A stretch of DNA of 64,000 nt from Nocardioides sp. Kera G14 (lineage in GTDB: Bacteria > Actinomycetota > Actinomycetes > Propionibacteriales > Nocardioidaceae). Position 1 is the first letter of the stretch. Each line of letters begins with the position of its first letter. Below the pieces are notes generated by a model. The model was given only the letters and a program-made list of their open reading frames with translations, searched no databases and had not been told where the DNA came from. Below are positions 1 through 64,000 of this stretch, piece after piece. The stretch lies in contig NZ_CP085839.1 of NCBI RefSeq assembly GCF_020715565.1, positions 1,488,001 through 1,552,000 of the forward strand. Direction: 5' to 3'. Position numbers and translations under genes: made by a program.

Positions 1-707
1 TGGGCGCCGCGGGAGCCGTCCTGCGACTTGATCGTCCAGCCGTCCGGGTCGATGTAGATCTGGTCGGTCGTGTGCAGGAACCACGGCTCGATCGCGATGA
101 CGAGGCCGGGCTCGAGCTTGTAGCCACGACCGGCCTTACCCGCGTTCGGGATGTGCGGGTCGCCGTGCATGGTGCGACCGACGCCGTGACCGCCGAACTG
201 GGTGTTGACCTTGAGTCCGTTGCGTTTGGCGACGACCTCGATCGCGTGGCTGATGTCGCCGATCCGGTTGCCGGCCTGGGCTGCGGCGATCCCGGCGTCG
301 AGGGCCTGGGTCGTGGCCTCGATGAGCTTGAGGTCCTTGGGGTCGGCGTTGCCGACCACGACGCTGAGGGCGCTGTCGGAGACCCAGCCGCCGAGGCTCG
401 CCGCGAAGTCCACGCTGAGCAGGTCCCCGTCCTGGAGGACGTAGTCGTGGGGGAGGCCGTGCAGAACGGCGTCGTTGACGCTGGTGCAGAGCACGTAGCC
501 GAAGGGCATCGCCCCGAAGCTGGGGTGGTAGTCGATGTAGCAGGACTCCGCACCGGCGTCCTTGATCATCCGGTGCGCGAGGGCGTCGAGCTCCAGCAGG
601 TTCACTCCGACCGCTGCCTTCTCCTGCAGGGCGAGGAGTACGTCGGCGACGAATCGCCCGGCGGGCTTCATCTGCTCGATCTGGGTCGGGGTGCGGAGCT
701 CGATCAC
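1..707 (-). CDS. map: Methionine aminopeptidase type I (3' end cut by window edge)
   Basis: Removes the N-terminal methionine from new proteins in the cytosol, after deformylation. The 235 visible residues read as a type I enzyme. Metal ligands Asp100 (SVDF), Asp111 (SDSAL), His174 (GGHGVG) and Glu207 (AIEPW) are visible, as is the substrate His83 (VLHGLP). The last ligand, a glutamate, lies beyond base 1. The GTG at 707 is chosen because the protein then begins with the usual short N-terminus (MIELRTPTQI) and a TAGGCT -10 element sits 7 nt upstream, suggesting a leaderless message. It diverges from the GH6 gene across 29 bases. Peptide deformylase, which acts just before it, is also in this window at 61018-61626. 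Confidence 0.95.
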   Translation of the reverse strand, partial: MIELRTPTQIEQMKPAGRFVADVLLALQEKAAVGVNLLELDALAHRMIKDAGAESCYIDYHPSFGAMPFGYVLCTSVNDAVLHGLPHDYVLQDGDLLSVDFAASLGGWVSDSALSVVVGNADPKDLKLIEATTQALDAGIAAAQAGNRIGDISHAIEVVAKRNGLKVNTQFGGHGVGRTMHGDPHIPNAGKAGRGYKLEPGLVIAIEPWFLHTTDQIYIDPDGWTIKSQDGSRGA

Positions 708-714
708 GGAGTCG

Positions 715-730
715 AGCCTACGTCTAGGCT
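715..730. promoter_or_regulatory. Back-to-back divergent -10 elements forming a palindrome
   Basis: AGCCTA-CGTC-TAGGCT is an inverted repeat with 6 bp arms. Read leftward, TAGGCT (720-715) lies 7 nt before the map GTG. Read rightward, TAGGCT (725-730) lies 6 nt before the GH6 GTG. Each would start transcription at or next to its start codon. Promoter function is inferred from spacing. Confidence 0.7.
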
Positions 731-736
731 GCTCCG

Positions 737-1666
737 GTGCGGGGATCAGGGAGGGCCACCCTCGTGGCCGTGGCCGTCGTCTGTCTTGTCGTGACCCTGC
801 TGGGCGGGACATCCGCGGTGGCGAAGCAGGGAAAGAGGCTCGACCCCCGGCTGACGCAGCCCGGCTACGCCGACACACACAGCTCTGCAGCGGTCCGCGG
901 AGGCCCCTACGCCTCGCTCGGGTCGGTGCCACAGGCGCTCTGGCTGGGGGCGGCGCCGGTGCGGACGGTGCGGGGTCAGCTGCGCGCCTACGTCCGTAGA
1001 GCGGCGGCCAGGCACCGGACGCCACAGGTGGTCCTCTACGCGATCCCGGACCGGGACTGCTCGGGTGGAGGCTGGGCCAGCCCCAGGGCGTACCTCCGGT
1101 GGGTCCGGGCGATCGCCTCCGTCCTCCGGGGCCGTCATGCGATCGCCGTCGTCGAGCCGGATGCACTGGCCATGGAGGACCGGTGCGGAGGGGCCGCCCG
1201 GCTGGCGACGCTCCGCGCGGCGACGAGGATCCTCGCCGCGAGCCGCACCTGGGTCTACCTGGACGCCGGGCACAGCAACTGGCTCACGGCCGAGACGGCT
1301 GCTGCGAGGCTGCGGCAGGCCGGGATCAGCTACGTCCGCGGATTCAGCCTCAACGTCGCCAACTTCCGCCCCACCCCGGAGGCCCAGGCGTATGGCGATG
1401 CGGTGGCCGCCGCCCTCGGTGCTCAGGGGATACCCGGCAAGCACTTCGTCATCGACACCTCACGCAACGGCGCCGCGCCCCTGGACACCCAGTGGTGCAA
1501 CCCGCCGTGGGCACGGGTGGGCCAGCGCCCGGCCATGCTCCGCACCGGAAGCCTCGACGGGCTGCTGTGGTTGAAGCACCCCGGCGAGAGTGACGGCCCC
1601 TGCAACGGCGGTCCGGCCTCGGGCTGGAGCGACCTCCTCGCTGGCCGCCTCCTCGGCCGCGCCTGA
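737..1666 (+). CDS. Secreted glycoside hydrolase family 6 protein (cellulase-type endoglucanase)
   Basis: Predicted to cut beta-1,4-glucan outside the cell with inversion of configuration. The 309-residue product starts with a signal peptide (residues 1-29, hydrophobic VAVAVVCLVVTLL, then SAVA). The GH6 signature VLYAIPDRDCSGG spans 99-111. The proposed general acid Asp142 is in VVEPDA. WVYLDAGHSNW (172-182), VIDTSRNG (238-245), CNPPWA and WLKHPGESDG (278-287, Asp286) are also GH6 landmarks. There is no carbohydrate-binding module or linker, so it is a bare catalytic domain. GTG at 737 is favoured by the -10 TAGGCT 6 nt upstream; there is no Shine-Dalgarno. Substrate could be another beta-glucan; the family call is firm, the substrate is not. 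Confidence 0.93.
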   Translation: MRGSGRATLVAVAVVCLVVTLLGGTSAVAKQGKRLDPRLTQPGYADTHSSAAVRGGPYASLGSVPQALWLGAAPVRTVRGQLRAYVRRAAARHRTPQVVLYAIPDRDCSGGGWASPRAYLRWVRAIASVLRGRHAIAVVEPDALAMEDRCGGAARLATLRAATRILAASRTWVYLDAGHSNWLTAETAAARLRQAGISYVRGFSLNVANFRPTPEAQAYGDAVAAALGAQGIPGKHFVIDTSRNGAAPLDTQWCNPPWARVGQRPAMLRTGSLDGLLWLKHPGESDGPCNGGPASGWSDLLAGRLLGRA

Positions 1667-1673
1667 GGGCGGG

Positions 1674-2300
1674 CTACCAACCCCGGTCGCGCCACTCCGC
1701 CAGATGCGGGCGCTCGGCGCCGAGCGTGGACGGGTCGCCGTGGCCGGGGAAGAACCCGGTCTCGTCCGGCAGTCGGTCGAACACCCGTGCCACGACGTCG
1801 TCATAGAGCTGGGTGAACGCCTCCGCGTCACCGAACGTGTTGCCGACGCCGCCGGGGAAGAGGCTGTCCCCGGTCCAGAGCTGCGGCGGACCGGACTGCG
1901 GAGTGTGGAGCAGGGCGATCGAGCCGGGGGTGTGGCCGCGCAGGGCGATCACCTCGAGCACGACCTCGCCGACCGTGACCGTGTCCCCGTGCTCGAGCGT
2001 CGTGGCGATGGGGACTCCCGTCGCCTCGGTGATCGCGTCGGCATCCGCCGCCCCCGCGTACGTCGACGCCCCGGTCGCCTCGACGACGGCGGCGAGTGCA
2101 CGGTGGTGGTCCCAGTGCTGATGCGTGGTCAGGACCGACGCCAGGCCGGTGCCCGGCTGCGCCTTGAGCCACGCGAGCAGGCCCTCCGCCTCGTCGGCCG
2201 CGTCGACCAGCAGGCGCTCGCCGGAGGCGGTGCACTCGAGCAGGTAGCAGTTGTTCGCCATGCGTGGATCCACGACCAAGCGCGATGACCGGAGGCTCAT
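1674..2300 (-). CDS. MBL-fold metallo-hydrolase (glyoxalase II-like)
   Basis: A 208-residue metallo-beta-lactamase-fold enzyme. The binuclear metal site is visible as HQHWDH (His60, His62, Asp64, His65), His123 in LRGHTPGS, Asp145 in TGDSLF and His187 in FPGHGD. This set is typical of the glyoxalase II/hydroxyacylglutathione hydrolase branch, but the C-terminal substrate domain of true glyoxalase II is absent, so the substrate is not assigned. The ATG at 2300 follows TATCAT by 6 nt and lacks a Shine-Dalgarno, suggesting a leaderless transcript. It converges on the GH6 gene and diverges from uvrA across 44 bases. Cytosolic; no signal peptide. Confidence 0.85.
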
Positions 2301-2306
2301 GTCCCG

Positions 2307-2316
2307 ATGATAGGGT
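2307..2316. promoter_or_regulatory. Overlapping divergent -10 elements (MBL hydrolase / uvrA)
   Basis: The minus-strand TATCAT (2312-2307) is 6 nt before the MBL start. The plus-strand TAGGGT (2311-2316) is placed to start uvrA near 2323. The two hexamers share the TA at 2311-2312, a symmetric bidirectional promoter arrangement. Inferred from sequence only. Confidence 0.6.
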
Positions 2317-2317
2317 G

Positions 2318-2333
2318 ACGAACATCTGTTCGA
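2318..2333 (+). promoter_or_regulatory. LexA (SOS) box upstream of uvrA
   Basis: ACGAACATCTGTTCGA matches the actinobacterial LexA consensus TCGAAC-N4-GTTCGA at all but the first base, with perfect CGAAC/GTTCG arms. It overlaps the predicted uvrA start point near 2323, where a repressor would block transcription. SOS control of uvrA is established in many bacteria. Confidence 0.85.
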
Positions 2334-2344
2334 ACGGAGGAAAT

Positions 2345-5197
<2,853 letters not shown>

Positions 5198-5214
5198 GCG
5201 GCGATCATGGCGCC

Positions 5215-5685
5215 ATGACCGGACTCACACGTCGCGGCGCCGTCGGCGCGGGTATCGCTGTTCCTCTCCTTGCCGCGTGCGGCACCTCCGACGACTCCGC
5301 CTCGGACACCCCCACCGCGCCGGCCACCTCGGCCGCCCCGTCGACGGCGACGTCCTCGACGGAGGCTCCCTCGGCCAGCACTTCGGGTCGTCCCGCCGTC
5401 CCGCCGCTCGCCGCCGCGAGCGACATCGAGGTCGGCAGCGGGAAGATCTTCAAGGACGAGCGTGTCGTCGTCACCCAGCCGACGGCGGGGGAGTTCAAGG
5501 GCTTCGACGCGACCTGCACGCACCAGCAGTGCCTCGTGTCCAAGGTCGATGACGACCAGATCGTCTGCACCTGCCATTTCAGCAAGTACTCGATCACCGA
5601 CGGCTCGGTCGAGGGCGGCCCCGCGCCTGCGCCGCTCTCGCCGGTCGCGCTGACGGTGACGGACGGCGAGATCTACCTCGCCTGA
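5215..5685 (+). CDS. Rieske [2Fe-2S] lipoprotein with Tat-type signal
   Basis: A 156-residue exported electron-transfer-like protein. Twin arginines (TRRGAV, residues 5-10) precede a hydrophobic stretch and a lipobox ending in Cys22 (LLAAC), so Tat export followed by lipid anchoring is predicted. Residues 25-60 are a Ser/Thr/Ala/Pro-rich linker. The Rieske site is Cys101-Thr-His103 and Cys118-x-x-His121, with the usual disulfide pair Cys106/Cys120. ATG at 5215 is chosen over TTG at 5194 because it gives a compact signal peptide. It begins 17 bases after uvrA and is probably co-transcribed. It is not the bc1 complex Rieske (no N-terminal multi-TM anchor, no cytochrome neighbours); its partner is unknown. 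Confidence 0.88.
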   Translation: MTGLTRRGAVGAGIAVPLLAACGTSDDSASDTPTAPATSAAPSTATSSTEAPSASTSGRPAVPPLAAASDIEVGSGKIFKDERVVVTQPTAGEFKGFDATCTHQQCLVSKVDDDQIVCTCHFSKYSITDGSVEGGPAPAPLSPVALTVTDGEIYLA

Positions 5686-6953
5686 GCCTGCTGACGCCAG
5701 GCGGAGTCGCGCGGCGAGCGACGTCGGTCCAGGCGCCGGTCGAGCACCTCGCGCGCCTCGTCCCACCGGTCGGCGCGGAGCAGCGCAGCGATCCGGGCCT
5801 CCTCGACGATCTCGCGCTGGGCGTCGGAGCCGCCGACCCGCCAGACGTGGGGCTGCAGCCGGCACAGGGAATCGGCCGCCTCCGACGCGCGGCCCGACGC
5901 CATCAGCGCGAAGGCGTCGGCCATCGGCGCGATGACCTCACGCTGGGTGGCGTGCCGCTGGCGCCGGGCAGCGGCACCGACCTCCTGGAGCGCGGATACG
6001 TCGCCCATGGCCAGGTGGGCGACGAGGGTGTGCATCGCGAGGAACGGCGTGGTCGGCCGCGTCAGGGTCGTGGTGCTGGTGGCCGCGATGACCTCGTCCA
6101 TCGACGGCACGTCGGTCGCCCCCGGGGTCAGGGCCCAGCGGAAGAGGAGCGAGCCGGAGTCGACGAGGGCCCGGCAGCCGATGGCATGCCGGGGGTCCAG
6201 TTGCGTCTCGAAGCGGCGGCGCACGGCATCAAGGTCACCGAGGGTGAGCTCGTGGAGCGCGGCGTGCCAGGCGAAGTGGGTCAGGGACTCCGCGGTCGCG
6301 CCGTCCCCGACGACCCAGGCGTCCATCCAGGCGAGTCCGGCCTCGTGGTCGCCGGTCTCGTAGTGCGCGTGCGCCCGGGCGTGGGCGGAGTGCCCGGCGC
6401 TCGGCTCGAGGTCGAGGGACGCCGTGGCCAGGTCCATCGCCTCGTCGAAGCGCAGTTGCTCGGTGCGGATGAACGCCAGCAGGCCGCGGAACCACCAGTC
6501 GTCGCCGTACGCCGGCCGACATCGCTCCACGAGGGACCACGCCTCCTGGGGTACTTCGGTGGCGCCGGTGAAGGCGATCGTCGGGACGGCCGCGGAGAGC
6601 AGGAGGGCATCACGCGGGTGGGCCTCGAGATGGCGCAACAGCGGCTGCGAGTCGCCGCGGAGGTGCGCGGCCACGGCCGCGACGTGGCTCTGCTCCCGCT
6701 CGGTGCCGCGGGCCGCGTGCAGGGTCGCGGCCGCCATCCGGGCGTGCAGGTCGACCGACGCACCGAGCTCCTGACCCAGCAGGGCAAGGGCCGCGTGGCC
6801 CAGGGCGAAGGTCGGGTCGTAGGCGATGGCCTCGGCGAAGTGACGGGTCGCTCCGGTGCGCAGGCGCAGCACCTCACGCAGTCCGGCGTTGTAGGCGGCG
6901 GCTGCGGACGCGGAGGTGGTCAGGCACAGGCCGTACACGTCGGGCATACGCAT
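5673..6953 (-). CDS. TPR protein of the TTC38/StaR-like type
   Basis: A 426-residue alpha-helical protein built from degenerate tetratricopeptide-like helical pairs, seen in repeated A-x3-[GAS]-x2-[ALY] patterns (for example AEAIAYDPTFALGHAALALLG and ATASLDLEPSAGHSAHARAHAHYETGDH). This resembles the TTC38/StaR-like family, which is widespread but without an assigned biochemical role. No signal peptide or membrane segment; probably cytosolic and protein-binding. Its last 13 bases overlap the convergent Rieske gene. ATG at 6953 has no Shine-Dalgarno; TAGTTT lies 6 nt upstream. An AT-rich near-palindrome (6954-6967) covers that region and may be an operator. It diverges from uvrC. Confidence 0.75.
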   Translation of the reverse strand: MRMPDVYGLCLTTSASAAAAYNAGLREVLRLRTGATRHFAEAIAYDPTFALGHAALALLGQELGASVDLHARMAAATLHAARGTEREQSHVAAVAAHLRGDSQPLLRHLEAHPRDALLLSAAVPTIAFTGATEVPQEAWSLVERCRPAYGDDWWFRGLLAFIRTEQLRFDEAMDLATASLDLEPSAGHSAHARAHAHYETGDHEAGLAWMDAWVVGDGATAESLTHFAWHAALHELTLGDLDAVRRRFETQLDPRHAIGCRALVDSGSLLFRWALTPGATDVPSMDEVIAATSTTTLTRPTTPFLAMHTLVAHLAMGDVSALQEVGAAARRQRHATQREVIAPMADAFALMASGRASEAADSLCRLQPHVWRVGGSDAQREIVEEARIAALLRADRWDEAREVLDRRLDRRRSPRDSAWRQQAQAR

Positions 6954-6967
6954 GTAAGTAAACTAAC
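6954..6967 (-). promoter_or_regulatory. AT-rich palindromic promoter/operator before the TPR gene
   Basis: Read on the minus strand, GTTAGT-TT-ACTTAC is an inverted repeat with one mismatch per arm. It contains the -10 TAGTTT (6965-6960), 6 nt before the ATG. Such AT-richness is conspicuous here. A helix-turn-helix repressor could occupy it; no candidate regulator is adjacent. Confidence 0.5.
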
Positions 6968-7000
6968 TCACGCGACTAAGGAAGCGTCGGACCCGCGGCC

Positions 7001-7006
7001 TAATGT
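7001..7006 (+). promoter_or_regulatory. -10 element of uvrC (leaderless)
   Basis: TAATGT lies 6 nt before the uvrC GTG at 7013, and no Shine-Dalgarno is present, so transcription should begin at the start codon. No LexA box is visible in the 59-base divergent gap. Confidence 0.65.
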
Positions 7007-7012
7007 TTACCT

Positions 7013-8950
7013 GTGAGTGACCCCCGGACGTATCGACCCAAGGCGGGGGAGATCCCGACGAGTGCGGGGGTCTACCGGTTCCGGGATCCCAAGGGCCGCG
7101 TGATCTACGTCGGCAAGGCCAAGAACCTCCGCGCCCGGCTCTCGAACTACTTCCAGGACCTCGCCAACCTGCACCCGCGCACCGCGACCATGGTGACGAC
7201 GGCCGCCAGCGTCGAGTGGACGGTGGTCAACACCGAGGTCGAGGCGCTCCAGCTCGAGTGGACCTGGATCAAGGAGTTCGACCCGCGGTTCAACGTGATG
7301 TTCCGCGACGACAAGTCCTACCCCTGGCTCGCCGTCACGGTCTCCGACGAGTTCCCGCGCGTCATGGTCGGCCGCGGCGCGAAGCGGAAGGGCACGAAGT
7401 ACTTCGGCCCGTACTCCCACGCGTGGGCCATCCGGGAGACCGTCGACGCACTGCTCCGTGTCTTCCCGATGCGTTCCTGCAGCAACGGTGTCTTCAAGCG
7501 GAGCCAGCAGGTCGGGCGTCCCTGCCTGCTCGGCTACATCGACAAGTGCGCCGCACCCTGTGTCGGCAACATCTCGCCCGAGGACCACCGTGCGATCGTG
7601 GACGACTTCTGCGACTTCGTCGCCGGTCGCACCACCCACATCCAGCGGCGCCTGCAGCGGGAGATGCTGCACGCCAGCGACGAGCTCGAGTTCGAGCGGG
7701 CCGCCCGCCTGCGCGACGACCTCGCCGCCATCGACCGGGCGCTGGAGAAGCAGGCGGTCGTCCTCGGCGACGGTGCCGACGCCGACGTGATTGCGCTGGC
7801 CGAGGACCCGCTCGAGGTCGCCGTGCAGATCTTCCACGTCCGCGGCGGCCGCATCCGCGGCCAGCGCGGCTGGGTCGCCGACCGGGCCGACGAGGGCGAG
7901 ACCGACAAGCTGGTCGAGGACTTCGTCCTCCAGTTGTACGCCGGCACCGACCCCGACGACCGCGAGTCCATCCCGCGCGAGATCCTCGTGCCCACGCTGC
8001 CGCCCGACCTCGAGGCCCTGGAGGAGCTGCTCTCGGAGATCCGGGGAGCACGCGTCGGGATCCGGGTCCCGCAGCGCGGCGACAAGCGGGTCCTGATGGA
8101 GACGGTCGCGCGCAACGCCGGCCAGACGCTCGCATTGCACAAGACCCGCCGCGCCTCCGACCTGACCACCCGCTCCAAGGCGCTCGAGGAGATCGAGGAG
8201 GCGCTGGACCTTCCCGAGGCGCCGCTGCGGATGGAGTGCTTCGACATCTCCCACCTGCAGGGCACCGAGATCGTCGCCTCGATGGTGGTCTTCGAGGACG
8301 GCCTGGCCCGGAAGTCGGAGTACCGCCGCTTCATCATCAAGGGCCAGGACGGCTCCGACGACGTCCGGGCGATGCACGAGGTCATCACCCGGCGCTTCCG
8401 CCGGCTCCTGGACGACCAGGCGAACGCCACGGAGATCGATCCCGAGACAGGGCGGCCCGGCAAGTTCGCCTACTCGCCCGGCCTCGTGGTCGTCGACGGT
8501 GGCGCGCCCCAGGTGGCCGCCGCCGTACGGGCACTCGAGGAGCTCGGCATCGACGACATCCCTGTATGTGGACTGGCCAAGCGGCTGGAGGAGGTCTGGG
8601 TCCCCGGTGACGAGGACCCCGTGATCCTTCCGCGCACGTCGGAGGGGCTCTACCTGTTGCAGCGGCTGCGCGACGAGGCCCACCGCTTCGCGATCACGCA
8701 CCACCGCAACCGGCGCTCGAAGTCGATGGTCGAGTCGATCCTCGACAACGTCGCCGGCATGGGCGAGGTGCGACGTCGCACACTGATGAAGCATTTCGGC
8801 TCGCTCAAGAAGCTCCGGTCGGCCACGATGGAGGAGATCGCGGCGGTGCCGGGCATCGGACCGGTGACGGCGGCGGCGATCAAGCGGGCCGTCGATCTCG
8901 ACGAGGCCGGGGTGGCGGTCAACACGACGACGGGGGAGATCATCGAATGA
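7013..8950 (+). CDS. uvrC: Excinuclease ABC subunit C
   Basis: Makes both incisions around DNA damage once UvrB is bound. The 645-residue protein has, in order: a GIY-YIG nuclease (GVYRFRD...[14 protein letters not shown], about 19-46), a cysteine-bearing stretch near 155-185, a UVR domain that contacts UvrB ([16 protein letters not shown], about 222-237), the RNase H-like 5' nuclease ([18 protein letters not shown], about 410) and C-terminal helix-hairpin-helix repeats ([30 protein letters not shown]). GTG at 7013 is the start because the protein then begins normally and a -10 is 6 nt upstream. It heads the uvrC-rapZ-yvcK-whiA unit; its stop overlaps the rapZ ATG (ATGA). Confidence 0.98.
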
Positions 8951-9837
8951 CGGAGAGTGACGCGGCCGGGGGTAAGGACGCCGGCGAGCTCGTCGTCGTC
9001 ACCGGCATGACGGGCGCCGGCCGGAGCACCGCCGCGAAGGAGCTCGAGGACCTCGGCTACTTCGTCGTCGACAACCTGCCACCCTCGCTGCTGCCCCAGG
9101 TCCTCACCCTGGTCGACGAGAGCCGCGGAACGAGCCAACGCGTGGCCGTCGTGATCGACGTGCGTTCGGGCGCCTTCTTCGAGGAGCTCCGCGAGGAGCT
9201 CGGCCGCGGCCTCCTCGGCCGCCGCACGACGCTCGTCTTCCTCGACGCCACCGACGAGGTGCTCGTACGTCGACAGGAGGCCGCCCGGCGCCCGCACCCC
9301 CTCCAGGGGCAGGACCGCCTGCTCGACGCCCTCGTGCGGGAGCGGAAGGTGCTCGGTGACCTGCGGGCGATGGCCGATCTCGTGATCGACACCTCTGCGC
9401 TCAACGTCCACCAGTTGACGGCCCGGATGGCCGCGATGTTCGGCACGCCGGACACGACGAAGCTCAACGTCTCGGTGGTGAGCTTCGGCTTCAAGTACGG
9501 CCTCCCGGTCGACGCGGACTACGTCGCCGACATGCGCTTCCTGCCCAACCCGCACTGGGTGCCCGAGCTCAAGGCCGGCAACGGCCGGGACAACCCCGAG
9601 GTCGCCGACTACGTCTACTCCGCTCCGGGCGCCCGGGAGTTCCTCGACGGCTACGTGCCCGTGCTCGCCGGCGTCGCCGACGGCTACCTCCGTGAGGGCA
9701 AACGCTTCATGCGCGTGGCGATCGGGTGCACCGGCGGCAAGCACCGCTCGGTCGCCATGTCCGAGGAGATCGCACGCCGCCTGCGCGCCCGGGGGCTCGA
9801 CGCGCGTGCCATCCACCGTGACCTGGGGCGCGAATGA
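8947..9837 (+). CDS. rapZ: RapZ/YvcJ family nucleotide-binding protein
   Basis: A P-loop protein of 296 residues. In Enterobacteria RapZ is an RNA-binding adaptor controlling amino-sugar synthesis; in actinobacteria its role is less clear. The Walker A is GMTGAGRST (20-28), with arginine where most P-loops have lysine; I recall the same substitution in the mycobacterial homologue, so it is likely ancestral and not a defect. [11 protein letters not shown] follows, and the C-terminal conserved block contains [20 protein letters not shown], the part linked to RNA binding in E. coli RapZ. It overlaps uvrC and yvcK by 4 bases each, so translation is probably coupled. Soluble, cytosolic. Confidence 0.95.
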
Positions 9838-10840
9838 CCGGGCCGATCGACGTCCTGGACATCGACGACCGCGCCCAGGCGGTCGTCGCCTTCGGCGGCG
9901 GCCACGGCCTGCACGCGACCCTCTCGGCGCTGCGGCTCCTGGTCGACGACGTGACGGTCGACTCGCTCACCGCCGTCGTCACCGTCGCGGACAACGGCGG
10001 CTCCTCGGGTCGGCTGCGCCGCGAGTTCGACGTGCTGCCGCCGGGCGACCTCCGGATGGCGCTGGCGGCCCTCTGCGGCTCCGACGAGTGGGGCGAGACC
10101 TGGGCGCGCGTGATGCAGCACCGCTTCGCGGGCGAGGGCGAGATGAACGGCCACAACCTCGGCAACCTGCTGATCGTCGGGCTGTGGGAGCTCCTCGGAG
10201 ACCACGTCGCCGCGTTGGACTGGGTCGGCCGACTGTTGGGCGCGAAGGGCCGGGTGCTGCCGATGGCGCTCACCCCGATGGACATCACCGCTGAGGTCCG
10301 CGGTCTCGAGCCGTCCGATCCCGATCGACTGACCTCGGTCCGTGGGCAGGTCGAGGTCGCGACCACCGACGGGGTGATCGACTCGATCGCGCTCGACCCG
10401 AGCGACCCTCCGACCTCGGCGGAGACGGTCGCCGCGATCCACGACGCCGACTGGGTGGTGCTCGGGCCCGGCTCGTGGTTCACCTCCGTCATCCCGCATC
10501 TCCTCGTGCCTGCCCTCCATGACGCCCTCGTGTCGACGTCGGCCCGGGTCGTCGTCGTACTCAACCTGGAGGAGCAGGCGGGGGAGACGCCCGGCTTCGG
10601 GCCGGCCGACCACCTCGCGGTGCTGCTCCAGCACGCGCCACAGCTCAACGTGGACACCGTCCTGGCCGACACCACGTCGGTCGGCGACGCCCTGCCGGAG
10701 CTGACCGAAGCGGTCGAGGCCGCCGGCGCCACACTGATCCTCACCGATGTCTCGGTCGGGGACGGAACGCCCCGTCATGACCCGGTCAAACTGGCCTCAG
10801 CTTTTCGAGGGTTGTTGACTCCCATGGGAGGATCTGCGCC

Positions 10841-10850
<10 letters not shown>
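9834..10850 (+). CDS. yvcK: YvcK/CofD-like gluconeogenesis factor
   Basis: A 338-residue protein of the YvcK (GlmR) family, needed in Bacillus and mycobacteria for growth on gluconeogenic carbon and for cell-wall precursor supply; it binds UDP-sugars. The N-terminal nucleotide-binding loop [15 protein letters not shown] and [18 protein letters not shown] are the diagnostic motifs, followed by [13 protein letters not shown] and [12 protein letters not shown] at 9834 overlaps the rapZ stop; its own last 10 bases overlap whiA. The rapZ-yvcK-whiA order is a strongly conserved Gram-positive gene string. Cytosolic; no membrane segment. Confidence 0.95.
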
Positions 10851-12852
<2,002 letters not shown>

Positions 12853-12855
12853 TCC

Positions 12856-14046
12856 GTGGGTGACTACAGCGGCCTCGGCGAGGTCGCCGGCAAGCGTGTC
12901 CTGGTCCGGTCGGACCTCAACGTCCCTCTGAAGGAGGGAGTCATCGGCGACGACGGGCGTATCCGCGCCTCCGTCCCGACGATCAAGGCTCTCGCGGACG
13001 CCGGAGCCCGGGTCGTCGTCATGGCGCACCTCGGCCGTCCCGACGGCGCGCCGGACCCGTCGTACTCCCTGGCGCCGGTGGCGGCGCGTCTGGGCGAGCT
13101 GCTCGGCTCGCCGGTCGCCTTCGCGTCCGACACGGTCGGTTCGTCAGCCCAGGAGACGGTCGCCGGCCTGTCCGACGGCCAGGTGGCGTTGCTCGAGAAC
13201 GTGCGCTTCAACGCGGGCGAGACGTCGAAGGACGACGCCGTGCGCGGCGCCTTCGCCGACGAGCTTGCCTCGCTCGGTGACGCGTTCGTGTCCGACGGCT
13301 TCGGTGTCGTCCACCGCAAGCAGGCCTCGGTCTATGACATCGCGCTGCGCCTGCCGCACGCCATGGGCGGGCTGGTCGCTGCGGAGATCGACGTGCTCCG
13401 TCGCCTCACCGACACCCCCGAGCGGCCGTACGCCGTCGTGCTGGGCGGTTCGAAGGTGTCGGACAAGCTGGGCGTGATCGACAACCTCCTGGAGAAGGCC
13501 GACACCCTGCTCATCGGCGGTGGGATGCTCTTCACCTTCCTCAAGGCGCAGGGCCACGAGGTCGGCAAGAGCCTCCTCGAGGAGGACCAGATCCCGACCG
13601 TGCTCGAGTACCTCGAGCGGGCCAAGGCCTCGGGTGTCGAGATCGTGCTGCCGACCGACATCGTCGTCGCCGACTCCTTCGGTGACGAGGCGTCGGCGCG
13701 TGTGGTGGCGGCTGACGCCATCCCGGCCGAGTCGCTCGGCCTGGACATCGGCCCGGAGTCCGGCAAGGCCTTCGCCGCCGCGATCGCCGGCGCCAAGACG
13801 GTCTTCTGGAACGGCCCGATGGGTGTCTTCGAGCAGCCCGCCTTCGCCGAGGGCACACGCGCGGTCGCGGAGGCCCTGACGAAGGTCGACGGACTGTCGG
13901 TCGTCGGCGGCGGCGACTCCGCAGCCGCCGTACGCGCGCTCGGCTTCAGCGACGACCAGTTCGGTCACATCTCCACCGGCGGTGGTGCCTCCCTCGAGTA
14001 CCTCGAGGGCAAGGAACTCCCCGGCATCACGGCGCTGGAGAGCTGA
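12856..14046 (+). CDS. pgk: Phosphoglycerate kinase
   Basis: Transfers phosphate from 1,3-bisphosphoglycerate to ADP. The 396-residue protein shows the substrate loop VRSDLNVPL (near 16-24), the LGRPDG motif, the interdomain [23 protein letters not shown] and [13 protein letters not shown], all diagnostic. GTG at 12856 begins 4 bases after the gap stop, and tpiA follows 4 bases after its own stop, so the three are one operon. Length is normal for the family. Cytosolic. Confidence 0.98.
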
Positions 14047-14049
14047 CCC

Positions 14050-14844
14050 ATGGGAACCACGCGCACCCCGCTGATGGCGGGGAACTGGAAGATGAACCTC
14101 AACCACGCCGAGGCCGTGGTGCTGGTCCAGAAGCTCGCCTGGACGCTCGCGGACAAGAAGCACGACTACAGCCAGGCCGAGGTGGTCGTGGTACCGCCGT
14201 TCACGGACCTGCGCTCGGTGCAGACACTCGTCGACGGCGACCGGCTCGCGATCAGGTACGGCGCCCAGGACGTCTCGGTGCACGAGTCCGGCGCCTACAC
14301 CGGTGAGATCTCCGCCGGCATGCTGGCGAAGCTCAACTGCTCGTACGTCGTCGTCGGCCACTCCGAGCGGCGCGAGTACCACGCCGAGACCGACGAGCTC
14401 GTCAACGCCAAGGCAAAGGCCGCGCTGGCGGCCGGGATGACGCCCATCGTCTGTGTCGGGGAGTCCCTCGACGTGCGCCAGGGTGGTGAGCAGGTGCCAC
14501 ACTGCACCGCCCAGACCCAGGGCGCGCTCGCCGGCCTGACCGCGGAGCAGGTCGCCGGCCTCGTCATCGCCTACGAGCCCGTGTGGGCGATCGGCACCGG
14601 CGAGGTGGCCACGCCTGAGGACGCCCAGGAGGTCGCGAAGGCGATCCGCGACCAGGTGCGCGAGTCGTTCGGCGACTCGGCGGCCGACGGTGTCCGGGTC
14701 CTCTACGGCGGTTCGGTCAAGGCCAACAACGTGGCCTCGATCATGGCGCAGCCCGACGTCGACGGTGCGCTCGTCGGCGGAGCGAGCCTGCAGGCGGACG
14801 AGTTCGCGGCGATCTGCCGTTACTACGCCATGCCTGTCATCTGA
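14050..14844 (+). CDS. tpiA: Triosephosphate isomerase
   Basis: Interconverts dihydroxyacetone phosphate and glyceraldehyde 3-phosphate. The 264-residue barrel has GNWKMN (lysine of the phosphate site), VVVGHSERR (catalytic His), [12 protein letters not shown] (catalytic Glu followed by the flexible loop 6) and [10 protein letters not shown] (phosphate-binding loop). It is the third gene of the gap-pgk-tpiA operon. secG follows after 30 bases with its own -10 element, an arrangement conserved in actinobacteria. Confidence 0.98.
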
Positions 14845-14860
14845 CCGGCGAATCGTGACG

Positions 14861-14866
14861 TAGGAT
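14861..14866 (+). promoter_or_regulatory. -10 element of secG
   Basis: TAGGAT lies 8 nt before the secG GTG (14875) and there is no Shine-Dalgarno. Read-through from the gap operon remains possible. Confidence 0.5.
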
Positions 14867-14874
14867 TCCTGATC

Positions 14875-15108
14875 GTGCTCGAAACCCTCTTCACCATCGT
14901 CCTCGTCCTCAGCAGTGTGCTGATGATCCTGTTGGTCCTGCTCCACAAGGGCCGTGGCGGCGGCATGTCCGACATGTTCGGCGGCGGCGTGTCCAGTGGC
15001 CTGGGCGGTTCCTCGGTGGCCGAGCGCAACCTCGACCGTCTCACCATCGGCATTGGCGCGATCTGGTTCGCCTGCGTCATCGCCCTCGGCCTCCTGAAGG
15101 CCTACTGA
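14875..15108 (+). CDS. secG: Preprotein translocase subunit SecG
   Basis: Small accessory subunit of the SecYEG channel in the membrane. At 77 residues it has two membrane segments, about 3-22 (LFTIVLVLSSVLMILLVLLH) and about 56-75 (IGIGAIWFACVIALGLLKAY), joined by the typical glycine-rich loop KGRGGGMSDMFGGGVSSGLGGSS. GTG at 14875 follows a -10 element by 8 nt. Its TGA overlaps the rbpA ATG (TGATG), so those two are translationally coupled. Confidence 0.95.
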   Translation: MLETLFTIVLVLSSVLMILLVLLHKGRGGGMSDMFGGGVSSGLGGSSVAERNLDRLTIGIGAIWFACVIALGLLKAY

Positions 15109-15467
15109 TGGCCGGCGGCGGTAGCGCGATCCGGGGTAGCCGGGTCGGCGCAGGTCCGATGGGCGAGGCGGAGCGCGGCGACGCGGCTCCTCGCAAGGCG
15201 GTCACCTACTTCTGCACCAACGAGCACCGCTCGGTCGTGACCTTCGCGGTCGAGGCCACGACGCCCGAGTCGTGGGACTGCCCCAAGTGCGGTCTCCCGG
15301 CCGGTCTCGACATCGAGAACGCGCCGCCGGCTCCGAAGATCGAGCCGTACAAGACGCACCTCGCGTACGTGAAGGAGCGTCGCTCGGACGCTGAGGCCGC
15401 GGACATCCTCGACGAGGCCGTCCAGCTCCTCCGCAGCCGCCGCAAGTCCGGAGACATCGTCTTCTGA
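15108..15467 (+). CDS. rbpA: RNA polymerase-binding protein RbpA
   Basis: Actinobacterial transcription factor that binds RNA polymerase and the principal sigma factor and stabilises the open promoter complex. The 119 residues show a basic, flexible N-terminal tail, the zinc-binding core (Cys36, His40, Cys58, Cys61 in YFCTNEH and CPKCG), a linker, and the C-terminal sigma-interaction helices (YVKERRSDAEAADILDEAVQLLRSRR). It is coupled to secG through TGATG. It converges on the sortase gene, whose stop lies only 3 bases away. Confidence 0.95.
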   Translation: MAGGGSAIRGSRVGAGPMGEAERGDAAPRKAVTYFCTNEHRSVVTFAVEATTPESWDCPKCGLPAGLDIENAPPAPKIEPYKTHLAYVKERRSDAEAADILDEAVQLLRSRRKSGDIVF

Positions 15468-15470
15468 TCC

Positions 15471-17186
15471 TCACGCCGGCTCGGCGGTGACGATGAGGTT
15501 CTTGCGGTAATGGAACCCGCCGTTGGCGTATGTGACTTTGTCGGTGCACGTGACCAGGACGAGCCGGCGCTGCACGCCCTGGCCGAAGATCGAGCGCGGT
15601 AGCCGGGCCCGGTCCACCGCCTTGATGTTGGTGATCCTCCACGCCGTGCGGACGCCGGCGGGCGACGTGAGTTCGATGACCTGACCGCGCTTCGCCTTCT
15701 GCAGGCGCTTGAAGGCGCCGGGGCGGTCGTGGTTGTCCGAGACGTGGCCGACCACGACGGTGGTGCCGACAAGGGCGTCGACCGGAGCGCCCTCACGCCA
15801 GATGCCTCCGGTGCTGATGGCGTGGGGCGGAGTGATCGTGCTGCCGTGGAACGTGACGCCGGAGAGCGTCGTGTTGAGTCCGACGGCGCCGAGGCGGATA
15901 CGGGCCGGCGTACGGCGGTCTGAGGTCTCCGGGGTGCCGTCGGACTCGCCACCGGAGTTCACGAGGGGATGCCCGGGCACGCGCGGCTGGGCGGGGCCGA
16001 CGACCGCGGTCTCAGCGACGATGCCGAGCGGTGTCCATGGCACGCCGAGGTTGTACGCCGTCGGGATCAGGCGTTCGCGGTAGGTGTAGCAGCCGCCGCG
16101 TTGGATGCGCGTCGCGCCGACCGCTACGGTGCCGCTCCGGGTCACGGTGAAGGTGCCGTGACCGGCCAAGGGAGCGCCTGCCCAGGCGGCTCCGCGACAG
16201 GTCGCGTTGCGATCGGGGCGAGTCGGACCCACGAGCTGCCATTCCCCGGTCACCGGGCCGGAGCCCGGGACGTCGGAGAGGCCGGAGACGGCGACGCGGT
16301 CGACGAGGGTGGCGCCTTCGGTGGCCTGCCGGGTGTTGATGGTCGTGGCGAGGCGAGGCTGTGCCGGTACGAAGGCGAGCTCAGCAGAAGCTGCCATCGT
16401 CCCCGGTCCGGCCGAGGCGGCGACGCGCTGGCGGTGGTCCCTCATGGGGTCGTAAAGTCGGAACCGGGCCGCCGGCAGCCGGCTGACGTGAACGGCGACG
16501 CTCACGGGTTCGGCACCGTCAGGGCTCAGTGGGAGCCGCAGCGGTGACTCATCCGTCGTGCCACGCCACGTCGTGCCGCCGTTGGCGAACTGGGCGCCCT
16601 GCACGGTGACGACGACGGGCAGGCCGGGCACCCAGTGGCCGGTGGCAGAGCGTACGCCGATCCCGGAGACATCGCCGCGCGTGAGCGCCAGCTTCATGGC
16701 GGCATACCCTGCGACCGTAGGCGCCCATCTGAGTGCCGCGTTCACCAGCGTGGCGTGCGCCGCCACGATGCGGTGGGCGAGCTTCGGCGTCTCGTTCCGC
16801 ATGAGCGCCACATGACCACTGACCTTGAGCGGGTGGCTGTTGAGCCTCTCGCCGACGGCCCACCAGAGTGCCGCTGCCAGCACAGGGTCCTTGGCTGCGC
16901 GAGGAAGGTAGGTCGAGGTCAGGTAACCGACGACGGGGTCGTTGACGAGATGGGACGCGGGCACCTTGTCGGGCCACGTCCACGAGGTGCCGGTGTCGAG
17001 GCAGATCCCTCGGACGCCGTTGGGCAGGCGGCCGACGCCGAGCTCGGCGCCGTCACGGGAGACGTAGCCCGAGAAGCCCTTCGACGGCGCGCGACCGTGG
17101 CCGAGGGTGGCAGCACGGACAGGGTCGAGACAGATCGCGGCGAGAGCGACGACGGCGAGCAGGGCGAGGAGGCGCAGGCGGGTCAT
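15471..17186 (-). CDS. Exported class E/F-like sortase fused to a large N-terminal surface region
   Basis: Predicted extracellular transpeptidase, 571 residues where stand-alone sortases have about 200-300. Residues 1-25 are a signal/anchor segment (LRLLALLAVVALAAICL). Residues 26-430 are an extracellular region with ICLDTGTSW, and a segment (TEGATLVDRVAVSGL) recalling Ig-like repeats of surface adhesins. The last 140 residues are the sortase: His481 (VVVGHVSDN), Cys547 (LVLVTCTDK) and Arg561 (FHYRKN). ATG at 17186 is chosen because it gives the signal peptide directly; the frame stays open upstream but reads as low-complexity Arg/Pro/Ser. It follows pgl after 118 bases. No LPXTG substrate gene is nearby. 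The sortase call is strong; the N-terminal role is unknown. Confidence 0.83.
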   Translation of the reverse strand: MTRLRLLALLAVVALAAICLDPVRAATLGHGRAPSKGFSGYVSRDGAELGVGRLPNGVRGICLDTGTSWTWPDKVPASHLVNDPVVGYLTSTYLPRAAKDPVLAAALWWAVGERLNSHPLKVSGHVALMRNETPKLAHRIVAAHATLVNAALRWAPTVAGYAAMKLALTRGDVSGIGVRSATGHWVPGLPVVVTVQGAQFANGGTTWRGTTDESPLRLPLSPDGAEPVSVAVHVSRLPAARFRLYDPMRDHRQRVAASAGPGTMAASAELAFVPAQPRLATTINTRQATEGATLVDRVAVSGLSDVPGSGPVTGEWQLVGPTRPDRNATCRGAAWAGAPLAGHGTFTVTRSGTVAVGATRIQRGGCYTYRERLIPTAYNLGVPWTPLGIVAETAVVGPAQPRVPGHPLVNSGGESDGTPETSDRRTPARIRLGAVGLNTTLSGVTFHGSTITPPHAISTGGIWREGAPVDALVGTTVVVGHVSDNHDRPGAFKRLQKAKRGQVIELTSPAGVRTAWRITNIKAVDRARLPRSIFGQGVQRRLVLVTCTDKVTYANGGFHYRKNLIVTAEPA

Positions 17187-17251
17187 GCGCCAGATCCTCA
17201 GCGCGCGTCGGTGTGGAGGCGACGGGGTCGGAGTACGACGGTGGGAAACGG

Positions 17252-17290
17252 CTGCGGGCCGCCGCCCTGTGGAGGAACGGTGGCCCGCAG
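17252..17290 (-). terminator. Hairpin between pgl and the sortase gene
   Basis: CTGCGGGCC (17252-17260) and GGCCCGCAG (17282-17290) form a perfect 9 bp stem with a 21-base loop. It lies just after the pgl stop in the direction of transcription. No long U-tract follows, so it may be a weak terminator or attenuator. Confidence 0.5.
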
Positions 17291-17304
17291 AGTGAGCGCT
17301 GGGT

Positions 17305-18027
17305 TCAGAGTTGTGAGGCGGCCGCCCGGTCGAGGAACCAGATCGTCTCGTCACGTCCGGTCACGCCGGCCGCGGGTGTCTCGTGGAGGTCCGCGCCGCC
17401 GAGGGCGCTCGCCACCGCGCCGGCCTTGCCCTCGCCGGAGACCAGGAACCACACCGACGCGCCGCGTCGCAGCGCGGGGTAGGTGAGCGAGATCCGGTGG
17501 GGAGGCGGCTTGGGCGAGCCGGTGACGCCAACCGCGAGCGTGTCCTCGACGTCGAGCTGGGCGAAGCCCGGGAAGAGCGAGGCGATGTGACCGTCGGGAC
17601 CGACGCCGAGCATCATCACGTCGAAGCGCTCGGGAACCTCGGCGGCGTAGGCCTCGGCTCCCTCGTCGACCGAGCCGGCTGCCGACGTCGAGGCCATCTC
17701 GTGGATCCGGTGGGCCGGGACACCGAGTTCGTCGAGGAACGCAGCCTTGGCCTGACCCACGTTGCGGTCGGGGGAGTCGGGATCGACGTACCGCTCGTCG
17801 CCGAACCAGAAGTCGACGGCGCCCCAGTCCACGCCGGAGTCGTCGGCGAGGCGCGCGACGTCACGGTGGATCGCCTCGGCGATGGTGCCACCGGTCAGGC
17901 AGATCTGTGGAACGTCGCCGGCGGCCTGGAGGTCGGCGATCCGGCTGAGCAGCTCACCGGCGATGGCCGCCGAGAGCTCGGCCGCGTCCTCGTGGACCTC
18001 GACCCGCGCGTCGGACTGGGTCGTCAT
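17305..18027 (-). CDS. pgl: 6-phosphogluconolactonase
   Basis: Hydrolyses 6-phosphogluconolactone in the oxidative pentose phosphate pathway. The 240-residue protein belongs to the NagB/DevB type: [34 protein letters not shown] and [14 protein letters not shown] are the key motifs. Its ATG overlaps the pgi stop (ATGA), so it is the last gene of tkt-tal-pgi-pgl. zwf and opcA, which commonly sit between tal and pgl in actinobacteria, are not here although their product is this enzyme's substrate. Confidence 0.95.
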
Positions 18028-19703
18028 GCGCGCTTCTCCCGGTAGTAGCGGATGAGGGCCTGCGTCGAGCTGTCCTGCGTGGCGGCCGCCTCCTCGTCAC
18101 CGCCGACGGCGGGGGCGACCTGGAGGGCCAACTGCTTGCCGAGCTCGACGCCCCACTGGTCGAAGCTGTCGATGCCCCAGATGACGCCCTGCACGAAGGT
18201 CAGGTGCTCATACAGGGCGATCAGCTGGCCGAGGACCGACGGCGTCAGTGCCGGCGCCATGATCGACGTGGTCGGTCGGTTGCCGGTGAAGACACGGGCC
18301 GGCACGATCGCCTCGGCCGTGCCCTCGACCCGCACCTCGTCCGCGGTCTTGCCGAACGCCAGTGCGCGCGTCTGGGCGAAGAAGTTCGCGAGAAAGAGCT
18401 CGTGCACGTCCACGTCGCCGTCCTTGAGCGCGTACGGCGGGTTGGCGAAGGCGATGAAGTCGGCAGGAATCAGCCGCGTGCCCTGGTGGATCAGCTGGTA
18501 GAACGCGTGCTGTCCGTTGGTGCCGGGCTCGCCCCAGAACACCTCGCCCGTGGAGGTCGTGACGGGGGAACCGTCCCAGCGGACGCCCTTGCCGTTGGAC
18601 TCCATGGTCAGCTGCTGGAGGTACGCCGGGAACCGGTGCAACAGCTGCGCGTACGGCAGGACCGCATGCGTCTCACTGCCCAGGAAGTTGGAGTACCAGA
18701 CGTTGAGCAGGCCCATCAGGACCGGCACGTTGTCGGCGAGGTCCGCGGTGCGGAAGTGCTCGTCGAGGGCATGGAAGCCGGCGAGGAAGTCCGCGAACGC
18801 CTCGGGGCCGATGGCCACAGCGAGCGAGGTGCCGATGGCCGAGTCCACCGAGTAGCGACCGCCGACCCAGTCCCAGAAGCCGAAGGCGTTGGCCGGGTCG
18901 ATCCCGAACGCAGCCACCTTGTCGAGCGCGGTCGAGACGGCGACGAAGTGCTTCTCGATCGCGGCCTTCTCGTCCACACCCTCACCCAGCTGATCGAGGA
19001 GCCACGCCTTGCAGAGTCGGGCGTTCGTGAGGGTCTCGAGCGTGCCGAAGGTCTTGGACGAGACGATGAAGAGCGTCGTCTCGGGGTCGAGCCCTTGGAG
19101 CTTGAGCGCCGCGTCGGTGGGGTCGATGTTGGAGATGAACCGGCACTCGAGCTCGCCGCTGCCGTCCGGCAGAGCACGGTAGGGCGCGAGCGCCTCGTAC
19201 GCCATCACGGGGCCGAGGTCGGAGCCGCCGATCCCGATGTTGACCACCGTGTGGATCCGCTTGCCCGTGACGCCGGTCCACTCACCCGAGCGGACCTTGT
19301 CGGCGAAGGCGTAGACCCGGTCCAGGACCTCGTGCACGTCCGGTACGACGTCCTTGCCGTCGACCGACACGGACGCGCCCTTCGGCTGGCGCAACGCCGT
19401 GTGGAGCACGGCCCGGTCCTCGGTGACGTTGATGTGCTCACCGGCGAACATCGCGTCGCGCCGGGCCGCCACACCGGTCTCGTCGGCGAGATCGAGCAGT
19501 GCGTTGAGCACCTCGTCGGTGACGAGACCCTTGGAGAGGTCGACGTGGAGGTCGGCCGCATCGAAGGTCAGCCGCTCCGTACGCGTGGAGTCGGCGGCGA
19601 ACCAGCCGCGCAGGTCCGGCTGGAACGTCTCGGCGAGCGAGCTCAGCTGCTTCCAGGCGGCGGTGGAGGTGGCGTCGATCGGTGTCTTCGCGGCGTCGGC
19701 CAT
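18024..19703 (-). CDS. pgi: Glucose-6-phosphate isomerase
   Basis: Interconverts glucose 6-phosphate and fructose 6-phosphate. The 559-residue protein is full length and carries the family signatures: [89 protein letters not shown] and the C-terminal [16 protein letters not shown] at 19703 is 2 bases past the tal stop. Placed between tal and pgl, it occupies the position often filled by zwf-opcA. Confidence 0.97.
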
Positions 19704-19705
19704 GC

Positions 19706-20806
19706 TCAGGCCTGGGCGAGCGCGTCGGCGACCGTCTTCTGCAGGTCGGTCCAGGACGCCTTGAACTTGTCGACGCCCTCGGTCTCGAGGACGGTGAAGA
19801 CGTCGTCGAGGTCGACACCGACGGCCGCGAGCTGGTCGAAGACGGCCTGCGCCTCCTCGCCCTTGCCGCTCACCTGGTCGCCCTTGACCTCACCGTGGTC
19901 GCCGAAGGCCAGCAGGGTCTTCTCCGGCATGGTGTTGACCGTGTCGGCGACGACCAGGTCGGCGACGTACAGGGTGTCGGGGTAGTCCGGGTTCTTCACG
20001 CCGGTGGAGGCCCAGAGCGGACGCTGAGCGTTGGCACCGGCGTCGGCGAGCGCCTTCCAGCGCGGGCTGGCGTGCACCTCCTCGAAGGCCGCGTAGGCCA
20101 GGCGGGCGTTGGCGATGGCCGCCTTGCCACGCAGGCCGAGCGCCTCGTCGGTGCCGATCTTCTCGAGGCGTGCGTCGATCTCCGTGTCGACGCGGGAGAC
20201 GAAGAACGAGGCGACCGAGCGGATCGTCGACAGGTCGATGCCCGCCTCCTTCGCCTTCTCCAGGCCGGCCAGGTAGGCGTCCATGACCTCGCGATAGCGC
20301 GGGGTGGAGAAGATCAGGGTGACGTTGACGCTGATGCCGGCACCGATGACCTCGGTGATGGCCGGGAGGCCCTCGACCGTGCCGGGAATCTTGATCAGTG
20401 CGTTTGGACGGTCGACAGCGGCCCACAGGGCCTTGGCCGAGGCGATGGTGGCCTCGGTGTCGTTGGCCAGCGTCGGCTCGACCTCGATGGAGACCCGGCC
20501 GTCGTCCTTGGTCGCGGCCGCGACGGGGGCGAAGATGTCGCAGGCGTCGCGGACGTCGTCGGTCGTGAGGGCGAAGATGACCTCGTCGACGCCCTGGCCG
20601 TCGGCCGCGAGCTTGCTGATCAGCTCGTTGTAGGCGCCGCCGGCGCCGATCGCCGCCTGGAAGATCGACGGGTTCGTCGTGACGCCCGTGACGGAGTTCT
20701 CGTCGATCAGCGTCTTCAGGTTGCCGGAGTCGATGCGCTCACGGGAGAGGTCGTCGAGCCAGATGGAGACACCGGCGTCGGCCAGTGCCTTGAGACGGTC
20801 GTTCAT
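19706..20806 (-). CDS. tal: Transaldolase
   Basis: Moves dihydroxyacetone units between sugar phosphates in the non-oxidative pentose phosphate pathway. The 366-residue protein shows the N-terminal [10 protein letters not shown], the Schiff-base lysine in [12 protein letters not shown], and NVTLIFS. ATG at 20806 has a strong AGGAGG 4 bases upstream, as expected for an internal operon gene. It starts 47 bases after tkt. Length matches the larger actinobacterial transaldolases. Confidence 0.97.
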
Positions 20807-20853
20807 GGTTCCTCCTGATATCGCGGGGAAGCGAGGGGTAGGTGGTCGGAGCG

Positions 20854-22971
<2,118 letters not shown>

Positions 22972-22978
22972 GTTTCCG

Positions 22979-22984
22979 AGCCTA
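22979..22984 (-). promoter_or_regulatory. -10 element of the tkt operon (leaderless)
   Basis: TAGGCT on the minus strand, 7 nt before the tkt GTG. It shares a 39-base divergent gap with ctaB. Confidence 0.65.
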
Positions 22985-22998
22985 CCCATGCCCGGGTC

Positions 22999-23004
22999 TA
23001 GACT
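22999..23004 (+). promoter_or_regulatory. -10 element of ctaB (leaderless)
   Basis: TAGACT lies 6 nt before the ctaB GTG (23011), with no Shine-Dalgarno. Confidence 0.65.
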
Positions 23005-23010
23005 CACCCC

Positions 23011-23937
23011 GTGACTACCACCCTCGTGACGGAGCAGGTCGAGTCCGCCACCTGGAAGGACGTCGTCGCGGCGTACGTCGGTCTGACGAAGCCCCGCGTG
23101 ATCGAGCTCCTCCTGCTCACCACCGTGCCCGTGATGTTCTTCGCGGCCCGCGGCGTGCCCGGCCTCTGGCTCGTCGTCGCCACCGTCATCGGCGGCACGT
23201 TGTCGGCCGGTTCGGCCTCGGTGTTCAACTGTGTCTACGACCGCGACATCGACGAGCAGATGCGCCGCACGCGTCGGCGTGCGCTGCCGCGTCACATCGT
23301 GACGCCGGTCTCCGCCCTCGTCTTCGGCTCGGTGCTCGCCGTGCTCTCGACGGTGGTGCTCTGGCTCTGGGTCAACCCGCTCTCGGCGGTGCTGTCCGTC
23401 GCGGCGAACGCCTTCTACGTCTTCGTGTACACGATGCTGCTGAAGCGACGCACCACGCAGAACATCGTGTGGGGCGGGATCGCCGGCTGCTTCCCGGCGC
23501 TCATCGGCTGGACCGCCGTGACCGACCAGCTCGGCTGGGAGCCGATCGTGCTCTTCGCGGTCGTCTTCTTCTGGACGCCGCCGCACACCTGGGCGCTGGC
23601 GCTGCGCTACCGCGAGGACTACGCGAACGTCGACGTGCCGATGCTGCCCGTCGTGAAGCCTGCCGCGGTCGTCGCCCGCCAGATCGTCGCCTACTCGTGG
23701 GTGATGGTGGCGACGTCACTCCTGCTGTGGCCTGTGGCCGGCACGGGTGCCTTCTACTCGATCGTCGCCGTGGTGCTGGGCGCGGTCTTCCTCGTGGAGG
23801 CGCACAAGCTTGCCCGCCGCGCCCGCAACACCGAGGACCTGAGTCTGATCAAGCCGATGCGGCTCTTCCACAGCAGCAACCTCTACCTGTCGTTGCTCTT
23901 CGTGGCCGTCGCGCTCGACCCGCTGATCTCGCGCTGA
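23011..23937 (+). CDS. ctaB: Protoheme IX farnesyltransferase (heme O synthase)
   Basis: Integral membrane prenyltransferase that adds a farnesyl group to heme b, giving heme O for cytochrome oxidase. The 308 residues form about nine membrane helices. The prenyl-diphosphate motif is [18 protein letters not shown] (Asp-rich, near 71-88); the second acidic loop is [28 protein letters not shown] is also conserved. It diverges from tkt across 39 bases and converges on ctaA, whose product works next in the pathway; the two are separated by a repeat-bearing spacer. Confidence 0.96.
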
Positions 23938-23975
23938 GCCTCGCACGCTCGGCCCGCGGCGCTTGTCCGCAAAAC

Positions 23976-24048
23976 GTCACCGTGACCTTTCGGGCTGTGA
24001 GTGACCGTTCGCAAGGTCACGCACGCCGCAGAGGGTCACGGTGACCCT
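23976..24048. repeat. Cluster of GGTCAC/GTGACC palindromes between convergent ctaB and ctaA
   Basis: Three palindromic blocks lie in 73 bases: GTCACCGTGAC (23976-23986), GTGACC-N8-GGTCAC (24001-24020) and AGGGTCACGGTGACCCT (24032-24048). The outer two are also inverted copies of each other, so alternative long hairpins can form. Position after two convergent stops fits a bidirectional terminator or a REP-like element. Confidence 0.6.
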
Positions 24049-24062
24049 TTGGTGAGGCGGGC

Positions 24063-24944
24063 TCAGACGGGGCTGTGGTCGCGCGTGGTGAGCGCCACGC
24101 GCGCGAGACCCGCGGCGATCAGGCCGGCGCCCAGCATGTGCAGCATGACGAGGGCTATCGGGACGTCGAGTGCGTACTGGACGTAGCCGAGGACGCCCTG
24201 GAGGAGCTCGATGCCGAGGAGCACGGCCGTGAAGATCGCCAGCCATCCCTCCTGGCGCTGGGCGGCAAGGACCAGGAGTGCCACCGTCAGGAGCACCAGC
24301 AGCCATACCGAGTAGCCGTGGATGTGGGACACCTCCGCCGGGTCGAGGCCGTTGCGCTTGGCGTCCTGGTCGCCGGCGTGGGGACCGGAGCCGGTGACGA
24401 CCGTGCCGAGCCAGATGACGACGGCGCCGACGACGACCACGGCCCACGACAGCGCGCGGGTGACCCGGCTCGCGGCCGGATGGGCTGGACCGGTGAGGTC
24501 GTCGAGGAGCCAGACGCACAGGCCGACCATGACCATCGACAGCAGGAGGTGACAGGCGACGATCCACGGGTTGAGGTCGGTGAGGACGGTGACGCCGCCC
24601 AGCACGGCCTGGGCTGGGATGCCGAGGGCGATGATGAGCGCGAGCCGGCGGACGACGCCGTCGCGGTGCCACACGGAGACCAGACACGAGATCGCAACGG
24701 CCGCCAGCACATAGGTGAGCGTCCGGTTCCCGAATTCGATCAGCTTGTGGTGGTCGACCGCGCCGTGGGGGACCAGCGACCCGCTCTGGCACTCCGGCCA
24801 GGTCGGGCAACCAAGGCCGGAGCCGGTGAGCCGCACGATCCCACCACTGACGACGATCAGGACGTTGGCGATGACGTTCGCGACCGCGAGGGCCGGGACG
24901 TGGGCGCGGCACCAGTCGACGTACGCGCGCCTCAGGGTCGACAT
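24063..24944 (-). CDS. ctaA: Heme A synthase (COX15/CtaA family)
   Basis: Oxidises heme O to heme A in the membrane for the aa3-type cytochrome oxidase. The 293-residue protein has about eight helices. Conserved features are RLTGSGLGCPTWPEC near the N-terminus, HHKLIEFGNRTL (heme-ligand His), the second-half repeat GTVVTGSGPHAGD, HIHGYS, and a late histidine in MLHMLGAG. ATG at 24944 is chosen because it overlaps the stop of the upstream ABC permease (TGATG); the longer reading adds only a charged 17-residue tail. It is probably co-transcribed with that transporter. Confidence 0.93.
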   Translation of the reverse strand: MSTLRRAYVDWCRAHVPALAVANVIANVLIVVSGGIVRLTGSGLGCPTWPECQSGSLVPHGAVDHHKLIEFGNRTLTYVLAAVAISCLVSVWHRDGVVRRLALIIALGIPAQAVLGGVTVLTDLNPWIVACHLLLSMVMVGLCVWLLDDLTGPAHPAASRVTRALSWAVVVVGAVVIWLGTVVTGSGPHAGDQDAKRNGLDPAEVSHIHGYSVWLLVLLTVALLVLAAQRQEGWLAIFTAVLLGIELLQGVLGYVQYALDVPIALVMLHMLGAGLIAAGLARVALTTRDHSPV

Positions 24945-25711
24945 CACTCCCACTTGAAGGTCCTTGCCGTGAGGGCGCTCCCGAGCACGGCCCACACGAG
25001 CAGCACGCCGAGGTCGCGCCAGGCGACGGTGTTGTCGAGGAAGGCGTCACGGACCGCCTCGCCCAGGGCACCCGACGGCAGGAAGCGGGTGAGGTCGCCG
25101 AAGCCGCCATACGCATGGGCGGGCAGCACGACGGCGCCGCCGGCCATCAGGAGCAGGTAGATCAGGTTGGCCGCGGCCAGGGTGGCCTCGGCGCGGAGCA
25201 CGCCTGCGACGAAGAGGCCGAGTGAGGCGAACGCGGCGGTGCCGAGGACGATGGCGAGCAGGAATCCGAGTACGCCGGGCCGCGGCGTCCATCCGAGCAG
25301 CTGGCCCACGCCGCCGATCACGATGAGCTGCAGCACCTCGACCGCCAGCAGGGCGAGCACCTTGCCGGCCAGGAGCCCGAAGCGCGGTAGGGGAGAGGCG
25401 CCGAGACGCTTGATGACGCCGTACCGGCGCTCGAAGCCGGTGGCGATGGCCAGTGAGGTGAAGGAGGTCGACATGATCGCCAGCGCGAGCACACCCGGGG
25501 TGAAGATGTCGACGAGGGGGTGATCCTCGTGCAGGTTGAGGTGCTGACCCCCGCGGACTCCGCCGATCAGGACGATCACGGGGATGACGACAGCGATGAG
25601 GAGCTGCTCGCCGTTGCGCAGCATCAGCCGCGCCTCCATCGAGGCCTGCGCGGGGATCTGGCGGAGCAGCGGGGCACCACCCGGACGCGGGGTGAAGGTC
25701 GCGGTGGTCAT
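24944..25711 (-). CDS. ABC-2 type exporter permease
   Basis: Membrane component, 255 residues, of the ABC exporter encoded with the gene upstream. About six hydrophobic segments are visible (for example LLIAVVIPVIVLIGGV, LALIAMSTSFTSLAIATG-like, LGFLLAIVLGTAAFASLGLFVAGVL, AANLIYLLLMAGGAVVLP). It shows the ABC-2 pattern RRYGVIKRLGASPLPR in a cytoplasmic loop. The start overlaps the ATPase stop (ATGA) and the stop overlaps ctaA. Actinobacterial genomes often keep this transporter pair between ctaA and sufR, so a link to heme or oxidase assembly is possible, but the substrate is unknown. Confidence 0.9.
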   Translation of the reverse strand: MTTATFTPRPGGAPLLRQIPAQASMEARLMLRNGEQLLIAVVIPVIVLIGGVRGGQHLNLHEDHPLVDIFTPGVLALAIMSTSFTSLAIATGFERRYGVIKRLGASPLPRFGLLAGKVLALLAVEVLQLIVIGGVGQLLGWTPRPGVLGFLLAIVLGTAAFASLGLFVAGVLRAEATLAAANLIYLLLMAGGAVVLPAHAYGGFGDLTRFLPSGALGEAVRDAFLDNTVAWRDLGVLLVWAVLGSALTARTFKWE

Positions 25712-26565
25712 GCCGTGTGCTCCTGTGCAAGATCGTGGCCCGTGAGCTCGAGGAAGACGTCCTCCAGGGTGCGGGAGCCGAACGTCATCGACTCCACGCC
25801 GACGCCGTGGCGCTGGCCCCAGGCGGTGACCGAGTCGCGGAGGTCCTGCTCAGCGACGCTGGCGAGCTCCCGGTCCACGACGAGACGGACGGTGGCCGAG
25901 GAGCCACGGGTGAGCTCCTCGGGCGTCCCCGAGGCGACGAGGCGGCCGTGGTCGATGATGTGGACCTGGTCGGCGAGCTGCTCGGCCTCCTCCAGGTAGT
26001 GCGTCGTGAGCACGACGGTCACGCCGTCCGTGCGGAGCTCGCGGAGCAGCTCCCACGTCGCGCGGCGGGCGCCCGGGTCCATGCCTGCGGTCGGCTCGTC
26101 GACGAAGACGAGCTCGGGCCGGCCGACGATCGCCATCGCCAGGCCGAGGCGCTGCTGCTGGCCGCCGGAGAGTCGTCGGTACGGCGTCCGCCCGCACTCA
26201 TGCAGCCCGAGCCGGTCCGAGAGCATCTGGACGTCCAGCGGGTGGGCGTGCAGCCGGGCGATGTGGCGCAGCATCTCCATCGCGCTGACACCGCTCCACG
26301 CGCCCTGTCCCTGGAGCATCACGCCGATCCGGGGGAGCAGGTCGCGGCGTTGCGCGACGGGGTCGAGTCCGAGGACACGGACGGTGCCGCCCTGCGGCTT
26401 GCGGTAGCCCTCGCAGGTCTCGAGCGTCGTCGTCTTGCCGGCACCGTTCGGGCCGAGCACAGCGGTGATGGTGCCAGCCTCGACAGTGAGCGAGAGCCCG
26501 TCGACCGCCTGCTTGTCGCCGTACGCCATCCGGAGCGACTCGATGACGACTGCGGGGCCCGGCAC
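25708..26565 (-). CDS. ABC exporter ATP-binding protein
   Basis: ATPase subunit, 285 residues, for the permease just downstream. Walker A is GPNGAGKTT (about 38-46), the signature is LSGGQQQRLGLAMA, Walker B is LVFVDEPTAGMD, and the switch histidine is in VVLTTHYLEEAEQLAD. This is the DrrA/CcmA-like class of exporter ATPases. GTG at 26565 follows TATATT by 6 nt with no Shine-Dalgarno, so a leaderless transcript heading the ATPase-permease-ctaA unit is predicted. It diverges from sufR across 99 bases. Confidence 0.93.
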   Translation of the reverse strand: MPGPAVVIESLRMAYGDKQAVDGLSLTVEAGTITAVLGPNGAGKTTTLETCEGYRKPQGGTVRVLGLDPVAQRRDLLPRIGVMLQGQGAWSGVSAMEMLRHIARLHAHPLDVQMLSDRLGLHECGRTPYRRLSGGQQQRLGLAMAIVGRPELVFVDEPTAGMDPGARRATWELLRELRTDGVTVVLTTHYLEEAEQLADQVHIIDHGRLVASGTPEELTRGSSATVRLVVDRELASVAEQDLRDSVTAWGQRHGVGVESMTFGSRTLEDVFLELTGHDLAQEHTA

Positions 26566-26571
26566 CCGGAC

Positions 26572-26577
26572 AATATA
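26572..26577 (-). promoter_or_regulatory. -10 element of the ABC exporter/ctaA unit (leaderless)
   Basis: TATATT on the minus strand, 6 nt before the GTG at 26565. It is one of the most canonical -10 hexamers in the window. Confidence 0.65.
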
Positions 26578-26653
26578 GGGATCTTCGCCATGTCCTCCCG
26601 CATCGGGAAGTGGTTAGGGGACCCTTGCTTGAACGCGCCCGATGAATAAGAGC

Positions 26654-26668
26654 ACACTTGTGTTGTGA
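26654..26668 (+). promoter_or_regulatory. Probable SufR operator overlapping the sufR start codon
   Basis: ACACT-TGTGT-TGTGA (26654-26668) matches, as I recall it, the ACACT-N5-TGTGA site bound by the mycobacterial SufR repressor. It covers the GTG of sufR itself (26665), as expected for autoregulation of the suf operon by cluster-loaded SufR. Confidence 0.7.
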
Positions 26669-27326
26669 AAATCGATGAGCGTCAGGAGAGCGGGGCGACG
26701 CGGCGACGCGTGGCGCGGTCTCTGCTCGTCGACGGCCCGTCCACCGCGGCGGCGCTGGCCGAGCGCCTCGACCTCACCCCCGCAGCCGTACGCCGACACC
26801 TGGACCAACTGGTCGCCGACGGTGCTGCGGAGGCGCGTGAGCCACGTCTCGCGCGCGACCGCGGTCGCGGCAGGCCTGCCAAGGAGTTCGTACTGACCGA
26901 CGCCGGTCGGGAGGGCTTCGAGCAGACCTACGACGACCTCGCCGCCCAAGCGCTGCGCTTCCTCCGCGACACCGCGGGCGAGGACGCGGTGAAGGCGTTC
27001 GCAGCCCAGCGGGCGTCCTTCATCTCCACACGATTCTCCGCGGTGGCGCTCGACAACCCGATGCTCAGCCCGGCCCAGGTCCTCGCCCGGGTCTTCACCG
27101 ACGAGGGTTATGCCGCGTCGGTGCGGGAATTGCCCATCGTGGGTGAGCAGTTGTGTCAACAGCACTGCCCTGTCTCCCACGTCGCGCACGAGTTCCCGCA
27201 ACTGTGTGAGGCCGAGACCGAGGCGATCAGCGCCGTCCTCGGCACCCATGTCCAACGACTCGCGACCATCGCCCACGGCGACGGCGTCTGCACCACGTGC
27301 ATCCCTCAGAAGAAGGAGAAGGTCTC

Positions 27327-27330
<4 letters not shown>
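26665..27330 (+). CDS. sufR: Fe-S-sensing suf operon repressor SufR
   Basis: Winged-helix repressor, 221 residues, that binds an Fe-S cluster and represses suf genes when clusters are plentiful. The N-terminal HTH is seen in [40 protein letters not shown]. The C-terminal half has the cysteine cluster [18 protein letters not shown] and CTTCIP, candidate cluster ligands. GTG at 26665 is the only good start; there is no Shine-Dalgarno and no TANNNT at 6-8 nt, and the putative SufR operator covers it. Its stop overlaps the sufB ATG (ATGA). It leads the seven-gene suf operon, as in mycobacteria. Confidence 0.93.
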
Positions 27331-28757
<1,427 letters not shown>

Positions 28758-28758
28758 T

Positions 28759-29940
28759 ATGACCGCCACGCACGAAAAGGTCCAGCTCGGGCAGGCGCTC
28801 GACTCGGTCCTCTCCTCCCTCGAGCTCGAGCCCGTGGAGTCACACCTCCACCCGGCCGGCTCCTTCGACGTCGACACGCACCCGGTGCCGACGGGTCGCG
28901 AGGAGATCTGGCGCTTCACCCCGCTCAAGCGGCTCCGCAACCTGCACAAGGACGCTGCCTTCACCGGCGAGCTGAAGCTGAGCAGCACCGGCGAGGGCGT
29001 CACCGTCGAGACGGTGCCCACGTCGAGCATCGCCGGCGTCAGCGGCTTCGTGCCCACCGATCGGATCGCGGCGCGTGCGCTCGCGGCCGCCGGTGAGTCG
29101 ACCGTCGTCACGGTCCCCGCCGAGGCCGAGCTGGCGACGCCGTACGTCGTTACGATCACCGGTACGTCGACGGACGCTGTTGCGGAGCACGTGGTGCTGC
29201 GTGCCGGGAAGTTCTCCAAGGCCACGATCGTCTTCCGCTTCGAGGGCAGCGCGACGCTGGCCGACAACGTCGAGATCGTCGTCGAGGACGGTGCCCAGCT
29301 CACCGTCGTCTCCATCGACGACTGGGCCGACGATGCCGTCCGTGCCGGACACCGCCACGTGGCCGTCGGCCGCGACGCGGAGTTCAAGCACATCGACGTG
29401 ACCTTCGGCGGCGACGTCGTCCGCAACGACACGACCGTGCAGTACAGCGGTTCGGGCGGCTCTGCCGAGCTCCTCGGTCTCTACTTCGCCGATGCGGGCC
29501 AGCACATCGAGCACCGCCTCTTCGTCGACCACACCGCCCCGAAGACCAAGTCCCACGTGGTCTACAAGGGCGCGCTGCAGGGCGACGGTGCCCACACGGT
29601 CTGGATCGGCAACGTCCTGATCCGCAAGGTCGCCGAAGGCATCGAGACCTACGAGGAGAACCGCAACCTCGTCCTCACCGATGGCGCCCAGGCCGACTCG
29701 GTCCCCAACCTCGAGATCGAGACCGGCGAGATCGAGGGCGCGGGCCACGCGTCCGCGACGGGCCGCTTCGACGACGAGCAGCTCTTCTACCTGCGCTCGC
29801 GCGGGATCTCGGAGTCCGAGGCACGCCGCCTGGTCGTGCACGGCTTCTTCAACGACCTCATCCGCCAGATCGGTGTGCCTGACCTGGAGTCGCAGCTCCT
29901 CGCCACCGTCGAGAACGAACTGAATGGAATCACCGCATGA
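28759..29940 (+). CDS. sufD: Fe-S cluster assembly protein SufD
   Basis: SufB paralogue completing the SufBC2D complex. The 393 residues form a beta-helix-like core (VVLRAGKFSKATIVFRFEGSATLADNVEIVVEDGAQLTVVSIDDW) ending with the shared C-terminal block FDDEQLFYLRSRGISESEARRLVVHGFFNDLI. It starts 2 bases after sufB and overlaps the sufC ATG by 4 bases, so it is translationally coupled on both sides. Confidence 0.96.
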   Translation: MTATHEKVQLGQALDSVLSSLELEPVESHLHPAGSFDVDTHPVPTGREEIWRFTPLKRLRNLHKDAAFTGELKLSSTGEGVTVETVPTSSIAGVSGFVPTDRIAARALAAAGESTVVTVPAEAELATPYVVTITGTSTDAVAEHVVLRAGKFSKATIVFRFEGSATLADNVEIVVEDGAQLTVVSIDDWADDAVRAGHRHVAVGRDAEFKHIDVTFGGDVVRNDTTVQYSGSGGSAELLGLYFADAGQHIEHRLFVDHTAPKTKSHVVYKGALQGDGAHTVWIGNVLIRKVAEGIETYEENRNLVLTDGAQADSVPNLEIETGEIEGAGHASATGRFDDEQLFYLRSRGISESEARRLVVHGFFNDLIRQIGVPDLESQLLATVENELNGITA

Positions 29941-30713
29941 GCAAGCTTGAGATCAAGGACCTGCACGTCACGGTCGAGGACGAGAACGCCGAGGGCGGCA
30001 TCAAGGAGATCCTCAAGGGCGTCACGCTGACGATCAACGAGGGCGAGACCCACGCGATCATGGGCCCCAACGGCTCCGGCAAGTCCACGACGGCCTACTC
30101 CATCGCCGGCCACCCGAAGTACACGATCACTGGCGGTGAGGTGCTCCTCGACGGTGAGAACCTCCTCGAGATGTCCGTCGACGAGCGGGCCAAGGCAGGC
30201 CTCTTCCTCGCCATGCAGTACCCCGTCGAGGTCCCCGGCGTCTCGATGTCGAACTTCCTGCGTACGGCGAAGACGGCCCTCGACGGTGAGGCGCCCAAGC
30301 TCCGCACGTGGGTCAAGGACGTCAACACCGCGCTCTCCGACATGAACCTCGACCCGGCGTTCTCGCAGCGCTCGGTCAACGAGGGCTTCTCCGGCGGTGA
30401 GAAGAAGCGCGCCGAGATCGCCCAGCTCGACCTGCTCGACCCCAAGGTCGCGATCCTCGACGAGATCGACTCCGGTCTCGACATCGACGCGCTCAAGGTC
30501 GTCTCGGCCGGCATCAACCGCTTCCGCGGGCGCGACGGCAAGGGCGTCCTGCTGATCACGCACTACACCCGCATCCTGCGCTACGTGAAGCCGGACTTCA
30601 TCCACGTCTTCGTCGACGGTCACGTCGCCGAGACCGGTGGCGAGGAGCTCGGCGAGGAGCTCGAGGCCAACGGGTATGACAGGTTCCTCAAGTCTGTTTC
30701 GCTGGGCGCCTGA
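29937..30713 (+). CDS. sufC: Fe-S assembly ATPase SufC
   Basis: Cytosolic ABC-type ATPase, 258 residues, driving conformational change in SufBC2D. Walker A is MGPNGSGKST (about 41-50), signature FSGGEKKRAEIAQ, Walker B VAILDEIDSGLD, and the SufC-specific RFRGRDGKGVLLITHYTRIL follows. The start overlaps the sufD stop (ATGA) and its stop overlaps the sufS ATG (TGATG). Confidence 0.97.
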   Translation: MSKLEIKDLHVTVEDENAEGGIKEILKGVTLTINEGETHAIMGPNGSGKSTTAYSIAGHPKYTITGGEVLLDGENLLEMSVDERAKAGLFLAMQYPVEVPGVSMSNFLRTAKTALDGEAPKLRTWVKDVNTALSDMNLDPAFSQRSVNEGFSGGEKKRAEIAQLDLLDPKVAILDEIDSGLDIDALKVVSAGINRFRGRDGKGVLLITHYTRILRYVKPDFIHVFVDGHVAETGGEELGEELEANGYDRFLKSVSLGA

Positions 30714-31975
30714 TGGACGGCCTGCTCCCGGACCTCGATCTGGTCCGCAAGGACTTCCCGATCCTGGACCGGGAGTTTGGTGCGGGCGACGACGCGGTGC
30801 CGCTGGTCTACCTCGACAGCGCCAACACGTCGCAGAAGCCGCAGATCGTGATCGACACGATGGTCGACCATCTCGAGCGGCACAACGCCAACATCGCCCG
30901 CGCGATGCACCACCTCGGCGCCGAGGCGACCGAGGCGTTCGAGAACGCCCGCGACATCGTGGCGCGCTTCATCGGGGCGCCTGAGCGCGACGAGGTGATC
31001 TTCACCAAGAACGCCTCCGAGGCACTCAACCTCGTCGCGCAGACCGTCCCGCTGTCAGCCGGGGACGTCGTCGTCACCACCGAGATGGAGCACCACTCCA
31101 ACATCGTCCCGTGGCAGCTCGCGACGCAGCGCTCCGGCGCCGACCTCCGCTGGTTCGGCCTCACGGACGACGGTCAACTGGACCTGACGAACATCGACGA
31201 GCTCATCACGCCGGCGACGAAGGTCGTCGCGCTGACGTGGGTCTCCAACATGCTCGGCACGATCAACCCGATCGCGGAGATTGCACGGAAGGCTCACGAG
31301 ATCGGCGCGTTCGTCGTCGTGGACGCCTCGCAGGCCGCGCCGGTGCTGCCGATCGACCTGGCCGCGATGCCTCATCTGGAGCGTCCGGACTTCCTCGCGT
31401 TCACCGGGCACAAGACCGTCGGCCCGACCGGCATCGGCGTGCTCTGGGGCGCGCGGAAGCAGCTCGAGGCGCTACCTCCGTTCCTCGGAGGCGGCGAGAT
31501 GATCGCGACCGTGACGATGGAGAGGTCGACGTACGCGCCGATCCCGCACAAGTTCGAGGCGGGTACGCCGCCGATCGTCGAGGCAGTGGGTCTCGGGGCG
31601 GCACTGGAGTACCTCATGCACCTCGGCATGGAGAACGTGCACGCGCACGAGCTCGCGATCACGACGTACGCGCTCGAGCGCTTGCAGTCGGTCAAGGGCC
31701 TGACGGTGATGGGGCCGCTCGACGCCGCCAAGCGCGGCGGAGCGATCTCCTTCGAGCTCGAGGGCGTGCACCCGCACGACGTCGCGCAGGTGCTCGACTC
31801 CAGGGGCGTCGCGATCCGTGCCGGCCACCACTGCGCCAAGCCCGCCCACCAGCGGTTCAACGTGCAGGCGTCATGCCGGATGTCGTCGTACCTCTACACG
31901 ACGCCGGCCGAGATCGACGCGCTCGTGGACGCGCTGGAATACACCCGCGACTACTTCAAGTTGGACTCACAGTGA
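30713..31975 (+). CDS. sufS: Cysteine desulfurase SufS
   Basis: PLP enzyme that takes sulfur from cysteine for cluster assembly. The 420 residues are family length. The PLP lysine is in AFTGHKTVGPTGIG, the phosphate/PLP contacts in VVVDASQAAP, and the persulfide-forming cysteine in RAGHHCAKPAHQ, a type II desulfurase pattern. MDHLERHNANIARAMHHLGAEAT-like N-terminal residues are also typical. Coupled to sufC by TGATG and to sufU by GTGA. Confidence 0.97.
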   Translation: MDGLLPDLDLVRKDFPILDREFGAGDDAVPLVYLDSANTSQKPQIVIDTMVDHLERHNANIARAMHHLGAEATEAFENARDIVARFIGAPERDEVIFTKNASEALNLVAQTVPLSAGDVVVTTEMEHHSNIVPWQLATQRSGADLRWFGLTDDGQLDLTNIDELITPATKVVALTWVSNMLGTINPIAEIARKAHEIGAFVVVDASQAAPVLPIDLAAMPHLERPDFLAFTGHKTVGPTGIGVLWGARKQLEALPPFLGGGEMIATVTMERSTYAPIPHKFEAGTPPIVEAVGLGAALEYLMHLGMENVHAHELAITTYALERLQSVKGLTVMGPLDAAKRGGAISFELEGVHPHDVAQVLDSRGVAIRAGHHCAKPAHQRFNVQASCRMSSYLYTTPAEIDALVDALEYTRDYFKLDSQ

Positions 31976-32427
31976 GCAACGCAGCGCTGGACGCGATGTA
32001 CCAGGAGATCATCCTGGACCACTACAAGCACCCACACGGCAAGGGGCTCCGTGAGGACTTCGAAGCCGAGGTGCACCACGTCAACCCGACCTGCGGTGAC
32101 GAGATCACGCTGCGCGTCCACCTCGCCGACGGCAAGGTGGCCGACGTGTCGTACGACAGCCTCGGCTGCTCGATCTCGCAGGCCTCGGCCTCGGTGCTGC
32201 ACGACCTTGTGGTCGGGAAGCCCATCGACGACGCCTTCGCGATCCAGGAGGAGTTCCTCCACCTGATGCAGGGCAAGGGTGAGGTGGAGCCCGATGAGGA
32301 GCTGCTCGAGGACGGCATCGCCTTCGCCGGCGTGGCGAAGTTCCCGGCACGCGTGAAGTGCGCGCTGCTGAGCTGGATGGCATGGAAGGACGCGACGGCC
32401 CAGTCGCTGTCGAAGGAGAACGCATGA
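31972..32427 (+). CDS. sufU: SufU sulfurtransferase/scaffold
   Basis: Zinc-dependent partner that accepts sulfur from SufS in Gram-positive SUF systems. The 151 residues show the three cysteines expected: NPTCGDE, SLGCSISQASASVL and RVKCALLSWMAW, with the Asp in CGDE. The insertion between the second and third cysteines distinguishes SufU from IscU. GTG at 31972 overlaps the sufS stop, and starting there gives the standard LDAMYQEIILDHYKHPHG N-terminus. sufT overlaps its stop. Confidence 0.95.
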   Translation: MSNAALDAMYQEIILDHYKHPHGKGLREDFEAEVHHVNPTCGDEITLRVHLADGKVADVSYDSLGCSISQASASVLHDLVVGKPIDDAFAIQEEFLHLMQGKGEVEPDEELLEDGIAFAGVAKFPARVKCALLSWMAWKDATAQSLSKENA

Positions 32428-32732
32428 GCCTGACCGTTGAAGACGTCGAAGAGGCGATGAAGGACGTCGTCGACCCCGAGCTCGGGATCAACGTCGTCGA
32501 CCTCGGCCTGATCTACGGCCTCCACCTCGACGGCAACGAGGTGACGATCGACATGACCCTCACCTCGGCCGCCTGCCCGCTCACCGACCTGATCCAGGAC
32601 CAGACCAACCAAGCCCTGGAGGAGATGGCGACCAACGTCACCATCAACTGGGTCTGGATGCCGCCGTGGGGCCCGGACAAGATCACCCCCGACGGACGCG
32701 AGCAGCTCAGGGCGCTCGGCTTCAACGTCTGA
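32424..32732 (+). CDS. sufT: SufT/MIP18-like (DUF59) Fe-S assembly factor
   Basis: Small 102-residue protein of the DUF59 family, helping Fe-S protein maturation. DPELGINVVDLGLIYGL and MTLTSAACPLTDLIQDQ are the family motifs, with Cys in SAACPLTD. ATG at 32424 overlaps the sufU stop (ATGA), which decides it against the earlier in-frame ATG. It closes the sufRBDCSUT operon and converges on the next gene with 12 bases between the stops. Confidence 0.93.
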   Translation: MSLTVEDVEEAMKDVVDPELGINVVDLGLIYGLHLDGNEVTIDMTLTSAACPLTDLIQDQTNQALEEMATNVTINWVWMPPWGPDKITPDGREQLRALGFNV

Positions 32733-32744
32733 GTCCGCCGACGG

Positions 32745-33719
32745 TCAGGGGACGCTGTACGCCGGCAGGGCGGGCGTCCACCTGAGGGAGACGCTCGGCT
32801 CGTCGTCCGACAGCTCGCCCTCTGGCCACTGGCCGACGCCGTGGAACGTGCGGCCGTCCAGCGTCAGGTCGACGTCGTAGCGGAAGCTCCGGCCGCCGAG
32901 GGCTGCCGCGCGGCGGCCATCGGCCTCGGACGCAGTCAGAGAGACCGATCCGGCCTGGTAGCACGTATCGCGCTGCTTCGTGGTCGGCCTGATGCCCACG
33001 GAACGGCCGTCCTCTGCTGTGACGGTCACGCGGGCACTCACCTCCGCGAGATCGAATGCGAGACCGTTGACGCCCAGTTCGACACCGTAGGAGTCGAGCT
33101 GCCCATCGTGGTCGGCGAGCACCGCGAGTGTGCTGTCGACGGGTGTGGTCACAGCGGTCGTCGTATCGGTGCGCCACTCGAAGCTGTAGTGGGCGTCCTC
33201 GCCCTTGCGCGCAGCGGTGACGTCGATCCTCCAGAGCCCGGCGGGTCCGACCGGATGGACGCCGTATTCACCGCTGCCGAGGTCGTCCACCGACGCGGAG
33301 AGCCACCGCGGGCAGTCGCGGTCCACCTGGACGGCGGTCGCGGTGATGCTGTCAACCTCGGGCAGGAATCGGAAGTCTGCCGTGGCGCCGCCGTCCAGCC
33401 GAGGCAGCGTGCCGGCGAGGCCCGGAGCACCGTCGGCGCAGCCACCGAAGCCGAATCCGCAGATCGTCCATGGCCTGAGGGCGACGTCGTGATCGGGAAG
33501 GTGCACGACGAGCGCCGGGACGTGGTCGTCAGGACCGCTAGGCACCTTCATCGGCCACGCGGTCGGAACCGCCGTGGGGCTGGGCGTCTGACTGGCTGCG
33601 GGCACATCCCTTGCCATGCCGCCGTCCGCCGTGCGGCCCAGGAACATCGAGACGAGGATCACGGCTCCGCAGAGGGACACGAGCGCGGTGCCGATGCTCC
33701 ACCGCCGCCGGCGGGTCAC
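32745..33719 (-). CDS. Membrane-anchored extracellular protein of the sigma-factor operon (unrecognised)
   Basis: I do not recognise a family. The 324-residue product has a short basic N-terminus (TRRRRWS), one membrane segment (about 9-28, GTALVSLCGAVILVSMFLG), a Pro/Thr/Ser stretch (APSQTPSPT-like, about 42-52), and a soluble extracytoplasmic part with two cysteine pairs (ICGFGFGGC; DCPRW, DTCYQ). The GTG at 33719 is chosen because it overlaps the upstream stop (GTGA). It is the third gene of the ECF sigma unit and resembles its upstream neighbour in layout, so it may be part of a sensing complex; that is inference. Confidence 0.75.
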   Translation of the reverse strand: MTRRRRWSIGTALVSLCGAVILVSMFLGRTADGGMARDVPAASQTPSPTAVPTAWPMKVPSGPDDHVPALVVHLPDHDVALRPWTICGFGFGGCADGAPGLAGTLPRLDGGATADFRFLPEVDSITATAVQVDRDCPRWLSASVDDLGSGEYGVHPVGPAGLWRIDVTAARKGEDAHYSFEWRTDTTTAVTTPVDSTLAVLADHDGQLDSYGVELGVNGLAFDLAEVSARVTVTAEDGRSVGIRPTTKQRDTCYQAGSVSLTASEADGRRAAALGGRSFRYDVDLTLDGRTFHGVGQWPEGELSDDEPSVSLRWTPALPAYSVP

Positions 33720-34402
33720 TGTGTCTCCTCCTCGGCGGGAGCCGCAGGGATGCCGGCACCGAGCGCGTTGCCCCACACGACGGTGAGGGTCACCACTCTG
33801 CTCGACGCCGCGGCGAGGTCCGAGGTCGCGCTCTTCGGGAGCACGATGCGTACGACGTAGACCCCGTTCTCGTCGGTCGAGACCAACCGGTATCCACCGC
33901 CGTGCTTCTCGACCTCGACCGATTTCGGATCCCCTCGAAGAGCGGTCGGCACGGTCACGGAAGTGACGGGGGTCGATCCGAACGTGAGGGCAGGCCCGGC
34001 GGGCACCCAGCGGGTCCCGCCGCAGGGCGTGGTGGCGGGCAGATCACAGACGGCGTACGTCATTGTCCTTCCGTCGGCGCCCTCGACCGCAAGGTCGATG
34101 CCGAGTCCTGTGTTGGTGACAGTGGAAAGGATTCCGATGGCAGCGAACGGACCGGAGGCGGAGGAGCCGTCGCTGCTGCTCGAATCGGACGCTGCGGAGT
34201 CGCGCCGCTCGGGTCCCGGGCCGTAGCTCCAGAGCATCACACCCCCGGTTGCTGCGACCGCGGTGGCCGCTGTGACAGCCGCCATCGTGCGACGGATGCG
34301 AGAACGCCGATGTGCCCGGCGCACGAGGTCGGCGTACGGCGGCGCCAACGCGGGAGTGGTCCGTTCAAGGAGTCCGGTCAGGCGCTGCTGGAGTTCGTTC
34401 AT
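33716..34402 (-). CDS. Single-pass membrane protein paired with ECF sigma factor (possible anti-sigma-type regulator)
   Basis: The 228 residues split into a cytosolic N-terminus of about 38 residues rich in Leu and Arg (ELQQRLTGLLERTTPALAPPYADLVRRAHRRSRIRR), a membrane segment (about 40-60) and an extracytoplasmic part with a Ser/Asp-rich linker and a beta-rich domain. Its ATG overlaps the sigma gene stop, and this layout suits a sigma-binding sensor. The classical zinc anti-sigma motif HxxxCxxC is absent, so the role is inferred from position and topology only. Confidence 0.72.
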   Translation of the reverse strand: MNELQQRLTGLLERTTPALAPPYADLVRRAHRRSRIRRTMAAVTAATAVAATGGVMLWSYGPGPERRDSAASDSSSSDGSSASGPFAAIGILSTVTNTGLGIDLAVEGADGRTMTYAVCDLPATTPCGGTRWVPAGPALTFGSTPVTSVTVPTALRGDPKSVEVEKHGGGYRLVSTDENGVYVVRIVLPKSATSDLAAASSRVVTLTVVWGNALGAGIPAAPAEEETQ

Positions 34403-34920
34403 GCCTCGCTCCTGTCGAGCAGTGGGGCCAATGCGGTCCGGGCGCGGGCGAGACGTGACTTCGCGGTGCCCGACGGGATGTCGAGGAGGCTGGCCACCTC
34501 GGTGAGCGGCAGGTCGTGGAGGTGGTGGAGCAGCACGACCGCGCGTTGTTCGATCGGCAGCGTGCCCAGCGCTCGGGTGAGGTCCACGTCAGGATCGTCG
34601 ATCTCATAGTGGTCGACCGTGCGCAGGCGAGGAAGCGCGAGGACAGCGACTTTGCTCCGTCGGAACCGGTTGATGGCGAGCCGGGTGGCGACCTGGCGAA
34701 GCCAGGCTGACGGGTTGTCGTAGTGCTGGACGGTGGACCAGCGTTGCCAGAGCCGTACGAACGCCTCCTGCGCAACCTCCTCTGCATCGGCCGCATTGCC
34801 GGTGAGCACCGTCAGGTAGCCGATGAGTGGTGGGCAGGCGAGCACGTAGAAGTCCGCGAGGTCGCTGGGCGCCGTGGTGCTCACACTACGTACACGCGGA
34901 GCCCCGCCCTCCGGTTCCAT
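34399..34920 (-). CDS. ECF sigma-70 factor (SigE family)
   Basis: Alternative sigma factor, 173 residues. Region 2 spans about 25-95 (PPLIGYLTVLTGNAADAEEVAQEAFVRLWQRW, then SAWLRQVATRLAINRFRR). Region 4 spans about 115-165 (LGTLPIEQRAVVLLHHLHDLPLTEVASLLDIPSGTAKSRLARART). No region 3 and no C-terminal SnoaL extension. ATG at 34920 is the first start; GTG at 34884 (VSTTAPSDLADFY) is a good alternative that would remove a charged 12-residue tail. It is followed by two membrane proteins with overlapping starts. The signal it answers is unknown. Confidence 0.9.
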   Translation of the reverse strand: MEPEGGAPRVRSVSTTAPSDLADFYVLACPPLIGYLTVLTGNAADAEEVAQEAFVRLWQRWSTVQHYDNPSAWLRQVATRLAINRFRRSKVAVLALPRLRTVDHYEIDDPDVDLTRALGTLPIEQRAVVLLHHLHDLPLTEVASLLDIPSGTAKSRLARARTALAPLLDRSEA

Positions 34921-34958
34921 CTCAGACTGACTGCTCGCCGCACGGCATGAGCTGACCC

Positions 34959-34964
34959 TAGGCT
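34959..34964 (+). promoter_or_regulatory. -10 element of the ABC exporter (leaderless)
   Basis: TAGGCT lies 6 nt before the GTG at 34971. No Shine-Dalgarno is seen. Confidence 0.65.
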
Positions 34965-34970
34965 GCCACG

Positions 34971-35702
34971 GTGAGCGGTGCTGTGATCGAGACGCGAGGC
35001 CTCGTCAAGACATTCGGGAAGTTCCGCGCCCTCAAGGGGTTAGACCTCTCGGTCGCTCCCGGTGAGGTGCACGGCTTCCTCGGGCCCAACGGGGCTGGGA
35101 AGTCGACGACGATCCGGATCGTCTTGGGGCTGATGCGTGCGTCGGGCGGTTCTGTGACGTTGTTCGGTGACGACCCGTGGCGCAAGGCTCCGGAGCTGCA
35201 CAAGCGGCTCGCCTACGTCCCCGGTGATGTCAGCCTGTGGCCCAACCTGTCGGGCGGCGAGTCCGTCGACCTGCTGCTCCGGATGCGGGGCCTCGACCCG
35301 GCGAAGACACGCAAGGCGGAGATGGTCGAGCGGTTCAAGCTCGACCTCACCAAGAAGGGCCGCGCCTACTCCAAGGGCAACCGCCAGAAGGTCGCACTGG
35401 TCGCCGCCTTCGCGGCCGACACCGACCTGCTGATCTGCGACGAGCCGACCAGCGGCCTCGATCCGCTGATGGAGAAGGTCTTCAACGAGCTGGTCGCCGA
35501 GCACACCTCCCGTGGCGCCACCGTGCTGCTCTCCAGCCACATCCTCTCGGAGGTGGAGCGGCTGGCCGACCGCGTGACGATCATCCGCGACGGCCGGACC
35601 GTCGAGAGCGGGACGCTCGACGAGCTGCGCCTCACCAAGGCCGACGGGAGCGCCGAGGGCAAGAGCCTCGAGGAGCTCTTCCTCAGCGCCTACGAGTCAT
35701 GA
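34971..35702 (+). CDS. ABC exporter ATP-binding protein
   Basis: ATPase, 243 residues. Walker A is GPNGAGKST (about 41-49). A recognisable but degenerate signature [16 protein letters not shown] replaces LSGGQ, a variant common in ATPases paired with duplicated ABC-2 permeases of the tylC/antibiotic-export type. Walker B is [12 protein letters not shown] and the switch region [16 protein letters not shown] at 34971 follows TAGGCT by 6 nt. Codon 24 is TTA, a very rare leucine codon in this GC-rich sequence. The stop overlaps the permease ATG (ATGA). Confidence 0.93.
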
Positions 35703-37297
35703 CCGGGCGATCGATGAGGACGACGGCGTACGCCGGACCGTTCACAGGGACGGCGCTGCTCCTTCGACAGAACCTTCGCCGCGACCGGATCATCGCGCCC
35801 GTCTGGATCGCGGTCATGGTGGTCATGACCTACGCCTCCGCGGCGTCCACCACCACCCTCTTCAAGACCACGGCCGACCGGCTCAGACTCGCGACCTCGA
35901 TCAACGAGCAGCCGGCACTGCGGGCGCTCTACGGTCCCATCCTCGACCCGGGCTCGGTCGGCGAGTTGGCCATGAGCAAGATGACCGAGCTCTACGCCCT
36001 CTTCGCGGCGGTCCTCTTCGTCATCCTCGTCCGTCGCCACACGCGGGTCGAGGAGGAGAGCGGGCGCTCAGAGCTCATCGGGGCGACGGTCGTCGGGCGG
36101 GACGCGCCCATGGCAGCGGTGCTGGTCGAGTGTGCCGGGCTTGCAGCGGTGCTGGGCCTCGCCGTGGGCGGCTCGGCGATCGCCGGCGGACTACCGGTCT
36201 CCGGCTCGGTGTGGTTCGGCCTCACATGGGCCGGCACGGCTCTCGTGGGCACAGCGGTCGCGGCCGTGGCCGTCCAACTGTCAGCCAGCGCGCGCACCTG
36301 CGGCGGCTTCATCGCCGGGATGCTCGGAGGCATCTTCCTCCTACGCGCCCTCGGCGACGGAGGCCGGTGGACCTGGCTCTCCTGGCTCTCGCCACTCGGT
36401 TGGAACACCCAACTCCGCGCATGGTCGGACCCGCGCGGCTGGGCGGTGCTGCTCTATCCGGCGATCACGGCCGTGCTGCTCGTGCTCGCCCGCGAGCTTC
36501 GGGCCCACCGCGACCTCGGCGGCGGTCTGATCGCCGCCCGGCCCGGCCGCGTCGTCGGACCGGCCTGGGTGCGGAGTCCGATCGCGCTCATCCTGCGGCT
36601 CCAGCGCACGTCCTTGATCCTCTGGACCGTCGCCATCGCCTTCATGGGCGTCGCGTTCGGCGCCATGGCGCCCGGCCTCGACGACATGGTGGAGTCGGTC
36701 GGCAGTGGGCAGGAGCTGATCGACCGGCTCGGAGGGGTGATGATCGCGGCGGTGCTGTCGATCGGCGCGATGATCATCACCTGCTTCGCCGTCACGGTCA
36801 TCAACCACTCCTCGGCGGACGAGACCGACGGCCGTCTCGAGATGGTCCTCTCCACCGGCGCCTCCCGGCGCGGCTGGTACGCCGGCACAGTAGTCGTGGC
36901 TTTCGCGGGAGCTGGCTGGCTCGTGTTCGTCCTGGGTCTCGGGCTCTGGCTCGGCTACGGCCTGGCCGGCGGCAACGACCCCTACGCGGCGCTCGGGGCC
37001 TCGCTCGCCTGGATCCCCGCCGTGACTCTGGTGGCGGCCTTCGGTCTTCTGGCGTGGTCCTTCCGGCCGAGCTGGTCGATCGTCGGCTGGTTCGCTCTGG
37101 TGCTGTTCCTGCTCCTGACCGTGGTCGGTGAGCTGCTCGAGCTGCCGGAGTGGGTCATCGACCTCTCGCCGTACTCGGCCGTGCCGCAGTACCCCGCCGA
37201 GGCGTGGCGATGGATGCCCCTGATCGTTCTCGCGGTGCTCGCCACGCTGGCGACCGTGGGGGCCTGGTTCCGCTTCCGGGAGCGCGACATCGGTTAA
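35699..37297 (+). CDS. Large ABC-2 exporter permease (antibiotic-export type)
   Basis: Membrane protein of 532 residues with about twelve predicted helices in two similar halves, each starting with an Arg-rich cytoplasmic segment then a helix ([51 protein letters not shown]) and each with an 'E(E/T)xGRxE' block ([36 protein letters not shown]). This internal duplication is characteristic of polyketide/antibiotic exporter permeases. ATG at 35699 overlaps the ATPase stop. Substrate unknown; no biosynthetic genes adjoin. Confidence 0.92.
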
Positions 37298-37300
37298 CGT
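37295..37300 (+). promoter_or_regulatory. -10 element overlapping the permease stop codon
   Basis: TAACGT includes the TAA stop of the permease gene and lies 7 nt before the ATG at 37308, so a leaderless promoter for the next gene may begin inside this stop codon. Confidence 0.5.
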
Positions 37301-37307
37301 GCGATCC

Positions 37308-38213
37308 ATGTGGCAGCCCGAGCCGGGGTGGCATCCCCTGAGCGGTGGCACCGCCACGTCCACGCTCGGCGTCTGGCGCACCGACATCGCCGGCCGTGCG
37401 GTGGTGATCAAACGGCTCTCCGCGCCGACCGAGGAGGACCCGCCGGAGCTCTCCGACCCGCACCACTTCGCCTGGTGGCGGCGCGAGGCCGACGTGGCGA
37501 CGTACGGCCTGCTGGACTCCACGCCCGGTCTGCGCGCTCCGGTGACGGCGGTCGAGGCCGACGAGGACGGCATCACCCTCGTCCAGGACTGGGTCGAGGA
37601 CGGCGCCAACTCGGGGCTCTTCGCGGCGCTCTCGATGGGCCGCTTCGCCGCCGCCGAGCTGGGTTCGATCCGCTGGCTCGCCCGCGGGCAGCTTCGCAGC
37701 CGGTTGGCACGGATCGAGCGTCGCGGCGGGTGGCAGACCCTCTCCCGTACGACGGCCAGCGACATCGCACACGTCCTGTGGACCAAGCGGGAGCGACTCC
37801 TCGCACTTCTCGATGACCTGCCCCAGGTCGCGCAGCACGGCGACCCGACGTTGCGGAACATGCGGGGACGGGAGGGCGACGACCTGGTCGCCGTCGACTG
37901 GGGCACGCTGGGCATCGGGCCGGTCGGGTCCGACCTCGGGTACTACGCGCTCGGTGCGCGCGAGGAGTTCGAGCCGCTGCTCGACGCCTACCTCGTCGGC
38001 CTTCCCGCCGGCGTCGCGACGCGCGAGCAGGTGACGCTCGGTGCCCAGGTGACCGTGGTCCTCACCGCCTTCAACCGCGCCGAGTGGGCCCTGGCCCGCG
38101 TCGCCGGAGGAGAGGGCGCCCTGGCCGGGAAGTTCCGGCACCCGTCGGTCGCGCCCCACCTGCGTGCGCTGCAGCGGCAACATACCGCGGTCGAGGCCCT
38201 GCTCGATCTGTAA
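37308..38213 (+). CDS. Aminoglycoside phosphotransferase (APH)-fold protein
   Basis: A 301-residue kinase-like protein. The APH catalytic loop is QHGDPTLRNM (His-Gly-Asp...Asn) near 181-190 and the metal-binding Asp is in VAVDWGTLG near 200. An N-terminal lysine (VVIKRL) fits the ATP site. The substrate is unknown; most such proteins in environmental actinobacteria are not drug-resistance enzymes. ATG at 37308 is preferred over GTG at 37299 because TAACGT is 7 nt upstream. It lies 10 bases after the exporter permease, so co-expression is likely. Cytosolic. Confidence 0.82.
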   Translation: MWQPEPGWHPLSGGTATSTLGVWRTDIAGRAVVIKRLSAPTEEDPPELSDPHHFAWWRREADVATYGLLDSTPGLRAPVTAVEADEDGITLVQDWVEDGANSGLFAALSMGRFAAAELGSIRWLARGQLRSRLARIERRGGWQTLSRTTASDIAHVLWTKRERLLALLDDLPQVAQHGDPTLRNMRGREGDDLVAVDWGTLGIGPVGSDLGYYALGAREEFEPLLDAYLVGLPAGVATREQVTLGAQVTVVLTAFNRAEWALARVAGGEGALAGKFRHPSVAPHLRALQRQHTAVEALLDL

Positions 38214-38238
38214 CACGGCTCTGGCACGGTGACGTCCC

Positions 38239-38940
38239 ATGACCCGTCCTCTCGCCCTCGTCACCGGAGCCTCGCGCGGCATCGGCCGCGCGATCGCCCT
38301 CGACCTGGCCCGCACACATCAGGTGATCGCGGGTGTCAGGAGCGTGGAAGCGCTCGAGGCGACCCGGCGCGACATCCCCGACGCCCTCGGCCTGATCGCG
38401 GACCTCGGGGATGAGGAGGCCCTCGCCGCAGCGGTCGACGGACTCGGCCTCGACCGACTCGACGTCTTCGTCCACTCCGCGGGGCTGGGCGAGATGCAGC
38501 CGCTCGGCACCACGACGCGCGCCGACTGGCGCCGCTCCTTCGAGGTCAACGTCTTCGCCGCCGCCGACCTCGTCGCGCGCCTGCTGCCGGCGCTCAGAGC
38601 AGCTCGTGGGACGGTCGTGCTGCTCAACTCCGACTCCGGCTTCATGACGTACGCCGGCGGCTCGGTCTACTGCGGCACAAAGTTCGCCCTCCGGGCACTC
38701 GCCGACTGCCTCCGCAGCGAGGAGCGGGAGCACGGCGTGCGGGTGGTCTCTGTCCACCCGGGCTGGACCTCGACCGACATGGCGCACCAGACCCGCATCG
38801 CGAACGGCTCCGAGGGACCGGAGGACACCTACGTCCAGCCCGAGACGATCGCCGCCGGCGTACGGATGGCGGTGGACGCGCCACCGGAGGCGATGGTCGA
38901 GAGCCTGACGATCAGGCCGACGGTCGAGACTCCGGACTGA
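38239..38940 (+). CDS. Short-chain dehydrogenase/reductase
   Basis: An NAD(P)-dependent oxidoreductase of 233 residues. The cofactor loop is TGASRGIGRAIALDL (about 9-23), HSAG lies near 81-84, the catalytic Ser is in LLNSDSGF and the YxxxK pair is in VYCGTKFAL. VVSVHPGWTSTDMA follows, typical of the classical SDR C-terminal loop. Substrate is not predictable. It starts 25 bases after the phosphotransferase and ends 21 bases from the convergent ABC-F gene. Confidence 0.92.
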   Translation: MTRPLALVTGASRGIGRAIALDLARTHQVIAGVRSVEALEATRRDIPDALGLIADLGDEEALAAAVDGLGLDRLDVFVHSAGLGEMQPLGTTTRADWRRSFEVNVFAAADLVARLLPALRAARGTVVLLNSDSGFMTYAGGSVYCGTKFALRALADCLRSEEREHGVRVVSVHPGWTSTDMAHQTRIANGSEGPEDTYVQPETIAAGVRMAVDAPPEAMVESLTIRPTVETPD

Positions 38941-38961
38941 CCACGGTTGCGATGGGGAGAC

Positions 38962-40560
38962 TCAGGCGAGCGAGACGAGCTCGGCGTACGACTCGTTCCA
39001 GAGATCCTCGGCGCCGTCGGGGAGCAGGAGTACCCGGTCCGGGTCGAGGGCCCGGACGGCGCCCTCATCGTGGGTGACCAGGACGATCGCGCCCTCGTAG
39101 GAGCGGATCGCGTTGAGGACCTCTTCGCGCGAGGCCGGGTCGAGGTTGTTGGTGGGCTCGTCGAGCAACAGCACGTTGGCCTTCGAGACGACCAGCGAGG
39201 CGAGCGCGAGGCGGGTCTTCTCACCACCGGAGAGGACGGCGGCCGGCTTGTGCACGTCGTCGCCCTGGAAGAGGAACGCGCCGAGCACGGTGCGGGCCTC
39301 GGTGTCGTCCAGCGAGGGAGCAGCGGCCTGCATGTTCTGCAGGACGGTGCGGGAGACGTCGAGGGTCTCGTGCTCCTGGGCGTAGTAGCCGAGCTTGGCG
39401 CCGTGGCCATGGATGACCTCGCCGGTGTCGGGTTGGTCCACCCCGGCGAGGATCCGCAGCAGTGTGGTCTTGCCGGCGCCGTTGAAACCCAGGATGACGA
39501 CGCGGCTGCCCTTGTCGATCGCGAGGTCGACGGCCGTGAAGACCTCGAGCGCGCCGTAGTTGCGCGACAGCCCCTCGGCCATGAGCGGTGTCTTGCCGGT
39601 GGCCTGCGGGGTCGGGAACTTGATCGCCGCGACCTTGTCGGCCTGGCGCTCGGCCTCGATGCCCTGCTTGAGCCGCTCGGCGCGCTTCAGCATCGACTGC
39701 GCGGCCGAGGCGCCGGAGGCGCGGGCCTTCATCTTGTTGGCCTGGTCGGTGAGGGTCTTCGCCTTGTTCATCGCGTTCATCGACTCGCGCTTGCGGCGCG
39801 CCTCGTCGTCCTCACGCTGCTGGAGGTACGGCTTCCAGCCCATGTTGTAGACGTCGATGACCTCGCGGTTGGCGTCGAGGTGGAAGACCTTGTTGACCGT
39901 CTGCTCGAGCAGGTCGTTGTCGTGGGAGATCACGATGAAGCCGCCCTTGAACGTCTTCATCCACTCACGCAGCCAGATGATCGAGTCGGCGTCGAGGTGG
40001 TTGGTCGGCTCGTCGAGGATCAGCACCTCGGCGTCGGAGAAGAGGATGCGGACCAGTTCGACGCGGCGACGCTGACCACCCGACAGGGTCTTGAGCGGCT
40101 GCTCCCAGAGCCGCTCGGGCAGCCCGAGGGCGTTCGCGATGGTCTTGGCCTCCGACTCGGCGGCGTACCCGCCACCGGCCTCGAACTCGTCGAGCGCCCG
40201 CTGGAAGCGGCGCATGCCCTTCTCGGCCACGGCCGGGTCCTCGGAGGCCAGCTCGACCTCGGAGGCCCGCAGCCGCCGTACGGCGTCATCAAGCCCTCGC
40301 GCGGAGAGGATCCGCTGCGACACGGGGATCTCGGGGTCACCCACGCGCGGGTCCTGGGGCAGGTAGCCGAGGTCGCCCACACGGCTGACCGAACCCGCAT
40401 CGGGCTCGAGGTCACCGGCGAGCACCTTCGTCAGCGTCGTCTTTCCGGCGCCGTTGCGGCCGACGAGGCCGACCTTGTCGCCGGGACCGACGCGGAAGGT
40501 CACATCGCCCATCAGCTTGCGGGGTCCGACGCGGATCTCGACGTTCTGGGCAGTGATCAT
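38962..40560 (-). CDS. ABC-F family ATPase (ribosome-associated)
   Basis: Soluble twin-ATPase of 532 residues with no membrane domain, the mark of the ABC-F class that binds the ribosomal E site. Walker A motifs are GRNGAGKTT (near 36) and GFNGAGKTT (near 356). Signatures are LSGGQRRRVELVRI and LSGGEKTRLALAS. Walker B motifs are VLILDEPTNHLD and VLLLDEPTNNLD. The linker (REDDEARRKRESMNAMNKAKTL..., about 245-300) is basic and coiled-coil. It could be a housekeeping translation factor or a resistance type; M. tuberculosis has an ABC-F gene at the syntenic place. TAGACT is 11 nt upstream. Confidence 0.95.
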   Translation of the reverse strand: MITAQNVEIRVGPRKLMGDVTFRVGPGDKVGLVGRNGAGKTTLTKVLAGDLEPDAGSVSRVGDLGYLPQDPRVGDPEIPVSQRILSARGLDDAVRRLRASEVELASEDPAVAEKGMRRFQRALDEFEAGGGYAAESEAKTIANALGLPERLWEQPLKTLSGGQRRRVELVRILFSDAEVLILDEPTNHLDADSIIWLREWMKTFKGGFIVISHDNDLLEQTVNKVFHLDANREVIDVYNMGWKPYLQQREDDEARRKRESMNAMNKAKTLTDQANKMKARASGASAAQSMLKRAERLKQGIEAERQADKVAAIKFPTPQATGKTPLMAEGLSRNYGALEVFTAVDLAIDKGSRVVILGFNGAGKTTLLRILAGVDQPDTGEVIHGHGAKLGYYAQEHETLDVSRTVLQNMQAAAPSLDDTEARTVLGAFLFQGDDVHKPAAVLSGGEKTRLALASLVVSKANVLLLDEPTNNLDPASREEVLNAIRSYEGAIVLVTHDEGAVRALDPDRVLLLPDGAEDLWNESYAELVSLA

Positions 40561-40570
40561 GACGGGTCAC

Positions 40571-40577
40571 TAGTCTA
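40571..40577. promoter_or_regulatory. Overlapping divergent -10 elements (ABC-F / metallopeptidase)
   Basis: TAGTCTA holds the plus-strand TAGTCT (40571-40576) and the minus-strand TAGACT (40577-40572), overlapping by five bases. The ABC-F message would have a leader of 4-5 nt; the peptidase message about 40 nt. Confidence 0.55.
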
Positions 40578-40582
40578 TGGGC

Positions 40583-40600
40583 GCGGGGCGGAAGCCCCGC
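40583..40600 (+). other. Perfect GGAA-loop hairpin in the metallopeptidase 5' leader
   Basis: GCGGGGC-GGAA-GCCCCGC folds into a 7 bp stem capped by a GNRA-type tetraloop. It starts at the predicted 5' end of the message (near 40583), 10 bases before the Shine-Dalgarno, and could protect the transcript from degradation. Confidence 0.6.
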
Positions 40601-40621
40601 ATTCTCACTGAGGGGGCTCGG

Positions 40622-41590
40622 ATGCGGTTCAACCCGAAGGCACGTCTCGACAACAGCCGCGTGCAGGACGTGGGCAGCGGCGGAGGCGGTGGCCTCGGGG
40701 GCGGCGGTCTGAGTGGCCTTCCCATCCCCACCGGGAAGATGGGCGGCGGCATCGGCGGGATCATCCTGATCATTGCGCTCGTCATCATCAGCCAGTGCAC
40801 CGGTGTGGACCTCACGGGCGGTGTCCTGAGCGGCAGCACCACCAGCCTGGACGCCAGCAGGTTCTCCGGCGCGAGCGTGGCCGGCACGGGCAGCGGTACC
40901 CACGACTTCTCCAGCTGCCAGACCGGTGACGACGCCAACAACAGCGAGGACTGCGCCCTCGTGGCCGTCGAGAACTCGCTCGGGGACTACTGGAGCAAGG
41001 AGCTCGGCAGCCAGTTCCAGTACGAGAACGGTGTGCACGTCTTCGAGGGCCAGGTCAGCACGCAGGGCTGCGGCACCGCCACCGAGGACGTCGGGCCGTT
41101 CTACTGCCCGACGGACCAGACGATCTACCTCGACACCGCCTTCTACCAGGACATGCTCGAGGGCCAGCTCGGTGGTCAGGACGCGCCGTTCGTCCGGGCC
41201 TACGTCATCGCGCACGAGTACGGCCACCACATCCAGAACCTGCTCGGCATCATGAACAAGGTGAAGACGCAGCAGGGCCAGAACTCCGACTCGGTCAAGC
41301 TCGAGCTCCAGGCTGACTGCTTCGCGGGCATGTGGGCGCAGGCTGCGACCACCGCCTCGGGTGACGACAACGAGCCGCTCATCTCCGACCTCACCGACAC
41401 CGACATCAGCGACGCGATCGGTGCCGCCCATGACGTCGGCGACGACTACATCCAGAACAAGATGCAGGGCGGCACGAACCCCGAGTCCTGGACGCACGGT
41501 TCATCGGCCCAACGTGAGTCGGAGTTCAAGAAGGGCATGGCCTCGAACAACGACATTTCCGCCTGTGACACCGGCCTGGGTGTCGGCTGA
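40622..41590 (+). CDS. Membrane-anchored neutral zinc metallopeptidase (YpfJ/KPN_02809 family)
   Basis: A 322-residue protein with the zinc motif HEYGHH (in VIAHEYGHHIQNLLG, about 196-210) and a downstream ligand in LELQADCFAGMWA. The N-terminus (MRFNPKARLDNSRVQD) is typical of the family. A Gly-rich stretch leads to one membrane segment (about 39-58, GGIGGIILIIALVIISQC), placing the catalytic domain outside. ATG at 40622 has GAGGGGG 5 bases upstream, deciding it against an earlier in-frame ATG (40577). No physiological substrate is known. Confidence 0.93.
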   Translation: MRFNPKARLDNSRVQDVGSGGGGGLGGGGLSGLPIPTGKMGGGIGGIILIIALVIISQCTGVDLTGGVLSGSTTSLDASRFSGASVAGTGSGTHDFSSCQTGDDANNSEDCALVAVENSLGDYWSKELGSQFQYENGVHVFEGQVSTQGCGTATEDVGPFYCPTDQTIYLDTAFYQDMLEGQLGGQDAPFVRAYVIAHEYGHHIQNLLGIMNKVKTQQGQNSDSVKLELQADCFAGMWAQAATTASGDDNEPLISDLTDTDISDAIGAAHDVGDDYIQNKMQGGTNPESWTHGSSAQRESEFKKGMASNNDISACDTGLGVG

Positions 41591-41602
41591 CCAACCTCAG
41601 CG

Positions 41603-42487
41603 TCAGGTCCGGTCGCTCTTCTCGCGCTCGTAGGCCTGCTGGTACGCGGCCTTGAGCGCGCGCTTCTTCTCGATCTTGGCCGCCTTCTCACGCTCGGCAT
41701 CCGTGCGGGCCTCCCGTCGGCGTACCGCCTCCTCGGAGTCGTCGTCCTCCTGCGTGCGGTACTCGTCCCACATCAGGTAGCCGAAGCCGAAGATCGCCAA
41801 CAGGCCGAAGAACCACCACTGGATGCCGTAGAAGAAGTGCGGTCCGTTGCCGAGGTCCGGCAGCTCATAGAGGGCCGGTGCCGTCGCCGGCGTCGGGTCC
41901 TCGTGCTTGAGCTGCAGCCACCCGCCGTACGTCGTGTGGCCGGTCGCCTTCGCCACGGTGGATGAGGAGAGACTGCGGGTGCCGAGGCTCTCGTCGACGG
42001 CGGTCGAGTCACCGGTGCCGTCGAGGCGGACGTAGCCCGTCACCGTGACGGTGCCCGACGGCGGCGCGGGCGCCTTCGCCAGCGCGTTGTTGCCGTCGGT
42101 CGGCACGAAGCCGCGGTCGACGACGACGGCGGTGCCGTCAGCGGTCACCAGCGGAACGACGACGTCGATGCCGGCCTCGTCGTACTGGTCGCTGTTGCGG
42201 TAGCGCCACGTGACCGTGTGCGCGGTGTCGTAGGTGCCGGTGGCGGTGACGAGCAGCCACTCGTCCTTCTTCGGCGCGTGCTGCCCGGGGGAGAGGACCT
42301 GGTCGATCGGAACCGGGGTGCGCTGCTCGTTGGCACGGACGATGTTGTTATCGGCCTTGCGGTCCGCGAGGCGGTGGAACTGCCATCGACCCAGGTAGTA
42401 CGTGCCGATCGCGACGACAATGACGGCGAGGAAGAAGAGCGCCCACCGGCGACTTGCGACGAAACTGATCCGCGATCTACCCGCCAT
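41603..42487 (-). CDS. SURF1 family cytochrome oxidase assembly protein
   Basis: Membrane protein of 294 residues helping heme A insertion into aa3 oxidase. It has the SURF1 layout: helix 1 near the N-terminus (RWALFFLAVIVVAIGTYYLGRWQFHRL), an extracytoplasmic domain (VVVDRGFVPTDG; VTVTGYVR), and helix 2 (NGPHFFYGIQWWFFGLLAIFGFGYLMW). After it comes a long charged tail of about 50 residues rich in Glu, Arg and Lys. ATG at 42487 overlaps the upstream small gene by 11 bases. Works in the same pathway as ctaA and ctaB here. Confidence 0.93.
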   Translation of the reverse strand: MAGRSRISFVASRRWALFFLAVIVVAIGTYYLGRWQFHRLADRKADNNIVRANEQRTPVPIDQVLSPGQHAPKKDEWLLVTATGTYDTAHTVTWRYRNSDQYDEAGIDVVVPLVTADGTAVVVDRGFVPTDGNNALAKAPAPPSGTVTVTGYVRLDGTGDSTAVDESLGTRSLSSSTVAKATGHTTYGGWLQLKHEDPTPATAPALYELPDLGNGPHFFYGIQWWFFGLLAIFGFGYLMWDEYRTQEDDDSEEAVRRREARTDAEREKAAKIEKKRALKAAYQQAYEREKSDRT

Positions 42488-42686
42488 GCGGCTCGACCTC
42501 CTTGAGGAAGCCGCGAGCGCTGAGGAAGGAGCTCAGAGACTCCTTGTGGTCCTCGCACGCGAGCCAGATCTTGCGGCGGTCGGGGGTGTGGATCTTCGGG
42601 TTGTTCCAGCGCAGCCCCCAGGAGCCGGGCATGTGGCAGCCCTTGGCCGAGCAGAGGTCGAGCTCGCTCTTGTCGTCCAGCGTCAC
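42477..42686 (-). CDS. Small Cys/His protein, putative zinc-binding
   Basis: A 69-residue protein with CSAKGCH (Cys12, Cys17, His18) and CEDH near residues 44-47, an arrangement suited to one zinc ion. Conserved small proteins of this kind occur in actinobacteria beside SURF1; I know no function and distrust enzyme names sometimes attached to them. GTG at 42686 lies 7 bases after the DUF3099 stop; its end overlaps the SURF1 start. Co-transcribed with both. Confidence 0.75.
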   Translation of the reverse strand: MTLDDKSELDLCSAKGCHMPGSWGLRWNNPKIHTPDRRKIWLACEDHKESLSSFLSARGFLKEVEPHGG

Positions 42687-42693
42687 AGGGTGG

Positions 42694-43023
42694 TCACCGC
42701 GGATCGTGCCGCGACGGGAGCTGGCGGAGCCGGTCCTGCTGGGTCATCGCGGCGCCGAAGGGCGAGGTCTCTGCGCCCTTCGGGGTCGAGGCGTTGGCCA
42801 TCACCACGGCGACGTACGGCAGCAGGATCGCGAGCAGGACACAGATCATCGCGAGCCAGAGGATCCCCATGATTCCGGTGACGCCGGCGGCGATGAAGAA
42901 GGCGGTGCGGGCGAGCATCGCGGCGAGGTAGCGCCGCTGACGCTTCTTGATGTCATCGGACAGGGGTGCCGGCGCGTCCGTGATCCGGATCGCCTCGGGG
43001 GCGCCCTTCCTGCCGCGTGCCAT
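42694..43023 (-). CDS. DUF3099 family membrane protein
   Basis: A 109-residue actinobacterial protein of unknown function. Residues 1-30 are basic and polar (ITDAPAPLSDDIKKRQRRYL, the usual DUF3099 start). Two adjoining hydrophobic helices follow (about 34-54 and 56-75, LARTAFFIAAGVTGIMGIL and MICVLLAILLPYVAVVMANA). The C-terminal tail is polar. The ATG at 43023 follows TAGGAT by 6 nt with no Shine-Dalgarno. It heads the DUF3099-small protein-SURF1 unit, which hints at a role in oxidase assembly. Confidence 0.88.
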   Translation of the reverse strand: MARGRKGAPEAIRITDAPAPLSDDIKKRQRRYLAAMLARTAFFIAAGVTGIMGILWLAMICVLLAILLPYVAVVMANASTPKGAETSPFGAAMTQQDRLRQLPSRHDPR

Positions 43024-43029
43024 GTAGAC

Positions 43030-43035
43030 ATCCTA
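43030..43035 (-). promoter_or_regulatory. -10 element of the DUF3099-SURF1 unit (leaderless)
   Basis: TAGGAT on the minus strand, 6 nt before the ATG at 43023. Confidence 0.65.
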
Positions 43036-43093
43036 CGAACCGCTCCCGCAATCCTTGTCAGTGGCTGTCCCCGGCCTACTGAGCGGTAGTCCC

Positions 43094-43099
43094 TAGCGT
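43094..43099 (+). promoter_or_regulatory. -10 element of fabG
   Basis: TAGCGT lies 7 nt before the fabG ATG. GAGG sits only 2 nt from the ATG, too close to act as a normal ribosome site. Confidence 0.55.
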
Positions 43100-43106
43100 C
43101 GAGGTC

Positions 43107-43805
43107 ATGAGCAGATCAGTCCTCATCACGGGCGGAAACAGGGGCCTCGGCCGCGCGATCGCGGAGGCCTTCGTCGCGGCCGGCGACAAGGTCGCGGTCA
43201 CGACGCGCAGCGGTGGCGCACCTGAGGGCACGCTCGAGATCAAGTGCGACGTCACCGATGCCCGCCAGGTCGAGGACGCCTTCGCGGCGGTCGAGGAGGC
43301 GCACGGTCCGGTCGAGGTGCTGGTCGCCAACGCCGGCATCACCCGCGACACGCTCCTGCTGCGGATGGGCGACGACGACTGGGCGGACGTGATCGACACC
43401 AACCTCACCTCGGCCTTCCGGCTGGCCAAGCGCGCGTCGAAGGGCATGCTCCGCGCGCGGTCGGGCCGACTGATCTTCATCTCGTCGGTCGTCGGGCTGC
43501 TCGGCTCGGCGGGGCAGGCCAACTACGCCGCCTCCAAGTCCGGCCTGATCGGCTTCTCCCGCTCGCTCGCCCGTGAGCTCGGGCCGCGCGGCATCACGTC
43601 GAACGTGATCGCTCCCGGGTTCATCGACACCGACATGACCGCCGAGCTGTCGGAGGAGCAGAGGGAAGCGATCCGCGCGCAGGTGCCGCTGGGCCGCTAC
43701 GGCGACCCGGCAGAGATCGCCGAGGCGGCGCTGTGGCTGGCCTCCGCCGGGTACGTGTCCGGTGCGGTGATCCCGGTCGACGGCGGACTCGGGATGGGAC
43801 ACTGA
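43107..43805 (+). CDS. fabG: 3-oxoacyl-ACP reductase
   Basis: NADPH-dependent SDR, 232 residues, reducing beta-ketoacyl-ACP in type II fatty acid synthesis. It shows TGGNRGLGRAIAEAF (cofactor loop), NAGITRD, SSVVGLLGSAGQANYAASKSGLIGF (catalytic Ser, Tyr and Lys) and the FabG-like ending APGFIDTDMT...GAVIPVDGGLGMGH. Together with the next gene, 1 base away, it matches the mycobacterial mabA-inhA pair, which belongs to the mycolate FAS-II system; here mycolate synthesis is not implied. Confidence 0.94.
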   Translation: MSRSVLITGGNRGLGRAIAEAFVAAGDKVAVTTRSGGAPEGTLEIKCDVTDARQVEDAFAAVEEAHGPVEVLVANAGITRDTLLLRMGDDDWADVIDTNLTSAFRLAKRASKGMLRARSGRLIFISSVVGLLGSAGQANYAASKSGLIGFSRSLARELGPRGITSNVIAPGFIDTDMTAELSEEQREAIRAQVPLGRYGDPAEIAEAALWLASAGYVSGAVIPVDGGLGMGH

Positions 43806-43806
43806 G

Positions 43807-44586
43807 ATGGGCCTCCTCGACGGCAAGACCATCCTCGTCGCCGGCGTCACGATGGACACCTCCATCGGCTTCGCTACCGCCCGTGTCGCGCAGGAGCAGG
43901 GCGCGACCGTGCTGATCTCCAACTTCGGCCGGGCGCTGGGCATCACGCGGCGCATCGCCGGCCGGCTGCCCGCGCCTGCACCGGTGCTCGAGCTCGACGT
44001 CACCGATCCTGCGCATCTTGCGGGCCTCGTCGAGCAGGTGCGTGAGCACCTCGGTGCCGATGCCACCTTGGACGGTGTCGTGCACTCGATCGCCTTCGGC
44101 AATCCAGAGACGGTGCTCGGCGGCAAGTTCGTCGGGGCTCCGTGGGAGGACGTGGCGCAGGCCGTGCAGGTGTCGGCGTACTCGCTGATGAGCCTGGCCC
44201 ACGCAGTGCGGCCGATCCTCACGCCCGGCGCCGGCATCGTGGGACTGACCTTCGACGCGACGGTCGCGTGGCCGGCGTACGACTGGATGGGCGTCGCCAA
44301 GGCGGGCCTGGAGTCCTGTGCCCGTTACCTCGCGCGCGACCTCGGCGGCGACGGCATCCGGGTCAACCTGGTCAGCGCAGGTCCGCTGAAGACGTTGGCT
44401 GCGAAGGCGATCCCCGGCTTCGACGAGATCGATGGCGTCTGGAAGGACCGCGCCCCGCTCGGCTGGGACAACACCGACCAGGAGCCGACCGCCAAGGCCG
44501 TCTGCGCGCTGTTGTCGGACTTCTTCCCCGCCACGACGGGCGAGATCATCCATGTCGACGGCGGCTACCACGCCATGGGTGCCTGA
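43807..44586 (+). CDS. fabI: Enoyl-ACP reductase, InhA/FabI type
   Basis: Reduces enoyl-ACP with NADH in the last step of each elongation cycle. The 259 residues begin GKTILVAGVTMDTSIGFATARVAQEQG, the divergent FabI/InhA cofactor region. HSIAFGNPE is present, and the catalytic Tyr-x6-Lys is in PAYDWMGVAKAGLES (Tyr about 158), closely like InhA AYNWM-x3-K. DFFPATTGEIIHVDGGYHAMGA ends it. It begins 1 base after fabG. The residues resemble InhA more than E. coli FabI, so inhA would be an equally fair name. Confidence 0.94.
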   Translation: MGLLDGKTILVAGVTMDTSIGFATARVAQEQGATVLISNFGRALGITRRIAGRLPAPAPVLELDVTDPAHLAGLVEQVREHLGADATLDGVVHSIAFGNPETVLGGKFVGAPWEDVAQAVQVSAYSLMSLAHAVRPILTPGAGIVGLTFDATVAWPAYDWMGVAKAGLESCARYLARDLGGDGIRVNLVSAGPLKTLAAKAIPGFDEIDGVWKDRAPLGWDNTDQEPTAKAVCALLSDFFPATTGEIIHVDGGYHAMGA

Positions 44587-44606
44587 GAGTCGCACCGGCG
44601 GCCGCC

Positions 44607-44612
44607 TAGGGT
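44607..44612 (+). promoter_or_regulatory. -10 element of sixA (leaderless)
   Basis: TAGGGT is 6 nt before the ATG at 44619, with no Shine-Dalgarno. Confidence 0.65.
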
Positions 44613-44618
44613 GAAGCC

Positions 44619-45107
44619 ATGACGCGGACGCTCGTGATCATCCGACACGCCAAGGCCGAGCAGTTCGGCTCCTCCGACCACGAGCGGCCCCTCACCGCTC
44701 GCGGCGAGTCTGACGCTGCAGCGGCCGGGCGCTGGCTCTATGCAGAAGGGATCGTGCCCGAACAGGCACTGGTCTCGACCGCGCTGCGGACCCGCGAGAC
44801 CTACGCCGCCATCGCCGAGGCGGCCGGGTGGGTCGAGGAGCCGTGGGTCGACGCGACGCTCTACGAGGCCGGCGTCGACACGGTGCTCGAGCTCGTGCAC
44901 GCGTTGGAGGACGACACGCAGACTGCCGTCATCGTCGGTCACAACCCCGCGATGGGGATGGTCGCGCAGCTTCTCCACAACGGGTCCGGCGTGCCGCTGG
45001 GGGAGTTCGCCACCTCCGCGATCGCGGTCTTCGAGTGCGACGGCGACTGGGCGTCTCTTGACGTGGGCTCCGCCCGGTTGCGGGCCTTCGAGGTCCCGCG
45101 CAGCTGA
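44619..45107 (+). CDS. SixA-type histidine phosphatase
   Basis: Small phosphohistidine phosphatase-fold protein, 162 residues. The RHG-type motif is LVIIRHAKAEQ (Arg-His at 8-9). The second histidine is in VIVGHNPAMG, and ERPLTARGESDA and STALRTRETYAA match the SixA branch of the histidine phosphatase superfamily. SixA in E. coli dephosphorylates phosphotransfer proteins; the actinobacterial substrate is not known. Followed by a 141-base spacer with repeats, then convergent serB. Confidence 0.9.
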   Translation: MTRTLVIIRHAKAEQFGSSDHERPLTARGESDAAAAGRWLYAEGIVPEQALVSTALRTRETYAAIAEAAGWVEEPWVDATLYEAGVDTVLELVHALEDDTQTAVIVGHNPAMGMVAQLLHNGSGVPLGEFATSAIAVFECDGDWASLDVGSARLRAFEVPRS

Positions 45108-45117
45108 GCCCGCCCAC

Positions 45118-45240
45118 GTCCGGGACGACGTCGCCCACTCTGGGACCGGGAACCGGGTCAGGTCGTCCCGGACCACGCACTGTCCGGGACGACGTCGCCC
45201 GGTTGATTCCGCACGGCCGGGTGATCTCATCCCGGACGAC
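45118..45240. repeat. BIME/REP-like repeat cluster between convergent sixA and serB
   Basis: The 19-mer GTCCGGGACGACGTCGCCC occurs exactly twice, at 45118-45136 and 45182-45200. An inverted copy of its core (GTCGTCCCGGAC) is at 45162-45173, and a partial copy CCCGGACGAC is at 45231-45240. Alternating orientation with 64-base periodicity is the usual form of bacterial interspersed palindromic elements. No ORF is evident. Confidence 0.75.
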
Positions 45241-45248
45241 CCGTTGGC

Positions 45249-46457
45249 TCAGATCGGCGGGGCGGGAGTGACGACGCCGGCTGCAGCGTCGGCGGCCTCG
45301 ATCTCCTCACGCTTGATGCCGAGGAGGTAGAGGATCGTGTCGAGGTAGGGCACGTTGATGGCCGTGCCGGCCTGGGAGCGTACGAGTGGCTTGGCGTTGT
45401 AGGCGATACCCAGCCCGGCCGCCGAGAGCATGTCGAGATCGTTGGCGCCATCGCCGATCGCGACTGTCGCCTCCTCAGGGATCCCGATCTCGGCGGCGAT
45501 CTCCCGCAGTGCGCGGGCCTTGCCGGCGCGGTCGACGACCTCGCCGACGATGCCGCCGGTGAGCACGCCGTCGACGATCTCGAGCTCGTTGGCCCGGGCG
45601 TAGTGGATGCCGAGGTCCTGTGCGAGCCGGTCGGTGATCTGGCTGAAGCCACCGGACACGATCGCGAATCGGTAACCGAGCCGGCGCAGTGTCCGGACGA
45701 GCGTGCGCGCCCCGGGGTTGAGCTCGATGGCGTTGTAGACCTCATCCAGCGCGGAGGCCGGCACACCCTTGAGCAGGGCCACGCGTGCGCGCAGCGACTC
45801 CTCGAAGTCGATCTCGCCGCGCATCGCCCGCTCCGTCACCTCGGCGACCTCGGCCTCGAAGCCGGCGTGGGCGGCGATCATCTCGATCACCTCGCCGTGG
45901 ATGAGGGTCGAGTCGACGTCCATGACGATCAGCCGCGCCCCGTGGCGCAGCAGGCTCGCCGGCTGGACCGCGATGTCGACCGACTGCTCCGCGGCCAACA
46001 CGGCGAGCTGCGCACGGAGCTGGTCGACATCCGCGCCCGACAGCGCCAGCTCGAACGCGGTCACCGGGTAGCGGGCCATCCGCTCGATCCGGTCGATGTT
46101 CGCCCCGGCCTCACGGATCCGCTGCGTCACGCCCGCGAGAGCAGCGGCCGTCAGCGGCACACCGATGACCGTGACGTGACAACGGCCGGTGCGTTCGATC
46201 TTGGTGTCGCCGGTGCCGCGCTCGATCTCGATGTTCATCCCGAGCTCGGCGGCCGCCGTCGCGATCGCCCCCTGCAGCGCGGGGAGGTTGTCGGGCACGG
46301 AGGTGAGTACGCCCAGGATCAGCCGACCGCGAAGCACGATCTGCTCGAGGTCGAGTACGTCGACCCCGAATCCTGCGAGTGTCGAGAAGACCTGCGAGCT
46401 GACGCCCGGCCGGTCCCGTCCGGTGAGCGTGAACAACAGCGTGTCAGGGCGTTCCAT
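45249..46457 (-). CDS. serB: Phosphoserine phosphatase with N-terminal ACT domains
   Basis: Final step of serine synthesis. The 402-residue protein has an N-terminal regulatory part of about 185 residues with two ACT-like folds (TLLFTLTGRDRPGVSSQVFSTLAGFGVDVLDLEQ; GRCHVTVIGVPLTAAALAGVTQRIREAGANIDRI), then a HAD phosphatase: nucleophile motif VMDVDSTLIHGEVIEMIA, Ser in IVSGGFSQIT, Lys in the DRAGKARAL region, and GDGANDLDMLSAAGLGIAYNAKP. The two-ACT layout is that of the mycobacterial SerB2, which is serine-regulated. TAGAGT lies 10 nt upstream. Confidence 0.95.
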   Translation of the reverse strand: MERPDTLLFTLTGRDRPGVSSQVFSTLAGFGVDVLDLEQIVLRGRLILGVLTSVPDNLPALQGAIATAAAELGMNIEIERGTGDTKIERTGRCHVTVIGVPLTAAALAGVTQRIREAGANIDRIERMARYPVTAFELALSGADVDQLRAQLAVLAAEQSVDIAVQPASLLRHGARLIVMDVDSTLIHGEVIEMIAAHAGFEAEVAEVTERAMRGEIDFEESLRARVALLKGVPASALDEVYNAIELNPGARTLVRTLRRLGYRFAIVSGGFSQITDRLAQDLGIHYARANELEIVDGVLTGGIVGEVVDRAGKARALREIAAEIGIPEEATVAIGDGANDLDMLSAAGLGIAYNAKPLVRSQAGTAINVPYLDTILYLLGIKREEIEAADAAAGVVTPAPPI

Positions 46458-46495
46458 GGCGTGCTGAACTCTATCGGTCGCCGCGCCCGTGCCGC

Positions 46496-47209
46496 TCAGC
46501 CCGGCCAGACCTCGGGCGAGCCGGCGGCGACGACGGCGCGCCGCGCCGCCCGCCCCAACGGCAACAACGCGTCGCGGCGGGCGGCGATCTCGGTGGCGGA
46601 GACGGCCCCGCCGTCGTCGACGAGGGCGAGGTCGACGATCGCCAGCGCTTGGAATGCACGGCCGGCGAGCTCGACGACTCGACCGGGCACGCCTGCAGGC
46701 GCAGCAGGCACGTGCAGGTGGCGCAGGTTCATCAGCTCGTCGGCCACCTCGGGGCGCCAGCGCGCCACCTCGAGGCGGGCGAGCGCATCGGCCACGGAAG
46801 GCAACGCCGCCCGCAAGGAGCGCTCGGCCTCACCGACATCGGGCAACTGCCGTCGGCTCGCCTGATGCACGTCCCACACCACCGCAGCGCCAGTCCGCGA
46901 CGGCACCAACCCGACGCCAGCACCCGCCACGACCACCGCCTCACCGACGGCCAGAGCGGCGTGGTTGAAGGGCGGCGGCCCGCCGAGACCCACCGGATCG
47001 CCCTCGATGGGCAGCGCCAGGCCGAAGGAGACGGCACCCGACGTACGCAGGCGGCCGAGGCCGACGAGAAGACCGTCCGGGGCGCCGTCGATGCCGCCGA
47101 CGAGGTGCTGCGCATCGTCCCCGCGCACGGCATCCAGCAGCTCGTCCGGTGACGTTGAGCCGCGCAGCCACGAGGTGCCCCACCACGCCAGCCTGAGTGA
47201 ATCGTGCAC
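46496..47209 (-). CDS. Conserved hypothetical protein (function unknown)
   Basis: I do not recognise this 237-residue protein. It has no signal peptide, membrane segment or cofactor loop. The sequence is Ala/Leu/Val-rich with VHDSLRLAWWGTSWLRG at the start, GLALPIEGDPVGLGGPPPFNHAALAVGEAVVV in the middle and a helical C-terminal half. GTG at 47209 is chosen because TATCGT lies 8 nt upstream and the frame before it overlaps the divergent ABC gene. It shares a 25-base divergent gap, with overlapping -10s, with that gene. It is 38 bases upstream of serB on the same strand, but serB has its own -10. Confidence 0.7.
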   Translation of the reverse strand: MHDSLRLAWWGTSWLRGSTSPDELLDAVRGDDAQHLVGGIDGAPDGLLVGLGRLRTSGAVSFGLALPIEGDPVGLGGPPPFNHAALAVGEAVVVAGAGVGLVPSRTGAAVVWDVHQASRRQLPDVGEAERSLRAALPSVADALARLEVARWRPEVADELMNLRHLHVPAAPAGVPGRVVELAGRAFQALAIVDLALVDDGGAVSATEIAARRDALLPLGRAARRAVVAAGSPEVWPG

Positions 47210-47217
47210 AGTGACTG

Positions 47218-47227
47218 ACGATACGAT
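47218..47227. promoter_or_regulatory. Overlapping divergent -10 elements (hypothetical / ABC ATPase)
   Basis: The plus-strand TACGAT (47222-47227) is 7 nt before the ATG at 47235. The minus-strand TATCGT (47223-47218) is 8 nt before the GTG at 47209. The two share two bases. The intergenic gap is only 25 bases. Confidence 0.55.
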
Positions 47228-47234
47228 CCACGGC

Positions 47235-48032
47235 ATGGCTGCGGTGCTGGAGTTCGACGAAGTCTCGGTCCGACGCCACCCCTCGACCCTGCTCGACCGT
47301 GTCACGTGGACGGTCGAGGAGGACGAGCGCTGGGTGATCCTCGGGCCCAACGGAGCGGGCAAGACGACGCTCATGCAGCTCGCCTCGACCCAGATGCACC
47401 CCTCGTCCGGCACGGTCAGGATCCTCGGCCAGCAGCTCGGCAAGTCCGACGTCTTCGAGCTGCGCCCGCGCATCGGCCTCACCAGCGCGGCCCTCGCCGA
47501 CCGGATCCCGTGGAACGAGACCGTCCGCGACGTCGTCGTCTCGGCGGCGTACGGCGTGCTGGGCCGGTGGAAGGAGGTCTACGACCAGGTCGACCACGAC
47601 CGCGCCGAGGACCTCCTCGTCGAGGTGGGCATCACGGGTCTCGCCGACCGGATCTTCGGCACGCTGTCCGAGGGCGAGAAGAAGCGCGTCCAGATCGCCC
47701 GCTCCCTCATGGTCGACCCGGAACTGCTGCTCCTCGACGAGCCAGCCGCCGGTCTGGATCTGGGCGGTCGTGAGGACCTCGTCTCCACGCTCTCGATGCT
47801 GGCGTTCGCGCCCGAGGCGCCCGCGACCGTCCTGGTCAGTCACCATGTCGAGGAGATCCCGCCGGGCTTCAGCCACGTGCTCATGCTTCGCGCAGGCCGG
47901 GTCGTCACCGCGGGCCTGATCGACGACGAGCTCAACGAGGCGAACCTCTCCGCGACCTTCGGCATGCCGCTCACTCTCGAGCAGAACGACGGCCGCTACT
48001 GGGCCCGACGGAGAACCCGCGCGGCGCGTTGA
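47235..48032 (+). CDS. Stand-alone ABC ATPase (ModF/YlmA-like)
   Basis: A 265-residue ATPase with Walker A GPNGAGKTT (about 36-44), signature LSEGEKKRVQIARSLM, Walker B LLLLDEPAAGLD, and VLVSHHVEEIPPGFSHVLML. The ending resembles 'iron ABC' ATPases of the YlmA/ModF type, which lack a known permease. No permease gene adjoins. ATG at 47235 fits the -10 TACGAT 7 nt upstream; the frame remains open earlier but over the divergent gene. nfeD follows after 21 bases with its own -10. Confidence 0.9.
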   Translation: MAAVLEFDEVSVRRHPSTLLDRVTWTVEEDERWVILGPNGAGKTTLMQLASTQMHPSSGTVRILGQQLGKSDVFELRPRIGLTSAALADRIPWNETVRDVVVSAAYGVLGRWKEVYDQVDHDRAEDLLVEVGITGLADRIFGTLSEGEKKRVQIARSLMVDPELLLLDEPAAGLDLGGREDLVSTLSMLAFAPEAPATVLVSHHVEEIPPGFSHVLMLRAGRVVTAGLIDDELNEANLSATFGMPLTLEQNDGRYWARRRTRAAR

Positions 48033-48041
48033 GAACTGGGA

Positions 48042-48047
48042 TAGGTT
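48042..48047 (+). promoter_or_regulatory. -10 element of nfeD (leaderless)
   Basis: TAGGTT lies 6 nt before the ATG at 48054. Confidence 0.65.
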
Positions 48048-48053
48048 CCAGTC

Positions 48054-48503
48054 ATGGAGTGGCTGGGGGACCATCTGTGGGCCGCATGGCTCGGGATCGC
48101 CGCAGTCCTGCTGATCAGTGAGCTGGCCAGCCTGGACCTCGTCCTCCTCATGCTCGCGATCGGTGCCTTCGGCGGTGCCGTCACGGCTGTGTTGACCGAC
48201 GCCTGGGAGATCCAGATCGTCGTCGCGGTCGTCATCGCGGTGGGGCTGCTGGCCGTCGTACGGCCGGGAATCGTACGTCGCCTGCAGACCGGGCCCGACC
48301 TGCTGATCGGTCCTGAGCGGATGATCGGGGTGCAGGCCCAGACGTTCGTCGCCCTCAGCGCCGAGGAGCCCGGTCAGGTGAAGATCGACGGGGAGCTGTG
48401 GACCGCTCGCCCCGCGGACGGCGCCGCTCCCATCAAGCCCGGCCAGACCGTCGTGGTCACGGCCATCAACGGCGCCACCGCCATCGTGGCGCCCGTCGCG
48501 TAG
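48054..48503 (+). CDS. NfeD-like membrane protein
   Basis: A 149-residue protein of the short NfeD type: two to three hydrophobic helices (about 7-75, WAAWLGIAAVLLISELASLDL, LLMLAIGAFGGAVTAVL and IVVAVVIAVGLLAVV) followed by a soluble OB-fold domain (TFVALSAEEPGQVKIDGELWTARP...GQTVVVTAINGATAIV). Short NfeD proteins are almost always encoded with an SPFH protein, as here (30 bases to the next gene), and are thought to work with it in membrane microdomains. Confidence 0.92.
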   Translation: MEWLGDHLWAAWLGIAAVLLISELASLDLVLLMLAIGAFGGAVTAVLTDAWEIQIVVAVVIAVGLLAVVRPGIVRRLQTGPDLLIGPERMIGVQAQTFVALSAEEPGQVKIDGELWTARPADGAAPIKPGQTVVVTAINGATAIVAPVA

Positions 48504-48533
48504 GTCCGACGAAGGACAGACAAGGACAAGCAC

Positions 48534-49463
48534 ATGGCCGCTCTCATCATCCTGATCCTGGTCGTCCTGCTGGCGATCACGTTCCTGGCCAAGACGGTCA
48601 AGATCATCCCGCAGGCCCGGGCCGGCGTGGTCGAGCGCTTCGGGAAGTACCACCGCACGCTGACGCCCGGCCTCAACATCATCGTGCCGTTCATCGACAA
48701 GGTCCGGTACTACCTCGACATGCGCGAGCAGGTCGTGACCTTCCCGCCGCAGCCGGTGATCACCGAGGACAACCTCACGGTCTCCATCGACACCGTCGTC
48801 TACTTCCAGATCACCGACGCCGTCGCCGCGACCTACGAGATCGCCAACTACATCCAGGCCGTCGAGCAGCTCACCATGACCACACTGCGCAACATCGCCG
48901 GCTCGATGGACCTCGAGCAGACCCTCACCAGCCGCGAGCGGATCAACACCGGGCTCTCCCTCGTCCTCGACGAGGCGACCGGTCGCTGGGGGATCAAGGT
49001 CAAGCGTGTCGAGGTGAAGAGCATCGACCCGCCGGCGTCCATCAAGGACGCGATGGAGAAGCAGATGCGCGCCGACCGTGACAAGCGCGCCCTCATCCTC
49101 ACCGCCGAGGGCCAGCGTCAGTCGGCGATCCTCACGGCGGAGGGCAACAAGCAGTCCGCGATCCTCAACGCCGAGGGCGCCAAGGAGGCGCAGATCCTCT
49201 CGGCCGAGGCCGACAAGCAGGCGCAGATCCTGCGCGCCGAGGGTGAGGGGCAGGCCATCGGCACCGTCTTCAACGCCATCCACAGCGGCAACCCCGACCA
49301 GGCCCTGCTGGCCTACCAGTACCTCCAGATGCTGCCGCAGATCGCGCAGGGCGACGCCAACAAGCTCTGGATCGTGCCCTCGGAGATCGGCGACGCCCTC
49401 AAGGGGCTCGGCTCCGTCGTCGGCGGGCTCGGTGAGCAGGGGTCTACGACACCCATGCCGTGA
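48534..49463 (+). CDS. Stomatin-like SPFH membrane protein
   Basis: A 309-residue protein with a membrane helix at the N-terminus (MAALIILILVVLLAITFLA), the SPFH/Band 7 domain (about 20-180, IIPQARAGVVERFGKYHRTLTPGLNIIVPFIDKVRY; MREQVVTFPPQPVITEDNLTVSIDTVVYFQITD) and a helical repeat region (about 190-245) of five 11-residue units based on IL-x-AE-G-x-K/R-Q-x-A. The C-terminus is MLPQIAQGDANKLWIVPSEIG. Assembles into oligomers with NfeD. Its last 20 bases overlap the convergent hydrolase gene. Confidence 0.94.
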   Translation: MAALIILILVVLLAITFLAKTVKIIPQARAGVVERFGKYHRTLTPGLNIIVPFIDKVRYYLDMREQVVTFPPQPVITEDNLTVSIDTVVYFQITDAVAATYEIANYIQAVEQLTMTTLRNIAGSMDLEQTLTSRERINTGLSLVLDEATGRWGIKVKRVEVKSIDPPASIKDAMEKQMRADRDKRALILTAEGQRQSAILTAEGNKQSAILNAEGAKEAQILSAEADKQAQILRAEGEGQAIGTVFNAIHSGNPDQALLAYQYLQMLPQIAQGDANKLWIVPSEIGDALKGLGSVVGGLGEQGSTTPMP

Positions 49464-50409
49464 GCCAGCGGTTGATGACGTCGTACGCGCATCCCCGCAC
49501 CTCCGGGAGGGACAGCACGACGTCGTGACGGGCTCCGACGATCGCCTTGTAGGTGACGTCGGAGCCGACCGCGGTCGCCCAGCGCCGGATCTGCTGGACG
49601 TCGAGCACGAGGTCGGCGTTGTGTGCGCGCTCGGTCATGTGCACCGTCCAGTGCGACTGGTCCGAGGAGAGGACCAGCACCGGGACGGGGACGTCGAGGA
49701 CCGCGTGCAGGCGGGCGTGCCCATCCCGGATCGCCTTGAGCCAGCCGGCGTACACCGGGAACGACGTCAGGGGCTTGAGATCGAGCTCGAAGTCCCACTC
49801 GCCCTCATGGTCGCGGTGCAGGCTGCGTGCGTAGACGCCGCTGACATGGCGCCGGATGTGGAACTTCGGCCGGCGGGCACCGAGCTGCTTGATCACGGGC
49901 GTGCCGAAGACGCGCATCAATGTCGAGCCCTGCAGGTCGAACCACGGCGAGTTGAGCACCATGCCGACGAGCTGCTCAGGTCGGCGGTCGTGCGCCCACA
50001 GCGGCATCGTGAGGCCGCCGGTGGAGTGGGCGGTGACGACCACCTCGGTGTGTCCGTCGCGGTCGACGATCCGCTCCCACGCCTGGTCGATCTCCTCGTA
50101 GTACGTCTGCAGATCGGTGACGTAGGCGGGCGTCTGGTGGGGCAGCAGGGAGCGGCCGTACTTGCGCAGGTCGAGGGCGTAGAAGTCGTAACCCTTGTTC
50201 GTCCACCACTCCGCGAACTCCTTCTGGAAGAAGTAGTCGGAGAAACCGTGGATGTGCAGCACCGCCTTGGTGCTGGCGCCGGCCGCCTTCGTGGTCTTCG
50301 TGGTCTTCGCCGGACGCTTCACGAGCGTCGCGATCACGTCCCCCTCGTCGTCCGGAGTCAGCGTCAGCGTCTCAGCGGTGTACGGCGGCCCAAGGCGATC
50401 GGTCTCCAC
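49444..50409 (-). CDS. Alpha/beta hydrolase (serine lipase/esterase-like)
   Basis: A 321-residue cytosolic hydrolase. The nucleophile elbow is TAHSTGGLT (Ser in AHSTGG), the oxyanion motif is LHIHGFSDYFF near residue 75, DLRKYGRS follows, and the late histidine is probably that in VGARHDVVLS. It resembles the monoacylglycerol-lipase-like hydrolase family. Residues about 38-60 are a Lys/Thr/Ala-rich low-complexity stretch. GTG at 50409 is preferred: TACATT is 7 nt upstream, and the long open frame beyond it overlaps eutB. It diverges from eutB across 48 bases. Confidence 0.88.
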   Translation of the reverse strand: METDRLGPPYTAETLTLTPDDEGDVIATLVKRPAKTTKTTKAAGASTKAVLHIHGFSDYFFQKEFAEWWTNKGYDFYALDLRKYGRSLLPHQTPAYVTDLQTYYEEIDQAWERIVDRDGHTEVVVTAHSTGGLTMPLWAHDRRPEQLVGMVLNSPWFDLQGSTLMRVFGTPVIKQLGARRPKFHIRRHVSGVYARSLHRDHEGEWDFELDLKPLTSFPVYAGWLKAIRDGHARLHAVLDVPVPVLVLSSDQSHWTVHMTERAHNADLVLDVQQIRRWATAVGSDVTYKAIVGARHDVVLSLPEVRGCAYDVINRWLTAWVS

Positions 50410-50416
50410 GGCCGTC

Positions 50417-50422
50417 AATGTA
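50417..50422 (-). promoter_or_regulatory. -10 element of the alpha/beta hydrolase gene (leaderless)
   Basis: TACATT on the minus strand, 7 nt before the GTG at 50409. Confidence 0.6.
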
Positions 50423-50445
50423 ACGTGCACGTGATGGGCTCCCGA

Positions 50446-50451
50446 TAGCGT
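50446..50451 (+). promoter_or_regulatory. -10 element of eutB (leaderless)
   Basis: TAGCGT lies 6 nt before the GTG at 50458. No leader is left in which a cobalamin riboswitch could sit. Confidence 0.6.
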
Positions 50452-50457
50452 CTCCGG

Positions 50458-51867
50458 GTGCGCTACACAACGACGGTCCTGGGCAGGACCTTCACGTTCT
50501 CGGGGCTGGTCGAGGTCATGGCCAAGGCGTCGGCGCCGAAGTCGGGCGACGTCCTCGCCGGCTGCGCTGCGGAGAGCGACGCCGAGCGCGCGGCGGCTCG
50601 TTATGTGCTCGCAGACCTGCCGCTGTCCACCTTCCTCGCCGAGCAGCTCGTGCCGTATGAGACCGATGAGGTGACGCGGCAGATCATCGACTCCCACTCG
50701 GCTACCGCGTTCGCGGAGGTGTCGATGCTGACGGTCGGCGGCTTCCGGGAGTGGCTTCTCGAGGCCGCGGCCCGTGATGACGCGGCAGCCCTGGCGCGGG
50801 TCGCGCCCGGCCTCACGCCGGAGATGGTCGCCGCCGTCTCCAAGCTCTGCCGCAACCAGGACCTCATCGCGATCGCCGCGGCCTGCGTCGTGACGTCCCG
50901 CTTCCGCACGACCGTGGGACTGGCCGGTCGGCTGTCGACCCGCCTCCAGCCCAACCACCCCACCGACGACGCGACCGGCATCGCCGCCTCGATCCTGGAC
51001 GGCCTGCTCCTGGGCAGCGGCGATGCCGTCATCGGGATCAATCCGGCGTCGGACAACCCGCGCCAGGTGGCGGCGCTGCTGGCGCTGATCGACGACCTGC
51101 GCCAGCGCTATGACGTTCCGACGCAGTCGTGCGTGCTCACCCACGTGACCACCACGATCGACCTGATCACCGCCGGCGCGCCCGTGGACCTGCCGTTCCA
51201 ATCGATCGCCGGTACCGAGGGCGCCAACGCGGGCTTCGGCGTCTCGCTGTCGATGCTGGCGGAGGCCAACACCGCCGCTCGTGAGCTTCGTCGCGCGACC
51301 GTCGGAGATCCGGCCACGGCCAACGTCATGTACTTCGAGACCGGCCAGGGCTCGGCCCTCTCCGCCGACGCCCACCGCGGCACCGACGGCCTCCCCGTCG
51401 ACCAGCAGACCCTCGAGGCCAGGGCGTACGGCGTCGCGCGCGCCTATGAGCCCTTCCTGGTCAACACGGTGGTGGGCTTCATCGGTCCGGAGTACCTCTA
51501 CGACGGCAAGCAGGTCATCCGCGCCGGGCTGGAGGACCACTTCTGCGGCAAGCTGCTCGGCGTCCCGATGGGCGCCGACGTCTGCTACACGAACCACACC
51601 GAGGCCGACCAGGACGACATGGACACGCTCCTCACCCTGCTGGGCGTAGCCGGCCTCAACTACGTGATGGGGATCCCGGGGGCGGATGACGTCATGCTGG
51701 GATATCAGTCGACGTCCTTCCACGACGCGCTCTACGTCCGGAAGGTGCTGGGCAAGCGGCCTGCGCCGGAGTTCGAGGCGTGGCTCGACGGGCTCGGACT
51801 GCTCGGCGTAGACGGGAGCATCCGAGCGGTCGACCCGGCCACCTCGCCCCTCCGGGAGCTGGTGTGA
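50458..51867 (+). CDS. eutB: Ethanolamine ammonia-lyase, large subunit
   Basis: Adenosylcobalamin-dependent enzyme splitting ethanolamine into acetaldehyde and ammonia. The 469 residues (about family length) carry the EutB landmarks: DDATGIAASILDGLLLGSGDAVIGINPASD, PFQSIAGTEGANAGFGVSL, YFETGQGSALSADAHRG (substrate site Glu), EDHFCGKLLGVPMGADVCYTNH and PGADDVMLGYQSTSFHDAL. GTG at 50458 follows TAGCGT by 6 nt. Its stop overlaps the eutC GTG (GTGA). No reactivase (eutA) or microcompartment shell genes are in the window. Confidence 0.96.
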   Translation: MRYTTTVLGRTFTFSGLVEVMAKASAPKSGDVLAGCAAESDAERAAARYVLADLPLSTFLAEQLVPYETDEVTRQIIDSHSATAFAEVSMLTVGGFREWLLEAAARDDAAALARVAPGLTPEMVAAVSKLCRNQDLIAIAAACVVTSRFRTTVGLAGRLSTRLQPNHPTDDATGIAASILDGLLLGSGDAVIGINPASDNPRQVAALLALIDDLRQRYDVPTQSCVLTHVTTTIDLITAGAPVDLPFQSIAGTEGANAGFGVSLSMLAEANTAARELRRATVGDPATANVMYFETGQGSALSADAHRGTDGLPVDQQTLEARAYGVARAYEPFLVNTVVGFIGPEYLYDGKQVIRAGLEDHFCGKLLGVPMGADVCYTNHTEADQDDMDTLLTLLGVAGLNYVMGIPGADDVMLGYQSTSFHDALYVRKVLGKRPAPEFEAWLDGLGLLGVDGSIRAVDPATSPLRELV

Positions 51868-52616
51868 GCGACTTCTGGTCCGAGGTCCGCGCATCGACGC
51901 CGGCCAGGATCGGCCTCGGTCGCGCAGGCAACGGCGTGCCGACCGCCGAGGTGCTGGCCTTCGGCGCGGCCCATGCGGCGGCACGCGACGCGATCCATTT
52001 GCCGCTCGACGTCGAGACGCTGGTCATGGGACTGGACGGACTGGGGCTGGGGGAGACGGCCACGGTGCCGTCGGCGGCACCCGATCGCGCCACCTACCTG
52101 ACCAGGCCGGATCTCGGCCGTACGCCCGCAGCGGGTGCGCTCGACGCGCTCGTCAGAACCCGGATCTCGGAGGGCCAGAACCCGGATGTCGCGGTGGTGG
52201 TCGCCGACGGGCTCTCGGCCGAGGCGGTCGACCGGCATGCGGTGAACCTGCTCGCGGAGCTCCTTCCCCTGCTGGGCAACGCGATCTCGGTGGCGGCACC
52301 GGTCGTCGCGACCCAGGCGCGCGTCGCCCTCGGCGACCCGATCGGCCAGGCGATGGGCGCGCAGTTGGTGCTCGTCCTGATCGGCGAACGACCCGGCCTG
52401 TCGAGCAGCGACTCACTCGGCGCCTACCTCACCTGGCAGCCCCGACCCGGTATCCAGGACTCGGCGCGGAACTGTGTCTCGAACATCAGGCCGCCGCACG
52501 GGCTGGACTACGGCACGGCCGCACGGACGATCGCGAGCCTCGTGGTGGGCGCGCGCGAGCTCGGTGCTACCGGGATCGGGCTCAAGGAAGGTTTTACGCT
52601 ACCGACACCGTCGTGA
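51864..52616 (+). CDS. eutC: Ethanolamine ammonia-lyase, small subunit
   Basis: Partner of EutB, contributing the cobalamin-binding face. The 250 residues include TPARIGLGRAGNGVPTAEVLAFGAAHAAARDAIHLPLD, VVVADGLSAEAVDRHAVNLL, and ERPGLSSSDSLGAYLTWQPRPGIQDSARNCVSNIRPPHGLDYGTAA, all strongly EutC-like. GTG at 51864 overlaps the eutB stop and gives the standard N-terminus, though the frame is open upstream. It is slightly shorter than the enterobacterial subunit (about 295) because the N-terminal extension is missing. Confidence 0.95.
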   Translation: MSDFWSEVRASTPARIGLGRAGNGVPTAEVLAFGAAHAAARDAIHLPLDVETLVMGLDGLGLGETATVPSAAPDRATYLTRPDLGRTPAAGALDALVRTRISEGQNPDVAVVVADGLSAEAVDRHAVNLLAELLPLLGNAISVAAPVVATQARVALGDPIGQAMGAQLVLVLIGERPGLSSSDSLGAYLTWQPRPGIQDSARNCVSNIRPPHGLDYGTAARTIASLVVGARELGATGIGLKEGFTLPTPS

Positions 52617-52641
52617 AAGAGAGCCAGGACAACGAAAACAC

Positions 52642-52647
52642 TAGGTT
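52642..52647 (+). promoter_or_regulatory. -10 element of the APC permease gene (leaderless)
   Basis: TAGGTT lies 6 nt before the ATG at 52654, giving the permease its own start even though it follows eutC by 37 bases. Confidence 0.6.
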
Positions 52648-52653
52648 GCCGCC

Positions 52654-54270
52654 ATGCCAGAAGGACATGAGACCGTCGACCCCCACCTCGACACGCAGTC
52701 GGCCGACGAACTGCACCTCGCCAAGCTCGGCTACAAGCAGGAGCTCGCCCGGACGTGGTCCGGCTTCTCGAACTTCGCGATCTCCTTCTCGATCATCTCG
52801 ATCCTCGCCGGCTGTCTGACGACGTTCTACGTCGGTTGGAACAACGGTGGCCCGGCCGCGATCGCCTGGGGGTGGCCGATCGTCTCGGTCTTCATCCTGA
52901 TCGTCGGCTTCTGCATGGCCGAGCTGGTGTCGGCGTACCCCACCTCGGGCGGGATCTACTGGTGGGCGAGCAAGCTCGGCGGACCCATGGCCGGTTTCTA
53001 CACCGGCTGGCTCAACCTGATCGGACTGCTCGCCATCGACGCGTCCGTGGCCTACGGCTGCGCAGGCTTCTTCGACACCTTCGTCGGCCTCTTCAGCGAC
53101 TCCTGGGCGGCGAACTACTCGTTGACGCGGGTCTTCATCGAGTTCGCAATCATCCTGGTCCTCGCGGGCCTGATCAACGTCTTCTCGAGCCATCTGCTCG
53201 CCCTGATCAACAACGTCTCCGTGTGGTGGCACGTGGCGGGCGCGGCGATCATCGTGATCATGCTGTGGTTCTTCACGGCTGACGGCACCTCGCACGCCTC
53301 CGTCGGCGACGTCTTCGCCAGCGGCGTGAACAACACCGGCTTCTTCCACGGCCACACGGGCGGCATCGGCTTCCTGCTCTACGTCCTACCGATGGCGGGC
53401 ATCCTCACGCAGTACACGATCACCGGGTACGACGCCTCCGTGCACCTGTCCGAGGAGACGCAGGGTGCCGCGAACAGCGCAGCCAAGGGAATCTGGCAGT
53501 CGATCCTCTTCTCCGCGATCGGCGGCTGGATCCTGCTGCTCAGCCTGCTCTTCGCCGTCCAGTCCAAGGACGACCTGACCGCCGGCGGTGGCGGGATCTT
53601 CGTCCTGCTCGGACAGGCGTTCACGCCGCACACCGAGGCGATCATCGTCTTCATCTCCGCGTGCGCACAGTTCTTCTGCACCTGCGCCTGCATGACGTCG
53701 ACGAGCCGGATGTTCTTCGCCTTCTCCCGTGACGGCGCCGTGCCGGGTTCGAGGATCTGGTCGAAGCTGAACGCGCACAAGGTGCCGGTCTACGGCGTCA
53801 TCGCCTCGGTCGTGATCGCGCTGGTCATCACGCTGCCCGCGCTGATCAAGGTCGACATCAACGGCGCACCGAGCCCGATCGCCTTCTACGCCGTCGTCTC
53901 GATCGGGGTGATCGGCCTCTACCTCGCCTTCGCCATCCCGATCTTCCTGCGCTGGAAGAAGGGCGACGCCTTCGAAGCGGGCGCCTGGAACCTCGGTGGC
54001 AAGTACAGGTGGATGTGCCTGGTCGCAGTCGCCGAGATCGTCGTCATGTCGATCGTGGGCCTGCTGCCGACCGCCAGCGTCGGCATGCCGGGGATGGACG
54101 GCTTCTCGATGAAGTTCGTGAACTACGCGATCATCGTCCTGCCGGCAGCGCTGATCCTGCTGACCGTCTACTGGTTCGCCTCAGTGCGGCACTGGTTCAC
54201 CGGGCCGATCAGCAACCTCGACACTCCGCCCTCCTCAGCTCCGGACGATCTGCTGCCCGAGCCCGCCTGA
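52654..54270 (+). CDS. APC-family permease, probably for ethanolamine
   Basis: A 538-residue transporter with about twelve membrane helices, of the amino acid/polyamine/choline (APC) class. The N-terminus is polar (about 1-30); FSNFAISFSIISILAGCLTTF opens helix 1 and GWPIVSVFILIVGFCMAELVSAYPTSGGIYWWASKLGG is the classic APC helix 2-loop block, with ITGYDASVHLSEET later. Its position after eutBC suggests ethanolamine as substrate; that is inference from context, and amino acids or GABA are possible. Confidence 0.9.
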   Translation: MPEGHETVDPHLDTQSADELHLAKLGYKQELARTWSGFSNFAISFSIISILAGCLTTFYVGWNNGGPAAIAWGWPIVSVFILIVGFCMAELVSAYPTSGGIYWWASKLGGPMAGFYTGWLNLIGLLAIDASVAYGCAGFFDTFVGLFSDSWAANYSLTRVFIEFAIILVLAGLINVFSSHLLALINNVSVWWHVAGAAIIVIMLWFFTADGTSHASVGDVFASGVNNTGFFHGHTGGIGFLLYVLPMAGILTQYTITGYDASVHLSEETQGAANSAAKGIWQSILFSAIGGWILLLSLLFAVQSKDDLTAGGGGIFVLLGQAFTPHTEAIIVFISACAQFFCTCACMTSTSRMFFAFSRDGAVPGSRIWSKLNAHKVPVYGVIASVVIALVITLPALIKVDINGAPSPIAFYAVVSIGVIGLYLAFAIPIFLRWKKGDAFEAGAWNLGGKYRWMCLVAVAEIVVMSIVGLLPTASVGMPGMDGFSMKFVNYAIIVLPAALILLTVYWFASVRHWFTGPISNLDTPPSSAPDDLLPEPA

Positions 54271-54313
54271 CCCGCTCCGGAATAGATTGTCGGAAACGAC
54301 GCTTGTACCCATT

Positions 54314-54329
54314 ACTTGAATCTTCAAGT
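54314..54329 (+). promoter_or_regulatory. MarR-type operator palindrome before the LLM gene
   Basis: ACTTGAA-TC-TTCAAGT is a perfect inverted repeat with 7 bp arms, the form bound by many MarR-family repressors (TTGAA-N2-TTCAA core). It lies 28 bases before the start codon. No MarR gene is in the window. Confidence 0.7.
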
Positions 54330-54357
54330 GATGACTATGGGCACCTCGGAGGCAATG

Positions 54358-55512
54358 ATGGGCATGCAGTTCGGAATCTTCTCGGTCGGGGACGTGACCA
54401 CCGACCCCACGACGGGGAAGACCCCGACCGAGTACGAGCGGATCAAGGCGACCGTCGAGATCGCCAAGCATGCGGAGGAGGTCGGGCTCGACGTCTTCGC
54501 GACGGGTGAGCACCACAACCCGCCGTTCATCGCCTCGAACCCGACGGCGACGCTGGCCTACATCGGCGCGCAGACCTCCACGATCATCCTGTCGACGGCC
54601 ACGACGCTGATCACCACCACTGACCCGGTGCTGATCGCGGAGGACTACGCCAAGCTGCAGCACCTCACCGACGGCCGCGTCGACCTGATGATGGGCCGCG
54701 GCAACACCGGCCCGGTCTACCCGTGGTTCGGCAAGGACATCCGCCAGGGCATCAACCTCGCGGTCGAGAACTACGCGCTCCTCCGCCGGCTGTGGAGTGA
54801 GGACGTCGTGGACTGGCAGGGCCGGTTCCGCACGCCGCTGCAGGGTTACACCTCGACCCCGCGCCCGCTCGACGGTGTCGCGCCGTTCGTATGGCACGGC
54901 TCGATCCGGAGCCCCGAGATCGCCGAGCAGGCCGCCTACTACGGCGACGGCTTCTTCCACAACCACATCTTCTGGCCCGAGAGCCACGCCGCGCAGATGG
55001 TCAAGCTCTACCGCCAGCGCTTCGAGCACTACGGCCACGGCACCGCCGACCAGGCGATCGTCGGCCTCGGTGGTCAGTTCTTCATGCGGAAGAACAGCCA
55101 GGACGCGATCAACGAGTTCCGGCCCTACTTCGACAACGCCCCGGTCTACGGCCACGGCCCGTCGCTCGAGGACTTCATGGCCGGCACTCCTCTGACGGTG
55201 GGCTCGCCCCAGCAGGTGATCGAGCGGACGCTGACCTTCCGTGAGAACGTCGGCGACTACCAGCGCCAGCTCTTCCTCATCGACCACGCCGGCCTGCCGC
55301 TCAAGACCGTGCTCGAGCAGCTCGACCTCTACGGCGAGATCCTGCCCACCCTGCGCGAGGAGTTCGCCAAGGTTCGCAAGCCCGGCGTGCCGGACGCGCC
55401 CACACACGCCTCTCTCGTCGAGGCGGCGGGCGGGGCGCACGACGCCACCGTCTACGCGCCGGCCGATGACGCCACCGGCACCTCCGACCGAGACCTGGTG
55501 GACGAGCTGTGA
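54358..55512 (+). CDS. FMN-dependent LLM monooxygenase (CE1758-like)
   Basis: A luciferase-like flavin monooxygenase of 384 residues. MQFGIFSVGDVTTDPTTGKTPTE is the start typical of the CE1758 group; HHNPPFIASNPTATLAYIGAQTSTIILSTA and GRVDLMMGRGNTGPVYPWFG are LLM-barrel motifs. ATG at 54358 is chosen because GGAGG (54348-54352) is 5 bases upstream; other in-frame ATGs lie at 54331, 54337, 54355 and 54364. Its stop overlaps the FMN reductase GTG (GTGA), which supplies reduced FMN. A MarR-like operator lies upstream. Substrate unknown. Confidence 0.92.
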   Translation: MGMQFGIFSVGDVTTDPTTGKTPTEYERIKATVEIAKHAEEVGLDVFATGEHHNPPFIASNPTATLAYIGAQTSTIILSTATTLITTTDPVLIAEDYAKLQHLTDGRVDLMMGRGNTGPVYPWFGKDIRQGINLAVENYALLRRLWSEDVVDWQGRFRTPLQGYTSTPRPLDGVAPFVWHGSIRSPEIAEQAAYYGDGFFHNHIFWPESHAAQMVKLYRQRFEHYGHGTADQAIVGLGGQFFMRKNSQDAINEFRPYFDNAPVYGHGPSLEDFMAGTPLTVGSPQQVIERTLTFRENVGDYQRQLFLIDHAGLPLKTVLEQLDLYGEILPTLREEFAKVRKPGVPDAPTHASLVEAAGGAHDATVYAPADDATGTSDRDLVDEL

Positions 55513-56156
55513 CGGGACCCGTCAGGATCGTCGTCGTCTCGGCGGGGCTCTCCAACCCGTCGTCGACCAAGCTCCTCGCCGACATGCTCGGCGACGCCTC
55601 GGTGGCCGCGGTTGAGGGCCGCGGAGCGGAGGCGGTGCTCGAGCACGTCGAGCTCCGCGGTCTCGCCCACGCGCTCACCGACCACCTCCTGACCGGATTC
55701 CCGACCGCCGAGCTCAAGGCTGCGATCGACCGCGTCCGCCGGGCAGACGCCGTCATCGCCGTCACGCCCGTCTTCTCGGCGTCCTACTCCGGGCTCTTCA
55801 AGACGTTCTTCGACGTGCTCGAGCTCGGCGTGATGGACGCGAAGCCGGTGCTCATCGGTGCGACGGCGGGCTCCCCGCGGCACAGCCTCGTGCTCGACCA
55901 CGCGATGCGGCCGCTCTTCTCGTATCTCCGCGCGGTCGTCGTACCGACCGGGGTGTTCGCCGCGTCGGAGGACTTCGCCGGACCGGAGCTGGCCAAGCGC
56001 GTCGACCGCGCGGCCGAGGAGCTCGCCGCCCTCGTCGGAGCCGGCGGCCGTCGTACGTCGGGACCCAAGCGCGACCTCGTCGAGCAGGCCTTCGAGGACC
56101 CGAGCTCGATCACCGACTTCGAGACCCTGCTCAGGCGGGCGAGCGAGGGGTCATGA
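55509..56156 (+). CDS. LLM-partnered FMN reductase (CE1759-like)
   Basis: A 215-residue NAD(P)H-dependent flavodoxin-fold reductase providing FMNH2 to the monooxygenase encoded just before. RIVVVSAGLSNPSSTKLLADML holds the FMN phosphate loop, and AVTPVFSASYSGLFKTFFD matches the NADPH-FMN reductase motif PxYxxSxSGxxKxxxD. The gene pair is a recurring actinobacterial module. GTG at 55509 overlaps the LLM stop. The last 26 bases overlap the convergent GGDEF-EAL gene. Confidence 0.92.
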   Translation: MTGPVRIVVVSAGLSNPSSTKLLADMLGDASVAAVEGRGAEAVLEHVELRGLAHALTDHLLTGFPTAELKAAIDRVRRADAVIAVTPVFSASYSGLFKTFFDVLELGVMDAKPVLIGATAGSPRHSLVLDHAMRPLFSYLRAVVVPTGVFAASEDFAGPELAKRVDRAAEELAALVGAGGRRTSGPKRDLVEQAFEDPSSITDFETLLRRASEGS

Positions 56157-58410
56157 CATCTCCCTCTCGGGTCCTCGCCTGCGAGAAGTCGACGCCGTAG
56201 CGGTCGATGAAGGCGAGCACCTCCTCGGCCGTGCCCGCCGGGGCGAAGTAGTGCCCCTGCACGTGGTCGACACCCAGCCCTTCGACGAGCGCAAGCTGTT
56301 CAGCCGTCTCCACACCCTCCATGACCACGGTGAGATCGAGGCTGCGGAGCATCCTGACCGTGTGGCCCAGGAGGGTGAGCGCTCGCGCTCCGCCCAACAG
56401 GAAGGAACGGTCGAGCTTCACGGTGTGCCAGTCCCGGCGGACGAGGAGCGGGATCCGGTTACCGCCGGCGCCGAAGTCATCCAGCGCGAGGCCGATGCCG
56501 TGCTCCTCGAGGAGCGTGGCGAGGCCGTCCTCGGCCGTGTCCCAGTGGTCGATGCTGCCGCGCTCGGTCAACTCGAGCACGAGGTCCACGGGAGCGATGC
56601 CGGCCTGCTCGATGACCCAGGCGATCAGCGGGCTGTCCGGCCGGAACTGCTCCTGCTCCAGGTTGATGCTCAGTGACAGGCGGCGATTGACCCGCCGCGC
56701 CGCCTCGGCCGAGGTGGAGATCGCCTGCTTCGCGAGCTGACGGGTCACGATGTCCATCACGCCGGCACGCACCGCTGAGCCCACGAGCTCCTCGGGGTTG
56801 AGCGTGCCCAGCAGCGGCAGGCTGCCGCGCAGGAGCGCCTCCCAACCGACGAGCTCGAGGCTCTTCACGTCGATGATGGGCTGGTAGGCGACGTCGACGC
56901 CGTGGTCGATGAGCCGACGGATGATCTCCTCCTCGTTGACCTCGACGATGGGAGCCATGGGGAAGTGGCGGGCCGCCTTCCGCTCACGGAGGTCCTTCTC
57001 CGCACGGGCCAGGATGACATCGGCGGTCTCGGTGCGGACGGCGGAGAGCACCCGGCCGATCGACGCGGTGACGGAGATCGTCAAGCCGTCGGTCTCGACC
57101 GGCTGTCGGACGATCGCCGCCAGTCCTCGGCACAGATCGTCGAGGTGCGCCTCGTCACGGACGTTGCGGGCGAGACCCACGAACTCGTCACCGCCGAAAC
57201 GCCCGAAGCGCCACTGCGGTGACTGGTCCTGGAGCCGGCCGCCGATCGCGGTGAGCAGCTGGTCGGCGCGCAGGTGGCCGAATTCGGTGTTCACCTGCTT
57301 GAAGTGGTCGAGGTCGAGGAAGACGACCCCGATGCGCTCCCGGCCACCCCGGGTGCGAGAGACGTCACGCAGCTCGTCGCGCCAGTGCTCGTACTCCCAC
57401 AGCCCGGTCAGTTCGTCCGTGACGGTCGCGACCCTGAGCTGGCTCTCGCGCGCGGCCTGTGCGTGGGAGGCGCGGGCCATGGCGGCGAGCCCTGCGACCA
57501 GGCGGGCGTCGTACCGGCTGAAGCTGACGTCGCCGGGTTCGCGCCGGATGACGAGCACTGAGCCGGAGTGGATCTGCTCACTGAGCGTGTCGGGGCCGCC
57601 CGACCGGGCCTCGACGGAGATGTCGGCGGCGCGGACGTGGTCGCTGACGAGGCGGATCAGTGTGTCGTCGATGAGGTCCGCAGGCCACGGCGTCGTAATG
57701 GAGGCTTCGGTGAGCGCCTCCGTGACGCGGGCCAGCATGGCGATCCGCCCGAACTGCGCGACAGCCACGCCACCGAGGCCGATGATCGCCGAGACGGCCA
57801 CGGCGGGCCACGGGTCGTCGGAGAAGTCCTTGATCTGCTCCACGACCAGGACCAGGCCCGCTGCGTAGACCACCCCGGCGCAGGCGAGGACGAAGGCGCG
57901 GCGCCCGAATGCACTGGCGCGGTCACCCGGCCTGAGCCACTCGAGGAGGGCGTGGGCGAGCGCGAAGGCCACCAGGCCGGCGACCACGCGGTCGTACGGC
58001 GCGTGGCCCCAGTCGGCCAGGGGCACGATGACCGTCAGCACCACGCCGGCAAGGACGACGACCGCGGCACGCGGAAGGCTGGAGATGAACGGGCCGACCA
58101 GGACCCGGTAGCCCACGACGACCGCGATCGCCCAGGGCGGGAGTACCCGCAGCAGGTCGGCGGAATGGTCGATCCCCAGGATGGCCAGACACACGCCGGC
58201 GATCACCGGGGTCGCGTCGCGTGCCGTCGATTCGCGGACGAACGCACCAGCGATGAGCGCCAGCACCGCGGCGCCGCCGAGGGTGATCAGCGCATAGGTG
58301 GAGACGTGCGGGACGCCGTCCTGGGACCACGCAGCAGCGCCGACGGCCACCGCAGCCAGCGCGCCGACCGAGACCAGCGCGTCGTAGAGCGAGCGCCGGC
58401 TGACAGACAT
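56131..58410 (-). CDS. Membrane-bound bifunctional GGDEF-EAL protein (c-di-GMP turnover)
   Basis: A 759-residue protein with seven to eight N-terminal membrane helices (about 8-225), a linker (about 225-310), a GGDEF domain (about 320-480) and an EAL domain (about 500-745). The GGDEF motif is intact as FGGDEFVGLAR with an upstream FLDLDHFKQVN. The EAL domain has GWEALLRG, INLE, ELTERGS, LDDFGAGG (usual DDFGTG has Thr for Ala), KLDRSF and MEGVETAEQ. Both catalytic activities look possible. ATG at 58410 follows TAGCCT by 7 nt. Confidence 0.95.
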   Translation of the reverse strand: MSVSRRSLYDALVSVGALAAVAVGAAAWSQDGVPHVSTYALITLGGAAVLALIAGAFVRESTARDATPVIAGVCLAILGIDHSADLLRVLPPWAIAVVVGYRVLVGPFISSLPRAAVVVLAGVVLTVIVPLADWGHAPYDRVVAGLVAFALAHALLEWLRPGDRASAFGRRAFVLACAGVVYAAGLVLVVEQIKDFSDDPWPAVAVSAIIGLGGVAVAQFGRIAMLARVTEALTEASITTPWPADLIDDTLIRLVSDHVRAADISVEARSGGPDTLSEQIHSGSVLVIRREPGDVSFSRYDARLVAGLAAMARASHAQAARESQLRVATVTDELTGLWEYEHWRDELRDVSRTRGGRERIGVVFLDLDHFKQVNTEFGHLRADQLLTAIGGRLQDQSPQWRFGRFGGDEFVGLARNVRDEAHLDDLCRGLAAIVRQPVETDGLTISVTASIGRVLSAVRTETADVILARAEKDLRERKAARHFPMAPIVEVNEEEIIRRLIDHGVDVAYQPIIDVKSLELVGWEALLRGSLPLLGTLNPEELVGSAVRAGVMDIVTRQLAKQAISTSAEAARRVNRRLSLSINLEQEQFRPDSPLIAWVIEQAGIAPVDLVLELTERGSIDHWDTAEDGLATLLEEHGIGLALDDFGAGGNRIPLLVRRDWHTVKLDRSFLLGGARALTLLGHTVRMLRSLDLTVVMEGVETAEQLALVEGLGVDHVQGHYFAPAGTAEEVLAFIDRYGVDFSQARTREGDVMTPRSPA

Positions 58411-58417
58411 GCCCGCA

Positions 58418-58423
58418 AGGCTA
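58418..58423 (-). promoter_or_regulatory. -10 element of the GGDEF-EAL gene (leaderless)
   Basis: TAGCCT on the minus strand, 7 nt before the ATG at 58410. It lies in the 27-base gap after the PEBP gene. Confidence 0.6.
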
Positions 58424-58437
58424 GTGCTGCTGAGGCC

Positions 58438-58965
58438 TCAGTGTTGGTAGGTCCCGACCAAGACTGCGCGTCCGGCGGTCTTGAACGCCAGGTTGAATCC
58501 GACGACCGCCGGGGTCGCGTCCGAGTCGACGCCGAGCTTCTCGTCGGTCACGGCATGCACGACGAAGTAGTAGCGGTGCACCTGGTCACCCGCGGGCGGG
58601 GCCGCGCCGGTGAACTCTCGCGTCCCCAGGTCGTTGCGGACGTGGAAGGCACCGCCGGGCAAGGTGTCGTCGCTTGCGCCGGCGCCTGTGTCGAGCGAGG
58701 TGACGTCCGCCGGGATGTCGACGACGACCCAGTGCCAGAAGCCGCTCACGATCGGGGCGTCGGGGTCGTAGCAGGTGACGACGTACGACTTCGTGCCCTC
58801 GGGGCCGGGCTCCCAGCTGAGCTGGGGTGACGTGTTGCCGCCCTCGTTGACCTGCGCGTCATTCAGCGGCTGGCCGTCGGTGACGTCGGAGCTGGTCACG
58901 GAGAAGGTGGGGACGGTGGGAAGAAGCTCGTAAGGGTCGGGGTGGACCGGGCGTTCGAGACTCAT
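58438..58965 (-). CDS. YbhB/YbcL-type PEBP protein
   Basis: A 175-residue phosphatidylethanolamine-binding-protein fold, no signal peptide. [45 protein letters not shown] and the pocket histidine in [11 protein letters not shown] are the family motifs (CR1/CR2). Function in bacteria is poorly known. The ATG at 58965 is supported by TACTGT 7 nt upstream and gives [16 protein letters not shown]; an open extension of 37 residues overlaps the divergent cysG gene and is rejected. Confidence 0.9.
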
Positions 58966-58972
58966 GTCCTCG

Positions 58973-58978
58973 ACAGTA
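58973..58978 (-). promoter_or_regulatory. -10 element of the PEBP gene (leaderless)
   Basis: TACTGT on the minus strand, 7 nt before the ATG at 58965. Confidence 0.6.
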
Positions 58979-58990
58979 ACGCGGTCGGGA

Positions 58991-59006
58991 ATGATGGGGC
59001 CATCAT
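58991..59006 (+). promoter_or_regulatory. Palindrome overlapping the siroheme gene start
   Basis: ATGATGG-GG-CCATCAT is an inverted repeat with perfect 7 bp arms. Its right end includes the first two bases of the start codon at 59005, so a bound protein or a hairpin would hide the start. No good TANNNT lies at 6-8 nt; AATGAT is at 9 nt. Confidence 0.5.
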
Positions 59007-60219
59007 GGATCTTCCTGTCTATCCCTCGGGCCTGCGGCTGGCCGGCCGACGCGTCGTCGTGGTCGGCGGTGGCCACGTCGCCCAGCGCCGGATCCCTGCC
59101 CTGATCGCTGCAGGTGCCGTCGTCGTGGTCGTCTCACCCCACATCACGCCCGCGATCGAGGGTCTGGTCGGGTCCGGAGAGGTCACCTGGGTCGCGCGGG
59201 GCTTCTCGGCGTCGGATCTGGAGGGCGCGTGGTACGTCGTCGCCGCAACCCGCGACGCGGCGGTGAACACCGCCGTTTCCGAGGCGGCAGAGGAGCGGCG
59301 GATCTTCTGCGTCCGGTCGGACGACGCCCTCGCGGCCAGCGCGTGGACCCCTGCCGTCGGTCATGACGACGGCGTCACGGTGGCGGTGCTCGGCAACAGG
59401 GACCCGCGCCGCTCCGCCGCGCTCCGCGACCGGATCGTCGAGGGCCTGCGCGAGGGGACTCTGGGGGCGCGGCACGAGCGTGAGCGGGTCGCGGGAGTGA
59501 CGCTCGTCGGCGGCGGACCGGGCGATCCCGATCTGATCACCGTCGCTGGCCGCAAGGCGCTGATGGAGGCGGACGTGGTGGTCGCCGACCGGCTCGCGCC
59601 TCGTGAGCTGCTCGCCCAGCTCCCGGCCGACGTCGAACTCATCGACGTCGCCAAGCTGCCGCGGGGGCGCTCGGCGACGCAGGAGTTCATCAACGAGGTC
59701 ATCGTGGCCCGGGCGCTGGAGGGGAAGGTCGTCGCGCGCTACAAGGGCGGGGACAACTTCGTCTTCGGCCGTGGCTTCGAGGAGATCGAGGCGTGCCGCG
59801 AGGCCGGCGTGCCGGTGCGGGTGATCCCGGGCCTGACGTCACCGGTCTCCGTCCCTGGCCTGGCCGGGATCCCTGTCACGCACCGCGGTGTGACGCACGA
59901 GTTCACGGTCATCTCCGGGCACCTCCCGCCCGGGCACCCTGACTCGCTCGTGAACTGGTCGGCCGTGGCACGACTCCGCGGGACGGTAGTCCTGATGATG
60001 GCCGTCGAGAACGCTCCGGCCATCGCCTCCGCACTCCTGGCGGGCGGTCGGGACCTGGCGACTCCGGTGGCGGTCATCTGCGACGGCTCGATGCCCACCG
60101 AGCGCACGGTGCTCGCGACGCTCGACACCCTCACTTCGCGGCTCGAGGAGGAGTCCGTGAAGCCTCCCGCGATCATCGTCATCGGGGACGTCGTCCGCGT
60201 CGCCCACCCCGATCTGTGA
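59005..60219 (+). CDS. cysG: Siroheme synthase-like fusion: precorrin-2 dehydrogenase plus SUMT
   Basis: A 404-residue fusion. The N-terminal 150 residues are a Rossmann precorrin-2 dehydrogenase/ferrochelatase ([38 protein letters not shown]). The C-terminal 250 are uroporphyrinogen-III C-methyltransferase: [38 protein letters not shown] and [23 protein letters not shown]. It makes siroheme for sulfite/nitrite reductase, or precorrin-2 for cobalamin. ATG at 59005 follows a palindrome. The stop overlaps the next ATG (TGATG). A B12 role fits with EutBC in the same window but is not shown. Confidence 0.93.
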
Positions 60220-61037
60220 TGGCGACCTTCATCGAGATCTCGGATCCGGCCGACGCGCGGCTGTCCGACTATCGCGATCTGCGCGACGTGCAGCTGCGCA
60301 CCACGCTCGAGGTCGAGCACGGCCTCTTCCTCGCCGAGGGGGAGAAGGTCGTACGTCGTGCCGTCGAGGGCGGCTTCACCCCGCGCTCGTTCCTGATGGC
60401 TCCGAAGTGGCTCGCCGGCCTTGCCGACGCACTGGCGACGACCGATGCGCCCTGTTACGTGATGCCGGAACGGACCATCGAGGACGTGACCGGCTTCCAT
60501 GTCCATCGTGGTGCGCTTGCCTCTCTGGTGCGGAAGCCACTGCCTGCCCTCGCCGACGTGGTGGCCGGAGCGAGACGCGTGGCCGTGCTGGAGAACCTGA
60601 TCGATCACGCCAACGTCGGGGCGGCCTTCCGCAACGCGGCCGGGCTCGGCGTGGACGCCGTGCTCATCACCGAGGCGTGCGCCGATCCCTACTACCGCCG
60701 GGCGATCAAGACGTCGATGGGCAACGTCTTCAACGTCTCCTGGACGCGTGCTCGGGGGATGGAGGACATCCTCTCCGCGCTGCGGGACGGCGGCTTCACG
60801 ACGGCTGCCCTTACCCTGGCCGACGGCTCGATCAGCCTCGATGCGCTCGCCGCCCGGCGGGATGAGCGCCTTGCACTGGTCTTCGGCACCGAGGGGGCAG
60901 GGGTCGATCCCCGCACGGAGAAGCAGGTCGACCTCTGCGTGACGATCCCGATGGAGCCGGGCGTCGACTCGCTCAACGTCGCCGCCGCCACGGCCGTCGC
61001 TTTCTACGCGACCCGCGTCAGTCGCGCCGGGGCGTGA
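60219..61037 (+). CDS. SpoU-family RNA 2'-O-methyltransferase
   Basis: A 272-residue SPOUT knotted methyltransferase. N-terminal substrate-binding residues (FLAEGEKVVRRAVEGGFTPRSFLMAP) precede motif 1 AVLENLIDHANVGAAFRNAAGLGVDAVL, motif 2 VFGTEGAGVDPRTEKQVDLCVTIPM and motif 3 SLNVAAATAVAFYAT. This is the TrmH/TsnR-like branch acting on rRNA or tRNA ribose; the exact site is unknown. ATG at 60219 overlaps the cysG stop and is preferred over GTG 3 bases earlier. Its final 20 bases overlap the convergent def gene. Confidence 0.92.
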   Translation: MATFIEISDPADARLSDYRDLRDVQLRTTLEVEHGLFLAEGEKVVRRAVEGGFTPRSFLMAPKWLAGLADALATTDAPCYVMPERTIEDVTGFHVHRGALASLVRKPLPALADVVAGARRVAVLENLIDHANVGAAFRNAAGLGVDAVLITEACADPYYRRAIKTSMGNVFNVSWTRARGMEDILSALRDGGFTTAALTLADGSISLDALAARRDERLALVFGTEGAGVDPRTEKQVDLCVTIPMEPGVDSLNVAAATAVAFYATRVSRAGA

Positions 61038-61626
61038 CGGGCCAGTCCTCGGGGAACTCGGCGGCGGCCTTGTCGTGCTGCTTGGCGAGCTTCTTGCGGG
61101 CACGGTCCGAGAGCGCGTCGGCGAAGACGGTGCCGTAGAGATGGTCGGTCTCGTGCTGCAGGCAGCGGGCCAAGAGCCCGCCGCCCTCGAAGGTCACCGG
61201 GTGACCGTCGAGTCCGACGCCATCGACCCGTGCCCAGTCGGGGCGGGCGCGGTCGACGAAGGCACCGGGGAAGGAGAGACAGCCCTCGTCGTCGTTGTCG
61301 ATCGTCCGCTCGCGGCCCTCGGGCAGCGTCAGGACGGGATTGCACACCACGCCGACCCAGCGTTCACCGGTGTCGTCGGGGCAGTCGAACACGAACAGGG
61401 AGAGGTCCTCGCCGATCTGGCACGCGGCGAGGCCGACGCCGTCGGCGGCGTACATCGTGGCGACCATGTCCGCAGCGAGGGTGCGGAGATCGGCGTCGAA
61501 GACGGTCACCTCGGCGAGGCGGCGGTGCATCACGGGAGTGCCCCAGCGGACGACCGGGCGAACCGTCCCGCCCTCGGGAAGGGCGCCGTACGGCGCATGC
61601 TCGGCGGGCGTCTCCGGGGCGTTCAC
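61018..61626 (-). CDS. def: Peptide deformylase
   Basis: Removes the N-formyl group from new proteins, before methionine aminopeptidase. The 202 residues contain the three motifs in order: GVGLAACQIG, EGCLSFPG (Cys ligand) and QHETDHLYG (His ligands and Glu). GTG at 61626 is preferred because TAGTCT is 7 nt upstream, although the frame is open well beyond. It diverges from the acyl-CoA dehydrogenase pair across 78 bases. The first 35 residues form an extension typical of actinobacterial forms. Confidence 0.95.
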   Translation of the reverse strand: MNAPETPAEHAPYGALPEGGTVRPVVRWGTPVMHRRLAEVTVFDADLRTLAADMVATMYAADGVGLAACQIGEDLSLFVFDCPDDTGERWVGVVCNPVLTLPEGRERTIDNDDEGCLSFPGAFVDRARPDWARVDGVGLDGHPVTFEGGGLLARCLQHETDHLYGTVFADALSDRARKKLAKQHDKAAAEFPEDWPVTPRRD

Positions 61627-61633
61627 GGCGTCG

Positions 61634-61639
61634 AGACTA
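61634..61639 (-). promoter_or_regulatory. -10 element of def (leaderless)
   Basis: TAGTCT on the minus strand, 7 nt before the def GTG at 61626. Confidence 0.6.
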
Positions 61640-61678
61640 GGTCCTCGGGGAGACCGGGAGCCAATCTGTAGCGCAATG

Positions 61679-61695
61679 TGTAACTCCGAGTTACA
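61679..61695 (+). promoter_or_regulatory. TetR-type operator before the acyl-CoA dehydrogenases
   Basis: TGTAACTC-C-GAGTTACA is a perfect inverted repeat with 8 bp arms and a 1-base centre. It overlaps four bases of the predicted -10 TACAGT (61692-61697), so a repressor bound here would block the gene pair. Many actinobacterial fatty-acid genes are under TetR-family control. Confidence 0.75.
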
Positions 61696-61697
61696 GT
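61692..61697 (+). promoter_or_regulatory. -10 element of the acyl-CoA dehydrogenase pair (leaderless)
   Basis: TACAGT lies 7 nt before the ATG at 61705. It is overlapped by the palindrome at 61679-61695. Confidence 0.65.
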
Positions 61698-61704
61698 TTC
61701 TCGC

Positions 61705-63069
61705 ATGTCCCTCCTGAACAGCCTCAAGGGCGGTGGCCGCTTCGGCCTGGCGTCCACCGAGTCGCGCGATCCCATCGGGTACGCCGTCGCGGCGCTCAAC
61801 CAGCTGGCACAGAGCCCGCTCCTCGACCGTCTGGGCGTCCGGAAGCAGGCCGAGCAGACGGTCTTCACCGCGACGCGCAGCGGCTTCAAGGCCATGACCG
61901 TCGCGGGCCGCACCTTCGCCAAGAAGGGCAGCAAGGGCAAGCCCGGCACGCGTGCCGCGACCGCCTCCCGCCCCGGCGTCTTCGACCTCACCCCGACCGA
62001 GGACGAGCAGATGCTCGTCGACGTCGTCGCCGAGTTCGCCGAGGAGGTGCTGCGTCCCGCTGCCAACGAGGCCAACGAGGCGTGCGCCGCGCCGGACCCG
62101 CTCCTCAAGTCCTCCCTCGAGATCGGCCTGCCGATCCTCGGCGTCCCTGAGGAGCTCGGCGGTGTGTACGAGGAGCGCTCCGCGACCGCCGGCGTGCTGG
62201 TCGCCGAAGCACTCGCCAAGGGCGATATGGGCCTTGCCGTCGCCACCCTCGCGCCCGGTGCCGTGGCCACCGCCCTGAGCCTGTGGGGCACCGACGAGCA
62301 GCAGCAGACCTACCTGCCCGCCTTCACGGGCACGGACGTGCCGGCCGCCTCGCTGGCGCTCAACGAGCCCACTGTCCTCTTCGACGTGCTGGCGCCCGCG
62401 ACCACGGCCAGCCGCAGTGGCGCCAACCTCGTGCTCAACGGGGCCAAGTCGCTCGTCGCCCGCGGTGCCGACGCCGAACTCTTCATCGTCGGCGCCTCGC
62501 TCGACGGCAAGCCCGTGCTGGTCCTCGTCGAGTCCGGCACCGAGGGCCTCACGGTCGAGGGCGACCCCGCCATGGGTGTCCGGGCCGCCGGCCTCACCAC
62601 GCTGTCGCTGACCGACGTGATCGTCCCGGCCGAGAACATCCTCGGTGAGACCGACGGGTCGACGTACGTGGAGTGCGTGCGGCTCTCGCGCCTGGCCTGG
62701 TGTGCACTCGCGATCGGAACGGCCCAGGCCGTACTCGACTACGTGACGCCGTACGTCAAGGAGCGCGAGGCGTTCGGTGAGCCGATCGCCCACCGCCAGG
62801 CCGTCGCCTTCATGGTCGCCAACATCGCCATCGAGCTGCAGGCGATGCGGCTTGTCACCTGGAAGGCCGCCTCCCGCGTGGCCCAGGGAATCGACGCCAC
62901 CCGTGAGATCGCGCTGGCCCGCAAACTCTGCGCCGACAAGGGCATGCAGATCGGCCTCGACGGCGTCCAGCTGCTCGGTGGTCACGGCTTCGTCAAGGAA
63001 CACCCCGTCGAGCGGTGGTACCGCGACCTGCGCGCCATCGGGATCATGGAAGGGACGGTGCTCGTCTGA
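61705..63069 (+). CDS. Acyl-CoA dehydrogenase with N-terminal extension
   Basis: FAD enzyme of fatty acid or sterol-type beta-oxidation, 454 residues. An N-terminal extension of about 85 residues, basic and helical (LKGGGRFGL...GRTFAKKGSKGKPGTR), precedes the normal ACAD fold (DLTPTEDEQMLVDVVAEFAEEVLRP). The middle domain is SLALNEPTVLFDVLAPATT, and the C-terminal helices contain EREAFGEPIAHRQAVAFMVANIAIELQAMRLVTWKAA, ending GGHGFVKEHPVERWYRDLRAIGIMEGTVLV, where Glu in MEGT is the likely base. It is coupled to a second ACAD by TGATG, like mycobacterial heteromeric pairs. Confidence 0.93.
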   Translation: MSLLNSLKGGGRFGLASTESRDPIGYAVAALNQLAQSPLLDRLGVRKQAEQTVFTATRSGFKAMTVAGRTFAKKGSKGKPGTRAATASRPGVFDLTPTEDEQMLVDVVAEFAEEVLRPAANEANEACAAPDPLLKSSLEIGLPILGVPEELGGVYEERSATAGVLVAEALAKGDMGLAVATLAPGAVATALSLWGTDEQQQTYLPAFTGTDVPAASLALNEPTVLFDVLAPATTASRSGANLVLNGAKSLVARGADAELFIVGASLDGKPVLVLVESGTEGLTVEGDPAMGVRAAGLTTLSLTDVIVPAENILGETDGSTYVECVRLSRLAWCALAIGTAQAVLDYVTPYVKEREAFGEPIAHRQAVAFMVANIAIELQAMRLVTWKAASRVAQGIDATREIALARKLCADKGMQIGLDGVQLLGGHGFVKEHPVERWYRDLRAIGIMEGTVLV

Positions 63070-64000
63070 TGGCGATCAATCTGGAGGACCCGAAGAAGCT
63101 CCGGGGCATCCGCGACCAGGTGCACCAGGTCGCGATGAACATGCTGCGGCCGATCTCGCGCAAGTACGACCTCGCCGAGCACGAGTACCCCAAGGAGCTC
63201 GACATGCTCGCGGCCATGGCCGACGGGCTGGCCGAGTCCGGCGCGGGGGAGGGCGCGGGCGCCACGGGCGTACGCCGCTCTGCCGACGCCGACGACAAGA
63301 GCGTCAAGAACGGCTCCAACATGGCCTCGGTCATGACCGTGGCCGAGATGTGCTGGGGCGATACCGGCCTGACGCTCGGTATGCCGCGCCAGGGGCTGGG
63401 CAACTCCGCCATCGCGTCAGTCGCCAACGACGAGCAGCTCAAGCGATTCGAAGGCACGTGGGCCTCGATGGCGATCACCGAGCCGAGCTTCGGCTCCGAC
63501 TCGGCGCAGGTGTCGACGACCGCCGTCAAGGACGGCGACGAGTACGTCATCAACGGCGAGAAGATCTTCGTCACCTCCGGTGACCGCTCGGACTCGATCG
63601 TCGTCTGGGCGACGCTCGACAAGAGTCTCGGCCGCGCGGCGATCAAGTCGTTCCTCGTGCCCAAGTCGACGCCCGGCGTGAAGGTCGAGCGGCTGGAGCA
63701 CAAGCTCGGCATACGCGCCTCCGACACCGCTGTCATCACCTTCACCGACGCACGCGTGCCTGCGGCCAACCTCCTCGGCTCGCCCGAGATCAACACGGCC
63801 GAGGGCTTCGCGGGCGCCATGGCGACCTTCGACAACACCCGCCCGCTGGTCGCGGCGATGGCCGTGGGCTGCGCCCGCGCCTCCCTCGACCTCACCCGCG
63901 AACTGCTGGCGAAGGCCGGCGTCGAGGTCGACTACGACCGACCCGCCGCCGTACAGACGGCTGCCGCCTCGAAGTTCCTCCAGATGGAGGCCGACTGGGA
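63069..64000 (+). CDS. Acyl-CoA dehydrogenase (3' end cut by window edge)
   Basis: Second ACAD of the pair, 310 residues visible. ATG at 63069 overlaps the preceding stop. The N-terminal helices carry EYPKELDMLAAMADGLAESGAGEG, the flavin-domain motif is SMAITEPSFGSDSAQVSTTAVKDGDEYVINGEKIFVTSG, and HKLGIRASDTAVITFTDARVPAANLLG marks the middle domain. The C-terminal helices with the catalytic base are beyond base 64000. Adjacent ACAD genes in actinobacteria often encode subunits of an alpha2beta2 complex; the single residue that decides activity is not visible here. Confidence 0.93.
   Translation, partial: MAINLEDPKKLRGIRDQVHQVAMNMLRPISRKYDLAEHEYPKELDMLAAMADGLAESGAGEGAGATGVRRSADADDKSVKNGSNMASVMTVAEMCWGDTGLTLGMPRQGLGNSAIASVANDEQLKRFEGTWASMAITEPSFGSDSAQVSTTAVKDGDEYVINGEKIFVTSGDRSDSIVVWATLDKSLGRAAIKSFLVPKSTPGVKVERLEHKLGIRASDTAVITFTDARVPAANLLGSPEINTAEGFAGAMATFDNTRPLVAAMAVGCARASLDLTRELLAKAGVEVDYDRPAAVQTAAASKFLQMEADW

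What the first reader, a model, noticed from the sequence alone, without database searches (positions are those of the whole stretch)
707..61705. Leaderless transcription is the rule: 25 of about 35 unit heads have TANNNT 6-8 nt before the start codon
I checked the start of each first gene on both strands. Heads with the hexamer at 6-8 nt and no Shine-Dalgarno are: map, GH6, MBL, TPR, uvrC, gap, secG, tkt, ctaB, ABC 26565, ABC 34971, APH 37308, DUF3099, fabG, sixA, 47209, 47235, nfeD, 50409, eutB, APC 52654, GGDEF-EAL, PEBP, def and ACAD 61705. Recurring forms are TAGGCT (4), TAGGGT, TAGGTT, TAGCGT and TAGGAT. In a GC-rich sequence a chance TANNNT in that three-position slot is about 1% by my rough estimate. 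Internal cistrons instead overlap by ATGA/GTGA/TGATG. Leaderless mRNA is known to be common in actinobacteria; the strength of the rule here allows start codons to be fixed from promoter position.
Basis: partly seen in the sequence, partly recalled or inferred. Interest (0 to 1): 0.7.

Follow-up and report, generated by a model that had tools for sequence, protein, structure and literature searches.

The report
Leaderless genes with start-hugging promoters
In this GC-rich actinobacterium roughly a quarter of the genes appear to be transcribed from exactly their first codon, from a short promoter box six to eight bases upstream; this is a known habit of such bacteria, here unusually strong, and a few head-to-head gene pairs seem to share one box between them.

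Summary
All 25 named starts carry TANNNT 6-8 nt upstream; other spacings predict 3.5, and 25 of the window's 55 TANNNT sit there. In 564 kb of the same 3.47-Mb genome the slot holds 166 against 27.5 expected; starts called from coding potential alone show the same spike. The hexamer rarely goes with Shine-Dalgarno, is kept at orthologous starts (56 of 78 ortholog cells, against 4 of 40 and 5 of 101) and is depleted in coding DNA on both strands. Best reading: the -10 box of leaderless genes. RNA was not examined.

'The rule' is too strong genome-wide: 59 of 148 divergent heads, 77 of 148 with free start choice; about a quarter of genes by extrapolation. The phenomenon is known (Zheng 2011).

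Less familiar: 11 places in 564 kb (seven with a reading frame both ways, one of them window 47209/47235) where two divergent starts 22-25 nt apart share one TA step, so that the intergenic region is little more than a bidirectional leaderless promoter; five congeners give 3 in 967 kb.

The parts
705..720 (-). GTG start 707 of map with TAGGCT at gap 7
   Evidence: TIGR00500
725..739 (+). GTG start 737 of a GH6 protein with TAGGCT at gap 6
   Evidence: PF01341
2298..2312 (-). ATG start 2300 of a metallo-beta-lactamase-fold protein with TATCAT at gap 6; weakest case
   Evidence: PF00753; hexamer in 0 of 2 congener orthologs
6951..6965 (-).
   Evidence: 1 of 3 orthologs
7001..7015 (+). GTG start 7013 of uvrC with TAATGT at gap 6
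   Evidence: same offset in 4 of 5 congeners and in other families of the order
11841..11856 (+). ATG start 11854 of gap with TAGGGT at gap 7
   Evidence: 0 of 5 orthologs have it, all 5 have SD
14861..14877 (+).
   Evidence: 5 of 5 orthologs
22969..22984 (-). GTG start 22971 of tkt with TAGGCT at gap 7
   Evidence: 2 of 5 orthologs
22999..23013 (+). GTG start 23011 of ctaB with TAGACT at gap 6
   Evidence: 1 of 5 orthologs, others SD
26563..26577 (-).
   Evidence: 5 of 5 orthologs
34959..34973 (+).
   Evidence: 4 of 5 orthologs
37295..37310 (+).
   Evidence: 5 of 5 orthologs
43021..43035 (-).
   Evidence: 5 of 5 orthologs
43094..43109 (+).
   Evidence: 5 of 5 orthologs, at shifted starts
44607..44621 (+).
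   Evidence: 4 of 4 orthologs
47207..47223 (-). GTG start 47209 (no Pfam match) with TATCGT at gap 8; shares its TA step (47222-47223) with the next part
47222..47237 (+). ATG start 47235 of an ABC ATPase with TACGAT at gap 7; shares the TA step 47222-47223
   Evidence: 5 of 5 orthologs, 4 at the same offset
48042..48056 (+).
   Evidence: 3 of 3 orthologs
50407..50422 (-). GTG start 50409 of an alpha/beta hydrolase with TACATT at gap 7
   Evidence: 1 of 4 orthologs
50446..50460 (+). GTG start 50458 of eutB with TAGCGT at gap 6
   Evidence: no ortholog found in the five congener regions
52642..52656 (+).
   Evidence: 0 of 1 orthologs (SD there)
58408..58423 (-).
   Evidence: no ortholog found
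58963..58978 (-). ATG start 58965 of a PEBP protein with TACTGT at gap 7
   Evidence: 2 of 2 orthologs at the same offset
61624..61639 (-). GTG start 61626 of def with TAGTCT at gap 7
   Evidence: 2 of 2 orthologs, at shifted starts
61692..61707 (+).
   Evidence: 2 of 2 orthologs at the same offset

Best explanation
The hexamer is the -10 element (TANNNT) of housekeeping promoters, placed so that RNA polymerase starts on, or within a base or two of, the first base of the start codon. The mRNA then has no leader and no Shine-Dalgarno; a 70S ribosome most likely loads directly on the 5' start codon (described for leaderless mRNAs elsewhere; inferred here). Later genes of a unit are read by SD or by coupling through ATGA/TGATG overlaps. 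No -35 consensus stands out, so TANNNT carries much of the promoter information and is kept out of coding DNA. Shown here: position, abundance, scarcity of SD, conservation, depletion in coding DNA. Inferred: the transcription start and the mode of ribosome loading.
For: Sharp peak at gaps 6-8, found without gene calls (25 vs 3.5 in the window, 166 vs 27.5 in 564 kb) and with promoter-blind starts. No peak in E. coli (80 vs 72.3). SD at hexamer-led vs other starts: 2 of 47 vs 18 of 71, 2 of 33 vs 34 of 111, 0 of 12 vs 58 of 137. Orthologs in five congeners: 56 of 78 cells keep it, vs 4 of 40 and 5 of 101. Depletion of TANNNT inside genes on both strands, 76 vs 261.5 and 45 vs 190.7, points to a DNA-level signal. 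The start is a purine (50 GTG, 42 ATG, no TTG) in all 92 hexamer-led called genes of 464 kb. In the related P. acnes 872 of 1106 mapped promoters have TAnnnT and 50 annotated start codons coincide with mapped TSSs (PMC3848588, passages).
Against: No RNA data. A good part of heads shows neither hexamer nor SD (for divergent heads of the 464-kb sample, 53 of 118), which my method cannot explain. Some hexamer-led heads are not conserved: gap, 52654 and 2300 have it in no congener ortholog found.
Confidence: 0.93

Rival explanations
1. The hexamer is a -10 box, but the mRNAs carry very short leaders (1-10 nt), or starts lie a few bases inside the called frame, rather than being strictly leaderless.
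For: Spacing spreads over 6-8 with a small tail at 9-10 (15 and 10 vs a mean of 9.2). In P. [quoted passage not shown]
Against: 145 of the 166 sites have a gap of 6 or 7, the usual -10 to TSS distance; the start is ATG or GTG in all 92 hexamer-led called genes.
Confidence: 0.15
2. The hexamer is a signal read in the RNA at translation initiation, not a promoter.
For: It sits at a fixed distance from the start codon and replaces SD.
Against: Its form and spacing are those of a -10 box; it is depleted in coding DNA on the antisense strand as strongly as on the sense strand (0.24 and 0.29), which an RNA-level translation signal would not explain; divergent starts can share one TA step.
Confidence: 0.03
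3. The pattern is mainly a result of choosing starts that fit, in a genome with many possible start codons.
For: Free start choice raises the background from 1.4% to 5.1%.
Against: Starts chosen from codon usage alone show the same peak, 59 of 148 at divergent heads; the gene-free scan corrects for it (166 vs 27.5); E. coli, G049 and G083 give none by the same scan.
Confidence: 0.01

Closest known systems
TA-led (leaderless) genes of Actinobacteria, Zheng et al. 2011, PMC3160421 (abstract and one section read)
   Same: TAnnnT a fixed short distance before the start, no SD; reported in 86 of 89 actinobacterial genomes, at around 20% of genes
   Different: Nothing in kind; the share here is about a quarter of genes by extrapolation, and the excess per 100 kb is the highest of the 16 actinobacterial genomes I sampled in this way, this one included
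The -10-motif next to the ORF in Deinococcus, Zhong et al. 2025, PMC12340547 (passages)
   Same: TANNNT beside the ORF acts as the -10 of leaderless genes; spacing matters; used to correct annotated starts
   Different: Other phylum; tested by mutation there, by sequence alone here
Leaderless mRNAs of Propionibacterium acnes (PMC3848588) and Mycobacterium smegmatis (PMC6448022), mapped by RNA-seq (passages)
   Same: TAnnnT promoters, many start codons at or near the TSS, ATG and GTG both used; M. smegmatis 24% leaderless
   Different: RNA data exist there, none here; in P. acnes a GnTTnG -35 was seen for translation genes, which I did not find at these heads
Bidirectional promoters with a shared -10, PMC12825309 (passages); Warman 2021 seen only as a cited reference
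   Same: Divergent TSSs at set distances, one of the three common ones being 23 bp, which is the shared-TA geometry seen here
   Different: Here both TSSs would be start codons; the 18-bp form, commonest there, was not found in this genome's 464 kb; the word leaderless does not occur in that paper's main text
Selection against spurious -10 motifs, Froula and Francino 2007, PMC1939733; Yona 2018, PMC5906472 (passages)
   Same: -10-like words avoided in coding DNA
   Different: 3.4- and 4.2-fold depletion here against 1.2-fold in the E. coli sample by the same measure

Membership tests
Leaderless (TA-led) genes | TANNNT at a fixed short distance from the start, beyond chance | tested here: met
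   25 vs 3.5 in the window, 166 vs 27.5 in 564 kb; blind starts
Leaderless (TA-led) genes | No SD at these starts | tested here: met
   2 of 47, 2 of 33, 0 of 12 vs 18 of 71, 34 of 111, 58 of 137
Leaderless (TA-led) genes | Transcription starts on the start codon | not testable with these tools
   needs RNA data
Housekeeping sigma (SigA-type) promoters | -10 hexamer TANNNT | tested here: met
   by construction of the scan; middle bases favour G (52%, 45%, 41%) in 80 aligned heads
Housekeeping sigma (SigA-type) promoters | -35 element at about 17 bp | tested here: not met
   no column above 0.12 bits upstream of the hexamer; TTG not enriched; a -35 is often absent or weak in such promoters (general knowledge)
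Bidirectional promoters with a shared -10 | Two opposite -10 boxes sharing a TA step, with set distance between starts | tested here: met
   offset +1: 10 in 464 kb, all other offsets at most 2; 7 of 11 in 564 kb have a frame both ways
Bidirectional promoters with a shared -10 | Both directions transcribed in the cell | not testable with these tools
   needs RNA data
P1 / RecA-NDp (PafBC) damage promoters, for uvrB, dnaB, radA | tTGTCRgtg, 8 nt, TAnnnT | tested here: inconclusive
   8, 8 and 7 of 8 bases at three DNA-repair or replication genes; 7-of-8 matches are 3 at this spacing vs at most 2 at 52 others, 6-of-8 matches are not enriched (6 vs 8 at the next spacing)

The most novel reading that the evidence does not exclude
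This lineage has a recurrent class of minimal bidirectional leaderless promoters: two head-to-head genes 22-25 nt apart whose -10 boxes share one TA step, so that a single 10-bp element sets both transcription starts and both translation starts and fills most of the intergenic region; any further promoter or regulator contact must lie inside the opposite coding sequence. At least at 47209/47235 it looks like a shortened form of an ordinary divergent pair (25 nt here; 36-72 nt in the eight of ten congeners examined where both starts have a hexamer). The two genes would compete for polymerase.
Probability: 0.6. Interest if true: 0.6.

Novelty: new member of a known kind. Interest (0 to 1): 0.42.

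Why it matters
It gives promoters and start codons of this genome by one rule, without RNA data, and shows a genome in which the -10 hexamer is so rare that 36% of the copies in the sample sit on the leaderless slot. The shared-TA pairs, if confirmed, are compact natural bidirectional promoters and a way to study how polymerase chooses direction and how ribosomes load on leaderless mRNA.

Tried and rejected
Loss of the anti-SD sequence: rejected; two 16S loci exist and the one I read has CACCTCC at its end. A -35 consensus: none found. Exclusion of A after the hexamer as a directionality device: 1 of 99 at slots, but only 18 of 460 over all TANNNT, so not special. Ribosomal protein S21 as a marker: no match in 60 of 60 sampled actinobacterial genomes, this one included, so it separates nothing. 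This genome against five congeners: 59 of 148 vs 42 of 178 divergent heads, p = 0.002; with training size matched and the window left out 48 of 128, p = 0.011; suggestive only. The counts for G002 and G054 were wrong (extra loci were loaded) and were replaced. Of the four shared-TA places that fail the two-frame test, two lie in the window (34948/34971 and 50409/50434), so the window has one good case, not three. In some searches and 41 loci from minus-strand matches were not turned round; I use only the rows of plus-strand matches, and for counts. The 967 kb of congener sequence counts 20 kb of G002 twice. Window scans for tRNAs and Rfam families at gathering scores gave none.
Full report
What was checked. 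The window is G000:C1:1488001-1552000 of a single-contig genome of 3,469,009 bases; it is 69.4% GC. The genome lies in a genus of which 24 other species were sampled; one of these, G006, has a contig of the same length as a Nocardioides terrae record, so the organism is probably a Nocardioides (inference). The whole genome could not be loaded, so I used the window plus 25 stretches of 20 kb (564 kb, 16%). Comparison: spaced stretches of 15 other actinobacterial genomes and 100 kb of E. coli K-12, and the region orthologous to the window in five congeners. My gene caller uses codon usage and start-codon type only, so its starts know nothing of promoters.

The observation. Spacings 15-60 predict 3.5. 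In 564 kb the counts at spacings 3 to 11 are 5, 7, 3, 78, 67, 21, 15, 10, 6, with a mean of 9.2 at spacings 15-60. With promoter-blind starts, 59 of 148 divergent heads, 40 of 181 same-strand heads with a gap of 15 nt or more, and 12 of 170 closer cistrons have it at 6-8. By the gene-free scan E. coli has no peak (80 vs 72.3), nor have G049 and G083 of the same phylum (22 vs 26.7; 3 vs 4.0).

How strong. The excess is 24.6 per 100 kb in this genome and 33.6 in the window. The five congeners give 12.2 to 22.3, three genomes from other families of the order 4.3 to 14.4, six further actinobacteria -4.7 to 16.2, and a seventh (G063, 51% GC) 12.9 on a background of 84. Spread over the genome, 24.6 per 100 kb would be some 850 of about 3,360 genes, a quarter (extrapolation). 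So the hexamer is the commonest single signal at sure heads, not the rule for all units. Since about a fifth of the mapped promoters of P. acnes lack TAnnnT (872 of 1106 have it), the true share of leaderless heads may be higher (inference).

What it is. SD tetramers are rare at these starts and commoner at others: 2 of 47 vs 18 of 71 (divergent), 2 of 33 vs 34 of 111 (same strand, gap of 15 or more), 0 of 12 vs 58 of 137 (closer) in the 464-kb sample. I compared the window genes with orthologs in five congeners (29-95% protein identity): where this genome has the hexamer, 56 of 78 ortholog cells have it too (17 of 20 genes in at least one congener), against 4 of 40 for heads without it and 5 of 101 for close cistrons (cells of one gene are not independent). 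At uvrC it is at the same offset in four of five congeners and in members of other families of the order. Turnover exists: gap has TAGGGT here and SD in all five congeners; ctaB has a hexamer here and in one of five. No -35 element stands out in 80 aligned heads. Of the 118 divergent heads of the 464-kb sample, 47 have the hexamer and 18 more an SD tetramer; the other 53 have neither, which may be wrong starts, other -10 forms or other sigma factors.

Depletion of the hexamer inside genes. Among TA steps in coding interiors, T at the sixth position occurs 76 times against 261.5 expected from T at the same codon phase further on, and 45 against 190.7 on the antisense strand; all three phases on both strands share in it. 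The ratio is 0.85 on both strands in the E. coli sample and 1.05 and 1.16 in G049, which has no leaderless peak. Against a simple link: G083, also without a peak, shows 0.38 and 0.18, and the congener G012 shows 1.02 on the sense strand (8 vs 7.8) with 0 vs 7.5 on the antisense. So the depletion follows the promoter type rather than leaderlessness as such. Avoidance of -10 words is known (PMC1939733 and PMC5906472, passages); the size here is the point. In the sample 36% of all TANNNT, in the window 45%, sit on the slot.

Divergent pairs. In the 464-kb sample 23 of 59 divergent pairs have the hexamer for both starts, with free start choice. Counting every pair of opposite slots regardless of gene calls, one relative offset stands out: +1, where the two boxes share the TA step, 10 times, all other offsets from -60 to +60 at most 2. 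One more came with the last 100 kb. Seven of these 11 have a frame of 178 aa or more on both sides: 5-formyltetrahydrofolate cyclo-ligase/unnamed, deoC/unnamed, a sulfurtransferase-like protein/cobT, glucosyl-3-phosphoglycerate synthase/galE, unnamed/a protein with an adenylylsulfate kinase domain, no Pfam match/ABC ATPase (window 47209/47235), and PxpA-like/prolyl oligopeptidase-like. In the other four one side has only 4-14 codons, so they may be chance or one-sided. Five congeners give 3 in 967 kb (frames not checked for one); 11 of 14 in this genome has p = 0.002 by the share of bases, but the class was noticed before it was tested. At the galE pair, none of 13 orthologs in relatives shows the 23-nt arrangement.

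The window pair. At 47235 eleven relatives were looked at. In nine a hexamer-led opposite start is present: at 53 nt in five (G001, G015, G011, G008, G009) and at 36, 39, 72 and 97 nt in one each (G013, G014, G016, and G025 of another family); at these distances the boxes are separate. In two (G006, G002) none was found. The opposite frame was followed only to the end of a 301-base piece in seven of them, and its homology to 47209 was seen only for G006, G014 and G002. So the shared box here looks like a shortened form of an older two-box layout (inference). The geometry equals the 23-bp class of E. coli bidirectional promoters (PMC12825309, passages). Searches of the open-licence library with 'divergent', 'bidirectional promoter', 'leaderless', 'bacteria' (3 papers) and with at least four of 'leaderless', 'divergently transcribed', 'overlapping promoters', 'bidirectional', 'start codon' (4 papers) listed, by title and start of abstract, nothing on a -10 shared by two leaderless genes; other literature was not searched.

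Link to regulation. The mycobacterial LexA-independent damage promoter tTGTCRgtg-8 nt-TannnT (PMC5656591, passages) fits the slots of uvrB (L094), dnaB (L102) and radA (L324) with 8, 8 and 7 of 8 bases and hexamers 6-7 nt before ATG. Matches of 7 or more are three at this spacing and at most two at any of 52 others; matches of 6 or more are not enriched. The support lies in the gene names more than in the count; dnaB and radA do not occur in that paper's main text.

Verdict. A correct observation of a known phenomenon, at the strong end of the genomes sampled, with one possibly new twist, the shared-TA leaderless pair, and one striking measure, the depletion of the hexamer elsewhere.

Noticed in passing
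L094 6583 (-), L102 3818 (-), L324 15261 (-); window 7013 (+): uvrB, dnaB and radA have a P1/RecA-NDp-like (PafBC) box exactly 8 nt before the hexamer of their leaderless slot; uvrC in the window has a weaker form, with TGTCGG at the same place in several relatives.
   Followed up: partly
window 11841-11856: gap has a leaderless slot here while all five congener orthologs have SD at the same start: a lineage-specific switch of a central metabolic gene.
   Followed up: partly
564-kb sample of G000, coding interiors: TANNNT is depleted 3.4-fold (sense) and 4.2-fold (antisense) against phase-matched controls.
   Followed up: yes
L085 10354/10378, L087 13519/13544, L090 15499/15523, L099 3946/3970 and 12448/12472, L328 9220/9244, window 47209/47235: Head-to-head genes 23-25 nt apart whose two -10 boxes share one TA step.
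   Followed up: partly
G000 and five congeners, divergent gene pairs: The median gap between divergent called genes is 83 nt in this genome against 93 to 167.5 nt in the five congeners (n = 74 and 9-25).
   Followed up: no
60 genomes of the phylum: No match to ribosomal protein S21 (PF01165) in 60 of 60 sampled actinobacterial genomes, this one included, while 6 of 14 control genomes match.
   Followed up: no
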